From Styela clava (taxonomy: Eukaryota > Chordata > Ascidiacea > Stolidobranchia > Styelidae): DNA of 64,000 bases. The notes beneath the pieces are model-generated. The model did no database searches. It was not told where the DNA came from and worked only from the letters and a program-made list of their open reading frames with translations. The stretch lies in NCBI RefSeq assembly GCF_964204865.1, contig NC_135253.1:22728001-22792000 (forward strand), given 5' to 3'. The position numbers and the translations under genes were made by a program. This document shows, one piece after another, positions 1 to 64,000 of this stretch. Numbering within the stretch: position 1 is the stretch's first letter; each line of letters begins with the position of its first letter.

Positions 1-308
1 GGTAATTCTGTCAGACTGAAATATTGTCTGACAAATTCGTCCTACAAAATTTAAACTGAAAAGTCGGGTAATTCAAAGGAAAGCTCCGATGCTGTGAGCA
101 GAATTTGTACTTGGGGTATAACGGCCATAACATGAGGTACTAACCACTATACGATCAAATCATCTTGGCGCAGATGATGATTTCAATTCATCAGACTCTG
201 GGTCATGGACCCAGAACGTTTCCGCTTCGCCACTCTGCTACTCGGAATACAGAGTTGTCCTTCAAAACGTGGAGTTTCAAAAAAACAGCATTTAAAAATA
301 ATTTCCGA

Positions 309-380
309 TGCTGTGACCAGGATTAGAACCTGGGTTATCACGGCCACAACGAGAGGTACCAACTACTATACGATCACAGC
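309..380 (-). tRNA. tRNA-His (GTG), damaged
   Basis: Anticodon arm is intact, but the T-loop/B-box carries G to T and the D-loop GG is altered. Its iMet-like partner at 385-456 has acceptor-stem mismatches near the 3' end and an altered D arm, so the pair is probably inactive. Confidence 0.55.
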
Positions 381-1143
381 GTTCTAACAAGGGATGGTTT
401 CGATTCATCGACCTCTGGGTTATGAGACCAGCACGATTCGGCTGCGCCACTCTGCTACTCGCGGAATGCAACTTCCTTTTCCAATAATAAATAAACAAGA
501 TTTTAATTCAGAACTTCAGTTTTTCACCTATGTTTTCATATGTATTTTTAAAATAACTGAAATATTTTCTGACAAATTCGTTCTACAAAATTTAAACTGA
601 AAAGTCGGGTAATTCAAAGGAAAGCTCCGATGCTGTGAGCAGAATTTGAACTTGGGTTATAACAGCCATAACATGAGGTACTAACCACTATACGATCAAA
701 GTTATGAGTTATGGGTTATGAGACCAGTACGATTCCGCTGCGCCACTCTGCTACTCGCAGAATGCAACTTCCTTTTCTAATTATAAATAAACAAAATTTT
801 AATTCAGAACTTCAGTTTTTCACCTTTATTTTCATATGTATTTTTAAAATGACTGAAATATTGTCTGACAAATTCGTCCTACAAAATTTAAACTGAAAAG
901 TCGGGTAATTCAAAGGAAAGCTCCGATGTTGTGAGCAGAATTCGTACTTGGGGTATAACGGCCATAACATGAGGTACTAACCACTATACGATTAAAGTTT
1001 GACGCAGATGATGATTTCAATTCATCAAACTCTGGGTCATGGGCCCAGAACGTTTCCGCTTCGCCACTCTGCTACTCGGAATACGGAGTTGTCCTTCAAA
1101 ACGTGGAGTTTCAAAAAAACAGCATTTAAAAGGTAATTTCCGA

Positions 1144-1215
1144 CACTGTGGCCAGGATTCGAACCTGGGTTATCACGGCCACAACATGAGGTACCAACCA
1201 CTATACGATCACAGC
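1144..1215 (-). tRNA. tRNA-His (GTG), variant
   Basis: T arm and GTG anticodon loop are intact; acceptor pair 7:66 is broken and 1:72 is a wobble. The iMet-like partner at 1220-1291 has a mismatched acceptor stem. Confidence 0.6.
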
Positions 1216-1685
1216 GTTCTAACAAGGGATGGTTTCGATTCATCGACTCCTGGGTTATGAGACCAGTACGATTCCGCTGCGCCACTCTGCTACTCGCAGA
1301 ATGCAACTTCCTTTTCTAATTATAAATAAACAAAATTTTAATTCAGAACTTCAGTTTTTCACCTTTATTTTCATATGTATTTTTAAAATGACTGAAATAT
1401 TGTCTGACAAATTCGTCCTACAAAATTTAAACTGAAAAGTCGGGTAATTCAAAGGAAAGCTCCGATGCTGTGAGCAGAATTCGAACTTGGGTTATAACGG
1501 CCATAACATGAGGTACTAACCACTATACGATCAAAGCATTTTGACGCAGATGATGATTTCAATCCATCGACCTCTGGGTTATGGGCCCAGAACGTTTCCG
1601 CTTTGCCACTCTGCTACTCGGAAGACGGATCTGTCCTTCAAATCGTGGAATTTCAAAAAAACAGCAATGAAAATTACAATACCGG

Positions 1686-1757
1686 TGCTGTGACCAGGAT
1701 TTGAAACTGGGTTATCACGGCCACAACGTGAGGTACTAACCACTATACGATCACAGC
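1686..1757 (-). tRNA. tRNA-His (GTG), T-loop damaged
   Basis: Acceptor, D and anticodon arms match the consensus, but the T loop reads TTCAAAT with a broken last T-stem pair, which weakens the B box. Confidence 0.6.
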
Positions 1758-1761
1758 GTCT

Positions 1762-1833
1762 TAGCAGAGGATGGTTTCGATCCATCGACCTCTGGGTTAT
1801 GAGCCCAGCACGCTTCCGCTGCGCCACTCTGCT
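1762..1833 (-). tRNA. tRNA-iMet (CAT)
   Basis: Consensus initiator: A1:T72 pair, three G:C pairs at the base of the anticodon stem, A54 and A60 in the T loop. It uses T33, where most animal initiators have C33. Confidence 0.92.
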
Positions 1834-2190
1834 GCTTGCATAATGCAACTTCCTCTTCTAATAATACATAAACAAGATTTTATTAAAGAACTTAAGTTTT
1901 TCATCTTTGTTTTCATAGGTGTTTTGAAAATGACTTCGAAATTTAAATTCGTCCTTCAAAGTTTAAACTAAAAAGTCGGTTAATTCAAAGGAAAGCTCCG
2001 ATGCTGTGAGCAGAATTCGAACTTGGGTTATAACGGCCATAACATGAGGTACTAACCACTATACGATCAAAGCATTTTGACGATAATGATGATTTCAATT
2101 CATCAAACTCTGGGTTATGGGCCCAGAACGTTTCCGCTTCGCCACTCTGCTACTCGGAATACGGAGTTGTCCTTCAAAACGTGGAGTTGC

Positions 2191-2199
2191 AAAAAAAAA
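2191..2199 (-). terminator. Pol III T-run terminator (example)
   Basis: Nine T residues on the minus strand, 23 nt past the tRNA-His discriminator at 2223. A shorter T4 run lies between them at 2207-2210. Equivalent T6-T9 runs follow most A dimers; no T-run lies between iMet and His inside a dimer, which suggests one transcript per dimer. Confidence 0.6.
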
Positions 2200-2222
2200 C
2201 GCAATGAAAACTAAATTACCGA

Positions 2223-2294
2223 TGCTGTGACCAGGATTCGAACCTGGGTTATCACGGCCACAACGTGAGGTACTAACCACTATACGATCACAGC
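2223..2294 (-). tRNA. tRNA-His (GTG)
   Basis: Consensus copy with a complete cloverleaf: acceptor GCTGTGA/TCACAGC, anticodon stem TCACG/CGTGA around loop TTGTGGC, T stem CCAGG/CCTGG. G-1 is not encoded, as usual in eukaryotes. It starts 4 nt past the discriminator of the iMet gene at 2299-2370. Confidence 0.94.
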
Positions 2295-2298
2295 GTTT

Positions 2299-2370
2299 TA
2301 GCAGAGGATGGTTTCGATCCATCGACCTCTGGGTTATGAGACCAGCACGCTTCCGCTGCGCCACTCTGCT
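2299..2370 (-). tRNA. tRNA-iMet (CAT), U31 subtype
   Basis: Consensus except G31 to T, which breaks one of the three stacked G:C pairs that mark initiators. Confidence 0.82.
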
Positions 2371-2523
2371 ACTTACACAATGCAAATTACGCTTCTAATT
2401 ATCAATCAAACTCTGGGTTATGAGCCCAGCACGTTTCCGCTTCGCCACTCTGCTACTCGGAATACGGAGTTGTCCTTCAAAACGTAGAGTTTCAAAAAAA
2501 CGCAATGAAAATTAAATTACCGA

Positions 2524-2595
2524 TGCTGTGACCAGGATTCGAACCTGGGTTATCACGGCCACAACGTGAGGTACTAACCGCTATACGAACACAGC
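2524..2595 (-). tRNA. tRNA-His (GTG), T7 subtype
   Basis: T7 mismatch and D-loop C in place of T16; the rest is consensus. Confidence 0.78.
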
Positions 2596-2599
2596 GTGT

Positions 2600-2671
2600 C
2601 AGCAGAGGATGGTTTCGATCCAACGACCTCTGGGTTATGAGCCCAGCACGCTTCCGCTGCGCCACTCTGCT
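2600..2671 (-). tRNA. tRNA-iMet (CAT)
   Basis: One T-stem base change and G instead of A as discriminator; other arms are consensus. Confidence 0.82.
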
Positions 2672-2981
2672 GCTTGCATAATGCAACTTCCTCATCTAAT
2701 AATAAATAAACAAGATTTTATTAGAGAACTTAAGTTTTTCATCTTTGTTTTCAAAGCTGTTTTGAAAATGACTTCGAAATTTAAATTCGTCCTTCAAAGT
2801 TTAAACTAAAAAGTCGGGTAATTCTGTCAGACTGAAATATTGTCTGACAAATTCGTCCTACAAAATTTAAACTGAAAAGTCGGGTAATTCAAAGGAAAGC
2901 TCCGATGCTGTGAGCAGAATTCGAACTTGGGTTATAACGGCCACAACGCGAGGTACTAACCACTATACGATCGCAGCGCCT

Positions 2982-3053
2982 TAGCAGAGGATGGTTTCAA
3001 TCCATCGACCTCTGGGTTATGAGCCCAGCACGCTTCCGCTGCGCCACTCTGCT
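2982..3053 (-). tRNA. tRNA-iMet (CAT), T-loop variant
   Basis: Consensus except C56 to T in the T loop (ATTGAAA), which weakens the B box. Its partner at 2906-2977 is a degenerate His copy with GTG anticodon but a mismatched T stem. Confidence 0.78.
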
Positions 3054-3442
3054 GCTTGCATAATGCAACTTCCTCTTCTAATAATAAATAAACAAGATTT
3101 TATTAAAGAACTTAAGTTTTTCATCTTTGTTTTCATAGGTGTTTTTAAAATGACTTCGAAATTTAAATTCGTCCTTCAAAGTTTACACTAAAAAGTCGGT
3201 TAATTCAAAGGAAAGCTCCGATGCTGTGAGCAGAATTCGAACTTGGGTTATAACGGCCATAACATGAGGTTCTAACCACTATACGATCAAAGCATTTTGA
3301 CGATAATGATGATTTCAATTCATCAAACTCTGGGTTATGGGCCCAGAACGTTTCCGCTTCGCCACTCTGCTACTCGGAATACGGAGTTGTCCTTCAAAAC
3401 GTGGAGTTGCAAAAAAAAACGCAATGAAAACTAAATTACCGA

Positions 3443-3514
3443 TGCTGTGACCAGGATTCGAACCTGGGTTATCACGGCCACAACGTGAGGTACTAACCAC
3501 TATACGATCACAGC
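3443..3514 (-). tRNA. tRNA-His (GTG)
   Basis: Consensus copy. Confidence 0.93.
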
Positions 3515-3518
3515 GTTT

Positions 3519-3590
3519 TAGCAGAGGATGGTTTCGATCCATCGACCTCTGGGTTATGAGACCAGCACGCTTCCGCTGCGCCACTCTGCT
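3519..3590 (-). tRNA. tRNA-iMet (CAT), U31 subtype
   Basis: G31 to T only. A CA-repeat follows at 3593-3606, replacing the usual short 5' flank. Confidence 0.82.
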
Positions 3591-3811
3591 AATTACACAC
3601 ACACAGCACATTACGCTTCTAATTATCAATCAAACTCTGGGTTATGAGCCCAGAACGTTTCCGCTTCGCCATTCTGCTACTCGGAATACGGAGTTGTTCT
3701 TCAAAACGTGGAGTTTCAAAAAAACGCAATGAAAATTAAATCACCGATGCTGTGACCAGGATTATCACGGCCACAACGTGAGGTACTAACCCCTATACAA
3801 ACACAGCGTCT

Positions 3812-3883
3812 TAGCAGAGGATGGTTTCGATCCATCGACCTCTGGGTTATGAGCCCAGCACGCTTCCGCTGCGCCACTATGCT
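3812..3883 (-). tRNA. tRNA-iMet (CAT)
   Basis: Acceptor G5 to T mismatch; otherwise consensus. The His partner at 3748-3807 is a pseudogene with 12 nt of the T arm deleted. Confidence 0.75.
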
Positions 3884-4336
3884 GCTTGCATAACGCAGCT
3901 TCCTCTTCTAATAATAAATAAACAAGATTTTATTACAGAACTTAAGTTTTTCAGCTTTGTTTTCATAGGTGTTTTGAAAATGACTTCGAAATTTAAATTT
4001 GTCCTTCAAAGTTTAAACTAAAAAGTCGGGTAATTCTGTCAGACTGAAATATTGTCTGACAAATTCGTCCTACAAAATTTAAACTGAAAAGTCGGGTAAT
4101 TCAAAGGAAAGCTCCGATGCTGTGAGCAGAATTTGTACTTGGGGTATAACGGCCATAACATGAGGTACTAACCACTATACGATCAAATCATCTTGGCGCA
4201 GATGATGATTTCAATTCATCAGACTCTGGGTCATGGACCCAGAACGTTTCCGCTTCGCCACTCTGCTACTCGGAATACAGAGTTGTCCTTCAAAACGTGG
4301 AGTTTCAAAAAAACAGCATTTAAAAATAATTTCCGA

Positions 4337-4408
4337 TGCTGTGACCAGGATTAGAACCTGGGTTATCAAGGCCACAACGAGAGGTACCAACTACTATACG
4401 ATCACAGC
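4337..4408 (-). tRNA. tRNA-His (GTG), damaged
   Basis: Duplicate of 309-380 with one more change in the anticodon stem. iMet-like partner 4413-4484. Confidence 0.5.
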
Positions 4409-5172
4409 GTTCTAACAAGGGATGGTTTCGATTCATCGACCTCTGGGTTATGAGACCAGCACGATTCGGCTGCGCCACTCTGCTACTCGCGGAATGCAAC
4501 TTCCTTTTCCAATAATAAATAAACAAGATTTTAATTCAGAACTTCAGTTTTTCACCTATGTTTTCATATGTATTTTTAAAATAACTGAAATATTTTCTGA
4601 CAAATTCGTTCTACAAAATTTAAACTGAAAAGTCGGGTAATTCAAAGGAAAGCTCCGATGCTGTGAGCAGAATTTGAACTTGGGTTATAACAGCCATAAC
4701 ATGAGGTACTAACCACTATACGATCAAAGTTATGAGTTATGGGTTATGAGACCAGTACGATTCCGCTGCGCCACTCTGCTACTCGCAGAATGCAACTTCC
4801 TTTTCTAATTATAATTAAAACAAAATTTTAATTCAGAACTTCAGTTTTTCACCTTTATTTTCATATGTATTTTTAAAATGACTGAAATATTGTCTGACAA
4901 ATTCGTCCTACAAAATTTAAACTGAAAAGTCGGGTAATTCAAAGGAAAGCTCCGATGTTGTGAGCAGAATTCGTACTTGGGGTATAACGGCCATAACATG
5001 AGGTACTAACCACTATACGATTAAAGTTTGACGCAGATGATGATTTCAATTCATCAAACTCTGGGTCATGGGCCCAGAACGTTTCCGCTTCGCCACTCTG
5101 CTACTCGGAATACGGAGTTGTCCTTCAAAACGTGGAGTTTCAAAAAAACAGCATTTAAAAGGTAATTTCCGA

Positions 5173-5244
5173 CACTGTGGCCAGGATTCGAACCTGGGTT
5201 ATCACGGCCACAACATGAGGTACCAACCACTATACGATCACAGC
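5173..5244 (-). tRNA. tRNA-His (GTG), variant
   Basis: Duplicate of 1144-1215. iMet-like partner 5249-5320 has a mismatched acceptor stem. Confidence 0.6.
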
Positions 5245-5714
5245 GTTCTAACAAGGGATGGTTTCGATTCATCGACTCCTGGGTTATGAGACCAGTACGA
5301 TTCCGCTGCGCCACTCTGCTACTCGCAGAATGCAACTTCCTTTTCTAATTATAAATAAACAAAATTTTAATTCAGAACTTCAGTTTTTCACCTTTATTTT
5401 CATATGTATTTTTAAAATGACTGAAATATTGTCTGACAAATTCGTCCTACAAAATTTAAACTGAAAAGTCGGGTAATTCAAAGGAAAGCTCCGATGCTGT
5501 GAGCAGAATTCGAACTTGGGTTATAACGGCCATAACATGAGGTACTAACCACTATACGATCAAAGCATTTTGACGCAGATGATGATTTCAATCCATCGAC
5601 CTCTGGGTTATGGGCCCAGAACGTTTCCGCTTTGCCACTCTGCTACTCGGAAGACGGATCTGTCCTTCAAATCGTGGAATTTCAAAAAAACAGCAATGAA
5701 AATTACATTACCGG

Positions 5715-5786
5715 TGCTGTGACCAGGTTTCGAAACTGGGTTATCACGGCCACAACGTGAGGTACTAACCACTATACGATCACAGC
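5715..5786 (-). tRNA. tRNA-His (GTG), T53 variant
   Basis: T53 mismatch plus a compensated-looking change across the T loop (TTCGAAA); other arms are consensus. Confidence 0.75.
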
Positions 5787-5790
5787 GTCT

Positions 5791-5862
5791 TAGCAGAGGA
5801 TGGTTTCGATCCATCGACCTCTGGGTTATGAGCCCAGCACGCTTCCGCTGCGCCACTCTGCT
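5791..5862 (-). tRNA. tRNA-iMet (CAT)
   Basis: Consensus copy; dimer with the His at 5715. Confidence 0.92.
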
Positions 5863-6326
5863 GCTTGCATAATGCAACTTCCTCTTCTAATAATACATAG
5901 ACAAGATTTTATTAAAGAACTTAAGTTTTTCATCTTTGTTTTCATAGGTGTTTTGAAAATGACTTCGAAATTTAAATTCGTCCTTCAAAGTTTAAACTAA
6001 AAAGTCGGTTAATTCAAAGGAAAGCTCCGATGCTGTGAGCAGAATTCGAACTTGGGTTATAACGACCATAACATGAGGTACTAACCACTATACGATCAAA
6101 GCATTTTCACGCAGATGATGATTTCAATTCATCAAACCCTGGGTCATGGGCCCAGAACGTTTCCGCTTTGCCACTCTGCTACTCGGAAGACGGATCTGTC
6201 CTTCAAATCGTGGAGTTTCAAAAAAACAGCAATGAAAATTACATTACCGGTGCGGTGACCAGGATTCGAAACTGGGTTATCACGGCCACAACGCGAGGTA
6301 CTAACCACTATACGATCGCAGCGCCT

Positions 6327-6398
6327 TAGCAGAGGATGGTTTCAATCCATCGACCCCTGGGTTATGGGCCCAGAACGTTTCCGCTTCGCCACTCTGCT
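6327..6398 (-). tRNA. tRNA-iMet (CAT), C33 form
   Basis: Carries the animal-type anticodon loop CCCATAA (C33) and intact G:C stem, joined to a B-type 5' half (GAAGCGGAAACG) and T56. The His partner 6251-6322 has two acceptor mismatches and T53. Confidence 0.72.
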
Positions 6399-6467
6399 AC
6401 TCGGAATACGGAGTTGTCCTTCATAACGTGGAGTTTCAAAAAAACGCAATGAAAATTAAATTACCGA

Positions 6468-6539
6468 TGCTGTGACCAGGATTCGAACCTGGGTTATCAC
6501 GGCCACAACGTGAGGTACTAACCCCTATACGAACACAGC
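6468..6539 (-). tRNA. tRNA-His (GTG), T7/G16
   Basis: Subtype changes only; the spacer to iMet reads ttctt on the plus strand. Confidence 0.8.
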
Positions 6540-6543
6540 TTCT

Positions 6544-6615
6544 TAGCAGAGGATGGTTTCGATCCATCGACCTCTGGGTTATGAGCCCAGCACGCTTCCG
6601 CTGCGCCACTCTGCT
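6544..6615 (-). tRNA. tRNA-iMet (CAT)
   Basis: Consensus copy. Confidence 0.92.
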
Positions 6616-6924
6616 GCTTGCATAATACAACTTCCTCTTCTAATAATAAATAAACAAGATTTTATTAGAGAACTTAAGTTTTTCATCTTTGTTTTCAAAG
6701 CTGTTTTGAAAATGACTTCGAAATTTAATTCGTCTTTAAAAGTTTAAACTAAAAAGTCGGGTAATTCTGTCAGACTGAATTATTGTCTGACAAATTCGTC
6801 CTACTAAATTTAAACTGAAAAGTCGGGTAATTCAAAGGAAAGATCCGATGCTGTGAGCAGAATTCGAACTTGGGTTATAACGGCCACAACGCGAGGTACT
6901 AACCACTATACGATCGCAGCGCCT

Positions 6925-6996
6925 TAGCAGAGGATGGTTTCAATCCATCGACCTCTGAGTTATGAGCCCAGCACGCTTCCGCTGCGCCACTCTGCT
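6925..6996 (-). tRNA. tRNA-iMet (CAT), variant
   Basis: T56 in the T loop and a wobble in the anticodon stem. Degenerate His partner 6849-6920. Confidence 0.7.
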
Positions 6997-7346
6997 GCTT
7001 GCATAATGCAACTTCCTCTTCTAATAATAAATAAACAAGATTTTATTAAGGAACTTAAGTTTTTAAAATTCTTCCGCTTCTAATATCGGGGTAAGTTACT
7101 AAGTCGGGTAATTCAAAGGAAAGCTCCGATGTTGTGAGCAGAATTCGTACTTGGGGTATAACGGCCATAACATGAGGTACTAACCACTATACGATTAAAG
7201 TTTGACGCAGATGATGATTTCAATTCATCAAACTCTGGGTCATGGGCCCAGAACGTTTCCGCTTCGCCACTCTGCTACTCGGAATACGGAGTTGTCCTTC
7301 AAAACGTGGAGTTTCAAAAAAACAGCATTTAAAAGGTAATTTCCGA

Positions 7347-7418
7347 CACTGTGGCCAGGATTCGAACCTGGGTTATCACGGCCACAACGTGAGGTACCAA
7401 CCACTATACGATCACAGC
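7347..7418 (-). tRNA. tRNA-His (GTG), variant
   Basis: Like 1144-1215 but with the consensus anticodon stem. iMet-like partner 7423-7494. Confidence 0.62.
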
Positions 7419-7888
7419 GTTCTAACAAGGGATGGTTTCGATTCATCGACTCCTGGGTTATGAGACCAGTACGATTCCGCTGCGCCACTCTGCTACTCGC
7501 AGAATGCAACTTCCTTTTCTAATTATAAATAAACAAAATTTTAATTCAGAACTTCAGTTTTTCACCTTTATTTTCATATGTATTTTTAAAATGACTGAAA
7601 TATTGTCTGACAAATTCGTCCTACAAAATTTAAACTGAAAAGTCGGGTAATTCAAAGGAAAGCTCCGATGCTGTGAGCAGAATTCGAACTTGGGTTATAA
7701 CGGCCATAACATGAGGTACTAACCACTATACGATCAAAGCATTTTGACGCAGATGATGATTTCAATCCATCGACCTCTGGGTTATGGGCCCAGAACGTTT
7801 CCGCTTTGCCACTCTGCTACTCGGAAGACGGATCTGTCCTTCAAATCGTGGAATTTCAAAAAAACAGCAATGAAAATTACATTACCGG

Positions 7889-7960
7889 TGCTGTGACCAG
7901 GATTCGAAACTGGGTTATCACGGCCACAACGTGAGGTACTAACCACTATACGAACACAGC
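7889..7960 (-). tRNA. tRNA-His (GTG), T7 and T53
   Basis: Mismatches at 7:66 and 53:61; anticodon and D arms are intact. Confidence 0.7.
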
Positions 7961-7964
7961 GTCT

Positions 7965-8036
7965 TAGCAGAGGATGGTTTCGATCCATCGACCTCTGGGT
8001 TATGAGCCCAGCACGCTTCCGCTGCGCCACTCTGCT
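7965..8036 (-). tRNA. tRNA-iMet (CAT)
   Basis: Consensus copy. Confidence 0.92.
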
Positions 8037-8500
8037 GCTTGCATAATGCAACTTCCTCTTCTAATAATACATAAACAAGATTTTATTAAAGAACTTAAGT
8101 TTTTCATCTTTGTTTTCATAGGTGTTTTGAAAATGACTTCGAAATTTAAATTCGTCCTTCAAAGTTTAAACTAAAAAGTCGGTTAATTCAAAGGAAAGCT
8201 CCGATGCTGTGAGCAGAATTCGAACTTGGGTTATAACGACCATAACATGAGGTACTAACCACTATACGATCAAAGCATTTTCACGCAGATGATGATTTCA
8301 ATTCATCAAACTCTGGGTCATGGGCCCAGAACGTTTCCGCTTTGCCACTCTGCTACTCGGAAGACGGATCTGTCCTTCAAATCGTGGAGTTTCAAAAAAA
8401 CAGCAATGAAAATTACATTACCGGTGCGGTGACCAGGATTCGAAACTGGGTTATCACGGCCACAACGCGAGGTACTAACCACTATACGATCGCAGCGCCT

Positions 8501-8572
8501 TAGCAGAGGATGGTTTCAATCCATCGACCCTTGGGTTATGGGCCCAGAACGTTTCCGCTTCGCCACTCTGCT
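8501..8572 (-). tRNA. tRNA-iMet (CAT), C33 form
   Basis: Same mosaic type as 6327-6398. The His partner 8425-8496 has acceptor mismatches. Confidence 0.7.
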
Positions 8573-8643
8573 ACTCGGAATACGGAGTTGTCCTTCAAAA
8601 CGTGGAGTTGCAAAAAAAAACGCAATGAAAACTAAATTACCGA

Positions 8644-8715
8644 TGCTGTGACCAGGATTCGAACCTGGGTTATCACGGCCACAACGTGAGGTACTAACCA
8701 CTATACGATCACAGC
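8644..8715 (-). tRNA. tRNA-His (GTG)
   Basis: Consensus copy. Confidence 0.93.
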
Positions 8716-8719
8716 GTTT

Positions 8720-8791
8720 TAGCAGAGGATGGTTTCGATCCATCGACCTCTGGGTTATGAGACCAGCACGCTTCCGCTGCGCCACTCTGCT
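8720..8791 (-). tRNA. tRNA-iMet (CAT), U31 subtype
   Basis: G31 to T only; followed by the same CA-repeat flank as 3519-3590. Confidence 0.82.
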
Positions 8792-9012
8792 ACTTACACA
8801 CACACAGCACATTACGCTTCTAATTATCAATCAAACTCTGGGTTATGAGCCCAGAACGTTTCCGCTTCGCCACTCTGCTACTCGGAATACGGAGTTGTTC
8901 TTCAAAACGTGGAGTTTCAAAAAAACGCAATGAAAATTAAATCACCGATGCTGTGACCAGGATTATCACGGCCACAACGTGAGGTACTAACCCCTATACG
9001 AACACAGCGTCT

Positions 9013-9084
9013 TAGCAGAGGATGGTTTCGATCCACCGACCTCTGGGTTATGAGCCCAGCACGCTTCCGCTGCGCCACTCTGCT
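9013..9084 (-). tRNA. tRNA-iMet (CAT)
   Basis: One T-stem A to G change that still pairs by wobble. The His partner 8949-9008 is a pseudogene with the same 12-nt T-arm deletion as 3748-3807. Confidence 0.85.
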
Positions 9085-9537
9085 GCTTGCATAACGCAGC
9101 TTCCTCTTCTAATAATAAATAAACAAGATTTTATTACAGAACTTAAGTTTTTCAGCTTTGTTTTCATAGGTGTTTTGAAAATGACTTCGAAATTTAAATT
9201 TGTCCTTCAAAGTTTAAACTAAAAAGTCGGGTAATTCTGTCAGACTGAAATATTGTCTGACAAATTCGTCCTACAAAATTTAAACTGAAAAGTCGGGTAA
9301 TTCAAAGGAAAGCTCCGATGCTGTGAGCAGAATTTGTACTTGGGGTATAACGGCCATAACATGAGGTACTAACCACTATACGATCAAATCATCTTGGCGC
9401 AGATGATGATTTCAATTCATCAGACTCTGGGTCATGGACCCAGAACGTTTCCGCTTCGCCACTCTGCTACTCGGAATACAGAGTTGTCCTTCAAAACGTG
9501 GAGTTTCAAAAAAACAGCATTTAAAAATAATTTCCGA

Positions 9538-9609
9538 TGCTGTGACCAGGATTAGAACCTGGGTTATCACGGCCACAACGAGAGGTACCAACTACTATAC
9601 GATCACAGC
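9538..9609 (-). tRNA. tRNA-His (GTG), damaged
   Basis: Duplicate of 309-380. iMet-like partner 9614-9685. Confidence 0.55.
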
Positions 9610-10372
9610 GTTCTAACAAGGGATGGTTTCGATTCATCGACCTCTGGGTTATGAGACCAGCACGATTCGGCTGCGCCACTCTGCTACTCGCGGAATGCAA
9701 CTTCCTTTTCCAATAATAAATAAACAAGATTTTAATTCAGAACTTCAGTTTTTCACCTATGTTTTCATATGTATTTTTAAAATAACTGAAATATTTTCTG
9801 ACAAATTCGTTCTACAAAATTTAAACTGAAAAGTCGGGTAATTCAAAGGAAAGCTCCGATGCTGTGAGCAGAATTTGAACTTGGGTTATAACAGCCATAA
9901 CATGAGGTACTAACCACTATACGATCAAAGTTATGAGTTATGGGTTATGAGACCAGTACGATTCCGCTGCGCCACTCTGCTACTCGCAGAATGCAACTTC
10001 CTTTTCTAATTATAAATAAACAAAATTTTAATTCAGAACTTCAGTTTTTCACCTTTATTTTCATATGTATTTTTAAAATGACTGAAATATTGTCTGACAA
10101 ATTCGTCCTACAAAATTTAAACTGAAAAGTCGGGTAATTCAAAGGAAAGCTCCGATGTTGTGAGCAGAATTCGTACTTGGGGTATAACGGCCATAACATG
10201 AGGTACTAACCACTATACGATTAAAGTTTGACGCAGATGATGATTTCAATTCATCAAACTCTGGGTCATGGGCCCAGAACGTTTCCGCTTCGCCACTCTG
10301 CTACTCGGAATACGGAGTTGTCCTTCAAAACGTGGAGTTTCAAAAAAACAGCATTTAAAAGGTAATTTCCGA

Positions 10373-10444
10373 CACTGTGGCCAGGATTCGAACCTGGGTT
10401 ATCACGGCCACAACATGAGGTACCAACCACTATACGATCACAGC
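10373..10444 (-). tRNA. tRNA-His (GTG), variant
   Basis: Duplicate of 1144-1215. iMet-like partner 10449-10520. Confidence 0.6.
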
Positions 10445-10914
10445 GTTCTAACAAGGGATGGTTTCGATTCATCGACTCCTGGGTTATGAGACCAGTACGA
10501 TTCCGCTGCGCCACTCTGCTACTCGCAGAATGCAACTTCCTTTTCTAATTATAAATAAACAAAATTTTAATTCAGAACTTCAGTTTTTCACCTTTATTTT
10601 CATATGTATTTTTAAAATGACTGAAATATTGTCTGACAAATTCGTCCTACAAAATTTAAACTGAAAAGTCGGGTAATTCAAAGGAAAGCTCCGATGCTGT
10701 GAGCAGAATTCGAACTTGGGTTATAACGGCCATAACATGAGGTACTAACCACTATACGATCAAAGCATTTTGACGCAGATGATGATTTCAATCCATCGAC
10801 CTCTGGGTTATGGGCCCAGAACGTTTCCGCTTTGCCACTCTGCTACTCGGAAGACGGATCTGTCCTTCAAATCGTGGAATTTCAAAAAAACAGCAATGAA
10901 AATTACATTACCGG

Positions 10915-10986
10915 TGCTGTGACCAGGATTCGAAACTGGGTTATCACGGCCACAACGTGAGGTACTAACCACTATACGATCACAGC
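10915..10986 (-). tRNA. tRNA-His (GTG), separated from its iMet
   Basis: T53 mismatch, otherwise consensus. Its upstream iMet partner (12694-12765) is now 1.7 kb away because the hAT element landed in the 4-nt spacer, so a dimeric transcript is no longer possible here. Confidence 0.75.
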
Positions 10987-11101
10987 GTCTTAGCTAGGGA
11001 TGGGCAATATAGAATACCGAATCCGGAGGATTCGAATCCCAAAGTATTCGAATCCAACAGGATCCGATAACAGGATTCGGTTTCCGCTTCTCCGGCGCCA
11101 T

Positions 11102-11549
11102 GCGTCGATTTTTGCATTTCGGGTTTCTAAATATCAATTAAAGACGAGCGTTTTTCTCGCGTGGAAATCTCTCTCGTTCAACTAGACTTGCGTCTGCTCG
11201 GAAAGAACCTGTAAAATCGGTAAACTTCAAACACTGTAATCTCAATCGGCGTATTCTGGACAGGAAGTCGGCGAAGTACATCTCAGGGCGAAGACTCGTT
11301 ATTGCACCATTTTTGCGTTTTCGCCGGGCGTCAATTTTTGTATTTCGGATTTCTAATTTATCAATTAAAGACGAGCGTTCTTTCTCGCGTGGAAATTTCT
11401 CTCGTTTAATTAAACTTGCCTAATCGCAAAGAACCCGTAAAATCGGTAAACATCAAACACAGTAATCTCAATCGGCGTATTCTGGACAAGAAGTCGTGAA
11501 GTACACCTTACGACGAAGACTCGTTATTGCACCATTTTTTGCGTTTTCC
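11102..11549. repeat. two about 225-bp direct repeats inside the hAT element
   Basis: Bases 11102-11327 and 11328-11549 are diverged tandem copies: both begin with a GCGTC-ATTTTTG motif, share AATTAAAGACGAGCG, AATCGGTAAAC and CTCAATCGGCGTATTCTGGAC, and end near TTATTGCACCATTTTT. They are non-coding as far as I can see. Confidence 0.85.
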
Positions 11550-12680
11550 TGCTTTGCTATCTAGCGAGGGTTTAATAATAATAATTATTTGTGCCGACTT
11601 ACTGGCGATATTACGATAATCTGATTGCAACAATCTTCAATTGTTTACAGGCGTGCCTTGCTTCATTTTACATTACTGTAAATGATTTTCCGCGACCGGT
11701 GAGTTTTCCCCAGAAAATGATGCATGTAAATCAAAAGCCAGGCGTAAAATGTTATGACATTACTTGCGAATAATTTAAATCAAATATTATTTTGGAATAA
11801 TTTTATTACTTTTATTACACCAGTTTCCGAAATACAAAGTTATATCGCATAACACGACGATCTGTCGCATTTAAAATTCACTCCCAAAAGATTACATATC
11901 TTTCGGTCCGTTTCTATCGTTCAAGATAGACGCACGTTTGATCGAGTGTCTGTAGTAATTTTATTCGCCGATAAACTTAAAAAAAAGATGCCGCATCTGG
12001 CGAAAATAGTTACGTATTGAGTTTGAGTAGAGCCAAGTCTGGGTAGATAATGATATGTAACAATAATAAAAGAAATTGAATTCGTCTTTAGATGATGTTA
12101 ACTAATAACTAACTACGAAATCGCGTTTACGGGAACCTTGTTTTGCACGTCTTGATCGCACAGAATAATAAGTTGATTTTAATTGATAGTGGTTAAATTT
12201 AATATTTTACACCGGTGCATAGGATGCAGTGGCCACACGCTGGTCCTGCATCTAATTAATTCACAGCGGGTGTGTTTTAGTACACTCGACACTCTATAAC
12301 ATTAATAATGATTTAATGCCGTTTCATATCTATTTTTGTATTTAACCGCTTACTATTAAAGTGTTTGAAGCGTAATTTAGCATATAAGTATTTAGCGATT
12401 ACATACATTTGGAACAATTGAAAGCAAAAATATTGTAATATTCTTAGATTTCATTGTCCTGGGAAATGCCTGTTTAGTATCAAATCAAATCCAATGTTAA
12501 GGACATTTCCAAATAAATAATACATTAATAGTAATACATTTATAATTTTTGACATCTAAATCCAGCAATCAGGAAAATTCCCTCTATTTGAATAAGTATG
12601 AAAATAGAATAGGATTCGGTATTCTGGATTCGATTTAACTATTCTAGAATATTCTAGAATAGTAAATTATTCTACATTGC
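11550..12680. other. hAT interior, no gene seen
   Basis: AT-rich sequence with only short open frames and no recognisable protein. A small inverted repeat GATGCAG/CTGCATC sits at 12223-12252. Confidence 0.6.
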
Positions 12681-12693
12681 CCATCCCTAGTCT

Positions 12694-12765
12694 TAGCAGA
12701 GGATGGTTTCGATCCATCGACCTCTGGGTTATGAGCCCAGCACGCTTCCGCTGCGCCACTCTGCT
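12694..12765 (-). tRNA. tRNA-iMet (CAT)
   Basis: Consensus. Its discriminator and first spacer bases lie in the hAT target duplication, so the mature gene is undamaged but its 3' flank is now transposon. Confidence 0.9.
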
Positions 12766-13229
12766 GCTTGCATAATGCAACTTCCTCTTCTAATAATACA
12801 TAAACAAGATTTTATTAAAGAACTTAAGTTTTTCATCTTTGTTTTCATAGGTGTTTTGAAAATGACTTCGAAATTTAAATTCGTCCTTCAAAGTTTAAAC
12901 TAAAAAGTCGGTTAATTCAAAGGAAAGCTCCGATGCTGTGAGCAGAATTCGAACTTGGGTTATAACGACCATAACATGAGGTACTAACCACTATACGATC
13001 AAAGCATTTTCACGCAGATGATGATTTCAATTCATCAAACTCTGGGTCATGGGCCCAGAACGTTTCCGCTTTGCCACTCTGCTACTCGGAAGACGGATCT
13101 GTCCTTCAAATCGTGGAGTTTCAAAAAAACAGCAATGAAAATTACATTACCGGTGCGGTGACCAGGATTCGAAACTGGGTTATCACGGCCACAACGCGAG
13201 GTACTAACCACTATACGATCGCAGCGCCT

Positions 13230-13301
13230 TAGCAGAGGATGGTTTCAATCCATCGACCCTTGGGTTATGGGCCCAGAACGTTTCCGCTTTGCCACTCTGC
13301 T
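13230..13301 (-). tRNA. tRNA-iMet (CAT), C33 form
   Basis: Mosaic type with C33, T56 and an A in the D stem from the B family. The His partner 13154-13225 has acceptor mismatches. Confidence 0.65.
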
Positions 13302-13370
13302 ACTCGGAATACGGAGTTGTCCTTCATAACGTGGAGTTTCAAAAAAACGCAATGAAAATTAAATTACCGA

Positions 13371-13442
13371 TGCTGTGACCAGGATTCGAACCTGGGTTAT
13401 CACGGCCACAACGTGAGGTACTAACCCCTATACGAACACAGC
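13371..13442 (-). tRNA. tRNA-His (GTG), T7/G16
   Basis: Subtype changes only. Confidence 0.8.
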
Positions 13443-13446
13443 GTCT

Positions 13447-13518
13447 TAGCAGAGGATGGTTTCAATCCATCGACCTCTGAGTTATGAGCCCAGCACGCTT
13501 CCGCTGCGCCACTCTGCT
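13447..13518 (-). tRNA. tRNA-iMet (CAT), variant
   Basis: T56 and one anticodon-stem wobble. Confidence 0.72.
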
Positions 13519-13687
13519 GCTTGCATAATGCAACTTCCTCTTCTAATAATACATAAACAAGATTTTATTAAAGAACTTAAGTTTTTCATCTTTGTTTTCA
13601 TAGGTGTTTTGAAAATGACTTCGAAATTATTTCACGGTTATCACGGCCACAACGCGAGGTACTAACCACTATACGATCGCAGCGCCT

Positions 13688-13759
13688 TAGCAGAGGATGG
13701 TTTCAATCCATCGACCCTTGGGTTATGGGCCCAGAACGTTTCCGCTTCGCCACTCTGCT
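13688..13759 (-). tRNA. tRNA-iMet (CAT), C33 form
   Basis: Same mosaic type as 8501-8572. The His partner survives only as its 5' half (13636-13683), joined at about 13,630 to AT-rich spacer. Confidence 0.68.
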
Positions 13760-13828
13760 ACTCGGAATACGGAGTTGTCCTTCATAACGTGGAGTTTCAA
13801 AAAAACGCAATGAAAATTAAATTACCGA

Positions 13829-13900
13829 TGCTGTGACCAGGATTCGAACCTGGGTTATCACGGCCACAACGTGAGGTACTAACCCCTATACGAACACAGC
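13829..13900 (-). tRNA. tRNA-His (GTG), T7/G16
   Basis: Subtype changes only. Confidence 0.8.
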
Positions 13901-13904
13901 GTCT

Positions 13905-13976
13905 TAGCAGAGGATGGTTTCGATCCATCGACCTCTGGGTTATGAGCCCAGCACGCTTCCGCTGCGCCACTCTGCT
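13905..13976 (-). tRNA. tRNA-iMet (CAT)
   Basis: Consensus copy. Confidence 0.92.
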
Positions 13977-14285
13977 GCTTGCATAATACAACTTCCTCTT
14001 CTAATAATAAATAAACAAGATTTTATTAGAGAACTTAAGTTTTTCATCTTTGTTTTCAAAGCTGTTTTGAAAATGACTTCGAAATTTAATTCGTCTTTAA
14101 AAGTTTAAACTAAAAAGTCGGGTAATTCTGTCAGACTGAATTATTGTCTGACAAATTCGTCCTACAAAATTTAAACTGAAAAGTCGGGTAATTCAAAGGA
14201 AAGATCCGATGCTGTGAGCAGAATTCGAACTTGGGTTATAACGGCCACAACGCGAGGTACTAACCACTATACGATCGCAGCGCCT

Positions 14286-14357
14286 TAGCAGAGGATGGTT
14301 TCAATCCATCGACCTCTGAGTTATGAGCCCAGCACGCTTCCGCTGCGCCACTCTGCT
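14286..14357 (-). tRNA. tRNA-iMet (CAT), variant
   Basis: T56 and one anticodon-stem wobble. Degenerate His partner 14210-14281. Confidence 0.7.
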
Positions 14358-14746
14358 GCTTGCATAATGCAACTTCCTCTTCTAATAATAAATAAACACG
14401 ATTTTATTAAGGAACTTAAGTTTTTCATCTTTGTTTTCATAGGTGTTTTGAAAATGACTTCGAAATTTAAATTCGTCCTTCAAAGTTTAAACTAAAAAGT
14501 GGGTTAATTCAAAGGAAAGCTCCGATGCTGTGAGCAGAATTCGAACTTGGGTTATAACGGCCATAACATGAGGTACTAACCACTATACGATCAAAGCATT
14601 TTGACGATAATGATGATTTCAATTCATCAAACTCTGGGTTATGGGCCCAGAACGTTTCCGCTTCGCCACTCTGCTACTCGGAATACGGAGTTGTCCTTCA
14701 AAACGTGGAGTTGCAAAAAAAAACGCAATGAAAACTAAATTACCGA

Positions 14747-14818
14747 TGCTGTGACCAGGATTCGAACCTGGGTTATCACGGCCACAACGTGAGGTACTAA
14801 CCACTATACGATCACAGC
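14747..14818 (-). tRNA. tRNA-His (GTG)
   Basis: Consensus copy. Confidence 0.93.
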
Positions 14819-14822
14819 GTTT

Positions 14823-14894
14823 TAGCAGAGGATGGTTTCGATCCATCGACCTCTGGGTTATGAGACCAGCACGCTTCCGCTGCGCCACTCTGCT
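14823..14894 (-). tRNA. tRNA-iMet (CAT), U31 subtype
   Basis: G31 to T only. Confidence 0.82.
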
Positions 14895-15047
14895 ACTTAC
14901 ACAGTGCAAATTACGCTTCTAATTATCAATCAAACTCTGGGTTATGAGCCCAGCACGTTTCCGCTTCGCCACTCTGCTACTCGGAATACGGAGTTGTCCT
15001 TCAAAACGTGGAGTTTCAAAAAAACGCAATGAAAATTAAATTACCGA

Positions 15048-15119
15048 TGCTGTGACCAGGATTCGAACCTGGGTTATCACGGCCACAACGTGAGGTACTA
15101 ACCCCTATACGAACACAGC
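15048..15119 (-). tRNA. tRNA-His (GTG), T7/G16
   Basis: Subtype changes only. Confidence 0.8.
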
Positions 15120-15123
15120 GTCT

Positions 15124-15195
15124 TAGCAGAGGATGGTTTCGATCCATCGACCTCTGGGTTATGAGCCCAGCACGCTTCCGCTGCGCCACTCTGCT
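15124..15195 (-). tRNA. tRNA-iMet (CAT)
   Basis: Consensus copy. Confidence 0.92.
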
Positions 15196-15505
15196 GCTTG
15201 CATAATGCAACTTCCTCTTCTAATAATAAATAAACAAGATTTTATTAGAGAACTTAAGTTTTTCATCTTTGTTTTCAAAGCTGTTTTGAAAATGACTTCG
15301 AAATTTACATTCGTCCTTCAAAGTTTAAACTAAAAAGTCGGGTAATTCTGTCAGACTGAAATATTGTCTGACAAATTCGTCCTACAAAATTTAAACTGAA
15401 AAGTCGGGTAATTCAAAGGAAAGCTCCGATGCTGTGAGCAGAATTCGAACTTGGGTTATAACGGCCACAACGCGAGGTACTAACCACTATACGATCGCAG
15501 CGCCT

Positions 15506-15577
15506 TAGCAGAGGATGGTTTCAATCCATCGACCTCTGGGTTATGAGCCCAGCACGCTTCCGCTGCGCCACTCTGCT
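15506..15577 (-). tRNA. tRNA-iMet (CAT), T56
   Basis: Single T-loop change. Degenerate His partner 15430-15501. Confidence 0.78.
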
Positions 15578-15966
15578 GCTCGCATAATGCAACTTCCTCT
15601 TCTAATAATAAATAAACAAAATTTTATTAAAGAACTTAAGTTTTTCATCTTTGTTTTCATAGGTGTTTTGAAAATGACTTCGAAATTTAAATTCGTCCTT
15701 CAAAGTTTAAACTAAAAAGTCGGTTAATTCAAAGGAAAGCTCCGATGCGGTGAGCAGAATTCGAACTTGGGTTATAACGGCCATAACATGAGGTACTAAC
15801 CACTATACGATCAAAGCATTTTGACGATAATGATGATTTCAATTCATCAAACTCTGGGTTATGGGCCCAGAACGTTTCTGCTTCGCCACTCTGCTACTCG
15901 GAATACGGAGTTGTCTTTCAAAACGTGGAGTTGCAAAAAAAAACGCAATGAAAACTAAATTACCGA

Positions 15967-16038
15967 TGCTGTGACCAGGAATCGAACCTGGGTTATCACG
16001 GCCACAACGTGAGGTACTAACCACTATACGATCACAGC
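15967..16038 (-). tRNA. tRNA-His (GTG)
   Basis: One T-loop change (A to T at the loop's 3' side) that keeps the GGTTCGA core of the B box. Confidence 0.88.
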
Positions 16039-16042
16039 GTTT

Positions 16043-16114
16043 TAGCAGAGGATGGTTTCGATCCATCGACCTCTGGGTTATGAGACCAGCACGCTTCCGC
16101 TGCGCCACTCTGCT
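16043..16114 (-). tRNA. tRNA-iMet (CAT), U31 subtype
   Basis: G31 to T only. Confidence 0.82.
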
Positions 16115-16267
16115 ACTTACACACAGCAAATTACGCTTCTAATTATCAATCAAACTCTGGGTTATGAGCCCAGCACGTTTCCGCTTCGCCACTCTGCTAC
16201 TCGGAATACGGAGTTGTCCTTCAAAACGTGGAGTTTCAAAAAAACGCAATGAAAATTAATTTACCGA

Positions 16268-16339
16268 TGCTGTGACCAGGATTCGAACCTGGGTTATCAC
16301 GGCCACAACGTGAGGTACTAATCCCTATACGAACACAGC
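16268..16339 (-). tRNA. tRNA-His (GTG), T7/G16
   Basis: Subtype changes plus one more D-loop substitution. Confidence 0.75.
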
Positions 16340-16343
16340 GTCT

Positions 16344-16415
16344 TAGCAGAGGATGGTTTCGATCCATCGACCTCTGGGTTATGAGCCCAGCACGCTTCCG
16401 CTGCGCCACTCTGCT
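16344..16415 (-). tRNA. tRNA-iMet (CAT)
   Basis: Consensus copy. Confidence 0.92.
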
Positions 16416-17218
16416 GCTTGCATAATGCAACTTCCTCTTCTAATAATAAATAAACAAGATTTTATTACAGAACTTCAGTTTTTCATCTTTGTTTTCAAAG
16501 CTGTTTTGAAAATGACTTCGAAATTTAAATTCGTCCTTCAAAGTTTAAACTAAAAAGTCGGGTAATTCTGTCAGACTGAAATATTGTCTGACGAATTCGT
16601 CCTACAAAATTTAAACTGAAAAGTCGGGTAATTCAAAGGAAAGCTCCGATGCTGTGAGCAGAATTCGAACTTGGGTTATAACGGCCATAACATGAGGTAC
16701 TAACCACTATACGATCAAAGCATCTTGACGCAGACGATGATTTCAATTCATCAAACTCTGGGTCATGGTCCCAGAACGTTTCCGCTTCGCCACTCTGCTA
16801 CTCGGAAGACGGATTACAGAACTTAAGTTTTTCATCTTTGTTTTCATAGGTGTTTCGAAAATGACTTCGAAATTTAAATTCGTCCTTCAAAGTTTAAACT
16901 AAAAAGTCGGGTAATTCTGTCAGACTGAAATTTTGTCTGACAAATTCGTCCTACAAAATTTAAACTGAAAAGTCGGGTAATTCAAAGGAAAGCTCCGATG
17001 CTGTGAGCAGAATTTGTACTTGGGGTATAACGGCCATAACATGAGGTACTAACCACTATACGATCAAATCATCTTGGCGCAGATGATGATTTCAATTCAT
17101 CAAACTCTGGGTCATGGGCCCAGAACGTTTCCGCTTCGCCACTCTGCTACTCGGAATACAGAGTTGTCCTTCAAAACGTGGAGTTTCAAAAAAACAGCAT
17201 TTAAAAGATAATTTCCGA

Positions 17219-17290
17219 TGCTGTGACCAGGATTCGAACCTGGGTTATCACGGCCACAACGAGAGGTATCAACCACTATACGATCACAGC
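17219..17290 (-). tRNA. tRNA-His (GTG), variant
   Basis: Acceptor and T arm are consensus; one anticodon-stem mismatch and D-loop changes. The iMet-like partner 17295-17366 has a diverged acceptor stem. Confidence 0.68.
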
Positions 17291-17616
17291 GTTCTAACAA
17301 GGGATGGTTTCGATTCATCGACCTCTGGGTTATGAGACCAGCACGATTCGACTGCGCCACTCTGCTACTCGCGGAATGCAACTTCCTTTTCTAATAATAA
17401 ATAAACAAGATTTTAATTCAGAACTTCAGTTTTTCACCTATGTTTTCATATGTATTTTTAAAATAACTGAAAAATTTTCTGACAAATTCGTTCTACAAAA
17501 TTTAAACTGAAAAGTCGGGTAATTCAAAGGAAAGCTCCGATGCTGTGAGCAGAATTCGAACTTGGGTTATAACGGCCACAACGCGAGGTACTAACCACTA
17601 TACGATCGCAGCGCCT

Positions 17617-17688
17617 TAGCAGAGGATGGTTTCAATCCATCGACCTCTGGGTTATGAGCCCAGCATGCTTCCGCTGCGCCACTCTGCT
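17617..17688 (-). tRNA. tRNA-iMet (CAT), T56
   Basis: T-loop change plus one substitution near the anticodon stem. Degenerate His partner 17541-17612. Confidence 0.72.
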
Positions 17689-18076
17689 GCTTGCATAATG
17701 CAACTTCCTCTTCTAATAATAAATAAACAAGATTTTATTAAGGAACTTAAGTTTTTCATCTTTGTTTTCATAGGTGTTTTGAAAATGACTTCGAAATTTA
17801 AATTCGTCCTTCAAAGTTTAAACTAAAAAGTCGGTTAATTCAAAGGAAAGCTCCGATGCTGTGAGCAGAATTCGAACTTGGGTTATAACGGCCATAACAT
17901 GAGGTACTAACCACTATACGATCAAAGCATTTTGACGATAATGATGATTTCAATTCATCAAACCCTGGGTTATGGGCCCAGAACGTTTCCGCTTTGCCAC
18001 TCTGCTACTCGGAATACGGAGTTGTCCTTCAAAACGTGGAGTTGCAAAAAAAACGCAATGAAAACTAAATTACCGA

Positions 18077-18148
18077 TGCTGTTACCAGGATTCGAACCTG
18101 GGTTATCACGGCCACAACGTGAGGTACTAACCACTATACGATCACAGC
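18077..18148 (-). tRNA. tRNA-His (GTG), acceptor mismatch
   Basis: One acceptor-stem substitution breaks pair 6:67; otherwise consensus. Confidence 0.78.
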
Positions 18149-18152
18149 GTTT

Positions 18153-18224
18153 TAGCAGAGGATGGTTTCGATCCATCGACCTCTGGGTTATGAGACCAGC
18201 ACGCTTCCGCTGCGCCACTCTGCT
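18153..18224 (-). tRNA. tRNA-iMet (CAT), U31 subtype
   Basis: G31 to T only. Confidence 0.82.
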
Positions 18225-18377
18225 ACTTACACAATGCAAATTACGCTTCTAATTATCAATCAAACTCTGGGTTATGAGCCCAGCACGTTTCCGCTTCGCC
18301 ACTCTGCTACTCGGAATACGGAGTTGTCCTTCAAAACGTGTAGTTTCAAAAAAACGCAATGAAAATTAAATTACCGA

Positions 18378-18449
18378 TGCTGTGACCAGGATTCGAACCT
18401 GGGTTATCACGGCCACAACGTGAGGTACTAACCCCTATACGAACACAGC
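18378..18449 (-). tRNA. tRNA-His (GTG), T7/G16
   Basis: Subtype changes only. Confidence 0.8.
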
Positions 18450-18453
18450 GTCT

Positions 18454-18525
18454 TAGCAGAGGATGGTTTCGATCCATCGACCTCTGGGTTATGAGCCCAG
18501 CACGCTTCCGCTGCGCCACTCTGCT
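18454..18525 (-). tRNA. tRNA-iMet (CAT)
   Basis: Consensus copy. Confidence 0.92.
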
Positions 18526-18976
18526 GCTTGCATAATGCAACTTCCTCTTCTAATAATAAGTAAACAAGATTTTATTAGAGAACTTAAGTTTTTCATCTTT
18601 GTTTTCAAAGCTGTTTTGAAAATGACTTCGAAATTTAAATTCGTCCTTCAAAGTTTAAACTAAAAAGTCGGGTAATTCTGTCAGACTGAAATATTGTCTG
18701 ACAAATTCGTCCTACAAAATTTAAACTGAAAAGTCGGGTAATTCAAAGGAAAGCTCCGATGCTGTGAGCAGAATTCGAACTTCGGTTATAACGGCCACAA
18801 CGCGAGGTACTAACCACTATACGATCGCAGCGCCTTAGCAGATGATGATTTCAATTCATCAAACTCTAGGTCATGGGCCCAGAACGTTTCCGCTTCGCCA
18901 CTCTGCTACTCGGAATACAGAGTTGTCCTTCAAAACGTGGAGTTTCAAAAAACAGCATTTAAAAGATAATTTCCGA

Positions 18977-19048
18977 TGCTGTGACCAGGATTCGAACCTG
19001 GGTTATCACGGCCACAACGAGAGGTATCAACCACTATACGATCACAGC
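18977..19048 (-). tRNA. tRNA-His (GTG), variant
   Basis: Same form as 17219-17290. iMet-like partner 19053-19124. Confidence 0.68.
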
Positions 19049-19298
19049 GTTCTAACAAGGGATGGTTTCGATTCATCGACCTCTGGGTTATGAGACCAGC
19101 ACGATTCGACTGCGCCACTCTGCTACTCGCGGAATGCAACTTCCTTTTCTAATAATAAATAAACAAGATTTTAATTCAGAACTTCAGTTTTTCACCTATG
19201 TTTTCATATGTATTTTTAAAATAACTAAAATATTTTCTGACAAATTCGTTCTACAAAATTTAAACTGAAAAGTCGGGTAATTCAAAGGAAAGCTCCGA

Positions 19299-19370
19299 TG
19301 CTGTGAGCAGAATTCGAACTTGGGTTATAACGGCCACAACGCGGCCAGGCTTCCGCTGCGCCACTCTGCT
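19299..19370 (-). pseudogene. tRNA-His-like/tRNA-iMet chimera
   Basis: The 3' half of a B-type His copy (19299 to about 19343) runs directly into the 5' D-arm half of an iMet copy (about 19344-19370), joined near a shared GGCC/CCAG stretch. It looks like an unequal-exchange joint; the product cannot fold as either tRNA. Confidence 0.8.
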
Positions 19371-19523
19371 ACTTACACAATGCAAATTACGCTTCTAATT
19401 ATCAATCAAACTCTGGGTTATGAGCCCAGCACGTTTCCGCTTCGCCACTCTGCTACTCGGAATACGGAGTTGTCCTTCAAAACGTGGAGTTTCAAAAAAA
19501 CGCAATGGAAATTAAATTACCGA

Positions 19524-19595
19524 TGCTGTGACCAGGATTCGAACCTGGGTTATCACGGCCACAACGTGAGGTACTAACCCCTATACGAACACAGC
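19524..19595 (-). tRNA. tRNA-His (GTG), T7/G16
   Basis: Subtype changes only. Confidence 0.8.
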
Positions 19596-19599
19596 GTCT

Positions 19600-19671
19600 T
19601 AGCAGAGGATGGTTTCGATCCATCGACCTTTGGGTTATGAGCCCAGCACGCTTCCGCTGCGCCACTCTGCT
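19600..19671 (-). tRNA. tRNA-iMet (CAT)
   Basis: One substitution at the outer anticodon-stem pair (G43 to A); otherwise consensus. Confidence 0.85.
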
Positions 19672-19981
19672 GCTTGCATAATGCAACTTCCTCTTCTAAT
19701 AATAAATAAACAAGATTTTATTAGAGAACTTAAGTTTTTCATCTTTGTTTTCAAAGCTGTTTTGAAAATGACTTCGAAATTTAAATTCGTCCTTCAAAGT
19801 TTAAACTAAAAATTCGGGTAATTCTGTCAGACTGAAATATTGTCTGACAAATTCGTCCTACAAAATTTAAACTGAAAAGTCGGGTAATTCAAAGGAAAGC
19901 TCCGATGCTGTGAGCAGAATTCGAACTTGGGTTATAACGGCCACAACGCGAGGTACTAACCACTATACGATCGCAGCGCCT

Positions 19982-20053
19982 TAGCAGAGGATGGTTTCAA
20001 TCCATCGACCTCTGGGTTATGAGCCCAGCACGCTTCCGCTGCGCCACTCTGCT
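19982..20053 (-). tRNA. tRNA-iMet (CAT), T56
   Basis: Single T-loop change. Degenerate His partner 19906-19977. Confidence 0.78.
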
Positions 20054-20363
20054 GCTTGCATAATGCAACTTCCTCTTCTAATAATAAATAAACAAGATTT
20101 TATTAAGGAACTTAAGTTTTTCATCTTTGTTTTCATAGGTGTTTTGAAAATGACTTCGAAATTTAAATTCGTCCTTCAAAGTTTAAACTAAAAAGTCGGG
20201 TAATTCTGTCAGACTGAAATATTATCTGACAAATTCGTCCTACAAAATTTAAACTGAAAAATCGGGTAATTCAAAGGAAAGCTCCGATGCTGTGAGCAGA
20301 ATTCGAACTTGGGTTATAACGGCCATAACGTGAGGTACTAACCACTATACGATCACAGCGTAT

Positions 20364-20435
20364 TAGCAGAGGATGGTTTCGATCCATCGACCTCTGGGAT
20401 ATGAGCCCAGCACGCTTCCGCTGTGCCACTCTGCT
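20364..20435 (-). tRNA. tRNA-iMet (CAT), loop variant
   Basis: Anticodon loop CTCATAT (A38 to T) and one D-stem change. The His partner 20288-20359 has a B-type 3' half and a near-consensus 5' half. Confidence 0.75.
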
Positions 20436-20907
20436 ACTCACACAAAGCAAATTCCGCTTCTAATAATCAATCAAACTCTGGGTTATGAGCCCAGCACGCT
20501 TCCGCTGCGCCACTCTGCTACTCGCAGAATGCAACTTCCTCTTCTAATAATAAATAAACAAAATTTTATTACAGAACTTCAGTTTTCAACCTTTGTTTTC
20601 ATAGGTGTTTTGAAAATGACTTCGAAATTTAATTTCGTCTTTCAAAGTTTAAATTAAAAAGTCGGGTAATTCAAAGGAAAGCTCCGATGCTGTGAGCAGA
20701 ATTCGAACTTGGAATTTAACGGCCATAACATGAGGTACTAACCACTATACGATCAAAGCATCTTGACGCAGACGATGATTTCAATTCATCAAACTCTGGG
20801 TCATGGGCCCAGAACGTTTCCGCTTCGCCACTCTGCTACTCGGAAGACGGATCTGTCCTTCAAAACGTGGAGTTTCAAAAAAAAAGCAATGAAAATTAAA
20901 TTGCCGA

Positions 20908-20979
20908 TGCTGTGACCAGGATTCGAACCTGGGTTATCACGGGCACAACGTGAGGTACTAACCACTATATGATCACAGC
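20908..20979 (-). tRNA. tRNA-His (GTG), loop variant
   Basis: Position 37 is C instead of G and one D-arm base differs; the acceptor and T arms are consensus. Confidence 0.75.
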
Positions 20980-20983
20980 GTCT

Positions 20984-21055
20984 GAGCAGAGGATGGTTTC
21001 GATCCATCGACCTCTGGGTTATGAGCCAGGCACGCCTCCGCTGCGCTACTCTGCT
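20984..21055 (-). tRNA. tRNA-iMet (CAT), stem damaged
   Basis: Two mismatches in the anticodon stem plus D-arm changes; the CAT loop is kept. Confidence 0.65.
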
Positions 21056-21094
21056 GCTTGCATAATGCAACTTCCTCTTCTAATAATAAATTAA

Positions 21095-22315
21095 TTTTTA
21101 ATTAATAAATTCCAATTCGGATTTCAGACAAATCATTCGACAAGTCATGCAATTATTGATCTAATTGAATATATCTATGACAAATATGAAAAGGGAGAAC
21201 ATGTCTGCTGTGCTTTCTTAGATTTGAAAAAAGCTTTCGATACCGTAAGTCATAACATACTCTTACGCAAACTTCATCATTACGGTGTGCGAGGTTGTGC
21301 TAATTCTCTTTTAAAAGATTACCTACATGGCCGATTCCAATATGTGGAAGTCGAAAATAATCGTTCGGAGGTTCTTCCTATTGACTGCGGTGTGATCCAA
21401 GGCTCTTCACTTGGCCCTTTATTATTCCTCGTATTTATAAACGACATCTCACGATGTTCGAATTTGTTGACAAAATTGTTCGCGGATGATACTGGTCTCC
21501 TAGGTAGTTCCAAATCATCGACTGATCTTCAAAATTGCTTCAACCTAGAATTAAAAAAGGTCTATGATTGGATGCTCTGTAATAAGCTAACTATCAATAT
21601 AGAAAAATCTAAAGTAGTCCATATACGTCCTGGTTGCAACGATCAGAAAACACCTCTGATAATCAAAATGAATGAAACTGAACTTGAATCTGTTCCCTCG
21701 TACAAATATCTTGGATTGAACATTGATCACCGTTTACGGTGGGATCTGCATGTCAAAGAGTTACATAAAAAACTTTCACGCTCAATAGGTATACTAAGCA
21801 AACTTCAACACTATACAGACCGGAGTACACTCAAAGTGGTATATTATTCACTTTTCCAGACTTACATCCAATATGCAATTGCTGCCTGGGGATCTGCCAC
21901 TAAAGCGACCTTAAGAGCTATAAACGTTTTACAGAATAGAGCCATTAGAATCCTTTATGGACCGTCCACTCGTGTTAACATGAATACCATGTACCATAAA
22001 ACTGGCGTACTCAAACTTGATGATATCTACAAACTAGAAATATTTAAATTAATGCATCAATACCATAATTGTTGCCTTCCACAGGCATTTTCTAAATACT
22101 TTGTAAAGCAGAGTAGTGTTCACGATCACAATACTAGATCATCTGCATTGTCATCCTACTTTGTACCACGCCAAACCTACTCAAAGACACAAAAATCACT
22201 CAAATACACAGGTGCGATTATGTGGAATGCTGTACCTGGTGAAATGCGAAGCATGTCTTATCCTCTGTTTAAAATGAAGATGAAAAAATTTCTTTGGTCC
22301 AAGTATCTCGAATGA
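21095..22315 (+). pseudogene. LINE reverse transcriptase, C-terminal part
   Basis: The frame is open from 21095; the first Met is at 21224 and gives 363 residues, but coding similarity begins upstream (a FQTNHSTSHA motif about 36 residues before it). From that Met the RT motifs come in order: AFD at residues 4-6 (catalytic Asp 6), a GVIQGSSLGP block at 56-65 (most elements have PQGS here) and FADD at 86-89. The C-terminal half fits the thumb/connection region. ORF1, endonuclease and the RT N-terminus are missing. No internal stop or frameshift is seen, so the insertion is fairly young, but it cannot move by itself. Confidence 0.85.
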
Positions 22316-23293
22316 GGACAGGTCTTTCCAAACCCTGAAATCAATTCAACATAATATGAGCTATTAACTCGGTCCATAATATTAGTATGTACTTCTGATG
22401 GTTCATTGTCTAACAAATTTTTAACACTATTTGTGTTTATTTATTTTTTTTTTACAACATGCCAATCTCATGCCAGATTTACCGAAATATACTCATTTCA
22501 TTTGATTCCCACTCCCCTTAACTTGTATTAGATATGGGTTCTCAAGTCATTGTTGTAGTTCAGTAGCTATGAACTTAGTATTATATATATACAGATATAT
22601 TGCAAATCTCAGCATTTGTCATGTTGAAAGTAACTTTTTTTATTACACACTTGAAACGACACTTCAACACCTAGTCACATTGTTTCTTTTTTGTTATATT
22701 GTGCAGTCCAGTGCGTCTGTACAGACGATAGAATATTATTCATCACGTTACCGGTACCGTACGGTATTTCATATTCGAGTTACCGGTACGGTACCGGTAC
22801 TGTGCGGCTGGTTAACATCTGCTTCAGTAGATTTATGTCATTTATACCTGTTCTTTCTTCATTGTCTCCCGTTGTCCGTCCACTACAACTGATGATTATC
22901 ATAATTTGGTTGTGATAACTGAGCCACTACAAATTCCCGAATATTTCCCCATAACACGCTTTTATTCACTGCCTGTAAGCTACGAAACGGGGAATACCCC
23001 AAATTACTATCTGATGTATTGCGTGGCTCTCAGATACACCCTAGTGTCATGACGATTTCTCGTTAAAACCGTATTAGTAAATATTTACGGCTAAACTATT
23101 CTATGCTATATTGATCTACTAAAATTAATGTTAATTAAATAGTTGAATCTTGGGTGCCGCTGCTAGATAACCTACTTTGGTTCCCCACGGCTTCCCTTCC
23201 CCAGTAAAATTATGTTCTTGAATTTTTGCTTATTTTTTGCATCATTTATTATTTTACTGGTTGGAAAAAATAAACTTGACTATGACTATGACT
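22316..23293 (+). other. LINE 3' UTR and tail
   Basis: Non-coding. It holds a palindrome-rich patch at about 22,748-22,801 built from ACCGGTACCG-type units, and ends in GGAAAAAATAAACTTGACTA followed by repeated TATGAC. Short open frames here look fortuitous. Confidence 0.75.
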
Positions 23294-23934
23294 ATAAATA
23301 AACAAGATTTTATTACAGAACTTCAGTTTTTCATCTTTGTTTTCATAGGTGTTTTGAAAATGACTTCGAAATTTAAATTCGTCCTTCAAAGTTTAAACTA
23401 AAAAGTCGGGTAATTCAAAGGAAAGCTCCGATGCTGTGAGAAGAATTCGAACTTGGAATTTAACGGCCATAACATGAGGTACTAACCACTATACGATCAA
23501 AGCATCTTGACGCAGACGATGATTTCAATTCATCAAACTCTGGGTCATGGGCCCAGAACGTTTCCGCTTCGCCACTCTGCTACTCGGAAGACGGATCTGT
23601 CCTTCAAAACGTCGAGTTTCAAAAAAAAAGCAATGAAAATTAAATTGCCGATGCTGTGACCAGGATTCGAACCTGGGTTATCACGGGCACAACGTGAGGT
23701 ACTAACCACTATACGATCAAAGCATCTTGGCGCAGATGATGATTTCATTTCATCAAACTCTGGGTCATGGGCCCAGAACGTTTCCGCTTCGCCCCTCTGC
23801 TACTCGGAATACGGGGTTGTCTTTCAAAACGTGGAGTTTCAAAAAATAGCATTTAAAAGGTATTTTCCGATGCTGTGACCAGGATTCGAACCTGGGTTAT
23901 CACGGCCACAACGTGAGGTATCATCACAGCGTTT

Positions 23935-24006
23935 TAGCAGAGGATGGTTTCGATCCATCGACCTCTGGGTTATGAGCCCAGCACGCTTCCGCTGCGTCAC
24001 TATGCT
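23935..24006 (-). tRNA. tRNA-iMet (CAT), acceptor variant
   Basis: Two 5' changes (acceptor G5 to T, G10 to A). The His partner 23871-23930 is a pseudogene lacking 12 nt of the D arm, so its A box is gone. Confidence 0.7.
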
Positions 24007-24480
24007 ACTCAGACAATGCAAATTCCGCTTCTAATAATCAATCAAACTCTGGGTTATGAGCCCAGCACGCTTCCGCTGCGCCACTCTGCTACTCGCAGAA
24101 AGCAACTTCCTCTTTTAATAATGAATAAACAAAATTTTATTACAGAACTTCAGTTTTCAATCTTTGTTTTCATAGGTGTTTTGAAAATGACTTCGAAATT
24201 TAATTTCGTCTTTCAAAGTTTAAAAACTAAAAAGTCGGGTAATTCAAAGGAAAGCTCCGATGCTGTGAGCAGAATTCGTACTTGGGGTATAACGGCCATA
24301 ACATGAGGTACTAACCACTATACGATCAAAGCATCTTGACGCAGACGATGATTTCAATTCATCAAACTCTGAATCATGGGCCCATAACGTTTCCGCTTCG
24401 CCAGTCTGCTACTCGGAATACGGAGTTGTCCTTCAAAACGTGGAGTTTCAAAAAAACAGCATTTAAAAGGTAATTTCCGA

Positions 24481-24552
24481 TGCTGTGACCAGGATTCGAA
24501 CCTGGGTTATCACGGCCACAACGTGAGGTACCAATCACTATACGATCACAGC
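24481..24552 (-). tRNA. tRNA-His (GTG)
   Basis: Consensus apart from two D-loop changes. iMet-like partner 24557-24628 is diverged. Confidence 0.8.
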
Positions 24553-25017
24553 GTTCTAACAAGGGATGGTTTCGATTCATCGACCTCTGGGTTATGAAAT
24601 CAGCACGATTTGGCTGCGCCACTCTGCTACTCGCAGAATGCACCTTCCTTTTCTAATAATAAATAAACGAGATTTTAATTCAGAACTTCAGTTTTTCAAC
24701 CTTTGCTTTCATAGGTGTTTTGAAAATGAGTTCGAAATTTAATTTCGTCTTTCAAAGTTTAAACTAAAAAGTCGGGTAATTCAAAGGCAAGCTCCGATGC
24801 TGTGAGCAGAATTCGAACAAGGAATTTAACGGCCATAACATGAGGTACTAACCACTATACGATCAAAGCATCTTGACGCAGACGATGATTTCAATTCAAC
24901 AAACTCTGGGTCATGGGCCCAGAACGTTTCCGCTTCGCCACTCTGCTACTCGGAAGACGGATCTGTCCTTCAAAACGTGGAGTTTCGAAAAAACAGCAAT
25001 GAAAATTAAATTACCGA

Positions 25018-25089
25018 TGCTGTGACCAGGATTCGAACCTGGGTTGTCACGGCCACAACGCGAGGTACTAACCACTATACGATAACAGC
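25018..25089 (-). tRNA. tRNA-His (GTG), variant
   Basis: Changes at the acceptor stem (pair 6:67) and in the anticodon arm; the T arm is consensus. Confidence 0.72.
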
Positions 25090-25093
25090 GTAT

Positions 25094-25165
25094 TAGCAGA
25101 GGATGGTTTCGATCCATCGACCTCTGGGATATGAGCCCAGCACGCTTCCGCTGCGCCACTCTGCT
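25094..25165 (-). tRNA. tRNA-iMet (CAT), loop variant
   Basis: A38 to T in the anticodon loop; otherwise consensus. Confidence 0.8.
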
Positions 25166-25642
25166 ACTCAGACAATGCAAATTCCGCTTCTAATAATCAA
25201 TCAAACTCTGGGTTATGAGCCCAGCACGTTTCCGCTGCGCTACTCTGCTACTCGCAGAATGCAACTTCCTTTTCTAATAATAAATAAACAAGATTTTAAT
25301 TCAGAACTTCAGTTTTTCACCTATGTTTTCATATGTATTTTTAAAATGACTGAAATATTGTCTGACAAATTCGTTCTACAAAATTTAAACTGAAAAGTCG
25401 GGTAATTCAAAGGAAAGCTCCGATGCTGTGAGCAGAATTCGAACTTGGGTTATAACGGCCATAACATGAGGTACTAACCACTATAAGATCAAAGCATTTG
25501 ACGCAGATGATGATTTCAATTCATCAAACTCTGGGTCATGTGCCCAGAACGTTTCCGCTTTGCCACTCTGCTACTCGGAAGACGGATCTGTCCTTCAAAA
25601 CGTGGAGTTTCAAAAAAACAGCAATGAAAATTAAATTACCGA

Positions 25643-25714
25643 TGCTGTGACCAGGATTCGAACCTGGGTTATCACGGCCACAACGTGAGGTACTAACCAC
25701 TATACGATCACAGC
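25643..25714 (-). tRNA. tRNA-His (GTG)
   Basis: Consensus copy. Confidence 0.93.
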
Positions 25715-25718
25715 GTAT

Positions 25719-25790
25719 TAGCAGAGGAAGGTTTCGATCCATCGACCTCTGGGATATGAGCCCAGCACGCTTCCGCTGCGCCACTCTGCT
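25719..25790 (-). tRNA. tRNA-iMet (CAT), loop variant
   Basis: A38 to T plus one T-stem change. The next A dimer follows directly with no B pair between. Confidence 0.75.
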
Positions 25791-25861
25791 ACTCGGAAGA
25801 CGGATCTGTCCTTCAAAACGTGGAGTTTCAAAAAAAACAGCAATGAAAATTAAATTGCCGA

Positions 25862-25933
25862 TGCTGTGACCAGGATGAGAACCTGGGTTATCACGGGCAC
25901 AACGTGAGGTACTAGCCACTATACGATCACAGC
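25862..25933 (-). tRNA. tRNA-His (GTG), T-loop damaged
   Basis: The T loop lost its TTCGA core, C replaces G37 and the D loop is altered; probably inactive. Confidence 0.5.
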
Positions 25934-25937
25934 GTCT

Positions 25938-26009
25938 TAGCAGAGGATGGTTTCGATCCATCGACCTCTGGGTTATGAGCCAGGCACGCTTCCGCTGCGC
26001 TACTCTGCT
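25938..26009 (-). tRNA. tRNA-iMet (CAT), stem damaged
   Basis: Same two anticodon-stem mismatches as 20984-21055. Confidence 0.65.
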
Positions 26010-26463
26010 GCTTGCATAATGCAACTTCCTCTTCTAATAATAAATAAACAAGATTTTATTACAGAACTTCAGTTTTTCATCTTTGTTTTCATAGGTGTTT
26101 TGAAAATGACTTCGAAATTTAAATTCGTCCTTCAAAGTTTAAACTAAAAAGTCGGGTAATTCTGTCAGACTGAAATAATATCTGACAAATTCGTCCTACA
26201 AAATTTAAACTGAAAAGTCGGGTAATTCAAAGGAAAGCTTCGATGCTGTGAGCAGAATTTGAACTTGGGTTATAACGGCCATAACATGAGGTACTAACCA
26301 CTATACGATAAAAGCATCTTGACGCAGACGATGATTTCAATTCATCAAACTCCGGGTCATGGTCCCAGAACGTTTTCGCTTCGCCACTCTGCTACTCGTA
26401 AGACGGATCTGTCCTTCAAAACGTGGAGTTTCAAAGAAACGGCAATGAAAATTAAATTACCGA

Positions 26464-26535
26464 TGCTGTGACCAGGATTCCAACCTGGGTTATCACGGCC
26501 ACAACGTGAGGTACTAACCACTATACGATCACAGC
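26464..26535 (-). tRNA. tRNA-His (GTG), B-box damaged
   Basis: C56 to G in the T loop; otherwise consensus. Confidence 0.65.
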
Positions 26536-26539
26536 GTAT

Positions 26540-26611
26540 TAGCAGAGGATGGTTTCGATCCATCGACCTCTGGGATATGAGCCGAGCACGCTTCCGCTGC
26601 GCCACTCTGCT
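26540..26611 (-). tRNA. tRNA-iMet (CAT), variant
   Basis: A38 to T and one anticodon-stem mismatch. Confidence 0.7.
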
Positions 26612-27083
26612 ACTCACACGATGCAAATTCCGCTTCTAATAATCAATCAAACTCTGGGTTATGAGCCCAGCACGCTTCCGCTGCGCCACTCTGCTACTCG
26701 CAGAATGCAACTTCCTCTTCTAATAATAAATAAACAAAATTTTATTACAGAACTTCAGTTTTCAACCTTTGTTTTCATAGGTGTTTTGAAAATGACTTCG
26801 AAATTTAATTTCGTCTTTCAAAGTTTAAACTAAAAAGTCGGGTATTTCAAAGGAAAGCTCCGATGCTGTGAGCAGAATTCGAACTTGGAATTTAACGACC
26901 ATAACATGAGGTACTAACCACTATACGATCAAAGCATCTTGACGCACACGATGATTTCAATTTAACAAACTCTGGGTCATGGGCCCAGAACGTTTCCGCT
27001 TCGCCACTCTGCTACTCGGAAGACGGATCTGTCCTTCAAAACGTGGAGTTTCAAAAAAACAGCAATGAAAATTAAATTACCGA

Positions 27084-27155
27084 TGCTGTGACCAGGATTC
27101 GAACCTGGGTTATCACGGCCACAACGTGAGGTACTAACCCCTATACGAACACAGC
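27084..27155 (-). tRNA. tRNA-His (GTG), T7/G16
   Basis: Subtype changes only. Confidence 0.8.
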
Positions 27156-27159
27156 GTCT

Positions 27160-27231
27160 TAGCAGAGGATGGTTTCGATCCATCGACCTCTGGGTTATGA
27201 GCCCAGCATGCTTCCGCTGCGCCACTCTGCT
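27160..27231 (-). tRNA. tRNA-iMet (CAT)
   Basis: One substitution just before the anticodon stem; otherwise consensus. Confidence 0.87.
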
Positions 27232-27619
27232 GCTTGCATAACGCAACTTCCTCTTCTAATAATAAATAAACAAGATTTTATTAAGGAACTTAAGTTTTTC
27301 ATCTTTGTTTTCATAGGTGTTTTGAAAATGACTTCGAAATTTAAATTCGTCCTTCAAAGTTTAAACTAAAAAGTCGGTTAATTCAAAGGAAAGCTCCGAT
27401 GCTGTGAGCAGAATTCGAACTTGGGTTATAACGGCCATAACATGAGGTACTAACCACTATACGATCAAAGCATTTTGACGATAATGATGATTTCAATTCA
27501 TCAAACCCTGGGTTATGGGCCCAGAACGTTTCCGCTTTGCCACTCTGCTACTCGGAATACGGAGTTGTCCTTCAAAACGTGGAGTTGCAAAAAAAACGCA
27601 ATGAAAACTAAATTACCGA

Positions 27620-27691
27620 TGCTGTGACCAGGATTCGAACCTGGGTTATCACGGCCACAACGTGAGGTACTAACCACTATACGATCACAGC
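27620..27691 (-). tRNA. tRNA-His (GTG)
   Basis: Consensus copy. Confidence 0.93.
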
Positions 27692-27695
27692 GTTT

Positions 27696-27767
27696 TAGCA
27701 GAGGATGGTTTCGATCCATCGACCTCTGGGTTATGAGACCAGCACGCTTCCGCTGCGCCACTCTGCT
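27696..27767 (-). tRNA. tRNA-iMet (CAT), U31 subtype
   Basis: G31 to T only. Confidence 0.82.
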
Positions 27768-27920
27768 ACTTACACAATGCAAATTACGCTTCTAATTATC
27801 AATCAAACTCTGGGTTATGAGCCCAGCACGTTTCCGCTTCGCCACTCTGCTACTCGGAATACGGAGTTGTCCTTCAAAACGTGGAGTTTCAAAAAAACGC
27901 AATGAAAATTAAATTACCGA

Positions 27921-27992
27921 TGCTGTGACCAGGATTCGAACCTGGGTTATCACGGCCACAACGTGAGGTACTAACCCCTATACGAACACAGC
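27921..27992 (-). tRNA. tRNA-His (GTG), T7/G16
   Basis: Subtype changes only. Confidence 0.8.
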
Positions 27993-27996
27993 GTCT

Positions 27997-28068
27997 TAGC
28001 AGAGGATGGTTTCGATCCATCGACCTCTGGGTTATGAGCCCAGCACGCCTCCGCTGCGCCACTCTGCT
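27997..28068 (-). tRNA. tRNA-iMet (CAT)
   Basis: One D-arm change (A to G); otherwise consensus. Confidence 0.87.
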
Positions 28069-28520
28069 GCTTGCATAATGCAACTTCCTCTTCTAATAAT
28101 AAATAAACAAGATTTTATTAGAGAACTTAAGTTTTTCATCTTTGTTTTCAAAGCTGTTTTGAAAATGACTTCGAAATTTAAATTCGTCCTTCAAAGTTTA
28201 AACTAAAAAGTCGGGTAATTCTGTCAGACTGAAATATTGTCTGACAAATTCGTCCTACAAAATTTAAACTGAAAAGTCGGGTAATTCAAAGGAAAGCTCC
28301 GATGCTGTGAGCAGAATTCGAACTTCGGTTATAACGGCCACAACGCGAGGTACTAACCACTATACGATCGCAGCGCCTTAGCAGATGATGATTTCAATTC
28401 ATCAAACTCTGGGTCATGGGCCCAGAACGTTTCCGCTTCGCCACTCTGCTACTCGGAATACAGAGTTGTCCTTCAAAACGTGGAGTTTCAAAAAAACAGC
28501 ATTTAAAAGATAATTTCCGA

Positions 28521-28592
28521 TGCTGTGACCAGGATTCGAACCTGGGTTATCACGGCCACAACGAGAGGTATCAACCACTATACGATCACAGC
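28521..28592 (-). tRNA. tRNA-His (GTG), variant
   Basis: Same form as 17219-17290. iMet-like partner 28597-28668. Confidence 0.68.
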
Positions 28593-28918
28593 GTTCTAAC
28601 AAGGGATGGTTTCGATTCATCGACCTCTGGGTTATGAGACCAGCACGATTCGACTGCGCCACTCTGCTACTCGCGGAATGCAACTTCCTTTTCTAATAAT
28701 AAATAAACAAGATTTTAATTCAGAACTTCAGTTTTTCACCTATGTTTTCATATGTATTTTTAAAATAACTAAAATATTTTCTGACAAATTCGTTCTACAA
28801 AATTTAAACTGAAAAGTCGGGTAATTCAAAGGAAAGCTCCGATGCTGTGAGCAGAATTCGAACTTGGGTTATAACGGCCCCAACGCGAGGTACTAACCAC
28901 TATACGATCGCAGCGCCT

Positions 28919-28990
28919 TAGCAGAGGATGGTTTCAATCCATCGACCTCTGGGTTATGAGCCCAGCACGCTTCCGCTGCGCCACTCTGCT
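28919..28990 (-). tRNA. tRNA-iMet (CAT), T56
   Basis: Single T-loop change. Degenerate His partner 28843-28914. Confidence 0.78.
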
Positions 28991-29378
28991 GCTTGCATAA
29001 TGCAACTTCCTCTTCTAATAATAAATAAACAAGAATTTATTAAGGAACTTAAGTTTTTCATCTTTGTTTTCATAGGTGTTTTGAAAATGACTTCGAAATT
29101 TAAATTCGTCCTTCAAAGTTTAAACTAAAAAGTCGGTTAATTCAAAGGAAAGCTCCGATGCTGTGAGCAGAATTCGAACTTGGGTTATAACGGCCATAAC
29201 ATGAGGTACTAACCACTATACGATCAAAGCATTTTGACGATAATGATGATTTCAATTCATCAAACCCTGGGTTATGGGCCCAGAACGTTTCCGCTTCGCC
29301 ACTCTGCTACTCGGAATACGGAGTTGTCCTTCAAAACGTGGAGTTGCAAAAAAAACGCAATGAAAACTAAATTACCGA

Positions 29379-29450
29379 TGCTGTGACCAGGATTCGAACC
29401 TGGGTTATCACGGCCACAACGTGAGGTACTAACCACTATACGATCACAGC
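29379..29450 (-). tRNA. tRNA-His (GTG)
   Basis: Consensus copy. Confidence 0.93.
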
Positions 29451-29454
29451 GTTT

Positions 29455-29526
29455 TAGCAGAGGATGGTTTCGATCCATCGACCTCTGGGTTATGAGACCA
29501 GCAGGCTTCCGCTGCGCCACTCTGCT
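29455..29526 (-). tRNA. tRNA-iMet (CAT), U31 subtype
   Basis: G31 to T and one further change next to the anticodon stem. Confidence 0.77.
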
Positions 29527-29679
29527 ACTTACACAGTGCAAATTACGCTTCTAATTATCAATCAAACTCTGGGTTATGAGCCCAGCACGTTTCCGCTTCG
29601 CCACTCTGCTACTCGGAATACGGAGTTGTCCTTCAAAACGTGGAGTTTCAAAAAAACGCAATGGAAATTAAATTACCGA

Positions 29680-29751
29680 TGCTGTGACCAGGATTCGAAC
29701 CTGGGTTATCACGGCCACAACGTGAGGTACTAACCCCTATACGAACACAGC
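29680..29751 (-). tRNA. tRNA-His (GTG), T7/G16
   Basis: Subtype changes only. Confidence 0.8.
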
Positions 29752-29755
29752 GTCT

Positions 29756-29827
29756 TAGCAGAGGATGGTTTCGATCCATCGACCTCTGGGTTATGAGCCC
29801 AGCACGCTTCCGCTGCGCCACTCTGCT
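29756..29827 (-). tRNA. tRNA-iMet (CAT)
   Basis: Consensus; its duplicate at 19600 has the G43 to A change, so that change arose after the duplication. Confidence 0.92.
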
Positions 29828-30137
29828 GCTTGCATAATGCAACTTCCTCTTCTAATAATAAATAAACAAGATTTTATTAGAGAACTTAAGTTTTTCATCT
29901 TTGTTTTCAAAGCTGTTTTGAAAATGACTTCGAAATTTAAATTCGTCCTTCAAAGTTTAAACTAAAAATTCGGGTAATTCTGTCAGACTGAAATATTGTC
30001 TGACAAATTCGTCCTACAAAATTTAAACTGAAAAGTCGGGTAATTCAAAGGAAAGCTCCGATGCTGTGAGCAGAATTCGAACTTGGGTTATAACGGCCAC
30101 AACGCGAGGTACTAACCACTATACGATCGCAGCGCCT

Positions 30138-30209
30138 TAGCAGAGGATGGTTTCAATCCATCGACCTCTGGGTTATGAGCCCAGCACGCTTCCGCTGCGC
30201 CACTCTGCT
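30138..30209 (-). tRNA. tRNA-iMet (CAT), T56
   Basis: Single T-loop change. Degenerate His partner 30062-30133. Confidence 0.78.
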
Positions 30210-30519
30210 GCTTGCATAATGCAACTTCCTCTTCTAATAATAAATAAACAAGATTTTATTAAGGAACTTAAGTTTTTCATCTTTGTTTTCATAGGTGTTT
30301 TGAAAATGACTTCGAAATTTAAATTCGTCCTTCAAAGTTTAAACTAAAAAGTCGGGTAATTCTGTCAGACTGAAATATTATCTGACAAATTCGTCCTACA
30401 AAATTTAAACTGAAAAGTCGGGTAATTCAAAGGAAAGCTCCGATGCTGTGAGCAGAATTCGAACTTGGGTTATAACGGCCATAACGTGAGGTACTAACCA
30501 CTATACGATCACAGCGTAT

Positions 30520-30591
30520 TAGCAGAGGATGGTTTCGATCCATCGACCTCTGGGATATGAGCCCAGCACGCTTCCGCTGTGCCACTCTGCT
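30520..30591 (-). tRNA. tRNA-iMet (CAT), loop variant
   Basis: Duplicate of 20364-20435. Mosaic His partner 30444-30515. Confidence 0.75.
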
Positions 30592-31063
30592 ACTCACACA
30601 AAGCAAATTCCGCTTCTAATAATCAATCAAACTCTGGGTTATGAGCCCAGCACGCTTCCTCTGCGCCACTCTGCTACTCGCAGAATGCAACTTCCTCTTT
30701 TAATATTGAATAAACAAGATTTTATTACAGAACTTCAATTTTCAACCTTTGTTTTCATAGGTGTTTTGAAAATGACTTCGAAATTTAATTTCGTCTTTCA
30801 AAGTTTAAATTAAAAAGTCGGGTAATTCAAAGGAAAGCTCCGATGCTGTGAGCAGAATTCGAACTTGGAATTTAACGGCCATAACATGAGGTACTAACCA
30901 CTATACGATCAAAGCATCTTGACGCAGACGATGATTTCAATTCATCAAACTCTGGGTCATGGGCCCAGAACGTTTCCGCTTCGCCACTCTGCTACTCGGA
31001 AGACGGATCTGTCCTTCAAAACGTGGAGTTTCAAAAAAAAAGCAATGAAAATTAAATTGCCGA

Positions 31064-31135
31064 TGCTGTGACCAGGATTCGAACCTGGGTTATCACGGGC
31101 ACAACGTGAGGTACTAACCACTATATGATCACAGC
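31064..31135 (-). tRNA. tRNA-His (GTG), loop variant
   Basis: Duplicate of 20908-20979, with C at position 37. Confidence 0.75.
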
Positions 31136-31139
31136 GTCT

Positions 31140-31211
31140 GAGCAGAGGATGGTTTCGATCCATCGACCTCTGGGTTATGAGCCAGGCACGCCTCCGCTGC
31201 GCTACTCTGCT
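31140..31211 (-). tRNA. tRNA-iMet (CAT), stem damaged
   Basis: Duplicate of 20984-21055. The AT-rich flank at 31,240-31,250 is the empty LINE site. Confidence 0.65.
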
Positions 31212-31662
31212 GCTTGCATAATGCAACTTCCTCTTCTAATAATAAATAAACAAGATTTTATTTCAGAACTTCAGTTTTTCATCTTTGTTTTCATAGGTGT
31301 TTTGAAAATGACTTCGAAATTTAAATTCGTCCTTCAAAGTTTAAACTAAAAAGTCGGGTAATTCAAAGGAAAGCTCCGATGCTGTGAGCAAAATTTGTAC
31401 TTGGGTTATAACGGCCATAACATGAGGTACAAACCACTATACGATCAAAGCATCTTGGCGCAGATGATGATTTCATTTCATCAAACTCTGGGTCATGGGC
31501 CCAGAACGTTTCCGCTTCGCCCCTCTGCTACTCGGAATACGGAGTTGTCCTTCAAAACGTGGAGTTTCAAAAAATAGCATTTAAAAGGTATTTTCCGATG
31601 CTGTGACCAGGATTCGAACCTGGGTTATCACGGCCACAACGTGAGGTATCATCACAGCGTTT

Positions 31663-31734
31663 TAGCAGAGGATGGTTTCGATCCATCGACCTCTGGGTTA
31701 TGAGCCCAGCACGCTTCCGCTGCGTCACTATGCT
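31663..31734 (-). tRNA. tRNA-iMet (CAT), acceptor variant
   Basis: Duplicate of 23935-24006. The His partner 31599-31658 carries the same 12-nt D-arm deletion. Confidence 0.7.
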
Positions 31735-32208
31735 ACTCAGACAATGCAAATTCCGCTTCTAATAATCAATCAAACTCTGGGTTATGAGCCCAGCACGCTT
31801 CCGCTGCGCCACTCTGCTACTCGCAGAAAGCAACTTCCTCTTTTAATAATGAATAAACAAAATTTTATTACAGAACTTCAGTTTTCAATCTTTGTTTTCA
31901 TAGGTGTTTTGAAAATGACTTCGAAATTTAATTTCGTCTTTCAAAGTTTAAAAACTAAAAAGTCGGGTAATTCAAAGGAAAGCTCCGATGCTGTGAGCAG
32001 AATTCGTACTTGGGGTATAACGGCCATAACATGAGGTACTAACCACTATACGATCAAAGCATCTTGACGCAGACGATGATTTCAATTCATCAAACTCTGA
32101 ATCATGGGCCCATAACGTTTCCGCTTCGCCAGTCTGCTACTCGGAATACGGAGTTGTCCTTCAAAACGTGGAGTTTCAAAAAAACAGCATTTAAAAGGTA
32201 ATTTCCGA

Positions 32209-32280
32209 TGCTGTGACCAGGATTCGAACCTGGGTTATCACGGCCACAACGTGAGGTACCAATCACTATACGATCACAGC
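32209..32280 (-). tRNA. tRNA-His (GTG)
   Basis: Duplicate of 24481-24552. iMet-like partner 32285-32356. Confidence 0.8.
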
Positions 32281-32745
32281 GTTCTAACAAGGGATGGTTT
32301 CGATTCATCGACCTCTGGGTTATGAGATCAGCACGATTTGGCTGCGCCACTCTGCTACTCGCAGAATGCACCTTCCTTTTCTAATAATAAATAAACGAGA
32401 TTTTAATTCAGAACTTCAGTTTTTCAACCTTTGCTTTCATAGGTGTTTTGAAAATGAGTTCGAAATTTAATTTCGTCTTTCAAAGTTTAAACTAAAAAGT
32501 CGGGTAATTCAAAGGCAAGCTCCGATGCTGTGAGCAGAATTCGAACTTGGAATTTAACGGCCATAACATGAGGTACTAACCACTATACGATCAAAGCATC
32601 TTGACGCAGACGATGATTTCAATTCAACAAACTCTGGGTCATGGGCCCAGAACGTTTCCGCTTCGCCACTCTGCTACTCGGAAGACGGATCTGTCCTTCA
32701 AAACGTGGAGTTTCGAAAAAACAGCAATGAAAATTTAATTACCGA

Positions 32746-32817
32746 TGCTGTGACCAGGATTCGAACCTGGGTTGTCACGGCCACAACGCGAGGTACTAAC
32801 CACTATACGATAACAGC
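32746..32817 (-). tRNA. tRNA-His (GTG), variant
   Basis: Duplicate of 25018-25089. Confidence 0.72.
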
Positions 32818-32821
32818 GTAT

Positions 32822-32893
32822 TAGCAGAGGATGGTTTCGATCCATCGACCTCTGGGATATGAGCCCAGCACGCTTCCGCTGCGCCACTCTGCT
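32822..32893 (-). tRNA. tRNA-iMet (CAT), loop variant
   Basis: A38 to T; otherwise consensus. Confidence 0.8.
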
Positions 32894-33378
32894 ACTCAGA
32901 CAATGCAAATTCCGCTTCTAATAATCAATCAAACTCTGGGTTATGAGCCCAGCACGCTTCCGCTGCGCTACTCTGCTACTCGCGGAATGCAACTTCCTTT
33001 TCTAATAATAAATAAACAAGATTTTAATTCAGAACTTCAGTTTTTCACCTATGTTTTCATATGTATTTTTAAAATGACTGAAATATTGTCTGACAAATTC
33101 GTTCTACAAAATTTAAACTGAAAAGTCGGGTAATTCAAAAATTCAAAGAAAAGCTCCGATGCTGTGAGCAGAATTCGAACTTGGGTTATAACGGCCATAA
33201 CATGAGGTACTAACCACTATAAGATCAAAGCATTTGACGCAGATGATGATTTCAATTCATCAAACTCTGGGTCATGGGCCCAGAACGTTTCCGCTTTGCC
33301 ACTCTGCTACTCGGAAGACGGATCTGTCCTTCAAAACGTGGAGTTTCAAAAAAACAGCAATGAAAATTAAATTACCGA

Positions 33379-33450
33379 TGCTGTGACCAGGATTCGAACC
33401 TGGGTTATCACGGCCACAACGTGAGGTACTAACCACTATACGATCACAGC
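33379..33450 (-). tRNA. tRNA-His (GTG)
   Basis: Consensus copy. Confidence 0.93.
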
Positions 33451-33454
33451 GTAT

Positions 33455-33526
33455 TAGCAGAGGATGGTTTCGATCCATCGACCTCTGGGATATCAGCCCA
33501 GCACGCTTCCGCTGCGCCACTCTGCT
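33455..33526 (-). tRNA. iMet-type tRNA body with GAT anticodon
   Basis: Anticodon C34 to G (plus-strand base 33494 is c, where the duplicate at 25719-25790 has g) turns CAT into GAT, which would read isoleucine AUC. The rest of the body is that of an initiator with A38 to T. It is probably a dead copy, or a mis-identity tRNA if expressed. Confidence 0.75.
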
Positions 33527-33597
33527 ACTCGGAAGACGGATCTGTCCTTCAAAACGTGGAGTTTCAAAAAAAACAGCAATGAAAATTAAATTGCCGA

Positions 33598-33669
33598 TGC
33601 TGTGACCAGGATGAGAACCTGGGTTATCACGGGCACAACGTGAGGTACTAACCACTATACGATCACAGC
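33598..33669 (-). tRNA. tRNA-His (GTG), T-loop damaged
   Basis: Duplicate of 25862-25933, with the same loss of the B-box core. Confidence 0.5.
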
Positions 33670-33673
33670 GTCT

Positions 33674-33745
33674 TAGCAGAGGATGGTTTCGATCCATCGA
33701 CCTCTGGGTTATGAGCCAGGCACGCTTCCGCTGCGCTACTCTGCT
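33674..33745 (-). tRNA. tRNA-iMet (CAT), stem damaged
   Basis: Same two anticodon-stem mismatches as 25938-26009. Confidence 0.65.
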
Positions 33746-34199
33746 GCTTGCATAATGCAACTTCCTCTTCTAATAATAAATAAACAAGATTTTATTACAG
33801 AACTTCAGTTTTTCATCTTTGTTTTCATAGGTGTTTTGAAAATGACTTCGAAATTTAAATTCGTCCTTCAAAGTTTAAACTAAAAAGTCGGGTAATTCTG
33901 TCAGACTGAAATATTATCTGACAAATTCGTCCTACAAAATTTAAACTGAAAAGTCGGGTAATTCAAAGGAAAGCTTCGATGCTGTGAGCAGAATTTGAAC
34001 TTGGGTTATAACGGCCATAACATGAGGTACTAACCACTATACGATAAAAGCATCTTGACGCAGACGATGATTTCAATTCATCAAACTCCGGGTCATGGTC
34101 CCAGAACGTTTTCGCTTCGCCACTCTGCTACTCGTAAGACGGATCTGTCCTTCAAAACGTGGAGTTTCAAAGAAACGGCAATGAAAATTAAATTACCGA

Positions 34200-34271
34200 T
34201 GCTGTGACCAGGATTCCAACCTGGGTTATCGTGGCCACAACGTGAGGTACTAACCACTATACGATCACAGC
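34200..34271 (-). tRNA. tRNA-His (GTG), B-box damaged
   Basis: Duplicate of 26464-26535 with two further anticodon-stem changes. Confidence 0.58.
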
Positions 34272-34275
34272 GTAT

Positions 34276-34347
34276 TAGCAGAGGATGGTTTCGATCCATC
34301 GACCTCTGGGATATGAGCCGAGCACGCTTCCGCTGCGCCACTCTGCT
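34276..34347 (-). tRNA. tRNA-iMet (CAT), variant
   Basis: Duplicate of 26540-26611. Confidence 0.7.
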
Positions 34348-34819
34348 ACTCACACGATGCAAATTCCGCTTCTAATAATCAATCAAACTCTGGGTTATGA
34401 GCCCAGCACGCTTCCGCTGCGCCACTCTGCTACTCGCAGAATGCAACTTCCTCTTCTAATAATAAATAAACAAAATTTTATTACAGAACTTCAGTTTTCA
34501 ACCTTTGTTTTCATAGGTGTTTTGAAAATGACTTCGAAATTTAATTTCGTCTTTCAAAGTTTAAACTAAAAAGTCGGGTATTTCAAAGGAAAGCTCCGAT
34601 GCTGTGAGCAGAATTCGAAATTGGAATTTAACGACCATAACATGAGGTACTAACCACTATACGATCAAAGCATCTTGACGCACACGATGATTTCAATTTA
34701 ACAAACTCTGGGTCATGGGCCCAGAACGTTTCCGCTTCACCACTCTGCTACTCGGAAGACGGATCTGTCCTTCAAAACGTGGAGTTTCAAAAAAACAGCA
34801 ATGAAAATTAAATTACCGA

Positions 34820-34891
34820 TGCTGTGACCAGGATTCGAACCTGGGTTATCACGGCCACAACGTGAGGTACTAACCACTATACGATCACAGC
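34820..34891 (-). tRNA. tRNA-His (GTG)
   Basis: Consensus copy. Confidence 0.93.
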
Positions 34892-34895
34892 GTCT

Positions 34896-34967
34896 TAGCA
34901 GAGGATGGTTTCGATCCATCGACCTCTGGGTTATGAGCCGAGCACGCTTCCGCTGCGCTACTCTGCT
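34896..34967 (-). tRNA. tRNA-iMet (CAT), stem mismatch
   Basis: One anticodon-stem mismatch at pair 29:41 and G9 to A. Confidence 0.75.
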
Positions 34968-35423
34968 ACTTGCATAATGCAACTTCCTCTTCTAATAGTA
35001 AATAAACAAGATTTTATTACAGAACTTCAGTTTTTCATCTTTGTTTTCATAGGTGTTTTGAAAATGACTTCGAAATTTAAATTCGTCCTTCAAAGTTTAA
35101 ACTAAAAAGTCGGGTAATTCTGCCAGACTGAAATATTATCTGACAAATTTGTCCTACAAAATTTAAACTGAAAAGTCGGGTAATTCAAAGGAAAGCTCCG
35201 ATGCTGTGAGCAGAATTCGAACTTGGGTTATAACGGCCATAACATGAGGTACTAACCACTATACGATAAAAGCATCTTGACGCAGACGATGATTTCAATT
35301 CATCAAACTCTGGGTCATGGGCCCAGAACGTTTCTGCTTCGCCACTCTGCTACTCGGAAGACGGAGTTGTCTTTCAAAACGTGGAGTTTTAAAAAAAACG
35401 CAATGAAAATTAAATTACCGTTT

Positions 35424-35495
35424 TAGCAGAGGATGGTTTCGATCCATCGACATCTGGGTTATGAGACAAGCACGCTTCCGCTGCGCCACTCTGCT
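35424..35495 (-). tRNA. tRNA-iMet (CAT), no His partner
   Basis: U31-type with two more changes near the anticodon stem. The His gene is deleted: the spacer joins directly to the TACCG normally found after His. Confidence 0.68.
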
Positions 35496-35648
35496 ACTTA
35501 TACAATGCAAATTTCGCTTCTAATAATCAATCACACTCTGGGTTATGAGCCCAGCACGTTTCCGCTTCGCCACTCTGCTAATCGGCATACGGAGTTGTCT
35601 TTCAAAACGTGGAGTTTCAAAAAAACGCAATGAAAATTAAATTACCGA

Positions 35649-35719
35649 TGCTGTGACCAGGATTCGAACCTAGTTATCACGGCCACAACGTGAGGTACTA
35701 ACCACTATACGATCACAGC
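35649..35719 (-). tRNA. tRNA-His (GTG), 1-nt deletion
   Basis: One base lost at the variable-loop/T-stem junction (CCTAGTT for CCTGGGTT on plus); other arms are consensus. Confidence 0.65.
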
Positions 35720-35723
35720 GTCT

Positions 35724-35795
35724 TAGCAGAGTATGGTTTCGATCCATCGACCTCTGGGTTATGAGCCCAGCACGCTTCCGCTGCGCCACTCTGCT
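35724..35795 (-). tRNA. tRNA-iMet (CAT)
   Basis: One acceptor/T-stem junction change; otherwise consensus. Confidence 0.85.
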
Positions 35796-36333
35796 ACTCA
35801 CACAATTCAAATTCCGCTTCTATTAATCAATCAAACTCTGGGTTATGAGCCCAGCAGGCTTCCGCTGCGCCAATCTGCTACTCGCAGAATGCAACTTCCT
35901 CTTCTAATAATGAATAAACAAGATTTTATTACAGAACTTCAGTTTTCAACCTTTGTTTTCATAGGTGTTTTAAAAACGACTTCGAAATTTAAATTCGTCC
36001 TTCAAAGTTTAAACTAAAAAGTCGGGTAATTCTGTCAGACTGAAATATTATCTGACAAATTCGTCCTACAAAATTTAAACTGAAAAGTCGGGTAATTCAA
36101 AGGAAAGCTCCGATGCTGTGAGCAGCATTCGAACTTGGGTTATAACGGCCATAACATGAGGTACTAACCACTATACGATAAAAGCATCTTGACGCAGACG
36201 ATGATTTCAATTCATCAAACTCTGGGTCATGGGCCCAGAACGTTTCCGCTTCGCCACTCTGCTACTCGGAATACGGAGTTGTCCTTCAAAACGTGGAGTT
36301 TTAAAAAAAACGCAATGAAAATTAAATTACCGA

Positions 36334-36405
36334 TGCTGTGACCAAGATTCGAATCTGGGTTATCACGGCCACAACGTGAGGTACTAACCACTATACGATC
36401 ACAGC
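36334..36405 (-). tRNA. tRNA-His (GTG), T-stem variant
   Basis: Two T-stem substitutions; anticodon arm is consensus. Confidence 0.72.
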
Positions 36406-36409
36406 GTTT

Positions 36410-36481
36410 TAGCAGAGGATGGTTTCGATTCATCGACATCAGGGTTATGAGACCAGCACGCTTCCGCTTCGCCACTCTGCT
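36410..36481 (-). tRNA. tRNA-iMet (CAT), variant
   Basis: U31, a T-stem change and a B-type A in the D stem. Confidence 0.65.
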
Positions 36482-36552
36482 AATCGGAATACGGAGTTGT
36501 CCTTCAAAACGTGGAGTTTCCAAAAAAAACGCAATGAAAATTAAATTACCGA

Positions 36553-36624
36553 TGCTGTGACCAGGATTCGAACCTGGGTTATCTCGGCCACAACGTGAGG
36601 TACTAACCACTATACGATCACAGC
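36553..36624 (-). tRNA. tRNA-His (GTG)
   Basis: One anticodon-stem substitution (T to A on the 3' side); otherwise consensus. Confidence 0.82.
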
Positions 36625-36628
36625 GTCT

Positions 36629-36700
36629 TAGCAGAGGATGGTTTCGATCCATCGACGTCTGGGTTATGAGCCCAGCACGCTTCCGCTGCGCCACTCTGCT
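36629..36700 (-). tRNA. tRNA-iMet (CAT)
   Basis: One variable-loop change; otherwise consensus. Confidence 0.9.
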
Positions 36701-37155
36701 GCTTGCATAATGCAACTTCCTCTTCTTATAATAAATAAACAAGATTTTATTAGAGAACTTAAGTTTTTCATCTTTGTTTTCATAGGTGTTTTGAAAATGA
36801 CTTCGAAATTTAAATTCGTCCTTCAAAGTTTAAACTATCAAGTCGGGTAATTCTGTCAGACTGAAATATTATCTGACAAATTCGTCCTACAAAATTTAAC
36901 CTGAAAAGTCGGGTTATTCAAGGGAAAGCTCCGATGCTGTGAGCAGAATTCGAACTTGGGTTATAACGGCCATAACATGAGGTACTAACCACTATGCGAT
37001 AAAAGCATCTTGACGCAGACGATGATTTCAATTCATAAAACTCTGGGTCATGGTCCCAGAACGTTTCCGCTTCGCCACTCTGCTACTCGGAAGACGGATC
37101 TGTCCTTCAAAACGTGGAGTTTCAAAAAAAACAGCAATGAAAATTAAATTACCGA

Positions 37156-37227
37156 TGCTGTGACCAGGATTCGAACCTGGGTTATCACGGCCACAACGTG
37201 AGGTACTAAATACTATACAATCACAGC
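37156..37227 (-). tRNA. tRNA-His (GTG), A-box damaged
   Basis: The D loop reads TAGTATTTAG, losing the conserved GG of the A box; T arm and anticodon are intact. Confidence 0.6.
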
Positions 37228-37231
37228 GTCT

Positions 37232-37303
37232 TAGCAGAGGATGGTTTCGATCCATCGACCTCTGGGTTGTGAGCCCAGCACGCTTCCGCTGCGCCACTCT
37301 GCT
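37232..37303 (-). tRNA. iMet-type tRNA body with CAC anticodon
   Basis: Anticodon T36 to C gives CAC, which would read valine GUG. The rest of the body is a consensus initiator with three G:C pairs and A54/A60. Confidence 0.78.
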
Positions 37304-37586
37304 GCTTGCATAATGCAACTTCCTCTTCTAATAATAAATAAACATTATTTTATTACAGAACTTAAGTTTTACATCTTTGTTTACATAGGTGTTTTGAAAA
37401 TGACTTCAAAATTTAAATTCGTCCTTCGAAGTTTAAACTAAAAAGTCGGGTAATTCAAAGGAAAGCACCGATGCTGTGAGCAGAATTCGAACTTGGGTTA
37501 TAACGGCCATAACATGAGGTACTAACCACTATACGATCAAAGCATTTTGAGTTTCCAAAAAACAGCAATGAAAATTAAATTGCCGA

Positions 37587-37658
37587 TGCTGAGACCAGGA
37601 TTCGAATCTGGGTTATCACGGCCACAATGTGAGGTACTAACCACTATACGATCACAGC
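37587..37658 (-). tRNA. tRNA-His (GTG), variant
   Basis: One acceptor mismatch, one T-stem mismatch and one anticodon-stem wobble. Confidence 0.68.
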
Positions 37659-37662
37659 GTCT

Positions 37663-37734
37663 TAGCAGAGGATGGTTTCGATCCATCGACCTCTGGGTTA
37701 TGAGCCCAGCACGCATCCGCTGCACCACTCTGCT
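37663..37734 (-). tRNA. tRNA-iMet (CAT), D-arm variant
   Basis: Two D-arm substitutions; acceptor, anticodon and T arms are consensus. Confidence 0.78.
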
Positions 37735-38120
37735 GCTTGCATAATGCAACTTCCTCTTCTAATAATAAATAAAAAGATTTTATTAGAGAACTTAAGTTTT
37801 TCATCTTTGTTTTCATAGGTGTTTTGAAAATGACTTCGAAATTTAAATTCGTCCTTCAAAGTTTAAACTAAAAAGTCGGGTAATTCAAAGGAAAGCTCCG
37901 ATGCTGTGAGCAAAATTCGTACTTGTGTTATTACGGCCATAACATGAGGTACAAACCACAATACGATCAAAGCATTTGACGCAGATGATGATTTCAATTC
38001 ATCAAACTCTGGGTCATGGGCCCAGAACGTTTCCGCTTCGCCACTCTGCTACTCGGAATACGGAGTTGTCCTTCAAAACGTGGAGTTTCAAAAAAACAGC
38101 AATGAAAATTAAATTACCGA

Positions 38121-38192
38121 TGCTGTGACCAGGATTCGAAACTGGGTTATCACGGCCACAACGTGAGGCACTAACCACTATACGATCACAGC
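38121..38192 (-). tRNA. tRNA-His (GTG), mosaic pair
   Basis: T53 and one D-loop change. It is preceded (minus strand) by a B-type iMet-like copy at 38199-38269 rather than a normal iMet. Confidence 0.68.
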
Positions 38193-38640
38193 ATTTGACG
38201 CAGATGATGATTTCAATTCATCAAACTCTGGGCCATGGGCCCAGAACGTTTCTGCTTCGCCACTCTGCTACTCGCAGAATGCAACTTCCTTTTCTAATAA
38301 TAAATAAACAAGATTTTAACTCAGAACTTCAGTTTTTCACCTATGTTTTCATATGTATTTTTAAAATGACTGAAATATTGTCTGACAAATTCGTCCTACA
38401 AAATTTAAACTGAAAAGTCGGGTTATTCAAAGGAAAGCTCCGATGCTGTGAGCAGAATTCGAACTTGGGTTATAACGGCCATAACATGAGGTACTAACCA
38501 CTATGCGATAAAAGCATCTTGACGCAGACGATGATTTCAATTCATCAAACTCTGGGTCATGGTCCCAGAACGTTTCCGCTTCGCCACTCTGCTACTCGGA
38601 AGACGGATCTGTCCTTCAAAACGTGGAGTTTCAAAAAAAC

Positions 38641-38698
38641 AGCAATGAAAATTAAATTACCGATGCTGTAGCAATGAAAATTAAATTACCGATGCTGT
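38641..38698. repeat. 29-bp tandem duplication at a tRNA-His 3' end
   Basis: Bases 38641-38669 and 38670-38698 are identical. The unit starts AGCAATGAAAATTAAATTAC and spans the His 3' trailer and the last acceptor bases. The same duplication is present at 52636-52693. Confidence 0.92.
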
Positions 38699-38764
38699 GA
38701 CCAGGATTCGAACCTGGGTTATCACGGCCACAACGTGAGGTACTAAATACTATACAATGACAGC
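38693..38764 (-). tRNA. tRNA-His (GTG), A-box damaged
   Basis: Same D-loop loss as 37156-37227. Confidence 0.58.
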
Positions 38765-38768
38765 GTCT

Positions 38769-38840
38769 TAGCAGAGGATGGTTTCGATCCATCGACCTCT
38801 GGGTCATGAGCCCAGCACGCTTCCGCTGCGCCACTCTGCT
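38769..38840 (-). tRNA. tRNA-iMet (CAT), 37G
   Basis: A37 to G; otherwise consensus. Confidence 0.82.
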
Positions 38841-39227
38841 GCTTGCATAATGCAACTTCCTCTTCTAATAATAAATAAACATTATTTTATTACAGAACTT
38901 AAGTTTTTCAACTTTGTTTTCATAGGTGTTTTGAAAATGACTTCAAAATTTAAATTCGTCCTTCAAAGTTTAAACTAAAAAGTCGGGTAATTCAAAGGAA
39001 AGAACCAATGCTGTGAGCAGAATTCGAACTTCGGTTATAACGGACATAACATGAGGTACTAACCACTATACGATCAAAGCATTTTGACGCAGATGATGAT
39101 TTCAATTCTTCAAATTCTGGGTCATGGGCCCAGAACGTTTCCGCTTCGCCACTCTGCTACTCGGAATACGGAGTTGTCCTTCAAAATGTGGAGTTTCAAA
39201 AAAACGCAATTAAAATTAAATTACCGA

Positions 39228-39299
39228 TGCTGTGACCAGGATTCGAACCTGGGTTATCACAGCCACAACGTGAGGTACTAACCACTATACGATCACAGC
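39228..39299 (-). tRNA. tRNA-His (GTG)
   Basis: One substitution turns the last anticodon-stem pair into a G-T wobble. Confidence 0.88.
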
Positions 39300-39303
39300 G
39301 TCT

Positions 39304-39375
39304 TAGCAGAAGATGGTTTCGATCCATCGACCTCTGGGTTATGAGCCCAGCACGCTTCCGCTGCGCCACTCTGCT
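39304..39375 (-). tRNA. tRNA-iMet (CAT)
   Basis: Pair 7:66 becomes a G-T wobble; otherwise consensus. Confidence 0.9.
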
Positions 39376-39528
39376 ACTCAAACAATGCAAATTCCGCTCC
39401 TAATAATCAATCAAACTCTGGGTTATGAGCCCAGTACGTTTCCGCTTCGCCACTCTGCTACTCGGAATACGGAGTTGTCCTTCAAAATGTGGAGTTTCAA
39501 AAAAACGCAATTAAAATTAAATTACCGA

Positions 39529-39600
39529 TGCTGTGACCAGGATTCGAACCTGGGTTATCACAGCCACAACGTGAGGTACTAACCACTATACGATCACAGC
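39529..39600 (-). tRNA. tRNA-His (GTG)
   Basis: Same form as 39228-39299. Confidence 0.88.
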
Positions 39601-39604
39601 GTCT

Positions 39605-39676
39605 TAGCAGAAGATGGTTTCGATCCATCGACCTCTGGGTTATGAGCCCAGCACTCTTCCGCTGCGCCACTCTGCT
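39605..39676 (-). tRNA. tRNA-iMet (CAT)
   Basis: 7:66 wobble plus one change before the anticodon stem. Confidence 0.85.
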
Positions 39677-39833
39677 ACTTACACAATGCAAATTCTGCTT
39701 CTAATAATCAATCAAACTCTGGGTTATGAGCCCAGCGCGTTTCCGCTTCGCCACTCTGCTACTCGGAAGACGGATCTGTCCTTCAAAACGTGTAGTTTCA
39801 AAAAAAAAACAGCAATGAAAATTAAATTACCGA

Positions 39834-39905
39834 TGCTGTGACCAGGATTCGAACATGGGTTATCACGGCCACATCGTGAGGTTCTAACAACTATACGATC
39901 ACAGC
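39834..39905 (-). tRNA. tRNA-His (GTG), damaged
   Basis: Broken T-stem pair, D-arm changes and A32; the GTG anticodon is kept. Confidence 0.55.
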
Positions 39906-39909
39906 GTCT

Positions 39910-39981
39910 TAGCAGAGGATAGTTTCGATCCATCGACCCCTGGGTTATGAGCACAGCACGCTTCCGCTGCGCCACTCTGAT
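39910..39981 (-). tRNA. tRNA-iMet (CAT), damaged
   Basis: Acceptor G2 to T, a T-stem mismatch and an anticodon-stem mismatch. Confidence 0.58.
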
Positions 39982-40435
39982 GCTTGCCTAATGCAACTTC
40001 CTCTTCTAATAATAAATAAACAATATTTTATTACAGAACTTAAGTTTTTCATCTTTGTTTTCATAGGTGTTTTGAAAATGACTTCGAAGTTTAAATTCGT
40101 CCTTCAAAGTTTAAACTAAAAAGTCGTGTAATTCTGTCAGACTGAAATATTGTCTGACAAATTCGTCCTACAAAATTTAAACTGAAAAGTCGGGTTATTC
40201 AAAGGAAAGCTCCGATGCTGTGAGCAGAATTCGAACTTGGGTTATAACGGCCATAACATGAGGTACTAACCACTATGCGATAAAAGCATCTTGACGCAGA
40301 CGATGATTTCAATTCATTAAACTTTGGGTCATGGTCCCAGAACGTTTCCGCTTCGCCACTCTGCTACTCGGAAGACGAATCTGTCCTTCAAAACGTGGAG
40401 TTTCAAAAACACTGCAATGAAAATTAAATTACCGA

Positions 40436-40507
40436 TGCTGTGACCAGGATTCGAACCTGGGTTATCACAGCCACAACGTGAGGTACTAACCACTATACGA
40501 TCACAGC
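40436..40507 (-). tRNA. tRNA-His (GTG)
   Basis: Duplicate of 39228-39299. Confidence 0.88.
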
Positions 40508-40511
40508 GTCT

Positions 40512-40583
40512 TAGCAGAAGATGGTTTCGATCCATCGACCTCTGGGTTATGAGCCCAGCACGCTTCCGCTGCGCCACTCTGCT
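40512..40583 (-). tRNA. tRNA-iMet (CAT)
   Basis: Duplicate of 39304-39375. Confidence 0.9.
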
Positions 40584-40736
40584 ACTCAAACAATGCAAAT
40601 TCCGCTCCTAATAATCAATCAAACTCTGGGTTATGAGCCCAGTACGTTTCCGCTTCGCCACTCTGCTACTCGGAATACGGAGTTGTCCTTCAAAATGTGG
40701 AGTTTCAAAAAAACGCAATTAAAATTAAATTACCGA

Positions 40737-40808
40737 TGCTGTGACCAGGATTCGAACCTGGGTTATCACAGCCACAACGTGAGGTACTAACCACTATACG
40801 ATCACAGC
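40737..40808 (-). tRNA. tRNA-His (GTG)
   Basis: Duplicate of 39529-39600. Confidence 0.88.
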
Positions 40809-40812
40809 GTCT

Positions 40813-40884
40813 TAGCAGAAGATGGTTTCGATCCATCGACCTCTGGGTTATGAGCCCAGCACGCTTACGCTGCACCACTCTGCT
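40813..40884 (-). tRNA. tRNA-iMet (CAT), D-arm variant
   Basis: Two D-arm changes that its duplicate at 39605 lacks. Confidence 0.78.
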
Positions 40885-41041
40885 ACTTACACAATGCAAA
40901 TTCTGCTTCTAATAATCAATCAAACTCTGGGTTATGAGCCCAGCGCGTTTCCGCTTCGCCACTCTGCTACTCGGAAGACGGATCTGTCCTTCAAAACGTG
41001 TAGTTTCAAAAAAAAAACAGCAATGAAAATTAAATTACCGA

Positions 41042-41113
41042 TGCTGTGACCAGGATTCGAACATGGGTTATCACGGCCACATCGTGAGGTTCTAACAACT
41101 ATACGATCACAGC
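41042..41113 (-). tRNA. tRNA-His (GTG), damaged
   Basis: Duplicate of 39834-39905. Confidence 0.55.
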
Positions 41114-41117
41114 GTCT

Positions 41118-41189
41118 TAGCAGAGGATAGTTTCGATCCATCGACCCCTGGGTTATGAGCACAGCACGCTTCCGCTGCGCCACTCTGCT
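41118..41189 (-). tRNA. tRNA-iMet (CAT), variant
   Basis: Duplicate of 39910-39981 but with an intact acceptor 5' strand. Confidence 0.62.
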
Positions 41190-41643
41190 GCTTGCCTAAT
41201 GCAACTTCCTCTTCTAATAATAAATAAACAATATTTTATTACAGAACTTAAGTTTTTCATCTTTGTTTTCATAGGTGTTTTGAAAATGACTTCGAAGTTT
41301 AAATTCGTCCTTCAAAGTTTAAACTAAAAAGTCGTGTAATTCTGTCAGACTGAAATATTGTCTGACAAATTCGTCCTACAAAATTTAAACTGAAAAGTCG
41401 GGTTATTCAAAGGAAAGCTCCGATGCTGTGAGCAGAATTCGAACTTGGCTTATAACGGCCATAACATGAGGTACTAACCACTATGCGATAAAAGCATCTT
41501 GACGCAGACGATGATTTCAATTCATTAAACTTTGGGTCATGGTCCCAGAACGTTTCCGCTTCGCCACTCTGCTACTCGGAAGACGAATCTGTCCTTCAAA
41601 ACGTGGAGTTTCAAAAACACTGCAATGAAAATTAAATTAACGA

Positions 41644-41715
41644 TGCTGTGACCAGGATTCGAACCTGGGTTATCACGGTCACAACGTGAGGCACTAACCA
41701 CTATACGATCACAGC
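41644..41715 (-). tRNA. tRNA-His (GTG), loop variant
   Basis: G37 to A and one D-loop change. Confidence 0.78.
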
Positions 41716-41719
41716 GTCT

Positions 41720-41791
41720 TAGCAGAGGATGGTTTCGATCCATCGACCTCTGGGTTATGAGCCCAGTACGCTTCCGCTGCGCCACTCTGCT
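41720..41791 (-). tRNA. tRNA-iMet (CAT)
   Basis: One change before the anticodon stem; otherwise consensus. Confidence 0.88.
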
Positions 41792-42180
41792 GCTCGCATA
41801 ATGCAACTTCCTCTTCTAATAATAAATAAACAAGATTTTATTACAGAACTTAAGTTTTTCATCTTTGTTTTCACAGGTGTTTTGAAAATGACTTCAAAAT
41901 TTAAATTCGTCCTTCAAAGTTTAAACTAAAAAGTCGGGTAATTCAAAGGAAAGCTCCGATGCTGTGAGCAGAATTCGAACTTGGGTTATAACGGCCATAA
42001 CATGAGGTACTAACCACTATACGATCAAAGCATTTTGACGCAGATGATGATTTCAATTCATCAAATTCTGGGTCATGGGCCCAGAACGTTTCCGCTTCGC
42101 CACTCTGCTACTCGGAATACGGAGTTGTCCTTCAAAACGTGGAGTTTCAAAAAAAAATGCAATGAAAATTAAATTACCGA

Positions 42181-42235
42181 TGCTGTGACCAGGATTCAAA
42201 CCTGGTTTATCACGGCCACAGCGTGAGGTACTAAC
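42181..42235 (-). pseudogene. tRNA-His 3' part, split by BEL element 1
   Basis: The 3' 55 nt of a tRNA-His, through the target duplication CTAAC; the 5' 22 nt (same 5-bp site) lie at 49447-49468. The break falls in the D loop, in the A-box promoter. The T loop already carries a change of its own. Confidence 0.9.
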
Positions 42236-42842
42236 TGTCACTTTTGGGACCCGGAAATGATAAGTCGATTTGCCAGACTCGTTTTATTGAAAGTATTCAA
42301 AACGGTTGACTAAAATACAAATGAAATAATTAGCACCATATAAATCAAAGACAAATGATACAGAATATAAAACTAATACTTACACAAAACAACTCCATAT
42401 AACAGCATAGTCCCAAAACGACAGATATACAACCAAGGTAAAACAGTAACTATAAATGCAATACAATACGAGCTGTAGACATGCAAATATCATAATGTTA
42501 TATCGAACGATTCGAAATACAGTATAAAAGAAGACTATTGAATGAATTCAAACTTCAACGTTATAAAGGCGATGTAATCTTAAACTGCCATAACAAGAAA
42601 TGAAATCCTAAACTGCTACCACCAGAAATGCAATCTTAAACATCTTGCTGAGCTTAGGGGACGATAATAAAATAAATACGTAACACGATAACACGTGAAA
42701 GAGAAAAATGCGACACGTCGAATACGAGAAAACAACACAGTAATGATGACGACGACGAGATAGCGATGATCATCACGATGACGATGTACAACTGAAGGAA
42801 TCCTAACTAAACTAAACTTTAGGACCACACGGACTGCCGACA
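42236..42842 (-). repeat. 3' LTR of BEL copy 1
   Basis: 607 bp. By eye it differs from the 5' LTR at 7 positions; five of those are shared with the LTR pair of copy 2. Confidence 0.93.
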
Positions 42843-42870
42843 AAGCCACCCCATGACTATCCGAGGGAAG

Positions 42871-44946
42871 TCATTCTTCTAGGGGGCAGATTTTTGATGC
42901 GTGTCGAATATGTATGCCATTTATAGTTTTAACCGCGACAGTTCGGACTCGTCCGTCAGAACCAGGGGAAATTTGAATATCACGACCAAGTTGCCAACGT
43001 CCTCTCGGTGCAACGAGGTCAAAAACGAGCACCAGATTTCCTTCTTGTAAGTTTCGTTGTTCCTTCCGCCACTTACATCGTGTCATCAAATTCGGTAAGT
43101 AATCTTTTCGCCATCTTCTCCAAAACTGATTACAAATAGCTTCGGTTTGCCTCCATCGTTTTCTGTAGCATAATTTCATCACGTCTGAATCCAGTGGAAA
43201 CACTTCGGGCGAATGCCCTTTCAACAAACAATTTGGTGTAATGGCACTAAAGTCGGTTGGTTCGTCGCTCACTGTTGTAATGGGTCTACTATTCATGATG
43301 TCGGTAACCCTCGCAAACGCGGTCTTCAAGACTTCGTCGGTTACACGCACATTCCCCAGAACTGCTTTCAAAGCACGCTTTGCGGACTTTACTAATCTTT
43401 CCCAAACGCCACCAAAATGGGGAGCGTAAGGTGGAGTGAAATGCCATCCAATATTGTGTTTTAAGCACAGTTCTGCCACGCGAGATTCATCTATCGAGTT
43501 AAGGACGGTTTTCAGCTCTCGGGAACCACCAACTATATTTGATCCGTTGTCCGACCATATTTGAGATACAGGTCCTCGTTTCGCAATGAAAGACAAAAGT
43601 ACACATATGAAGGAATCAGTATCCATAGTCCATGCCATCTCAATGTGTACAGCTCTCATTGAAAGACAACAAAACAAACACCCCCATCGTTTCTCTAAAA
43701 CCCTGCCTCTCTTTGTTTGGATCGAGCCGAAGAAATCCAGCCCGACATTTTCGAACGGTCTTGCTTCAGTAACACGAACTTTGGGCAGATTCGACATCAG
43801 TGGGGTTCTGCAACTTGCTCGACGTCTTTTACATTCCCAACAATTATCAATTATTCGTTTGACAAGTTTTCTCCCTTTTATATGCCAGTAGCGCTCTCTT
43901 AATGCGCTAAGCGTGGCCTCTGGACCGGCATGTGCGAGTCGAATATGAGCAGCTTTCATTATCAACCATGAAATTCGACATGGGCAGTTCGAATCACATT
44001 TCAAACTTGAATACGGCAGTATAATAGGATGTTTCGAACGCAGTGGGATATTGGCATTTTCAAGACGGCCCCCGACGCGGATCACTTGTCCATCGAAAAA
44101 TGGCGTCAGATTAAGTAACGTTGATTTTGATGATAAATCTTCTCCGTTAGTTATGCATTTGCGCTCCACGCGGAAATGCTTGTTTTGAGCAGAAACTATC
44201 CAATACCGGCCCGCGAGTTCCAACTGTTTAGGAGTCACAAGTTGAGCTGGCAGCGAGCTATACGTCGGACATTTCACAGAAAGATTCTTAAAATACCGAG
44301 CTGCCAACAAAACCACGGCAGTTCGTTTGCATAAGGAAAACCACGAATCAAAACGTTCGACATCGACGACCTTTTCGATTTCCGAATCAAGTACTCCATC
44401 GCTGTTATCCGTAGTTATAAAACAATCTGCTAGTATGCATGTTTGATATTTAATCTCTTGGTCGTGGTCGTCAACTGCACGTAACGCTATCTGGCTTGGC
44501 CAATCACTTTCGGGCATGAGCAAAAACTCTGGTCCATGTAGCCATCGATCAGAATTTTCTAGAAATTTGGAAACCGTCATTCCCCTAGTGCAGTAATCAG
44601 CGGGATTCTGTGCGGAGTCGACGTACTTCCATTGGTGTGGCCGAGTGTGATCGAGTATTTCGCGAACGCGATTGGCTACAAATGTTTTAAATCTTCGAGT
44701 TTTATTTTTTAAATATCTCAATACACAAGTCGAGTCGGACCACATATGTACGTCGCCTAGTGGAAGGGATAGTTCTTTTCGGAGAAAACTTAACAATCGC
44801 ACGGCCAAGAGAGCACCTTGCAATTCTAAACGAGGCACGGTCATACCTTTCATAGGTGCGACTCTTGCTTTAGCCGCGATAAGACTACACTGAAAATTCT
44901 CCCGGGAATGCTTCGAAATTATGTATGCCACCGCGCCATATGCCAC
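42871..44946 (-). CDS. BEL pol C-terminal part: RNase H, integrase, DUF5641-like (copy 1)
   Basis: The frame is open up to 45054, so the Met at 44946 is not the real start: the first RNase H Asp (motif CDAS) lies upstream of it. From that Met, RNase H residues follow (Glu 41 in PRLEL, Asp 71 in WSDST, Asp 117 in NPADYCTRG). The integrase has an HHCC zinc-binding set (His 334, His 339, Cys 369, Cys 372) and a DDE triad (Asp 404, Asp 466, Glu 516 in GGVWE). The tail (about 600-691) resembles the DUF5641 module of BEL/Pao elements. This stretch has no internal stop, but it is separated from RT by the TGA at 45055-45057. It acts, in a complete element, on cDNA in virus-like particles and in integration. 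Confidence 0.9.
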   Translation of the reverse strand: MAYGAVAYIISKHSRENFQCSLIAAKARVAPMKGMTVPRLELQGALLAVRLLSFLRKELSLPLGDVHMWSDSTCVLRYLKNKTRRFKTFVANRVREILDHTRPHQWKYVDSAQNPADYCTRGMTVSKFLENSDRWLHGPEFLLMPESDWPSQIALRAVDDHDQEIKYQTCILADCFITTDNSDGVLDSEIEKVVDVERFDSWFSLCKRTAVVLLAARYFKNLSVKCPTYSSLPAQLVTPKQLELAGRYWIVSAQNKHFRVERKCITNGEDLSSKSTLLNLTPFFDGQVIRVGGRLENANIPLRSKHPIILPYSSLKCDSNCPCRISWLIMKAAHIRLAHAGPEATLSALRERYWHIKGRKLVKRIIDNCWECKRRRASCRTPLMSNLPKVRVTEARPFENVGLDFFGSIQTKRGRVLEKRWGCLFCCLSMRAVHIEMAWTMDTDSFICVLLSFIAKRGPVSQIWSDNGSNIVGGSRELKTVLNSIDESRVAELCLKHNIGWHFTPPYAPHFGGVWERLVKSAKRALKAVLGNVRVTDEVLKTAFARVTDIMNSRPITTVSDEPTDFSAITPNCLLKGHSPEVFPLDSDVMKLCYRKRWRQTEAICNQFWRRWRKDYLPNLMTRCKWRKEQRNLQEGNLVLVFDLVAPRGRWQLGRDIQISPGSDGRVRTVAVKTINGIHIRHASKICPLEE

Positions 44947-45054
44947 TTCTGATGCATCACAGAATATATGAATTTCATACGAGGAACTTTCACATTTAAC
45001 ACCTTTAAATTGACGTGGAATCGAAAAACTCTTTAAACATTTCAGCGAATTTAT

Positions 45055-47120
45055 TCAATTTTCCCAACACTTCAATCTCTTATTATCAAATACTTCGTCC
45101 CAAGCTAAGTTGTCACGCCAACATTCCCGCCGTAATAATTTGGCATACAAAATGATTGGTGCTACAAATCCTAATGGATCGAATATTGAACTGGTTACAC
45201 CAAGGGCCTTTCTTTTCGTGGTAAATTCAGTAAATTTCTGGTGGTCGAATATAAAGCAATCCTTCTCGATGTCCCAATGCAAGCCCAGAGCTTTTCTAAC
45301 AGGTAATCTGTCCAGATCTAAGTCAACATTAGTGACGACACGTCCACTGGATATTTCACGTAAAACCGATTTAGAATTCGAAACCCACTTGGTCAAGTTG
45401 AATCCTTTATCGTGTAACATCTTAATCATATCTTTAGCTGTCGATACCGCGGAATCAACATTCCATTTCGAAGTAAGTAAATCATCGACATAAAAGTCTC
45501 TATCGGTAGTTAATATTACGTCTCTAGGAAACTTGTTTCTACTATCGTACGCAGCTCTCTTCAAACAAAAGTTTGCGACATAAGGTGAATCCACAGCTCC
45601 AAAAATGCGAACTAAGAATTTATACACAACTGGCCGTTTGGTTGAAAAAAGGTCTTCCGACCAGAGAAAACGTGCAGAATCCGTATCATCTTCCGGCAAT
45701 CGAATCATATGAAACATGGCTTCTATATCGGCGCTTATAGCGATTGGTCTTTCCCGAAAACGTAAAAGCACCCCGACTAGATTATTGATCAAATCGCGCC
45801 CGGACATCAATCGACTGTTCAGACTGACGCCGCAGCAAGTAGATGCCGCGTCAAAAACAATTCTTAGTTTATTTGGCCCTTTGGGATTTTCAACGCCATG
45901 ATGAGGCAGAAACCAAGTTCGAGGACCGCGAAACGCCTTTTCATCTGAAGTTAGCTTACGCACCCAACCCCTTTCAATATTCTTCGCCATTTCTTTACAA
46001 TATAAGTTTCGCAAACGTTCGTTTCCTTGGAGTCGTTTTCTAAGATTTTCGAACCTGTTAAGCGCTACGTGTTCGTTTTGCGGCATTTCGCAATTTTCAT
46101 TTCTCCACATAAACCCAACCTCGTAATGACCGTCGATAAATCTAGTTTTTCTTTCCATCAAATTATCAGTTTGTCTATCTTCAATCGACTCGCTACGGGT
46201 CAAATTGTACGCCGTGCCTACAGCTTCAGTGGACCAAAATCGCTCGACTTGTTCTTGCAGCATGTTATACTGGTCACGCAAATCACAACACAGCATATTT
46301 GAAACAGTTTCATCTTCATTAGTCGCGCCTGAAGACCCGATCAAAGTCCAACCGAGAGGAGTTTTAATACCCACTGGTTCATGTTGCTGGCCGACTCTAC
46401 GTTCAAGCTGGAAATGCGCTAAGGGATTATCGGCTCCGATTAAAATCATGGCTTTGTTCGCTTCAATGTCGGTTAACGGAATATCCTGCAGGTGAGTCAT
46501 ATTGTGATCGTTCTTAAGGATTCTAGCTGGATGTGGTATGCGTGACTCGACCACAAACACTTTCTTAACATCAGAATTTGACCACTCTCGTCGTGAGCAG
46601 ATCGCACCGACAATTTCACCACCTCCGTATTTTGCGAAACGCCCTTATTGCATAAGGTGTTAATGGTTAGACACCTAGGACTTCCTTTTAAACCAAGTTT
46701 TTGTTTTAATTTGGGATGTATTATTGAGATTTGACTGGCAGAATCTAGAACAGCGATAGCATATTCAGAGGATCCCAATGGGCCTTTTACTACGACTGGT
46801 AAAAGCTGAAACTGAACACCATTAACGCCTGAAACATGAGAATTGGCAACGCCGCTCATATGAGGAGGGAGATCAGGCTGATTGTTATCACTCAATCTAT
46901 TAGGAACGACTCTCAAACCATGGATGGCTGAATGATGCTTACCAGGACAAACACGACACATATTGCGGAACCGGCACGAAATAGCTAAATGTCCAGGTTC
47001 GAGACAGTTGAAGCACAGGCGTGAATCTAGTAGAAATCTTCTTTTCGTGTCATTGGCACTAAACCTGAAGCTATCGCAGTTACTTAAAGAATGAAAACCA
47101 TTGCAATAGAAACATTGCAT
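45055..47120 (-). pseudogene. BEL pol N-terminal part with frameshift: zinc knuckles, protease, RT (copy 1)
   Basis: Two frames: 46497-47120 (zinc knuckles CX2CX3HX4C and CX2CX4HX4C, and a protease-like DSAS motif near residue 126) and 45055-46560 (RT). One base present in copy 2 (59352) is missing here between 46563 and 46564, ending the first frame early. The RT part keeps IVFDAAS, the SADIEAMFH motif-A Asp and the YVDD active site. The RT frame ends in TGA at 45055-45057 right after residues CWEN, where the family usually has a Trp. The knuckle/protease frame is -1 relative to gag and is open upstream of its Met into the gag overlap. Confidence 0.88.
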
Positions 47121-48811
47121 TCGCGGTTGTTCGAGCGGCTGATCTGAATGACCCGATAATAGGGATAAACCACATTCTTCTTAGGAAATGCCTGTCTGCG
47201 ATCGTCACGATCTATTTTAGTACTGAAAAGATTTGGTGAAAAAGGATTTCCTAATTCCTCGCATCGTTCCCACAACCACTGCTCGAAGTCCAGTAAACTC
47301 GGCATTTCGTCGGCACGAATCATATCAGTCACAAACTTATTCCAACTCGAGGTCAGTTCTGCCGGAATTCGCAATGCTGTCTTTCTAACATTTTCAATAC
47401 TATACAAATCTGCAAGCAATCGCATTTTCTTCAAATTTATCACAATGTCGCGAACTTCAGAATGAATATCGGATATTTTTCGGATACTGAATTCTTTTAC
47501 TCGTCTACCATCTACAACCTTCTCGATAAAGGCCCGAGCAATCGTCACCCGTTGGCCGAATATATGTTTCAATTCACTCAACGCGACAATATAATTACTT
47601 CCCACCGTGCCTAAGCCATCGACATGTCGTTTAGCCACCCCCGTCAAAGACGCGACTAAGCGAACCATACGCGAACCGTCGTCGTCAAGAGAACTGTGTA
47701 CATCATCAAAAAATAACTCCATAAAGTTTGGCCATTCTAGGGGCGTTCCGCTAAAACTAGGAATCGTAATCGGTGATAAATGGTGCTGGGACAATATTCT
47801 AGAATTCAACTGTAATGATAACATAGTTTGTTCCTCTACTGACATATTAAAAGAATTACCATAAAATTTACCAGACTGGTTAGGTTCCAAGTGGTCAATC
47901 CACGCGTCGACTGCTTCTTGTGGTATAAGCATTCTGTTTGCAGGAGACGGGCGTTTGTAAGTTCGTGCTGCCGGGAAGTGCAATTCTTTGGTCTTTTCTG
48001 AATTTGTTATCACTTGACTCTTCGTCGGAACAAAAAAGTTCGCTGCACTTCGTCTGCATGTTGACTCTAACGGATATTCAATATTGACGCCACGGAAGTT
48101 ATCTTTAGGCATCTTTTTGGTAGCCAATTCAGTCTTTTCTTGTTCAATTTCACGCATAAGTTCGTCAGCTTGGCGACGTGTTAGATCTGCCATTCGTTCT
48201 TTTTCGTTTATGTCTCGACGTTTGGTATCAAGGCGACGCTCTAGTGCTGATATTTTATTGCGAATGGTATCTTCTTCTGTGAGAAAGTCTCGTTTAGCCA
48301 TACGTACAAGAGAATCGGCTCTTTCTACCTCTCGTTCTTGCTCAAGTTGCAATCGCTTCAGTGATTCAACACTGCATTTGCTTGTATTGGATTCGACAGA
48401 CCCGTGATCAGAAACGATCTCCTCGTCAAGGTAAGAATTAATTCTGCTTTCAATTTGATCGATTTTCGATAACATCATTTGCCTTCCAGTTTCATATTTC
48501 TTCAAAACATTTGGATTACGGGTAGTCGGAATGAGTTTATCCATCACTTGGTCATAAGCAATTCGTTTAACATGAAGTCCAATATTAAGATCAGTAACGA
48601 TAGAATTTTGAGCATTTTCAGTAATCGATTTTGAAATTCTGTCGCACAAACCATTTAGTTCATTTTGTAGTCGGACTCGTTCGTGGCATAATACATTGCG
48701 TCCAATAGTTTCAGAGTTACCGTCGTCTGTTTCCGCGAGAGGAACTGCAGGCGAAGAAGAAGCTTCTCGTCTATTCAAATATTGTGTAATTGATTCATCT
48801 GCTTCGTTCAT
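47084..48811 (-). CDS. gag: BEL/Pao Gag (copy 1), intact
   Basis: 575 residues; the start Met lies 28 nt past the 5' LTR, with no earlier in-frame Met. A highly charged segment at about residues 155-245 looks like a coiled coil. The DUF1759-like region begins near residue 347 (IPSFSGTPLEWPNF), as in BEL/Pao Gags, and would form the particle-assembly domain. The nucleocapsid zinc knuckles are not in this frame: they sit in the overlapping -1 frame from about 47,120. Intact here; the copy at 59873-61600 has a stop codon at residue 333. Confidence 0.9.
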   Translation of the reverse strand: MNEADESITQYLNRREASSSPAVPLAETDDGNSETIGRNVLCHERVRLQNELNGLCDRISKSITENAQNSIVTDLNIGLHVKRIAYDQVMDKLIPTTRNPNVLKKYETGRQMMLSKIDQIESRINSYLDEEIVSDHGSVESNTSKCSVESLKRLQLEQEREVERADSLVRMAKRDFLTEEDTIRNKISALERRLDTKRRDINEKERMADLTRRQADELMREIEQEKTELATKKMPKDNFRGVNIEYPLESTCRRSAANFFVPTKSQVITNSEKTKELHFPAARTYKRPSPANRMLIPQEAVDAWIDHLEPNQSGKFYGNSFNMSVEEQTMLSLQLNSRILSQHHLSPITIPSFSGTPLEWPNFMELFFDDVHSSLDDDGSRMVRLVASLTGVAKRHVDGLGTVGSNYIVALSELKHIFGQRVTIARAFIEKVVDGRRVKEFSIRKISDIHSEVRDIVINLKKMRLLADLYSIENVRKTALRIPAELTSSWNKFVTDMIRADEMPSLLDFEQWLWERCEELGNPFSPNLFSTKIDRDDRRQAFPKKNVVYPYYRVIQISRSNNRECNVSIAMVFIL

Positions 48812-48839
48812 CGTCGTCGCAAGGAGATTTGTTCAACTT

Positions 48840-49446
48840 TGTCACTTTTGGGACCCGGAAATGATAAGTCGATTTGCCAGACTCGTTTTATTGAAAGTAT
48901 TCAAAACGGTTGACTAAAATACAAATGAAATAATTAGCACCAAATAAATCAAAGACAAATGATACAGAAAATAAAACTAATACACACACAAAACAACTCC
49001 ATATAACAGCATAGTCCCAAAACGACAGATATACAACCAAGGTAAAACAGTAACTATAAATGCAATACAATACGAGCTGTAGACATGCAAATATCATAAT
49101 GTTATATCGAACGATTCGAAATACAGTATAAAAGAAGAATATTGAATGAATTCAAACTTCAACGTTATAAAGGCGATGTAACCTTAAACTGCCATAACAA
49201 GAAATGAAATCCTAAACTGCTACCACCAGAAATGCAATCTTAAACATCTTGCTGAGCTTAGGGGACGATAATAAAATAAATACGTAACACGATAACACGT
49301 GAAAGAGAAAAATGCGACACGTCGAATACGAGAAAACAACACAGTAATGATGACGACGACGAGATAGCGATAATCATCACGATGACGATGTACAACTGAA
49401 GGAATCCTAACTAAACTAAACTTTAGGACCACACGGACTGCCGACA
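48840..49446 (-). repeat. 5' LTR of BEL copy 1
   Basis: 607 bp, starts TGTCGGCAG and ends AAAGTGACA on the coding strand. Any promoter and polyadenylation signals would be here; I did not resolve a TATA box. Confidence 0.93.
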
Positions 49447-49472
49447 CTAACCACTATACGATCACAGCGTTT

Positions 49473-49544
49473 TAGCAGAGGATAGTTTCGATCCATCGAC
49501 CTCTGGGTTATGAGACCAACACGCTTCCGCTGCGCCACACTGCT
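49473..49544 (-). tRNA. tRNA-iMet (CAT), variant
   Basis: U31-type with an acceptor mismatch and a T-stem change. Its His partner is the gene split by BEL copy 1. Confidence 0.65.
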
Positions 49545-49697
49545 ACTGACACAACGCAAATTCCGCTTCTAATAATCAATCAAACTCTGGGTTATGAGCC
49601 CAGCATGTTTCCGCTTCGCCACTCTGCTACTCGGAATACGGAGTTGTCCTTCAAAACGTGGAGTTTCAAAAAAACGCAATGAAAATTAAATTACCGA

Positions 49698-49769
49698 TGC
49701 TGTGACCAGGATTCGAACCTGGGTTATCACGGCCACAACGTGAGGTACTAACCACTATACGATCACAGC
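49698..49769 (-). tRNA. tRNA-His (GTG)
   Basis: Consensus copy. Confidence 0.93.
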
Positions 49770-49773
49770 GTAT

Positions 49774-49845
49774 TAGCAGAGGATGGTTTCGATCCATCGA
49801 CCTCTGGGTTATGAGCCCAGCACGCTTCCGCTGCGCCACTCTGCT
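49774..49845 (-). tRNA. tRNA-iMet (CAT)
   Basis: Consensus copy. Confidence 0.92.
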
Positions 49846-50344
49846 ACTCACACAATGCCAATTCCGCTTCTAATAATCAATCAAACTCTGGGTTATGAGC
49901 CCAGCACGCTTCCGATTCGCCACTCTGCTACTCGGAATACGGAGTTGTCCTTCAAAACGTGGAGTTTCCTTCCTTTTCTAATAATAAATAAACAAATTTT
50001 TAATTCAGAACTTCAGTTTTTCACCTATGTTTTCATATGTATTTTCAAAATGACTGAAATATTTTCTGACAAATTCGTTCTACAAAATTCAAACTGAAAA
50101 GTCGGGTAATTCAAAGGAAAGCTCCGATGCTGTGAGCAGAATTTGAACTTGGGTTATAACGGCCATAACATGAGGTACTAACCACTATACGATCAAAGTT
50201 TGACGCAGATGATGATTTAAATTCATCAAACTCTGGGTCATGGGCCCAGAACGTTTCCGCTTCGCCACTCTGCTACTCGGAATACGGAGTTGTCCTTCAA
50301 AACGTGGAGTTTCAAAAAAAACGCAATGAAAATTAAATTACCGA

Positions 50345-50416
50345 TGATGTGACCAGGATTCGAACCTGGCTTTTCACGGCCACAACGTGAGGTACTAACC
50401 ACTATACGATCACAGC
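50345..50416 (-). tRNA. tRNA-His (GTG), variant
   Basis: An acceptor mismatch, an altered T stem/variable junction and an anticodon-stem change. Confidence 0.68.
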
Positions 50417-50420
50417 GTTT

Positions 50421-50492
50421 TAGCAGAGGATGGTTTCGATCCATCGACCTCTGGGTTATGAGCCCAGCACGCTTCCGCTGCGCCACTCTGCT
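50421..50492 (-). tRNA. tRNA-iMet (CAT)
   Basis: Consensus copy. Confidence 0.92.
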
Positions 50493-50877
50493 GCTTGCAT
50501 AATGCAACTTCCTCTTCTAATAATGAATAAACAAGATTTTATTACCGAACTTCAGTTTTCAACCTTTGTTTTCATAGGTGTTTTGAAAATGACTTCAAAA
50601 TTTAATTTCGTCTTTCAAAGTTTAAACTAAAAAGTCGGATAATTCAAAGGAAAGCTCCGATGCTGTGAGCAGAATTCGAACTTGGGATATAACGGCCATA
50701 ACACGAGGTACTAACCACTATACGATCAAAGTTTGACGCAGATGATGATTTCAATTCATCAAACTCTGGGTCATGGGCACAGAACGTTTCCGCTTCGCCA
50801 CTCTGCTACTCGGAATACGGAGTTGTCCTTCAAAACGTGGCGTTTCAAAAAAACAGCAATGAAAATTAAATTACCGA

Positions 50878-50949
50878 TGCTGTGACCAGGATTCGAACCT
50901 GGGTTATCACGGCCACAACGTGAGGTACTAACCACTATACGATCACAGC
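50878..50949 (-). tRNA. tRNA-His (GTG)
   Basis: Consensus copy. Confidence 0.93.
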
Positions 50950-50953
50950 GTCT

Positions 50954-51025
50954 TAGAAGAGGATGGTTTCGATTCATCGACCTCTGGGTTATGAGCCCAG
51001 CACGCTTCCGCTGCGCCACTCTGCT
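50954..51025 (-). tRNA. tRNA-iMet (CAT), variant
   Basis: One acceptor change near the 3' end and one T-stem change. Confidence 0.78.
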
Positions 51026-51084
51026 GCTTGCATAATGCAACTTCCTCTTCTAATAATAAATAAACATGAAAATTAAATTACCGA

Positions 51085-51156
51085 TGCTGTGACCAGGATT
51101 CGAACCTGGGTTATCACGGCCACAACGTGAGGTACTAAATACTATACAATCACAGC
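51085..51156 (-). tRNA. tRNA-His (GTG), A-box damaged
   Basis: Same D-loop loss as 37156-37227. Confidence 0.6.
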
Positions 51157-51160
51157 GTCT

Positions 51161-51232
51161 TAGCAGAGGATGGTTTCGATCCATCGACCTCTGGGCTATG
51201 AGCCCAGCACGTTTCCGCTGCGCCACTCTGCT
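51161..51232 (-). tRNA. tRNA-iMet (CAT), loop variant
   Basis: A38 to G and one D-arm change. Confidence 0.78.
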
Positions 51233-51620
51233 GCTTGCACAATGCAACTTCCTCTTCTAATAATAAATAAACATTATTTTATTACAGAACTTAAGTTTTT
51301 CATCTTTGTTTTCATAGGTGTTTTGAAAATGACTTCAAAATTTAAATTCGTTCTTCAAAGTTTAAACTAAAAAGTCGGGTAATTCAAAGGAAAGCACCGA
51401 TGCTGTGAGCAGAATTCGAACTTCGGTTATAACGGACATAACATGAGGTACTAACCACTATACGATCAAAGCATTTTGACGCAGATGATTATTTCAATTC
51501 TTCAAATTCTGGGTCATGGGCCCAGAACGTTTCCGCTTCGCCACTCTGCTACTCGGAATACGGAGTTGTCCTTCAAAACGTGGAGTTTCAAAAAAAATGC
51601 AATGAAAATTAAATTACCGA

Positions 51621-51692
51621 TGCTGTGACCAGGATTCAAACCTGGGTTATCATGGCCACAGCGTGAGGTACTAACCACTATACGATCAGAGC
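51621..51692 (-). tRNA. tRNA-His (GTG), variant
   Basis: T-loop G57 to T, one acceptor change and anticodon-arm changes; GTG kept. Confidence 0.58.
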
Positions 51693-51696
51693 GTTT

Positions 51697-51768
51697 TAGC
51701 AGAGGATGGTTTCGATTCATCGACATCTGGGTTATGAGACCAGCACGCTTCCGCTTCGCCACTCTGCT
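51697..51768 (-). tRNA. tRNA-iMet (CAT), variant
   Basis: U31, a T-stem change and a B-type D stem. Confidence 0.65.
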
Positions 51769-51838
51769 ACTCGGAATACGGAGTTGTCCTTCAAAACGTG
51801 GAGTTTTAAAAAAAACGCAATGAAAATTAAATTACCGA

Positions 51839-51910
51839 TGCTGTGACCAGGATTCAAACCTGGGTTATCACGGCCACAGCGTGAGGTACTAACCACTATA
51901 CGATCAGAGC
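51839..51910 (-). tRNA. tRNA-His (GTG), variant
   Basis: As 51621-51692 but with a consensus lower anticodon stem. Confidence 0.6.
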
Positions 51911-51914
51911 GTTT

Positions 51915-51986
51915 TAGCAGAGGATGGTTTCGATCCATCGACATCTGGGTTATGAGACCAGCACGCTTCCGCTTCGCCACTCTGCT
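51915..51986 (-). tRNA. tRNA-iMet (CAT), variant
   Basis: U31 and a B-type D stem; T arm is consensus. Confidence 0.68.
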
Positions 51987-52056
51987 ACTCGGAATACGGA
52001 GTTGTCCTTCAAAACGTGGAGTTTTAAAAAAAACGCAATGAAAATTAAATTACCGA

Positions 52057-52128
52057 TGCTGTGACCAGGATTAGAACCTGGGTTATCACGGCCACAACGT
52101 GAGGTACTAACCACTATACGATCACAGC
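52057..52128 (-). tRNA. tRNA-His (GTG), T-loop change
   Basis: G57 to T in the B box; otherwise consensus. Confidence 0.72.
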
Positions 52129-52132
52129 GTTT

Positions 52133-52204
52133 TAGCAGAGGATGGTTTCGATCCATCGACCTCTGGGTTATGAGCCCAGCACGCTTCCGCTGCGCCACTC
52201 TGCT
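52133..52204 (-). tRNA. tRNA-iMet (CAT)
   Basis: Consensus copy. Confidence 0.92.
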
Positions 52205-52687
52205 GCTTGCATAATGCAACTTCCTCTTCTAATAATAAATAAACAAGATTTTATTAGAGAACTTAAGTTTTTCATCTTTGTTTTCATAGGTGTTTTGAAA
52301 ATGACTTCGAAATTTAAATTCGTCCTTCAAAGTTTAAACCATCAAGTCGGGTAATTCTGTCAGACTGAAATGTTATCTGACAAATTCGTCCTACAAAATT
52401 TAAACTGAAAAGTCGGGTTATTCAAAGGAAAGCTCCGATGCTGTGAGCAGAATTCGAACTTGGGTTATAACGGCCATAACATGAGGTACTAACCACTATG
52501 CGATAAAAGCATCTTGACGCAGACGATGATTTCAATTCATCAAACTCTGGGTCATGGTCCCAGAACGTTTCCGCTTCGCCACTCTGCTACTCGGAAGACG
52601 GATCTGTCCTTCAAAACGTGGAGTTTCAAAAAAACAGCAATGAAAATTAAATTACCGATGCTGTAGCAATGAAAATTAAATTACCGA

Positions 52688-52759
52688 TGCTGTGACCAGG
52701 ATTCGAACCTGGGTTATCACGGCCACAACGTGAGGTACTAAATACTATACAATCACAGC
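52688..52759 (-). tRNA. tRNA-His (GTG), A-box damaged
   Basis: Same D-loop loss as 37156-37227. Confidence 0.6.
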
Positions 52760-52763
52760 GTCT

Positions 52764-52835
52764 TAGCAGAGGATGGTTTCGATCCATCGACCTCTGGGTT
52801 ATGAGCCCAGCACGCTTCCGCTGCGCCACTCTGCT
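52764..52835 (-). tRNA. tRNA-iMet (CAT)
   Basis: Consensus; the duplicate at 38769 has 37G. Confidence 0.92.
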
Positions 52836-53216
52836 GCTTGCATAATGCAACTTCCTCTTCTAATAATAAATAAACATTATTTTATTACAGAACTTAAGTT
52901 TTTCAACTTTATTTTCATAGGTGTTTTGAAAATGACTTCAAAATTTAAATTCGTCCTTCAAAGTTTAAACTAAAAAGTCGGGTAATTCAAAGGAAAGAAC
53001 CGATGCTGTGAGCAGAATTCGAACTTCGGTTATAACGGACATAACATGAGGTACTAACCACTATACGATCGAAGCATTTTGACGCAGATGATGATTTCAA
53101 TTCTTCAAATTCTGGGTCATGGGCCCAGAACGTTTCCGCTTCGCCACTCTGCTACTCGGAATACGGAGTTGTCCTTCAAAATGTGGAGTTTCAAAAAAAC
53201 GCAATTAAATTACCGA

Positions 53217-53288
53217 TGCTGTGACCAGGATTCGAACCTGGGTTATCACAGCCACAACGTGAGGTACTAACCACTATACGATCACAGC
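53217..53288 (-). tRNA. tRNA-His (GTG)
   Basis: Duplicate of 39228-39299. Confidence 0.88.
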
Positions 53289-53292
53289 GTCT

Positions 53293-53364
53293 TAGCAGAA
53301 GATGGTTTCGATCCATCGACCTCTGGGTTATGAGCCCAGCACGCTTCCGCTGCGCCACTCTGCT
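53293..53364 (-). tRNA. tRNA-iMet (CAT)
   Basis: Duplicate of 39304-39375. Confidence 0.9.
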
Positions 53365-53517
53365 ACTCAAACAATGCAAATTCCGCTCCTAATAATCAAT
53401 CAAACTCTGGGTTAAGAGCCCAGTACGTTTCCGCTTCGCCACTCTGCTACTCGGAATACGGAGTTGTCCTTCAAAATGTGGAGTTTCAAAAAAACGCAAT
53501 TAAAATTAAATTACCGA

Positions 53518-53589
53518 TGCTGTGACCAGGATTCGAACCTGGGTTATCACAGCCACAACGTGAGGTACTAACCACTATACGATCACAGC
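53518..53589 (-). tRNA. tRNA-His (GTG)
   Basis: Duplicate of 39529-39600. Confidence 0.88.
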
Positions 53590-53593
53590 GTCT

Positions 53594-53665
53594 TAGCAGA
53601 AGATGGTTTCGATCCATCGACCTCTGGGTTATGAGCCCAGCACGCTTCCGCTGCGCCACTCTGCT
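53594..53665 (-). tRNA. tRNA-iMet (CAT)
   Basis: 7:66 wobble only. Confidence 0.9.
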
Positions 53666-53822
53666 ACTTACACAATGCAAATTCTGCTTCTAATAATCAA
53701 TCAAACTCTGGGTTATGAGCCCAGCGCGTTTCCGCTTCGCCACTCTGCTACTCGGAAGACGGATCTGTCCTTCAAAACGTGTAGTTTCAAAAAAAAAACA
53801 GCAATGAAAATTAAATTACCGA

Positions 53823-53894
53823 TGCTGTGACCAGGATTCGAACATGGGTTATCACGGCCACATCGTGAGGTTCTAACAACTATACGATCACAGC
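53823..53894 (-). tRNA. tRNA-His (GTG), damaged
   Basis: Duplicate of 39834-39905. Confidence 0.55.
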
Positions 53895-53898
53895 GTCT

Positions 53899-53970
53899 TA
53901 GCAGAGGATAGTTTCGATCCATCGACCCCTGGGTTATGAGCACAGCACGCTTCCGCTGCGCCACTCTGCT
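53899..53970 (-). tRNA. tRNA-iMet (CAT), variant
   Basis: Duplicate of 41118-41189. Confidence 0.62.
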
Positions 53971-54424
53971 GCTTGCCTAATGCAACTTCCTCTTCTAATA
54001 ATAAATAAACAATATTTTATTACAGAACTTAAGTTTTTCATCTTTGTTTTCATAGGTGTTTTGAAAATGACTTCGAAGTTTAAATTCGTCCTTCAAAGTT
54101 TAAACTAAAAAGTCGTGTAATTCTGTCAGACTGAAATATTGTCTGACAAATTCGTCCTACAAAATTTAAACTGAAAAGTCGGGTTATTCAAAGGAAAGCT
54201 CCGATGCTGTGAGCAGAATTCGAACTTGGGTTATAACGGCCATAACATGAGGTACTAACCACTATGCGATAAAAGCATCTTGACGCAGACGATGATTTCA
54301 ATTCATTAAACTTTGGGTCAAGGTCCCAGAACGTTTCCGCTTCGCCACTCTGCTACTCGGAAGACGAATCTGTCCTTCAAAACGTGGAGTTTCAAAAACA
54401 CTGCAATGAAAATTAAATTAACGA

Positions 54425-54496
54425 TGCTGTGACCAGGATTCGAACCTGGGTTATCACGGCCACAACGTGAGGTACTAATCACTATACGATCACAGC
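54425..54496 (-). tRNA. tRNA-His (GTG)
   Basis: One D-loop change in the A box; otherwise consensus. Confidence 0.85.
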
Positions 54497-54500
54497 GTCT

Positions 54501-54572
54501 TAGCAGAGGATGGTTTCGATCCATCGACCTCTGGGTTATGAGCCCAGCACGCTTCCGCTGCGCCACTCTGCT
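54501..54572 (-). tRNA. tRNA-iMet (CAT)
   Basis: Consensus copy. Confidence 0.92.
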
Positions 54573-54968
54573 GCTCGCATAATGCAACTTCCTCTTCTAA
54601 TAATAAATAAACAAGATTTTATTACAGAACTTAAGTTTTTCATCTTTGTTTTCACAGGTGTTTTGAAAATGACTTCAAAATTTAAATTCGTCCTTCAAAG
54701 TTTAAACTAAAAAGTCGGGTAATTCAAAGGAAAGCTCCGATGCTGTGAGCAGAATTCGAACTTGGGTTATAGGTTATAACGGCCATAACATGAGGTACTA
54801 ACCACTATACGATCAAAGCATTTTGACGCAGATGATGATTTCAATTCATCAAATTCTGGGTCATGGGCCCAGAACGTTTCCGCTTCGCCACTCTGCTACT
54901 CGGAATACGGAGTTGTCCTTCAAAACGTGGAGTTTCAAAAAAAAATGCAATGAAAATTAAATTACCGA

Positions 54969-55023
54969 TGCTGTGACCAGGATTCAAACCTGGGTTATCA
55001 CGGCCACAGCGTGAGGTACTAAC
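54969..55023 (-). pseudogene. tRNA-His 3' part, split by BEL element 2
   Basis: Paralog of 42181-42235, interrupted at the identical base; the 5' 22 nt are at 62236-62257. Confidence 0.9.
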
Positions 55024-55630
55024 TGTCACTTTTGGGACCCGGAAATGATAAGTCGATTTGCCGGACTCGTTTTATTGAAAGTATTCAAAACGGTTGACTA
55101 AAATACAAATGAAATAATTAGCACCAAATAAATCAAAGACAAATGATACAGAATATAAAACTAATACTTACACAAAACAACTCCATATAACAGCATAGTC
55201 CCAAAACGACAGATATACAACCAAGGTAAAACAGTAACTATAAATGCAATACAATACGAGCTGTAGACATGCAAATATCATAATGTTATATCGAACGATT
55301 CGAAATACAGTATAAAAGAAGACTATTGAATGAATTCAAACTTCAACGTTATAAAGGCGATGTAATCTTAAACTGCCATAACAAGAAATGAAATCCTAAA
55401 CTGCTACCACCAGAAATGCAATCTTAAACATCTTGCTGAGCTTAGGGGACGATAATAAAATAAATACGTAACACGATAACACGTGAAAGAGAAAAATGCG
55501 ACACGTCGAATACGAGAAAACAACACAGTAATGATGACGACGACGAGATAGCGATGATCATCACGATGACGATGTACAACTGAAGGAATCCTAACTAAAC
55601 TAAACTTTAGGACCACACGGACTGCCGACA
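55024..55630 (-). repeat. 3' LTR of BEL copy 2
   Basis: 607 bp; by eye 2 differences from the 3' LTR of copy 1 and 7 from its own 5' LTR. Confidence 0.93.
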
Positions 55631-55658
55631 AAGCCACCCCATGACTATCCGCAGGAAG

Positions 55659-57734
55659 TCATTCTTCTAGGGGGCAGATTTTTGATGCGTGTCGAATATG
55701 TATGCCATTTATAGTTTTAACCGCGACAGTTCGGACTCGTCCGTCAGAACCAGGGGAAATTTGAATATCACGACCAAGTTGCCAACGTCCTCTCGGTGCA
55801 ACGGGGTCAAAAACGAGCACCAGATTTCCTTCTTGTAAGTTTCGTTGTTCCTTCCACCACTTACATCGTGTCATCAAATTCGGTAAGTAATCTTTTCGCC
55901 ATCTTCTCCAAAACTGATTACAAATAGCTTCGGTTTGCCTCCATCGTTTTCTGTAGCATAATTTCATCACGTCTGAATCCAGTGGAAACACTTCGGCCGA
56001 ATGCCCTTTCAACAAACAATTTGGTGTAATGGCACTAAAGTCGGTTGGTTCGTCGCTCACTGTTGTAATGGGTCTACTATTCATGATGTCGGTAACCCTC
56101 GCAAACGCGGTCTTCAAGACTTCGTCGGTTACACGCACATTCCCCAGAACTGCTTTCAAAGCACGCTTTGCGGACTTTACTAATCTTTCCCAAACGCCAC
56201 CAAAATGGGGAGCGTAAGGTGGAGTGAAATGCCATTCAATATTGTGTTTTAAGCACAGTTCTGCCACGCGAGATTCATCTATCGAGTTACGGACGGTTTT
56301 CAGCTCTCGGGAACCACCAACTATATTTGATCCGTTGTCCGACCATATTTGAGATACAGGTCCTCGTTTCGCAATGAAAGACAAAAGTACACATATGAAG
56401 GAATCAGTATCCATAGTCCATGCCATCTCAATGTGTACAGCTCTCATTGAAAGACAACAAAACAAACACCCCCATCGTTTCTCTAAAACCCTGCCTCTCT
56501 TTGTTTGGATCGAGCCGAAGAAATCCAGCCCGACATTTTCGAACGGTCTTGCTTCAGTAACACGAACTTTGGGCAGATTCGACATCAGTGGGGTTCTGCA
56601 ACTTGCTCGACGTCTTTTACATTCCCAACAATTATCAATTATTCGTTTGACAAGTTTTCTCCCTTTTATATGCCAGTAGCGCTCTCTTAATGCGCTAAGC
56701 GTGGCCTCTGGACCGGCATGTGCGAGTCGAATATGAGCAGCTTTCATTATCAACCATGAAATTCGACATGGGCAGTTCGAATCACATTTCAAACTTGAAT
56801 ACGGCAGTATAATAGGATGTTTCGAACGCAGTGGGATATTGGCATTTTCAAGACGGCCCCCGACGCGGATCACTTGTCCATCGAAAAATGGCGTCAGATT
56901 AAGTAACGTTGATTTTGAGGATAAATCTTCTCCGTTAGTTATGCATTTGCGCTCCACGCGGAAATGCTTGTTTTGAGCAGAAACTATCCAATACCGGCCC
57001 GCGAGTTCCAACTGTTTAGGAGTCACAAGTTGAGCTGGCAGCGGGCTATACGTCGGACATTTCACAGAAAGATTCTTAAAATACCGAGCTGCCAACAAAA
57101 CCACGGCAGTTCGTTTGCATAAGGAAAACCACGAATCAAAACGTTCGACATCGACGACCTTTTCGATTTCCGAATCAAGTACTCCATCGCTGTTATCCGT
57201 AGTTATAAAACAATCTGCTAGTATGCATGTTTGATATTTAATCTCTTGGTCGTGGTCGTCAACTGCACGTAACGCTATCTGGCTTGGCCAATCACTTTCG
57301 GGCATGAGCAAAAACTCTGGTCCATGTAGCCATCGATCAGAATTTTCTAGAAATTTGGAAACCGTCATTCCCCTAGTGCAGTAATCAGCGGGATTCTGTG
57401 CGGAGTCGACGTACTTCCATTGGTGTGGCCGAGTGTGATCGAGTATTTCGCGAACGCGATTGGCTACAAATGTTTTAAATCTTCGAGTTTTATTTTTTAA
57501 ATATCTCAATACACAAGTCGAGTCGGACCACATATGTACGTCGCCTAGTGGAAGGGATAGTTCTTTTCGGAGAAAACTTAACAATCGCACGGCCAAGAGA
57601 GCACCTTGCAATTCTAAACGAGGCACGTTCATACCTTTCATAGGTGCGACTCTTGCTTTAGCCGCGATAAGACTACACTGAAAATTCTCCCGGGAATGCT
57701 TCGAAATTATGTATGCTACCGCGCCATATGCCAC
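55659..57734 (-). CDS. BEL pol C-terminal part: RNase H, integrase, DUF5641-like (copy 2)
   Basis: 691 residues from the first Met; frame open upstream to 57842. Zinc-binding and DDE residues are at the same positions as in copy 1 and are all intact. Scattered substitutions separate the copies, for example Asn for Thr in the residues just before PRLEL. Confidence 0.9.
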   Translation of the reverse strand: MAYGAVAYIISKHSRENFQCSLIAAKARVAPMKGMNVPRLELQGALLAVRLLSFLRKELSLPLGDVHMWSDSTCVLRYLKNKTRRFKTFVANRVREILDHTRPHQWKYVDSAQNPADYCTRGMTVSKFLENSDRWLHGPEFLLMPESDWPSQIALRAVDDHDQEIKYQTCILADCFITTDNSDGVLDSEIEKVVDVERFDSWFSLCKRTAVVLLAARYFKNLSVKCPTYSPLPAQLVTPKQLELAGRYWIVSAQNKHFRVERKCITNGEDLSSKSTLLNLTPFFDGQVIRVGGRLENANIPLRSKHPIILPYSSLKCDSNCPCRISWLIMKAAHIRLAHAGPEATLSALRERYWHIKGRKLVKRIIDNCWECKRRRASCRTPLMSNLPKVRVTEARPFENVGLDFFGSIQTKRGRVLEKRWGCLFCCLSMRAVHIEMAWTMDTDSFICVLLSFIAKRGPVSQIWSDNGSNIVGGSRELKTVRNSIDESRVAELCLKHNIEWHFTPPYAPHFGGVWERLVKSAKRALKAVLGNVRVTDEVLKTAFARVTDIMNSRPITTVSDEPTDFSAITPNCLLKGHSAEVFPLDSDVMKLCYRKRWRQTEAICNQFWRRWRKDYLPNLMTRCKWWKEQRNLQEGNLVLVFDPVAPRGRWQLGRDIQISPGSDGRVRTVAVKTINGIHIRHASKICPLEE

Positions 57735-57842
57735 TTCTGATGCATCACAGAATATATGAATTTCATACGAGGAACTTTCACATTTAACACCTTTAAATTG
57801 ACGTGGAATCGAAAAACTCTTTAAACATTTCAGCGAATTTAT

Positions 57843-59909
57843 TCAATTTTCCCAACACTTCAATCTCTTATTATCAAATACTTCGTCCCAAGCTAAGTTG
57901 TCACGCCAACATTCCCGCCGTAATAATTTGGCATACAAAATGATTGGTGCTACAAATCCTAATGGATCGAATATTGAACTGGTTACACCAAGGGCCTTTC
58001 TTTTCGTGGTAAATTCAGTAAATTTCTGGTGGTCGAATATAAAGCAATCCTTCTCGATGTCCCAATGCAAGCCCAGAGCTTTTCTAACAGGTAATCTGTC
58101 CAGATCTAAGTCAACATTAGTGACGACACGTCCACTGGATATTTCACGTAAAACCGATTTAGAATTCGAAACCCACTTGGTCAAGTTGAATCCTTTATCG
58201 TGTAACATCTTAATCATATCTTTAGCTGTCGATACCGCGGAATCAACATTCCATTTCGAAGTAAGTAAATCATCGACATAAAAGTCTCTATCGGTAGTTA
58301 ATATTACGTCTCTAGGAAACTTGTTTCTACTATCGTACGCAGCTCTCTTCAAACAAAAGTTTGCGACATAAGGTGAATCCACAGCTCCAAAAATACGAAC
58401 TAAGAATTTATACACATCTGGCCGTTTGGTTGAAAAAAGGTCTTCCGACCAGAGAAAACGTGCAGAATCCGTATCATCTTCCGGCAATCGAATCATATGA
58501 AACATGGCTTCTATATCGGCGCTTATAGCGATTGGTCTTTCCCGAAAACGTAAAAGCACCCCGACTAGATTATTGATCAAATCGCGCCCGGACATCAATC
58601 GACTGTTCAGACTGACGCCGCAGCAAGTAGATGCCGCCTCAAAAACAATTCTTAGTTTATTTGGCCCTTTGGGATTTTCAACGCGATGATGAGGCAGAAA
58701 CCAAGTTCGAGGACCGCGAAACGCCTTTTCATCTGAAGTTAGCTTACGCACCCAACCCCTTTCAATATTCTTCGCCATTTCTTTACAATATAAGTTTCGC
58801 AAACGTTCGTTTCCTTGGAGTCGTTTTCTAAGATTTTCGAACCTGTTAAGCGCTACGTGTTCGTTTTGCGGCATTTCGCAATTTTCATTTCTCCACATAA
58901 ACCCAACCTCGTAATGACCGTCGATAAATCTAATTTTTCTTTCCATCAAATTATCAGTTTGTCTATCTTCAATCGACTCGCTACGGGTCAAATTGTACGC
59001 CGTGCCTACAGCTTCAGTGGACCAAAATCGCTCGACTTGTTCTTGCAGCATGTTATACTGGTCACGCAAATCACAACACAGCATATTTGAAACAGTTTCA
59101 TCTTCATTAGTCGCGCCTGAAGACCCGATCAAAGTCCAACCGAGAGGAGTTTTAATACCCACTGGTTCATGTTGCTGGCCGACTCTACGTTCAAGCTGGA
59201 AATGCGCTAAGGGAATATCGGCTCCGATTAAAATCATGGCTTTGTTCGCTTCAATGTCGGTTAACGGAATATCCTGCAGGTGAGTCATATTGTGATCGTT
59301 CTTAAGGATTCTAGCTGGATGTGGTATGCGTGACTCGACCACAAACACTTTGCTTAACATCAGAATTTGACCACTCTCGTCGTGAGCAGATCGCACCGAC
59401 AATTTCACCACCTCCGTATTTTGCGAAACGCCCTTATTGCATAAGGTGTTAATGGTTAGACACCTAGGACTTCCTTTTAAACCAAGTTTTTGTTTTAATT
59501 TGGGATGTATTATTGAGATTTGACTGGCAGAATCTAGAACAGCGATAGCATATTCAGAGGATCCCAATGGGCCTTTTACTACGACTGGTAAAAGCTGAAA
59601 CTGAACACCATTAACGCCTGAAACATGAGAATTGGCAACGCCGCTCATATGAGGAGGGAGATCAGGCTGATTGTTATCACTCAATCTATTAGGAACGACT
59701 CTCAAACCATGGATGGCTGAATGATGCTTACCAGGACAAACACGACACATATTGCGGAACCGGCACGAAATAGCTAAATGTCCAGGTTCGAGACAGTTGA
59801 AGCACAGGCGTGAATCTAGTAGAAATCTTCTTTTCGTGTCATTGGCACTAAACCTGAAGCTATCGCAGTTACTTAAAGAATGAAAACCATTGCAATAGAA
59901 ACATTGCAT
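57843..59909 (-). CDS. BEL pol N-terminal part: zinc knuckles, protease, RT (copy 2)
   Basis: 688 residues without frameshift. Zinc knuckles at 3-15 (CX2CX3HX4C) and 36-49 (CX2CX4HX4C); protease-like motif DSAS at 126-129; RT with motif-A Asp 465, YVDD at 544-547 and a GPRTWFLPHH block at 399-408. Residue 424 is Glu where copy 1 has Asp (IVF[D/E]AAS), which may weaken RT. The Met at 59909 is only the first in frame: reading continues upstream into the gag overlap in the -1 frame. It ends at TGA 57843-57845, in frame with the RNase H segment. Confidence 0.9.
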   Translation of the reverse strand: MQCFYCNGFHSLSNCDSFRFSANDTKRRFLLDSRLCFNCLEPGHLAISCRFRNMCRVCPGKHHSAIHGLRVVPNRLSDNNQPDLPPHMSGVANSHVSGVNGVQFQLLPVVVKGPLGSSEYAIAVLDSASQISIIHPKLKQKLGLKGSPRCLTINTLCNKGVSQNTEVVKLSVRSAHDESGQILMLSKVFVVESRIPHPARILKNDHNMTHLQDIPLTDIEANKAMILIGADIPLAHFQLERRVGQQHEPVGIKTPLGWTLIGSSGATNEDETVSNMLCCDLRDQYNMLQEQVERFWSTEAVGTAYNLTRSESIEDRQTDNLMERKIRFIDGHYEVGFMWRNENCEMPQNEHVALNRFENLRKRLQGNERLRNLYCKEMAKNIERGWVRKLTSDEKAFRGPRTWFLPHHRVENPKGPNKLRIVFEAASTCCGVSLNSRLMSGRDLINNLVGVLLRFRERPIAISADIEAMFHMIRLPEDDTDSARFLWSEDLFSTKRPDVYKFLVRIFGAVDSPYVANFCLKRAAYDSRNKFPRDVILTTDRDFYVDDLLTSKWNVDSAVSTAKDMIKMLHDKGFNLTKWVSNSKSVLREISSGRVVTNVDLDLDRLPVRKALGLHWDIEKDCFIFDHQKFTEFTTKRKALGVTSSIFDPLGFVAPIILYAKLLRRECWRDNLAWDEVFDNKRLKCWEN

Positions 59910-61600
59910 TCGCGGTTGTTCGAGCGGCTGATCTGAATGACCCGATAATAGGGATAAACCACATTCTTCTTAGGAAATGCCTGTCTGCGATCGTCACGAT
60001 CTATTTTAGTACTGAAAAGATTTGGTGAAAAAGGATTTCCTAATTCCTCGCATCGTTCCCACAACCACTGCTCGAAGTCCAGTAAACTCGGCATTTCGTC
60101 GGCACGAATCATATCAGTCACAAACTTATTCCAACTCGAGGTCAGTTCTGCCGGAATTCGCAATGCTGTCTTTCTAACATTTTCAATACTATACAAATCT
60201 GCAAGCAATCGCATTTTCTTCAAATTTATCACAATGTCGCGAACTTCAGAATGAAAATCGGATATTTTTCGGATACTGAATTCTTTTACTCGTCTACCAT
60301 CTACAACCTTCTCGATAAAGGCCCGAGCAATCGTCACCCGTTGGCCGAATATATGTTTCAATTCACTCAACGCGACAATATAATTACTTCCCACCGTGCC
60401 TAAGCCATCGACATGTCGTTTAGCCACCCCCGTCAAAGACGCGACTAAGCGAACCATACGCGAACCGTCGTCGTCAAGAGAACTGTGTACATTATCAAAA
60501 AATAACTCCATAAAGTTTGGCCATTCTAGGGGCGTTCCGCTAAAACTAGAAATCGTAATCGGTGATAAATGGTGCTGGGACAATATTCTAGAATTCAACT
60601 GTCATGATAACATAGTTTGTTCCTCTACTGACATATTAAAAGAATTACCATAAAATTTACCAGACTGGTTAGGTTCCAAGTGGTCAATCCACGCGTCGAC
60701 TGCTTCTTGTGGTATAAGCATTCTGTTTGCAGGAGACGGGCGTTTGTAAGTTCGTGCTGCCGGGAAGTGCAATTCTTTGGTCTTTTCTGAATTTGTTATC
60801 ACTTGACTCTTCGTCGGAACAAAAAAGTTCGCTGCACTTCGTCTGCATGTTGACTCTAACGGATATTCAATATTGACGCCACGGAAGTTATCTTTAGGCA
60901 TCTTTTTGGTAGCCAATTCAGTCTTTTCTTGTTCAATTTCACGCATAAGTTCGTCAGCTCGGCGACGTGTTAGATCTGCCATTCGTTCTTTTTCGTTTAT
61001 GTCTCGACGTTTGGTATCAAGGCGACGCTCTAGTGCTGATATTTTATTGCGAATGGTATCTTCTTCTGTGAGAAAGTCTCGTTTAGCCATACGTACAAGA
61101 GAATCGGCTCTTTCTACCTCTCGTTCTTGCTCAAGTTGCAATCGCTTCAGTGATTCAACACTGCATTTGCTTGTATTGGATTCGACAGACCCGTGATCAG
61201 AAACGATCTCCTCGTCAAGGTAAGAATTAATTCTGCTTTCAATTTGATCGATTTTCGATAACATCATTTGCCTTCCAGTTTCATATTTCTTCAAAACATT
61301 TGGATTACGGGTAGTCGGAATGAGTTTATCCATCACTTGGTCATAAGCAATTCGTTTAACATGAAGTCCAATATTAAGATCAGTAACGATAGAATTTTGA
61401 GCATTTTCAGTAATCGATTTTGAAATTCTGTCGCACAAACCATTTAGTTCATTTTGTAGTCGGACTCGTTCGTGGCATAATACATTGCGTCCAATAGTTT
61501 CAGAGTTACCGTCGTCTGTTTCCGCGAGAGGAACTGCAGGCGAAGAAGAAGCTTCTCGTCTATTCAAATATTGTGTAATTGATTCATCTGCTTCGTTCAT
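59873..61600 (-). pseudogene. gag: BEL/Pao gag with a premature stop (copy 2)
   Basis: The first 332 residues (60602-61600) are followed by TGA where copy 1 has a Leu codon (TTA), one base substitution at 60603. The remaining DUF1759-like part stays open (59873-60598 from an internal Met). Confidence 0.9.
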
Positions 61601-61628
61601 CGTCGTCGCAAGGAGATTTGTTCAACTT

Positions 61629-62235
61629 TGTCACTTTTGGGACCCGGAAATGATAAGTCGATTTGCCAGACTCGTTTTATTGAAAGTATTCAAAACGGTT
61701 GACTAAAATACAAATGAAATAATTAGCACCAAATAAATCAAAGACAAATGATACAGAAAATAAAACTAATACACACACAAAACAACTCCATATAACAGCA
61801 TAGTCCCAAAACGACAGATATACAACCAAGGTAAAACAGTAACTATAAATGCAATACAATACGAGCTGTAGACATGCAAATATCATAATGTTATATCGAA
61901 CGATTCGAAATACAGTATAAAAGAAGAATATTGAATGAATTCAAACTTCAACGTTATAAAGGCGATGTAATCTTAAACTGCCATAACAAGAAATGAAATC
62001 CTAAACTGCTACCACCAGAAATGCAATCTTAAACATCTTGCTGAGCTTAGGGGACGATAATAAAATAAATACGTAACACGATAACACGTGAAAGAGAAAA
62101 ATGCGACACGTCGAATACGAGAAAACAACACAGTAATGATGACGACGACGAGATAGCGATAATCATCACGATGACGATGTATAACTGAAGGAATCCTAAC
62201 TAAACTAAACTTTAGGACCACACGGACTGCCGACA
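61629..62235 (-). repeat. 5' LTR of BEL copy 2
   Basis: 607 bp; by eye 2 differences from the 5' LTR of copy 1. Confidence 0.93.
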
Positions 62236-62261
62236 CTAACCACTATACGATCACAGCGTTT

Positions 62262-62333
62262 TAGCAGGGGATAGTTTCGATCCATCGACCTCTGGGTTAT
62301 GAGACCAACACGCTTCCGCTGCGCCACACTGCT
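62262..62333 (-). tRNA. tRNA-iMet (CAT), variant
   Basis: Duplicate of 49473-49544 with one further acceptor change. Confidence 0.6.
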
Positions 62334-62486
62334 ACTGACACAACGCAAATTCCGCTTCTAATAATCAATCAAACTCTGGGTTATGAGCCCAGCATGTTTC
62401 CGCTTCGCCACTCTGCTACTCGGAATACGGAGTTGTCCTTCAAAACGTGGAGTTTCAAAAAAACGCAATGAAAATTAAATTACCGA

Positions 62487-62558
62487 TGCTGTGACCAGGA
62501 TTCGAACCTGGGTTATCACGGCCACAACGTGAGGTACTAACCACTATACGATCACAGC
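62487..62558 (-). tRNA. tRNA-His (GTG)
   Basis: Consensus copy. Confidence 0.93.
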
Positions 62559-62562
62559 GTAT

Positions 62563-62634
62563 TAGCAGAGGATGGTTTCGATCCATCGACCTCTGGGATA
62601 TGAGCCCAGCACGCTTCCGCTGCGCCACTCTGCT
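62563..62634 (-). tRNA. tRNA-iMet (CAT), loop variant
   Basis: A38 to T; its duplicate at 49774 is consensus. Confidence 0.8.
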
Positions 62635-63133
62635 ACTCACACAATGCCAATTCCGCTTCTAATAATCAATCAAACTCTGGGTTATGAGCCCAGCACGCTT
62701 CCGATTCGCCACTCTGCTACTCGGAATACGGAGTTGTCCTTCAAAACGTGGAGTTTCCTTCCTTTTCTAATAATAAATAAACAAATTTTTAATTCAGAAC
62801 TTCAGTTTTTCACCTATGTTTTCATATGTATTTTCAAAATGACTGAAATATTTTCTGACAAATTCGTTCTACAAAATTCAAACTGAAAAGTCGGGTAATT
62901 CAAAGGAAAGCTCCGATGCTGTGAGCAGAATTTGAACTTGGGTTATAACGGCCATAACATGAGGTACTAACCACTATACGATCAAAGTTTGACGCAGATG
63001 ATGATTTAAATTCATCAAACTCTGGGTCATGGGCCCAGAACGTTTCCGCTTCGCCACTCTGCTACTCGGAATACGGAGTTGTCCTTCAAAACGTGGAGTT
63101 TCAAAAAAAACGCAATGAAAATTAAATTACCGA

Positions 63134-63205
63134 TGCTGTGACCAGGATTTGAACCTGGCTTTTCACGGCCACAACGTGAGGTACTAACCACTATACGATC
63201 ACAGC
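63134..63205 (-). tRNA. tRNA-His (GTG), variant
   Basis: T-loop change (C to T on plus) and the same T-stem/variable changes as 50345-50416. Confidence 0.62.
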
Positions 63206-63209
63206 GTTT

Positions 63210-63281
63210 TAGCAGAGGATGGTTTCGATCCATCGACCTCTGGGTTATGAGCCCAGCACGCTTCCGCTGCGCCACTCTGCT
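63210..63281 (-). tRNA. tRNA-iMet (CAT)
   Basis: Consensus copy. Confidence 0.92.
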
Positions 63282-63666
63282 GCTTGCATAATGCAACTTC
63301 CTCTTCTAATAATGAATAAACAAGATTTTATTACCGAACTTCAGTTTTCAACCTTTGTTTTCATAGGTGTTTTGAAAATGACTTCAAAATTTAATTTCGT
63401 CTTTCAAAGTTTAAACTAAAAAGTCGGATAATTCAAAGGAAAGCTCCGATGCTGTGAGCAGAATTCGAACTTGGGATAAAACGGCCACAACACGAGGTAC
63501 TAACCACTATACGATCAAAGTTTGACGCAGATGATGATTTCAATTCATCAAACTCTGGGTCATGGGCACAGAACGTTTCCGCTTCGCCACTCTGCTACTC
63601 GGAATACGGAGTTGTCCTTCAAAACGTGGCGTTTCAAAAAAACAGCAATGAAAATTAAATTACCGA

Positions 63667-63738
63667 TGCTGTGACCAGGATTCGAACCTGGGTTATCACG
63701 GCCACAACGTGAGGTACTAACCACTATACGATCACAGC
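63667..63738 (-). tRNA. tRNA-His (GTG)
   Basis: Consensus copy. Confidence 0.93.
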
Positions 63739-63742
63739 GTCT

Positions 63743-63814
63743 TAGAAGAGGATGGTTTCGATTCATCGACCTCTGGGTTATGAGCCCAGCACGCTTCCGC
63801 TGCGCCACTCTGCT
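63743..63814 (-). tRNA. tRNA-iMet (CAT), variant
   Basis: Duplicate of 50954-51025 with the same acceptor and T-stem changes. Confidence 0.78.
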
Positions 63815-64000
63815 GGTTGCATAATGCAACTTCCTCTTCTAATAATAAATAAACATTATTTTATTACAGAACTTAAGTTTTTCATCTTTGTTTTCATAGG
63901 TGTTTTGAAAATGACTTCGAAATTTAAATTCGTCCTTCAAAGTTTAAACTAAAAAGTCGGGTAATTCAGAGGATAGCTCCGATGCTGTGAGCAGAATTCG

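What the first reader, a model, noticed from the sequence alone, without database searches (positions are those of the whole stretch)
1..64000. Massive tandem array of dimeric initiator-Met/His tRNA genes
About 95 iMet-His dimers (intact to damaged) plus about 60 degenerate pairs lie head-to-tail on one strand in 64 kb. In each A dimer, iMet and His are separated by only 4 nt after the iMet discriminator base, with T-runs only after His. That layout predicts one dicistronic Pol III transcript. Dimeric tRNA genes are known (for example Ser-iMet in fission yeast, Arg-Asp in budding yeast) and tandem tDNA arrays are known (Xenopus, Entamoeba), but I know of no iMet-His dimer satellite.
Basis: partly seen in the sequence, partly recalled or inferred. 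Interest (0 to 1): 0.9.

Follow-up and report, generated by a model that had tools for sequence, protein, structure and literature searches.

The report
Tandem array of initiator-Met/His tRNA pairs
A 64,000-base stretch of what looks like an animal genome is mostly made of head-to-tail copies of a tiny two-gene unit (the start-codon tRNA followed by the histidine tRNA), most copies decayed and a few dozen perhaps still usable; such arrays are unusual in animals and this pair looks built to be made as one RNA.

Summary
All 161 ARAGORN tRNAs lie on the minus strand (0 in each of 20 shuffles). There are two main types. Type A is canonical: 4-nt linker, no T4 inside the pair, T4 usually 12 nt after His. 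Type B is degenerate. They often alternate at recurrent spacings, recombine with each other, and are copied in blocks of up to 10.9 kb, one carrying a BEL/Pao insertion along.

The layout fits a dicistronic Pol III gene, which could not be tested. Most copies are not good genes: 14 of 156 pairs have every stem intact (12 with both right anticodons), 38 pass a relaxed filter, and no stem change is compensated. In recent duplicates A tRNAs change no more slowly than spacers; over longer times their bodies are under half as diverged as their flanks, but dead type B bodies are nearly as conserved.

Best reading: a dimeric tRNA gene turned satellite, with a minority of usable copies. Tandem tRNA arrays and dimeric tRNA genes are known; my searches listed no iMet-His dimer array. 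Species unknown.

The parts
1..64000 (-). Head-to-tail array of iMet-His tRNA dimers (types A and B), interrupted by mobile elements; array sequence reaches both ends of the window
   Evidence: 161 ARAGORN tRNAs, all minus; 156 pairs; recurrent spacings
63134..63281 (-). A dimer, all 42 tRNA stem pairs formed
62487..62634 (-). A dimer, all stem pairs formed, His at consensus
54425..54572 (-). A dimer, all stem pairs formed, iMet at consensus
53518..53665 (-). A dimer, all stem pairs formed
53217..53364 (-). A dimer, all stem pairs formed
52688..52835 (-). A dimer, all stem pairs formed, iMet at consensus
52057..52204 (-). A dimer, all stem pairs formed, iMet at consensus; His B box altered, so it fails the relaxed filter
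49698..49845 (-). A dimer with both tRNAs at the array consensus (cleanest candidate gene); TTTT 12 nt after His
41644..41791 (-). A dimer, all stem pairs formed
40737..40884 (-). A dimer, all stem pairs formed
40436..40583 (-). A dimer, all stem pairs formed
39228..39375 (-). A dimer, all stem pairs formed
37156..37303 (-). A dimer, all stem pairs formed but iMet anticodon CAC (would read a Val codon)
33379..33526 (-). A dimer, all stem pairs formed but iMet anticodon GAT (would read an Ile codon)
42236..49446 (-). BEL/Pao LTR retrotransposon inserted inside a His tRNA gene after position 22, 5-bp target duplication GTTAG
   Evidence: boundaries worked out from the flanks printed
55024..62235 (-). 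Second copy of the same BEL/Pao insertion, carried by a 10.9-kb duplication of the array (99.25% identical)
   Evidence: Pfam was run only on the ORFs of the other copy
10995..12689 (-). hAT-like element between an iMet and its His (ends TAGGGATGGGCAA / TTGCCCATCCCTA, 8-bp target duplication GCTAAGAC); the hAT label rests on ends and duplication length, recalled criteria
21092..23294 (+). LINE fragment with reverse-transcriptase ORF and a TAGTCA-type microsatellite tail, about 40 nt upstream of an iMet (limits approximate)

Best explanation
Shown: the window is a tandem array of a two-gene unit, initiator tRNA-Met then tRNA-His on one strand, typically 4 nt apart, in a canonical type A and a degenerate type B that recombine with each other and have been multiplied in blocks that carry mobile-element insertions along. 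Inferred history: the founder was a working dimer gene; one copy decayed into type B early on and A-B units were then multiplied by unequal exchange and block duplication. Inferred function: each sound A unit is one Pol III gene. TFIIIC/TFIIIB assemble on the iMet internal promoter, since with a 4-nt linker the upstream footprint of the His gene would fall on the iMet B box. Pol III reads through both tRNAs and stops at TTTT 12 nt after His or at the longer T-run behind it. RNase P cleaves at the His 5' end and separates the two tRNAs. A minority of copies (12 by strict rules, 38 by relaxed ones, in this window) would supply iMet and His tRNA in equal numbers; the rest are passengers.
For: Anatomy: linker 4 nt in 68 of 71 AA pairs, no T4 inside any of 71, first T4 at +12 in 58 of 71; longest T-run within 62 nt after His is 7 or more in 48 of the 67 gapless 4-nt-linker AA pairs. 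Predicted transcript 148 + 16 nt plus a short leader, close to the about 170-nt yeast Arg-Asp precursor (passage of PMC12129344). Consensus iMet and His form every pair of the cloverleaf I wrote for them; 16 exact-consensus iMet copies and 13 exact-consensus His copies. Satellite behaviour: recurrent inter-dimer spacings, 70, 168 and 234 nt foremost; block duplications up to 10.9 kb including the same BEL insertion and its target duplication; A/B mosaics in 12 of 139 His and 12 of 135 iMet copies. Long-term body conservation: in 45 units picked by their flanks, iMet 3.4% and His 3.1% from consensus against 8.8% and 6.7% in flanks, with 0 gap cells in the bodies.
Against: No expression data. 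Only 14 of 156 pairs are fully paired. Recent duplicates: A tRNAs 68 of 3730 sites differ, spacers 89 of 6366, B pairs 52 of 3758, so A is not slower; if anything faster (A against spacer p = 0.096). The overlapping blocks point the same way (98.5-100% band: His-A 34 of 2230, iMet-A 19 of 2196, spacer 70 of 7840; 97-98.5% band: 2.7% and 3.2% against 1.8%). None of 42 stem pairs shows a change on both sides among 49 distinct dimers. B bodies, which look dead, are nearly as conserved (3.8-4.4%) as A bodies, so the long-term difference from flanks is mostly not A-specific. Two structurally perfect iMet copies carry wrong anticodons, easier to accept if such copies are silent. The minimum-energy fold of one whole precursor does not show two clean cloverleaves (z -1.34).
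Confidence: 0.6

Rival explanations
1. Silent satellite: the array descends from a tRNA dimer gene but no copy in it is transcribed now; cellular iMet and His come from other loci.
For: A tRNAs diverge like spacer in recent duplicates; no compensated stem changes; most copies broken, wrong anticodons in two otherwise perfect iMet copies. Precedent: the Arabidopsis SYY tRNA cluster is silent in most tissues (passages of PMC12308677).
Against: Sixteen exact-consensus iMet and thirteen exact-consensus His copies persist. The Arabidopsis cluster is nevertheless expressed in root-cap cells.
Confidence: 0.3
2. Independent genes: iMet and His are each transcribed from their own internal promoter rather than as one precursor.
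For: Most fully paired copies of both tRNAs keep the consensus B box (iMet 32 of 40, His 26 of 32) and A-box stretch (38 of 40, 25 of 32); some A-type His copies sit next to a degenerate iMet and the reverse (30 BA and 6 AB pairs).
Against: No T4 terminator after iMet in 71 of 71 AA pairs, and a 4-nt linker leaves no room for a separate upstream factor footprint (footprint size recalled).
Confidence: 0.2
3. The tandem copies are the by-product of a tRNA-derived mobile element (SINE or tRNA-bearing TRIM of the Helenus type).
For: tRNA-derived elements can reach high copy number, and Helenus LTRs hold tRNA-like sequences; some fungal families can encode tRNA-His (PMC10886601, abstract and part 1 of its Results).
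Against: Copies are contiguous, on one strand, at recurrent spacings, and each unit holds two full, different tRNAs rather than one tRNA-like promoter. Target duplications around units were not searched for.
Confidence: 0.04
4. Assembly artefact (a collapsed or expanded repeat).
For: Long near-identical blocks, such as 10.9 kb at 99.25%, are where assemblers fail; copy number and order may be wrong.
Against: The listed blocks are not identical and have differing identities, lengths and offsets; different mobile-element insertions sit at different units.
Confidence: 0.06

Closest known systems
Dimeric tRNA genes of yeasts (S. cerevisiae Arg-Asp, passages of PMC12129344; S. pombe Ser-iMet, recalled)
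   Same: Two different tRNAs on one strand with a short linker, predicted precursor about 170 nt
   Different: There the precursor is shown and, as recalled, the units are not satellites; here more than a hundred tandem units, a different pair with iMet first, no RNA evidence
Arabidopsis SYY (Ser-Tyr-Tyr) tRNA cluster (passages of PMC12308677)
   Same: Tandem array of a multi-tRNA unit with major copies, variants and pseudogenes; expanded by tandem duplication
   Different: Plant, other tRNAs; cell-type-specific expression shown; one linked precursor not mentioned in the passages I saw
Entamoeba tRNA arrays (passages of PMC2652664)
   Same: Array units of up to five tRNA genes in tandem
   Different: Almost all tRNA genes of the genome are so arranged and most units are uniform; in E. 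histolytica and E. dispar short tandem repeats lie between genes, rather than a decayed partner dimer
tRNA tandem arrays of Hydractinia and Nematostella (passages of PMC11067881)
   Same: Animal tRNA genes in tens or hundreds of tandem copies with similar spacers
   Different: Copies reported as nearly identical or highly similar; no dimer with a 4-nt linker mentioned in the passages I saw
Human 1q23.3 tRNA VNTR (passages of PMC4041453)
   Same: Tandem repeat carrying several tRNA genes, copy-number change by whole units
   Different: 7.3-kb units with five tRNA genes on both strands and CTCF binding; units 98% identical

Membership tests
Dimeric (dicistronic) Pol III tRNA gene | Two tRNA genes, same strand, few nt apart | tested here: met
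   4 nt in 68 of 71 AA pairs, 5 nt in 3
Dimeric (dicistronic) Pol III tRNA gene | No Pol III terminator between the two, terminator after the second | tested here: met
   No T4 inside 71 of 71 AA pairs; first T4 at +12 in 58 of 71. BB pairs: T4 inside 13 of 49
Dimeric (dicistronic) Pol III tRNA gene | A single precursor RNA cut by RNase P | not testable with these tools
   No RNA data
Dimeric (dicistronic) Pol III tRNA gene | Both tRNAs functional | tested here: inconclusive
   14 of 156 pairs fully paired, 38 pass a relaxed filter; no sign of per-copy constraint
Tandem tRNA gene array | Many head-to-tail units with tRNA genes and recurrent spacers | tested here: met
Tandem tRNA gene array | Units homogeneous in sequence | tested here: inconclusive
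   Some blocks at 97-99% identity, many others at 88-93%
Tandem tRNA gene array | Units transcribed in at least one cell type | not testable with these tools
   No RNA or chromatin data
Satellite DNA with higher-order repeats | Tandem monomers with higher-order blocks and exchange between monomer types | tested here: met
   A-B alternation in many steps, e.g. 19 AA-to-BB steps of 70 nt; block duplications; A/B mosaics
tRNA-derived mobile element (SINE, Helenus-type TRIM) | Separately inserted, dispersed copies with target-site duplications | tested here: inconclusive
   In the window copies are contiguous and on one strand, which speaks against it; target duplications, primer-binding site and polypurine tract of the unit were not searched for, and the rest of the genome could not be searched

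The most novel reading that the evidence does not exclude
A dedicated supply locus: an animal that raises initiator-Met and His tRNA together, in equal amounts, from a large dicistronic Pol III array switched on at a stage of heavy demand such as oogenesis or early embryo, by analogy with the oocyte-specific tandem tRNA genes of Xenopus, and that keeps the array working by recombination rather than by selection on single copies.
Probability: 0.15. Interest if true: 0.8.

Novelty: new variant of a known kind. Interest (0 to 1): 0.52.

Why it matters
Initiator tRNA is called rate-limiting for cell growth in a commentary of which I saw passages (PMC11500080), and tandem tRNA arrays are said to be unusual outside Entamoeba (PMC11067881). 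A natural array that couples iMet to another tRNA in one predicted transcript, with intact, chimeric and dead units side by side, would let one ask how multi-copy tRNA genes stay functional (selection or recombination), and whether Pol III makes dicistronic tRNA precursors in animals. If the array is silent it is still a clear case of a tRNA gene turned satellite.

Tried and rejected
Primer idea: an array of iMet/His might feed reverse transcription of the resident BEL/Pao element; by eye, the sequence after its 5' LTR matches neither the iMet nor the His 3' end. SINE/TRIM origin: disfavoured, not excluded. Covariation as proof of function: none found. Whole-precursor folding: uninformative, z -1.34, 17 of 200 shuffles fold at least as well. 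A first diversity comparison was dropped because I had picked the units by tRNA identity, which makes tRNAs look conserved, and because units with different flank types were mixed; it was replaced by block comparison and flank-picked units (the one 149-nt unit of 46 was left out). In one search the blocks overlap; the five non-overlapping blocks are the ones mainly quoted. Within the 10.9-kb duplication the array parts differ more than the BEL copies (41 of 3696 against 26 of 7206, p about 6e-6). Of the 41, 24 lie in one stretch of about 240 nt at the end, which I read as an exchange boundary. Of the remaining 17, 10 are in A tRNAs, 6 in B and 1 in spacer, which hints at faster change of A tRNAs (transcription-linked mutation, or conversion from other A copies); over the five blocks the A excess is not significant, so I do not claim it, but it is not excluded. 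Organism: unknown; CpG observed/expected of 1.42 in spacers and 1.32 in BEL and the BEL/Pao, hAT-like and LINE content suggest an invertebrate, no more. DNA-pattern scans of viral contigs and genome contigs for an iMet-His junction: 0 hits each; these collections hold viral and prokaryotic sequence, so this says little.
Full report
CHECK OF THE OBSERVATION. ARAGORN finds 161 tRNA genes in the 64 kb, every one on the minus strand; 20 dinucleotide-preserving shuffles give none. Rfam's tRNA model finds 174 above its gathering score (150 listed, all minus, 24 not shown). A blastn search with one iMet and one His copy gives 347 hits, 187 iMet and 160 His, all on that strand. Joined by position they make 156 iMet-His pairs, 31 unpaired iMet hits (28 of them a 54-nt 5' fragment 30-34 nt upstream of a full iMet) and 4 unpaired His hits. 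The Met tRNA used as query differs from human initiator tRNA at one base (human sequence recalled) and has the initiator features A1-U72, three G-C pairs in the anticodon stem and the AUCGAAA T-loop.

ANATOMY. Reading the minus strand, the commonest order is [iMet-A, 4 nt, His-A], 70 nt, [iMet-B, 8 nt, His-B], then 168 or 234 nt; other spacings such as 153 and 174 nt also recur, and some steps join A to A. In AA pairs the linker is 4 nt in 68 of 71 and 5 nt in 3; no TTTT occurs inside any of the 71; the first TTTT follows His by 12 nt in 58 of 71, and within 62 nt of His the longest T-run is 7 or more in 48 of the 67 pairs examined. B members are degenerate: 50 of 139 full-length gapless His copies have anticodon ATG in place of GTG; paired His copies under 93% identity have 3 to 6 broken stem pairs (58 copies), iMet copies under 93% have 1 to 6, most often 3 (56 copies). 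The BB linker is 8 nt in 26 of 49, and TTTT occurs inside 13 of 49 BB pairs.

HOW MANY COULD WORK. Of 135 gapless full-length iMet copies 40 have all 21 stem pairs, of 139 His copies 32 do. Fourteen of 156 pairs have both; two of the fourteen have an altered iMet anticodon (CAC at 37156-37303, GAT at 33379-33526). With one broken pair allowed per tRNA, right anticodons and a B-box pattern, 38 pairs pass, 11 of the strict 12 among them.

HOW IT EVOLVES. At 7 His sites and 13 iMet sites that separate the A and B consensus, 114 of 139 His copies are pure A or pure B and 72 of 135 iMet copies are; most of the rest depart at one or two sites, and 12 His and 12 iMet copies carry at least two sites of each type, so the types exchange sequence. 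Large blocks are duplicated: the longest, 10.9 kb at 99.25% identity, contains a BEL/Pao element inserted inside a His gene with a 5-bp target duplication (GTTAG), so one insertion was copied with the array; its two LTRs (607 bp) are 98.85% identical. Pfam hits on the ORFs of one BEL copy and on the LINE ORF confirm those two. A hAT-like element (TAGGGATGGGCAA ends, 8-bp duplication GCTAAGAC) separates an iMet from its His at 10995-12689.

IS IT UNDER SELECTION? In five non-overlapping recent block pairs (at least 97% identical, at least 1.2 kb) A tRNAs differ at 68 of 3730 sites (1.8%), spacers at 89 of 6366 (1.4%), B pairs at 52 of 3758 (1.4%), BEL at 26 of 7206 (0.4%); A against spacer p = 0.096. 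Single copies thus show no detectable constraint, and A tRNAs may change slightly faster; the overlapping blocks and the 10.9-kb block (outside one end stretch, 10 of 17 array differences are in A tRNAs) lean the same way. In 49 distinct A dimers, 96.1% of 2058 stem cells pair, none of 42 pairs has a change on both sides, and shuffles do as well. Over longer times the picture is softer: in 45 units picked by their flanks and not by their tRNAs, iMet and His are 3.4% and 3.1% from consensus with no gap cells, flanks 8.8% and 6.7% with 75 gap cells; but in 55 B units picked the same way the dead bodies are at 3.8% and 4.4% (0 and 30 gap cells) and flanks at 6.5% and 5.1%. At most a weak A-specific constraint is left. 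This fits a redundant array in which recombination, more than selection on each copy, keeps good units.

MECHANISM. Shown: layout, T-runs, block duplication, A/B exchange, many broken copies. Inferred: a sound A unit is one Pol III gene driven by the iMet promoter, ending after His, giving a precursor of about 165-180 nt that RNase P splits. The model is the yeast Arg-Asp dimer, a precursor of about 170 nt cut first by RNase P at the 5' end of the second tRNA (passage of PMC12129344). That the His gene cannot assemble its own upstream factors with a 4-nt linker is from general knowledge of TFIIIB footprints, not tested. Confidence about 0.6 overall: the array's nature near certain, a dicistronic unit likely, present-day transcription uncertain.

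WHAT IS KNOWN. Tandem tRNA arrays: Entamoeba (PMC2652664, passages), Arabidopsis SYY cluster, silent in most tissues and active in root-cap cells (PMC12308677, passages), other plants with two- and three-tRNA units repeated up to 37 times (PMC12652284, passages), Hydractinia and Nematostella (PMC11067881, passages, which calls such arrays unusual outside Entamoeba), human 1q23.3 (PMC4041453, passages); tRNA tandem arrays that expand and contract are also mentioned for the Drosophila simulans complex (PMC7919458, passages), and clusters in many eukaryotes (PMC2888827, passages). A commentary reports oocyte-specific tandem tRNA genes in Xenopus activated at zygotic genome activation (PMC11500080, passages). 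No iMet-His dimer array showed in the listings of ten full-text searches; several listings were capped (20 of 130, 30 of 228, 40 of 57, 8 of 72, 30 of 41 papers), one search was on mutation rates and found nothing, and the library lacks most subscription papers. I therefore call it a new variant of a known kind.

LIMITS. The species is unknown, the rest of its genome could not be searched and no expression data exist here. Array sequence reaches both ends of the window, so its full size is unknown.

Noticed in passing
42236-49446 and 55024-62235: One BEL/Pao insertion inside a His tRNA gene (5-bp target duplication GTTAG), present twice through a block duplication; the open reading frames of the two copies are interrupted at different places.
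   Followed up: partly
10995-12689: hAT-like element with no ORF of 100 aa listed, between an iMet and its His, with an internal 226-bp repeat of two copies.
   Followed up: partly
21092-23294: LINE fragment with reverse-transcriptase ORF and TAGTCA-type tail; within it a CGGTACCG-rich stretch near 22780.
   Followed up: no
37232-37303 and 33454-33527: Initiator tRNAs with intact stems but anticodons CAC and GAT; if expressed they could start translation at other codons.
   Followed up: no
A and B iMet copies throughout: All 67 aligned A iMet copies have T just before the anticodon (position 33), whereas the B consensus has C there, as in vertebrate initiators (recalled).
   Followed up: no
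20984-21055, 25938-26009, 31140-31211, 33674-33745: ARAGORN reports a four-base anticodon (cata); the aligned copies have changes in the anticodon stem, so this is probably a calling artefact.
   Followed up: partly
28 places, e.g. 62665-62718: A 54-nt 5' iMet fragment recurs 30-34 nt upstream of full iMet copies, a partial tandem duplication of about 84 bp copied through the array.
   Followed up: no
spacers and BEL elements: CpG observed/expected is 1.42 in spacers and 1.32 in BEL against 0.82 in A tRNAs, which argues against heavy CpG loss in this genome.
   Followed up: no
duplicated block, rc 145-11054 and 12934-23842 (plus strand 52947-63856 and 40159-51067): Outside one end stretch, 10 of 17 array differences between the two block copies fall in A tRNAs and 1 in spacer; small numbers, but worth a test for transcription-linked mutation or conversion.
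   Followed up: partly
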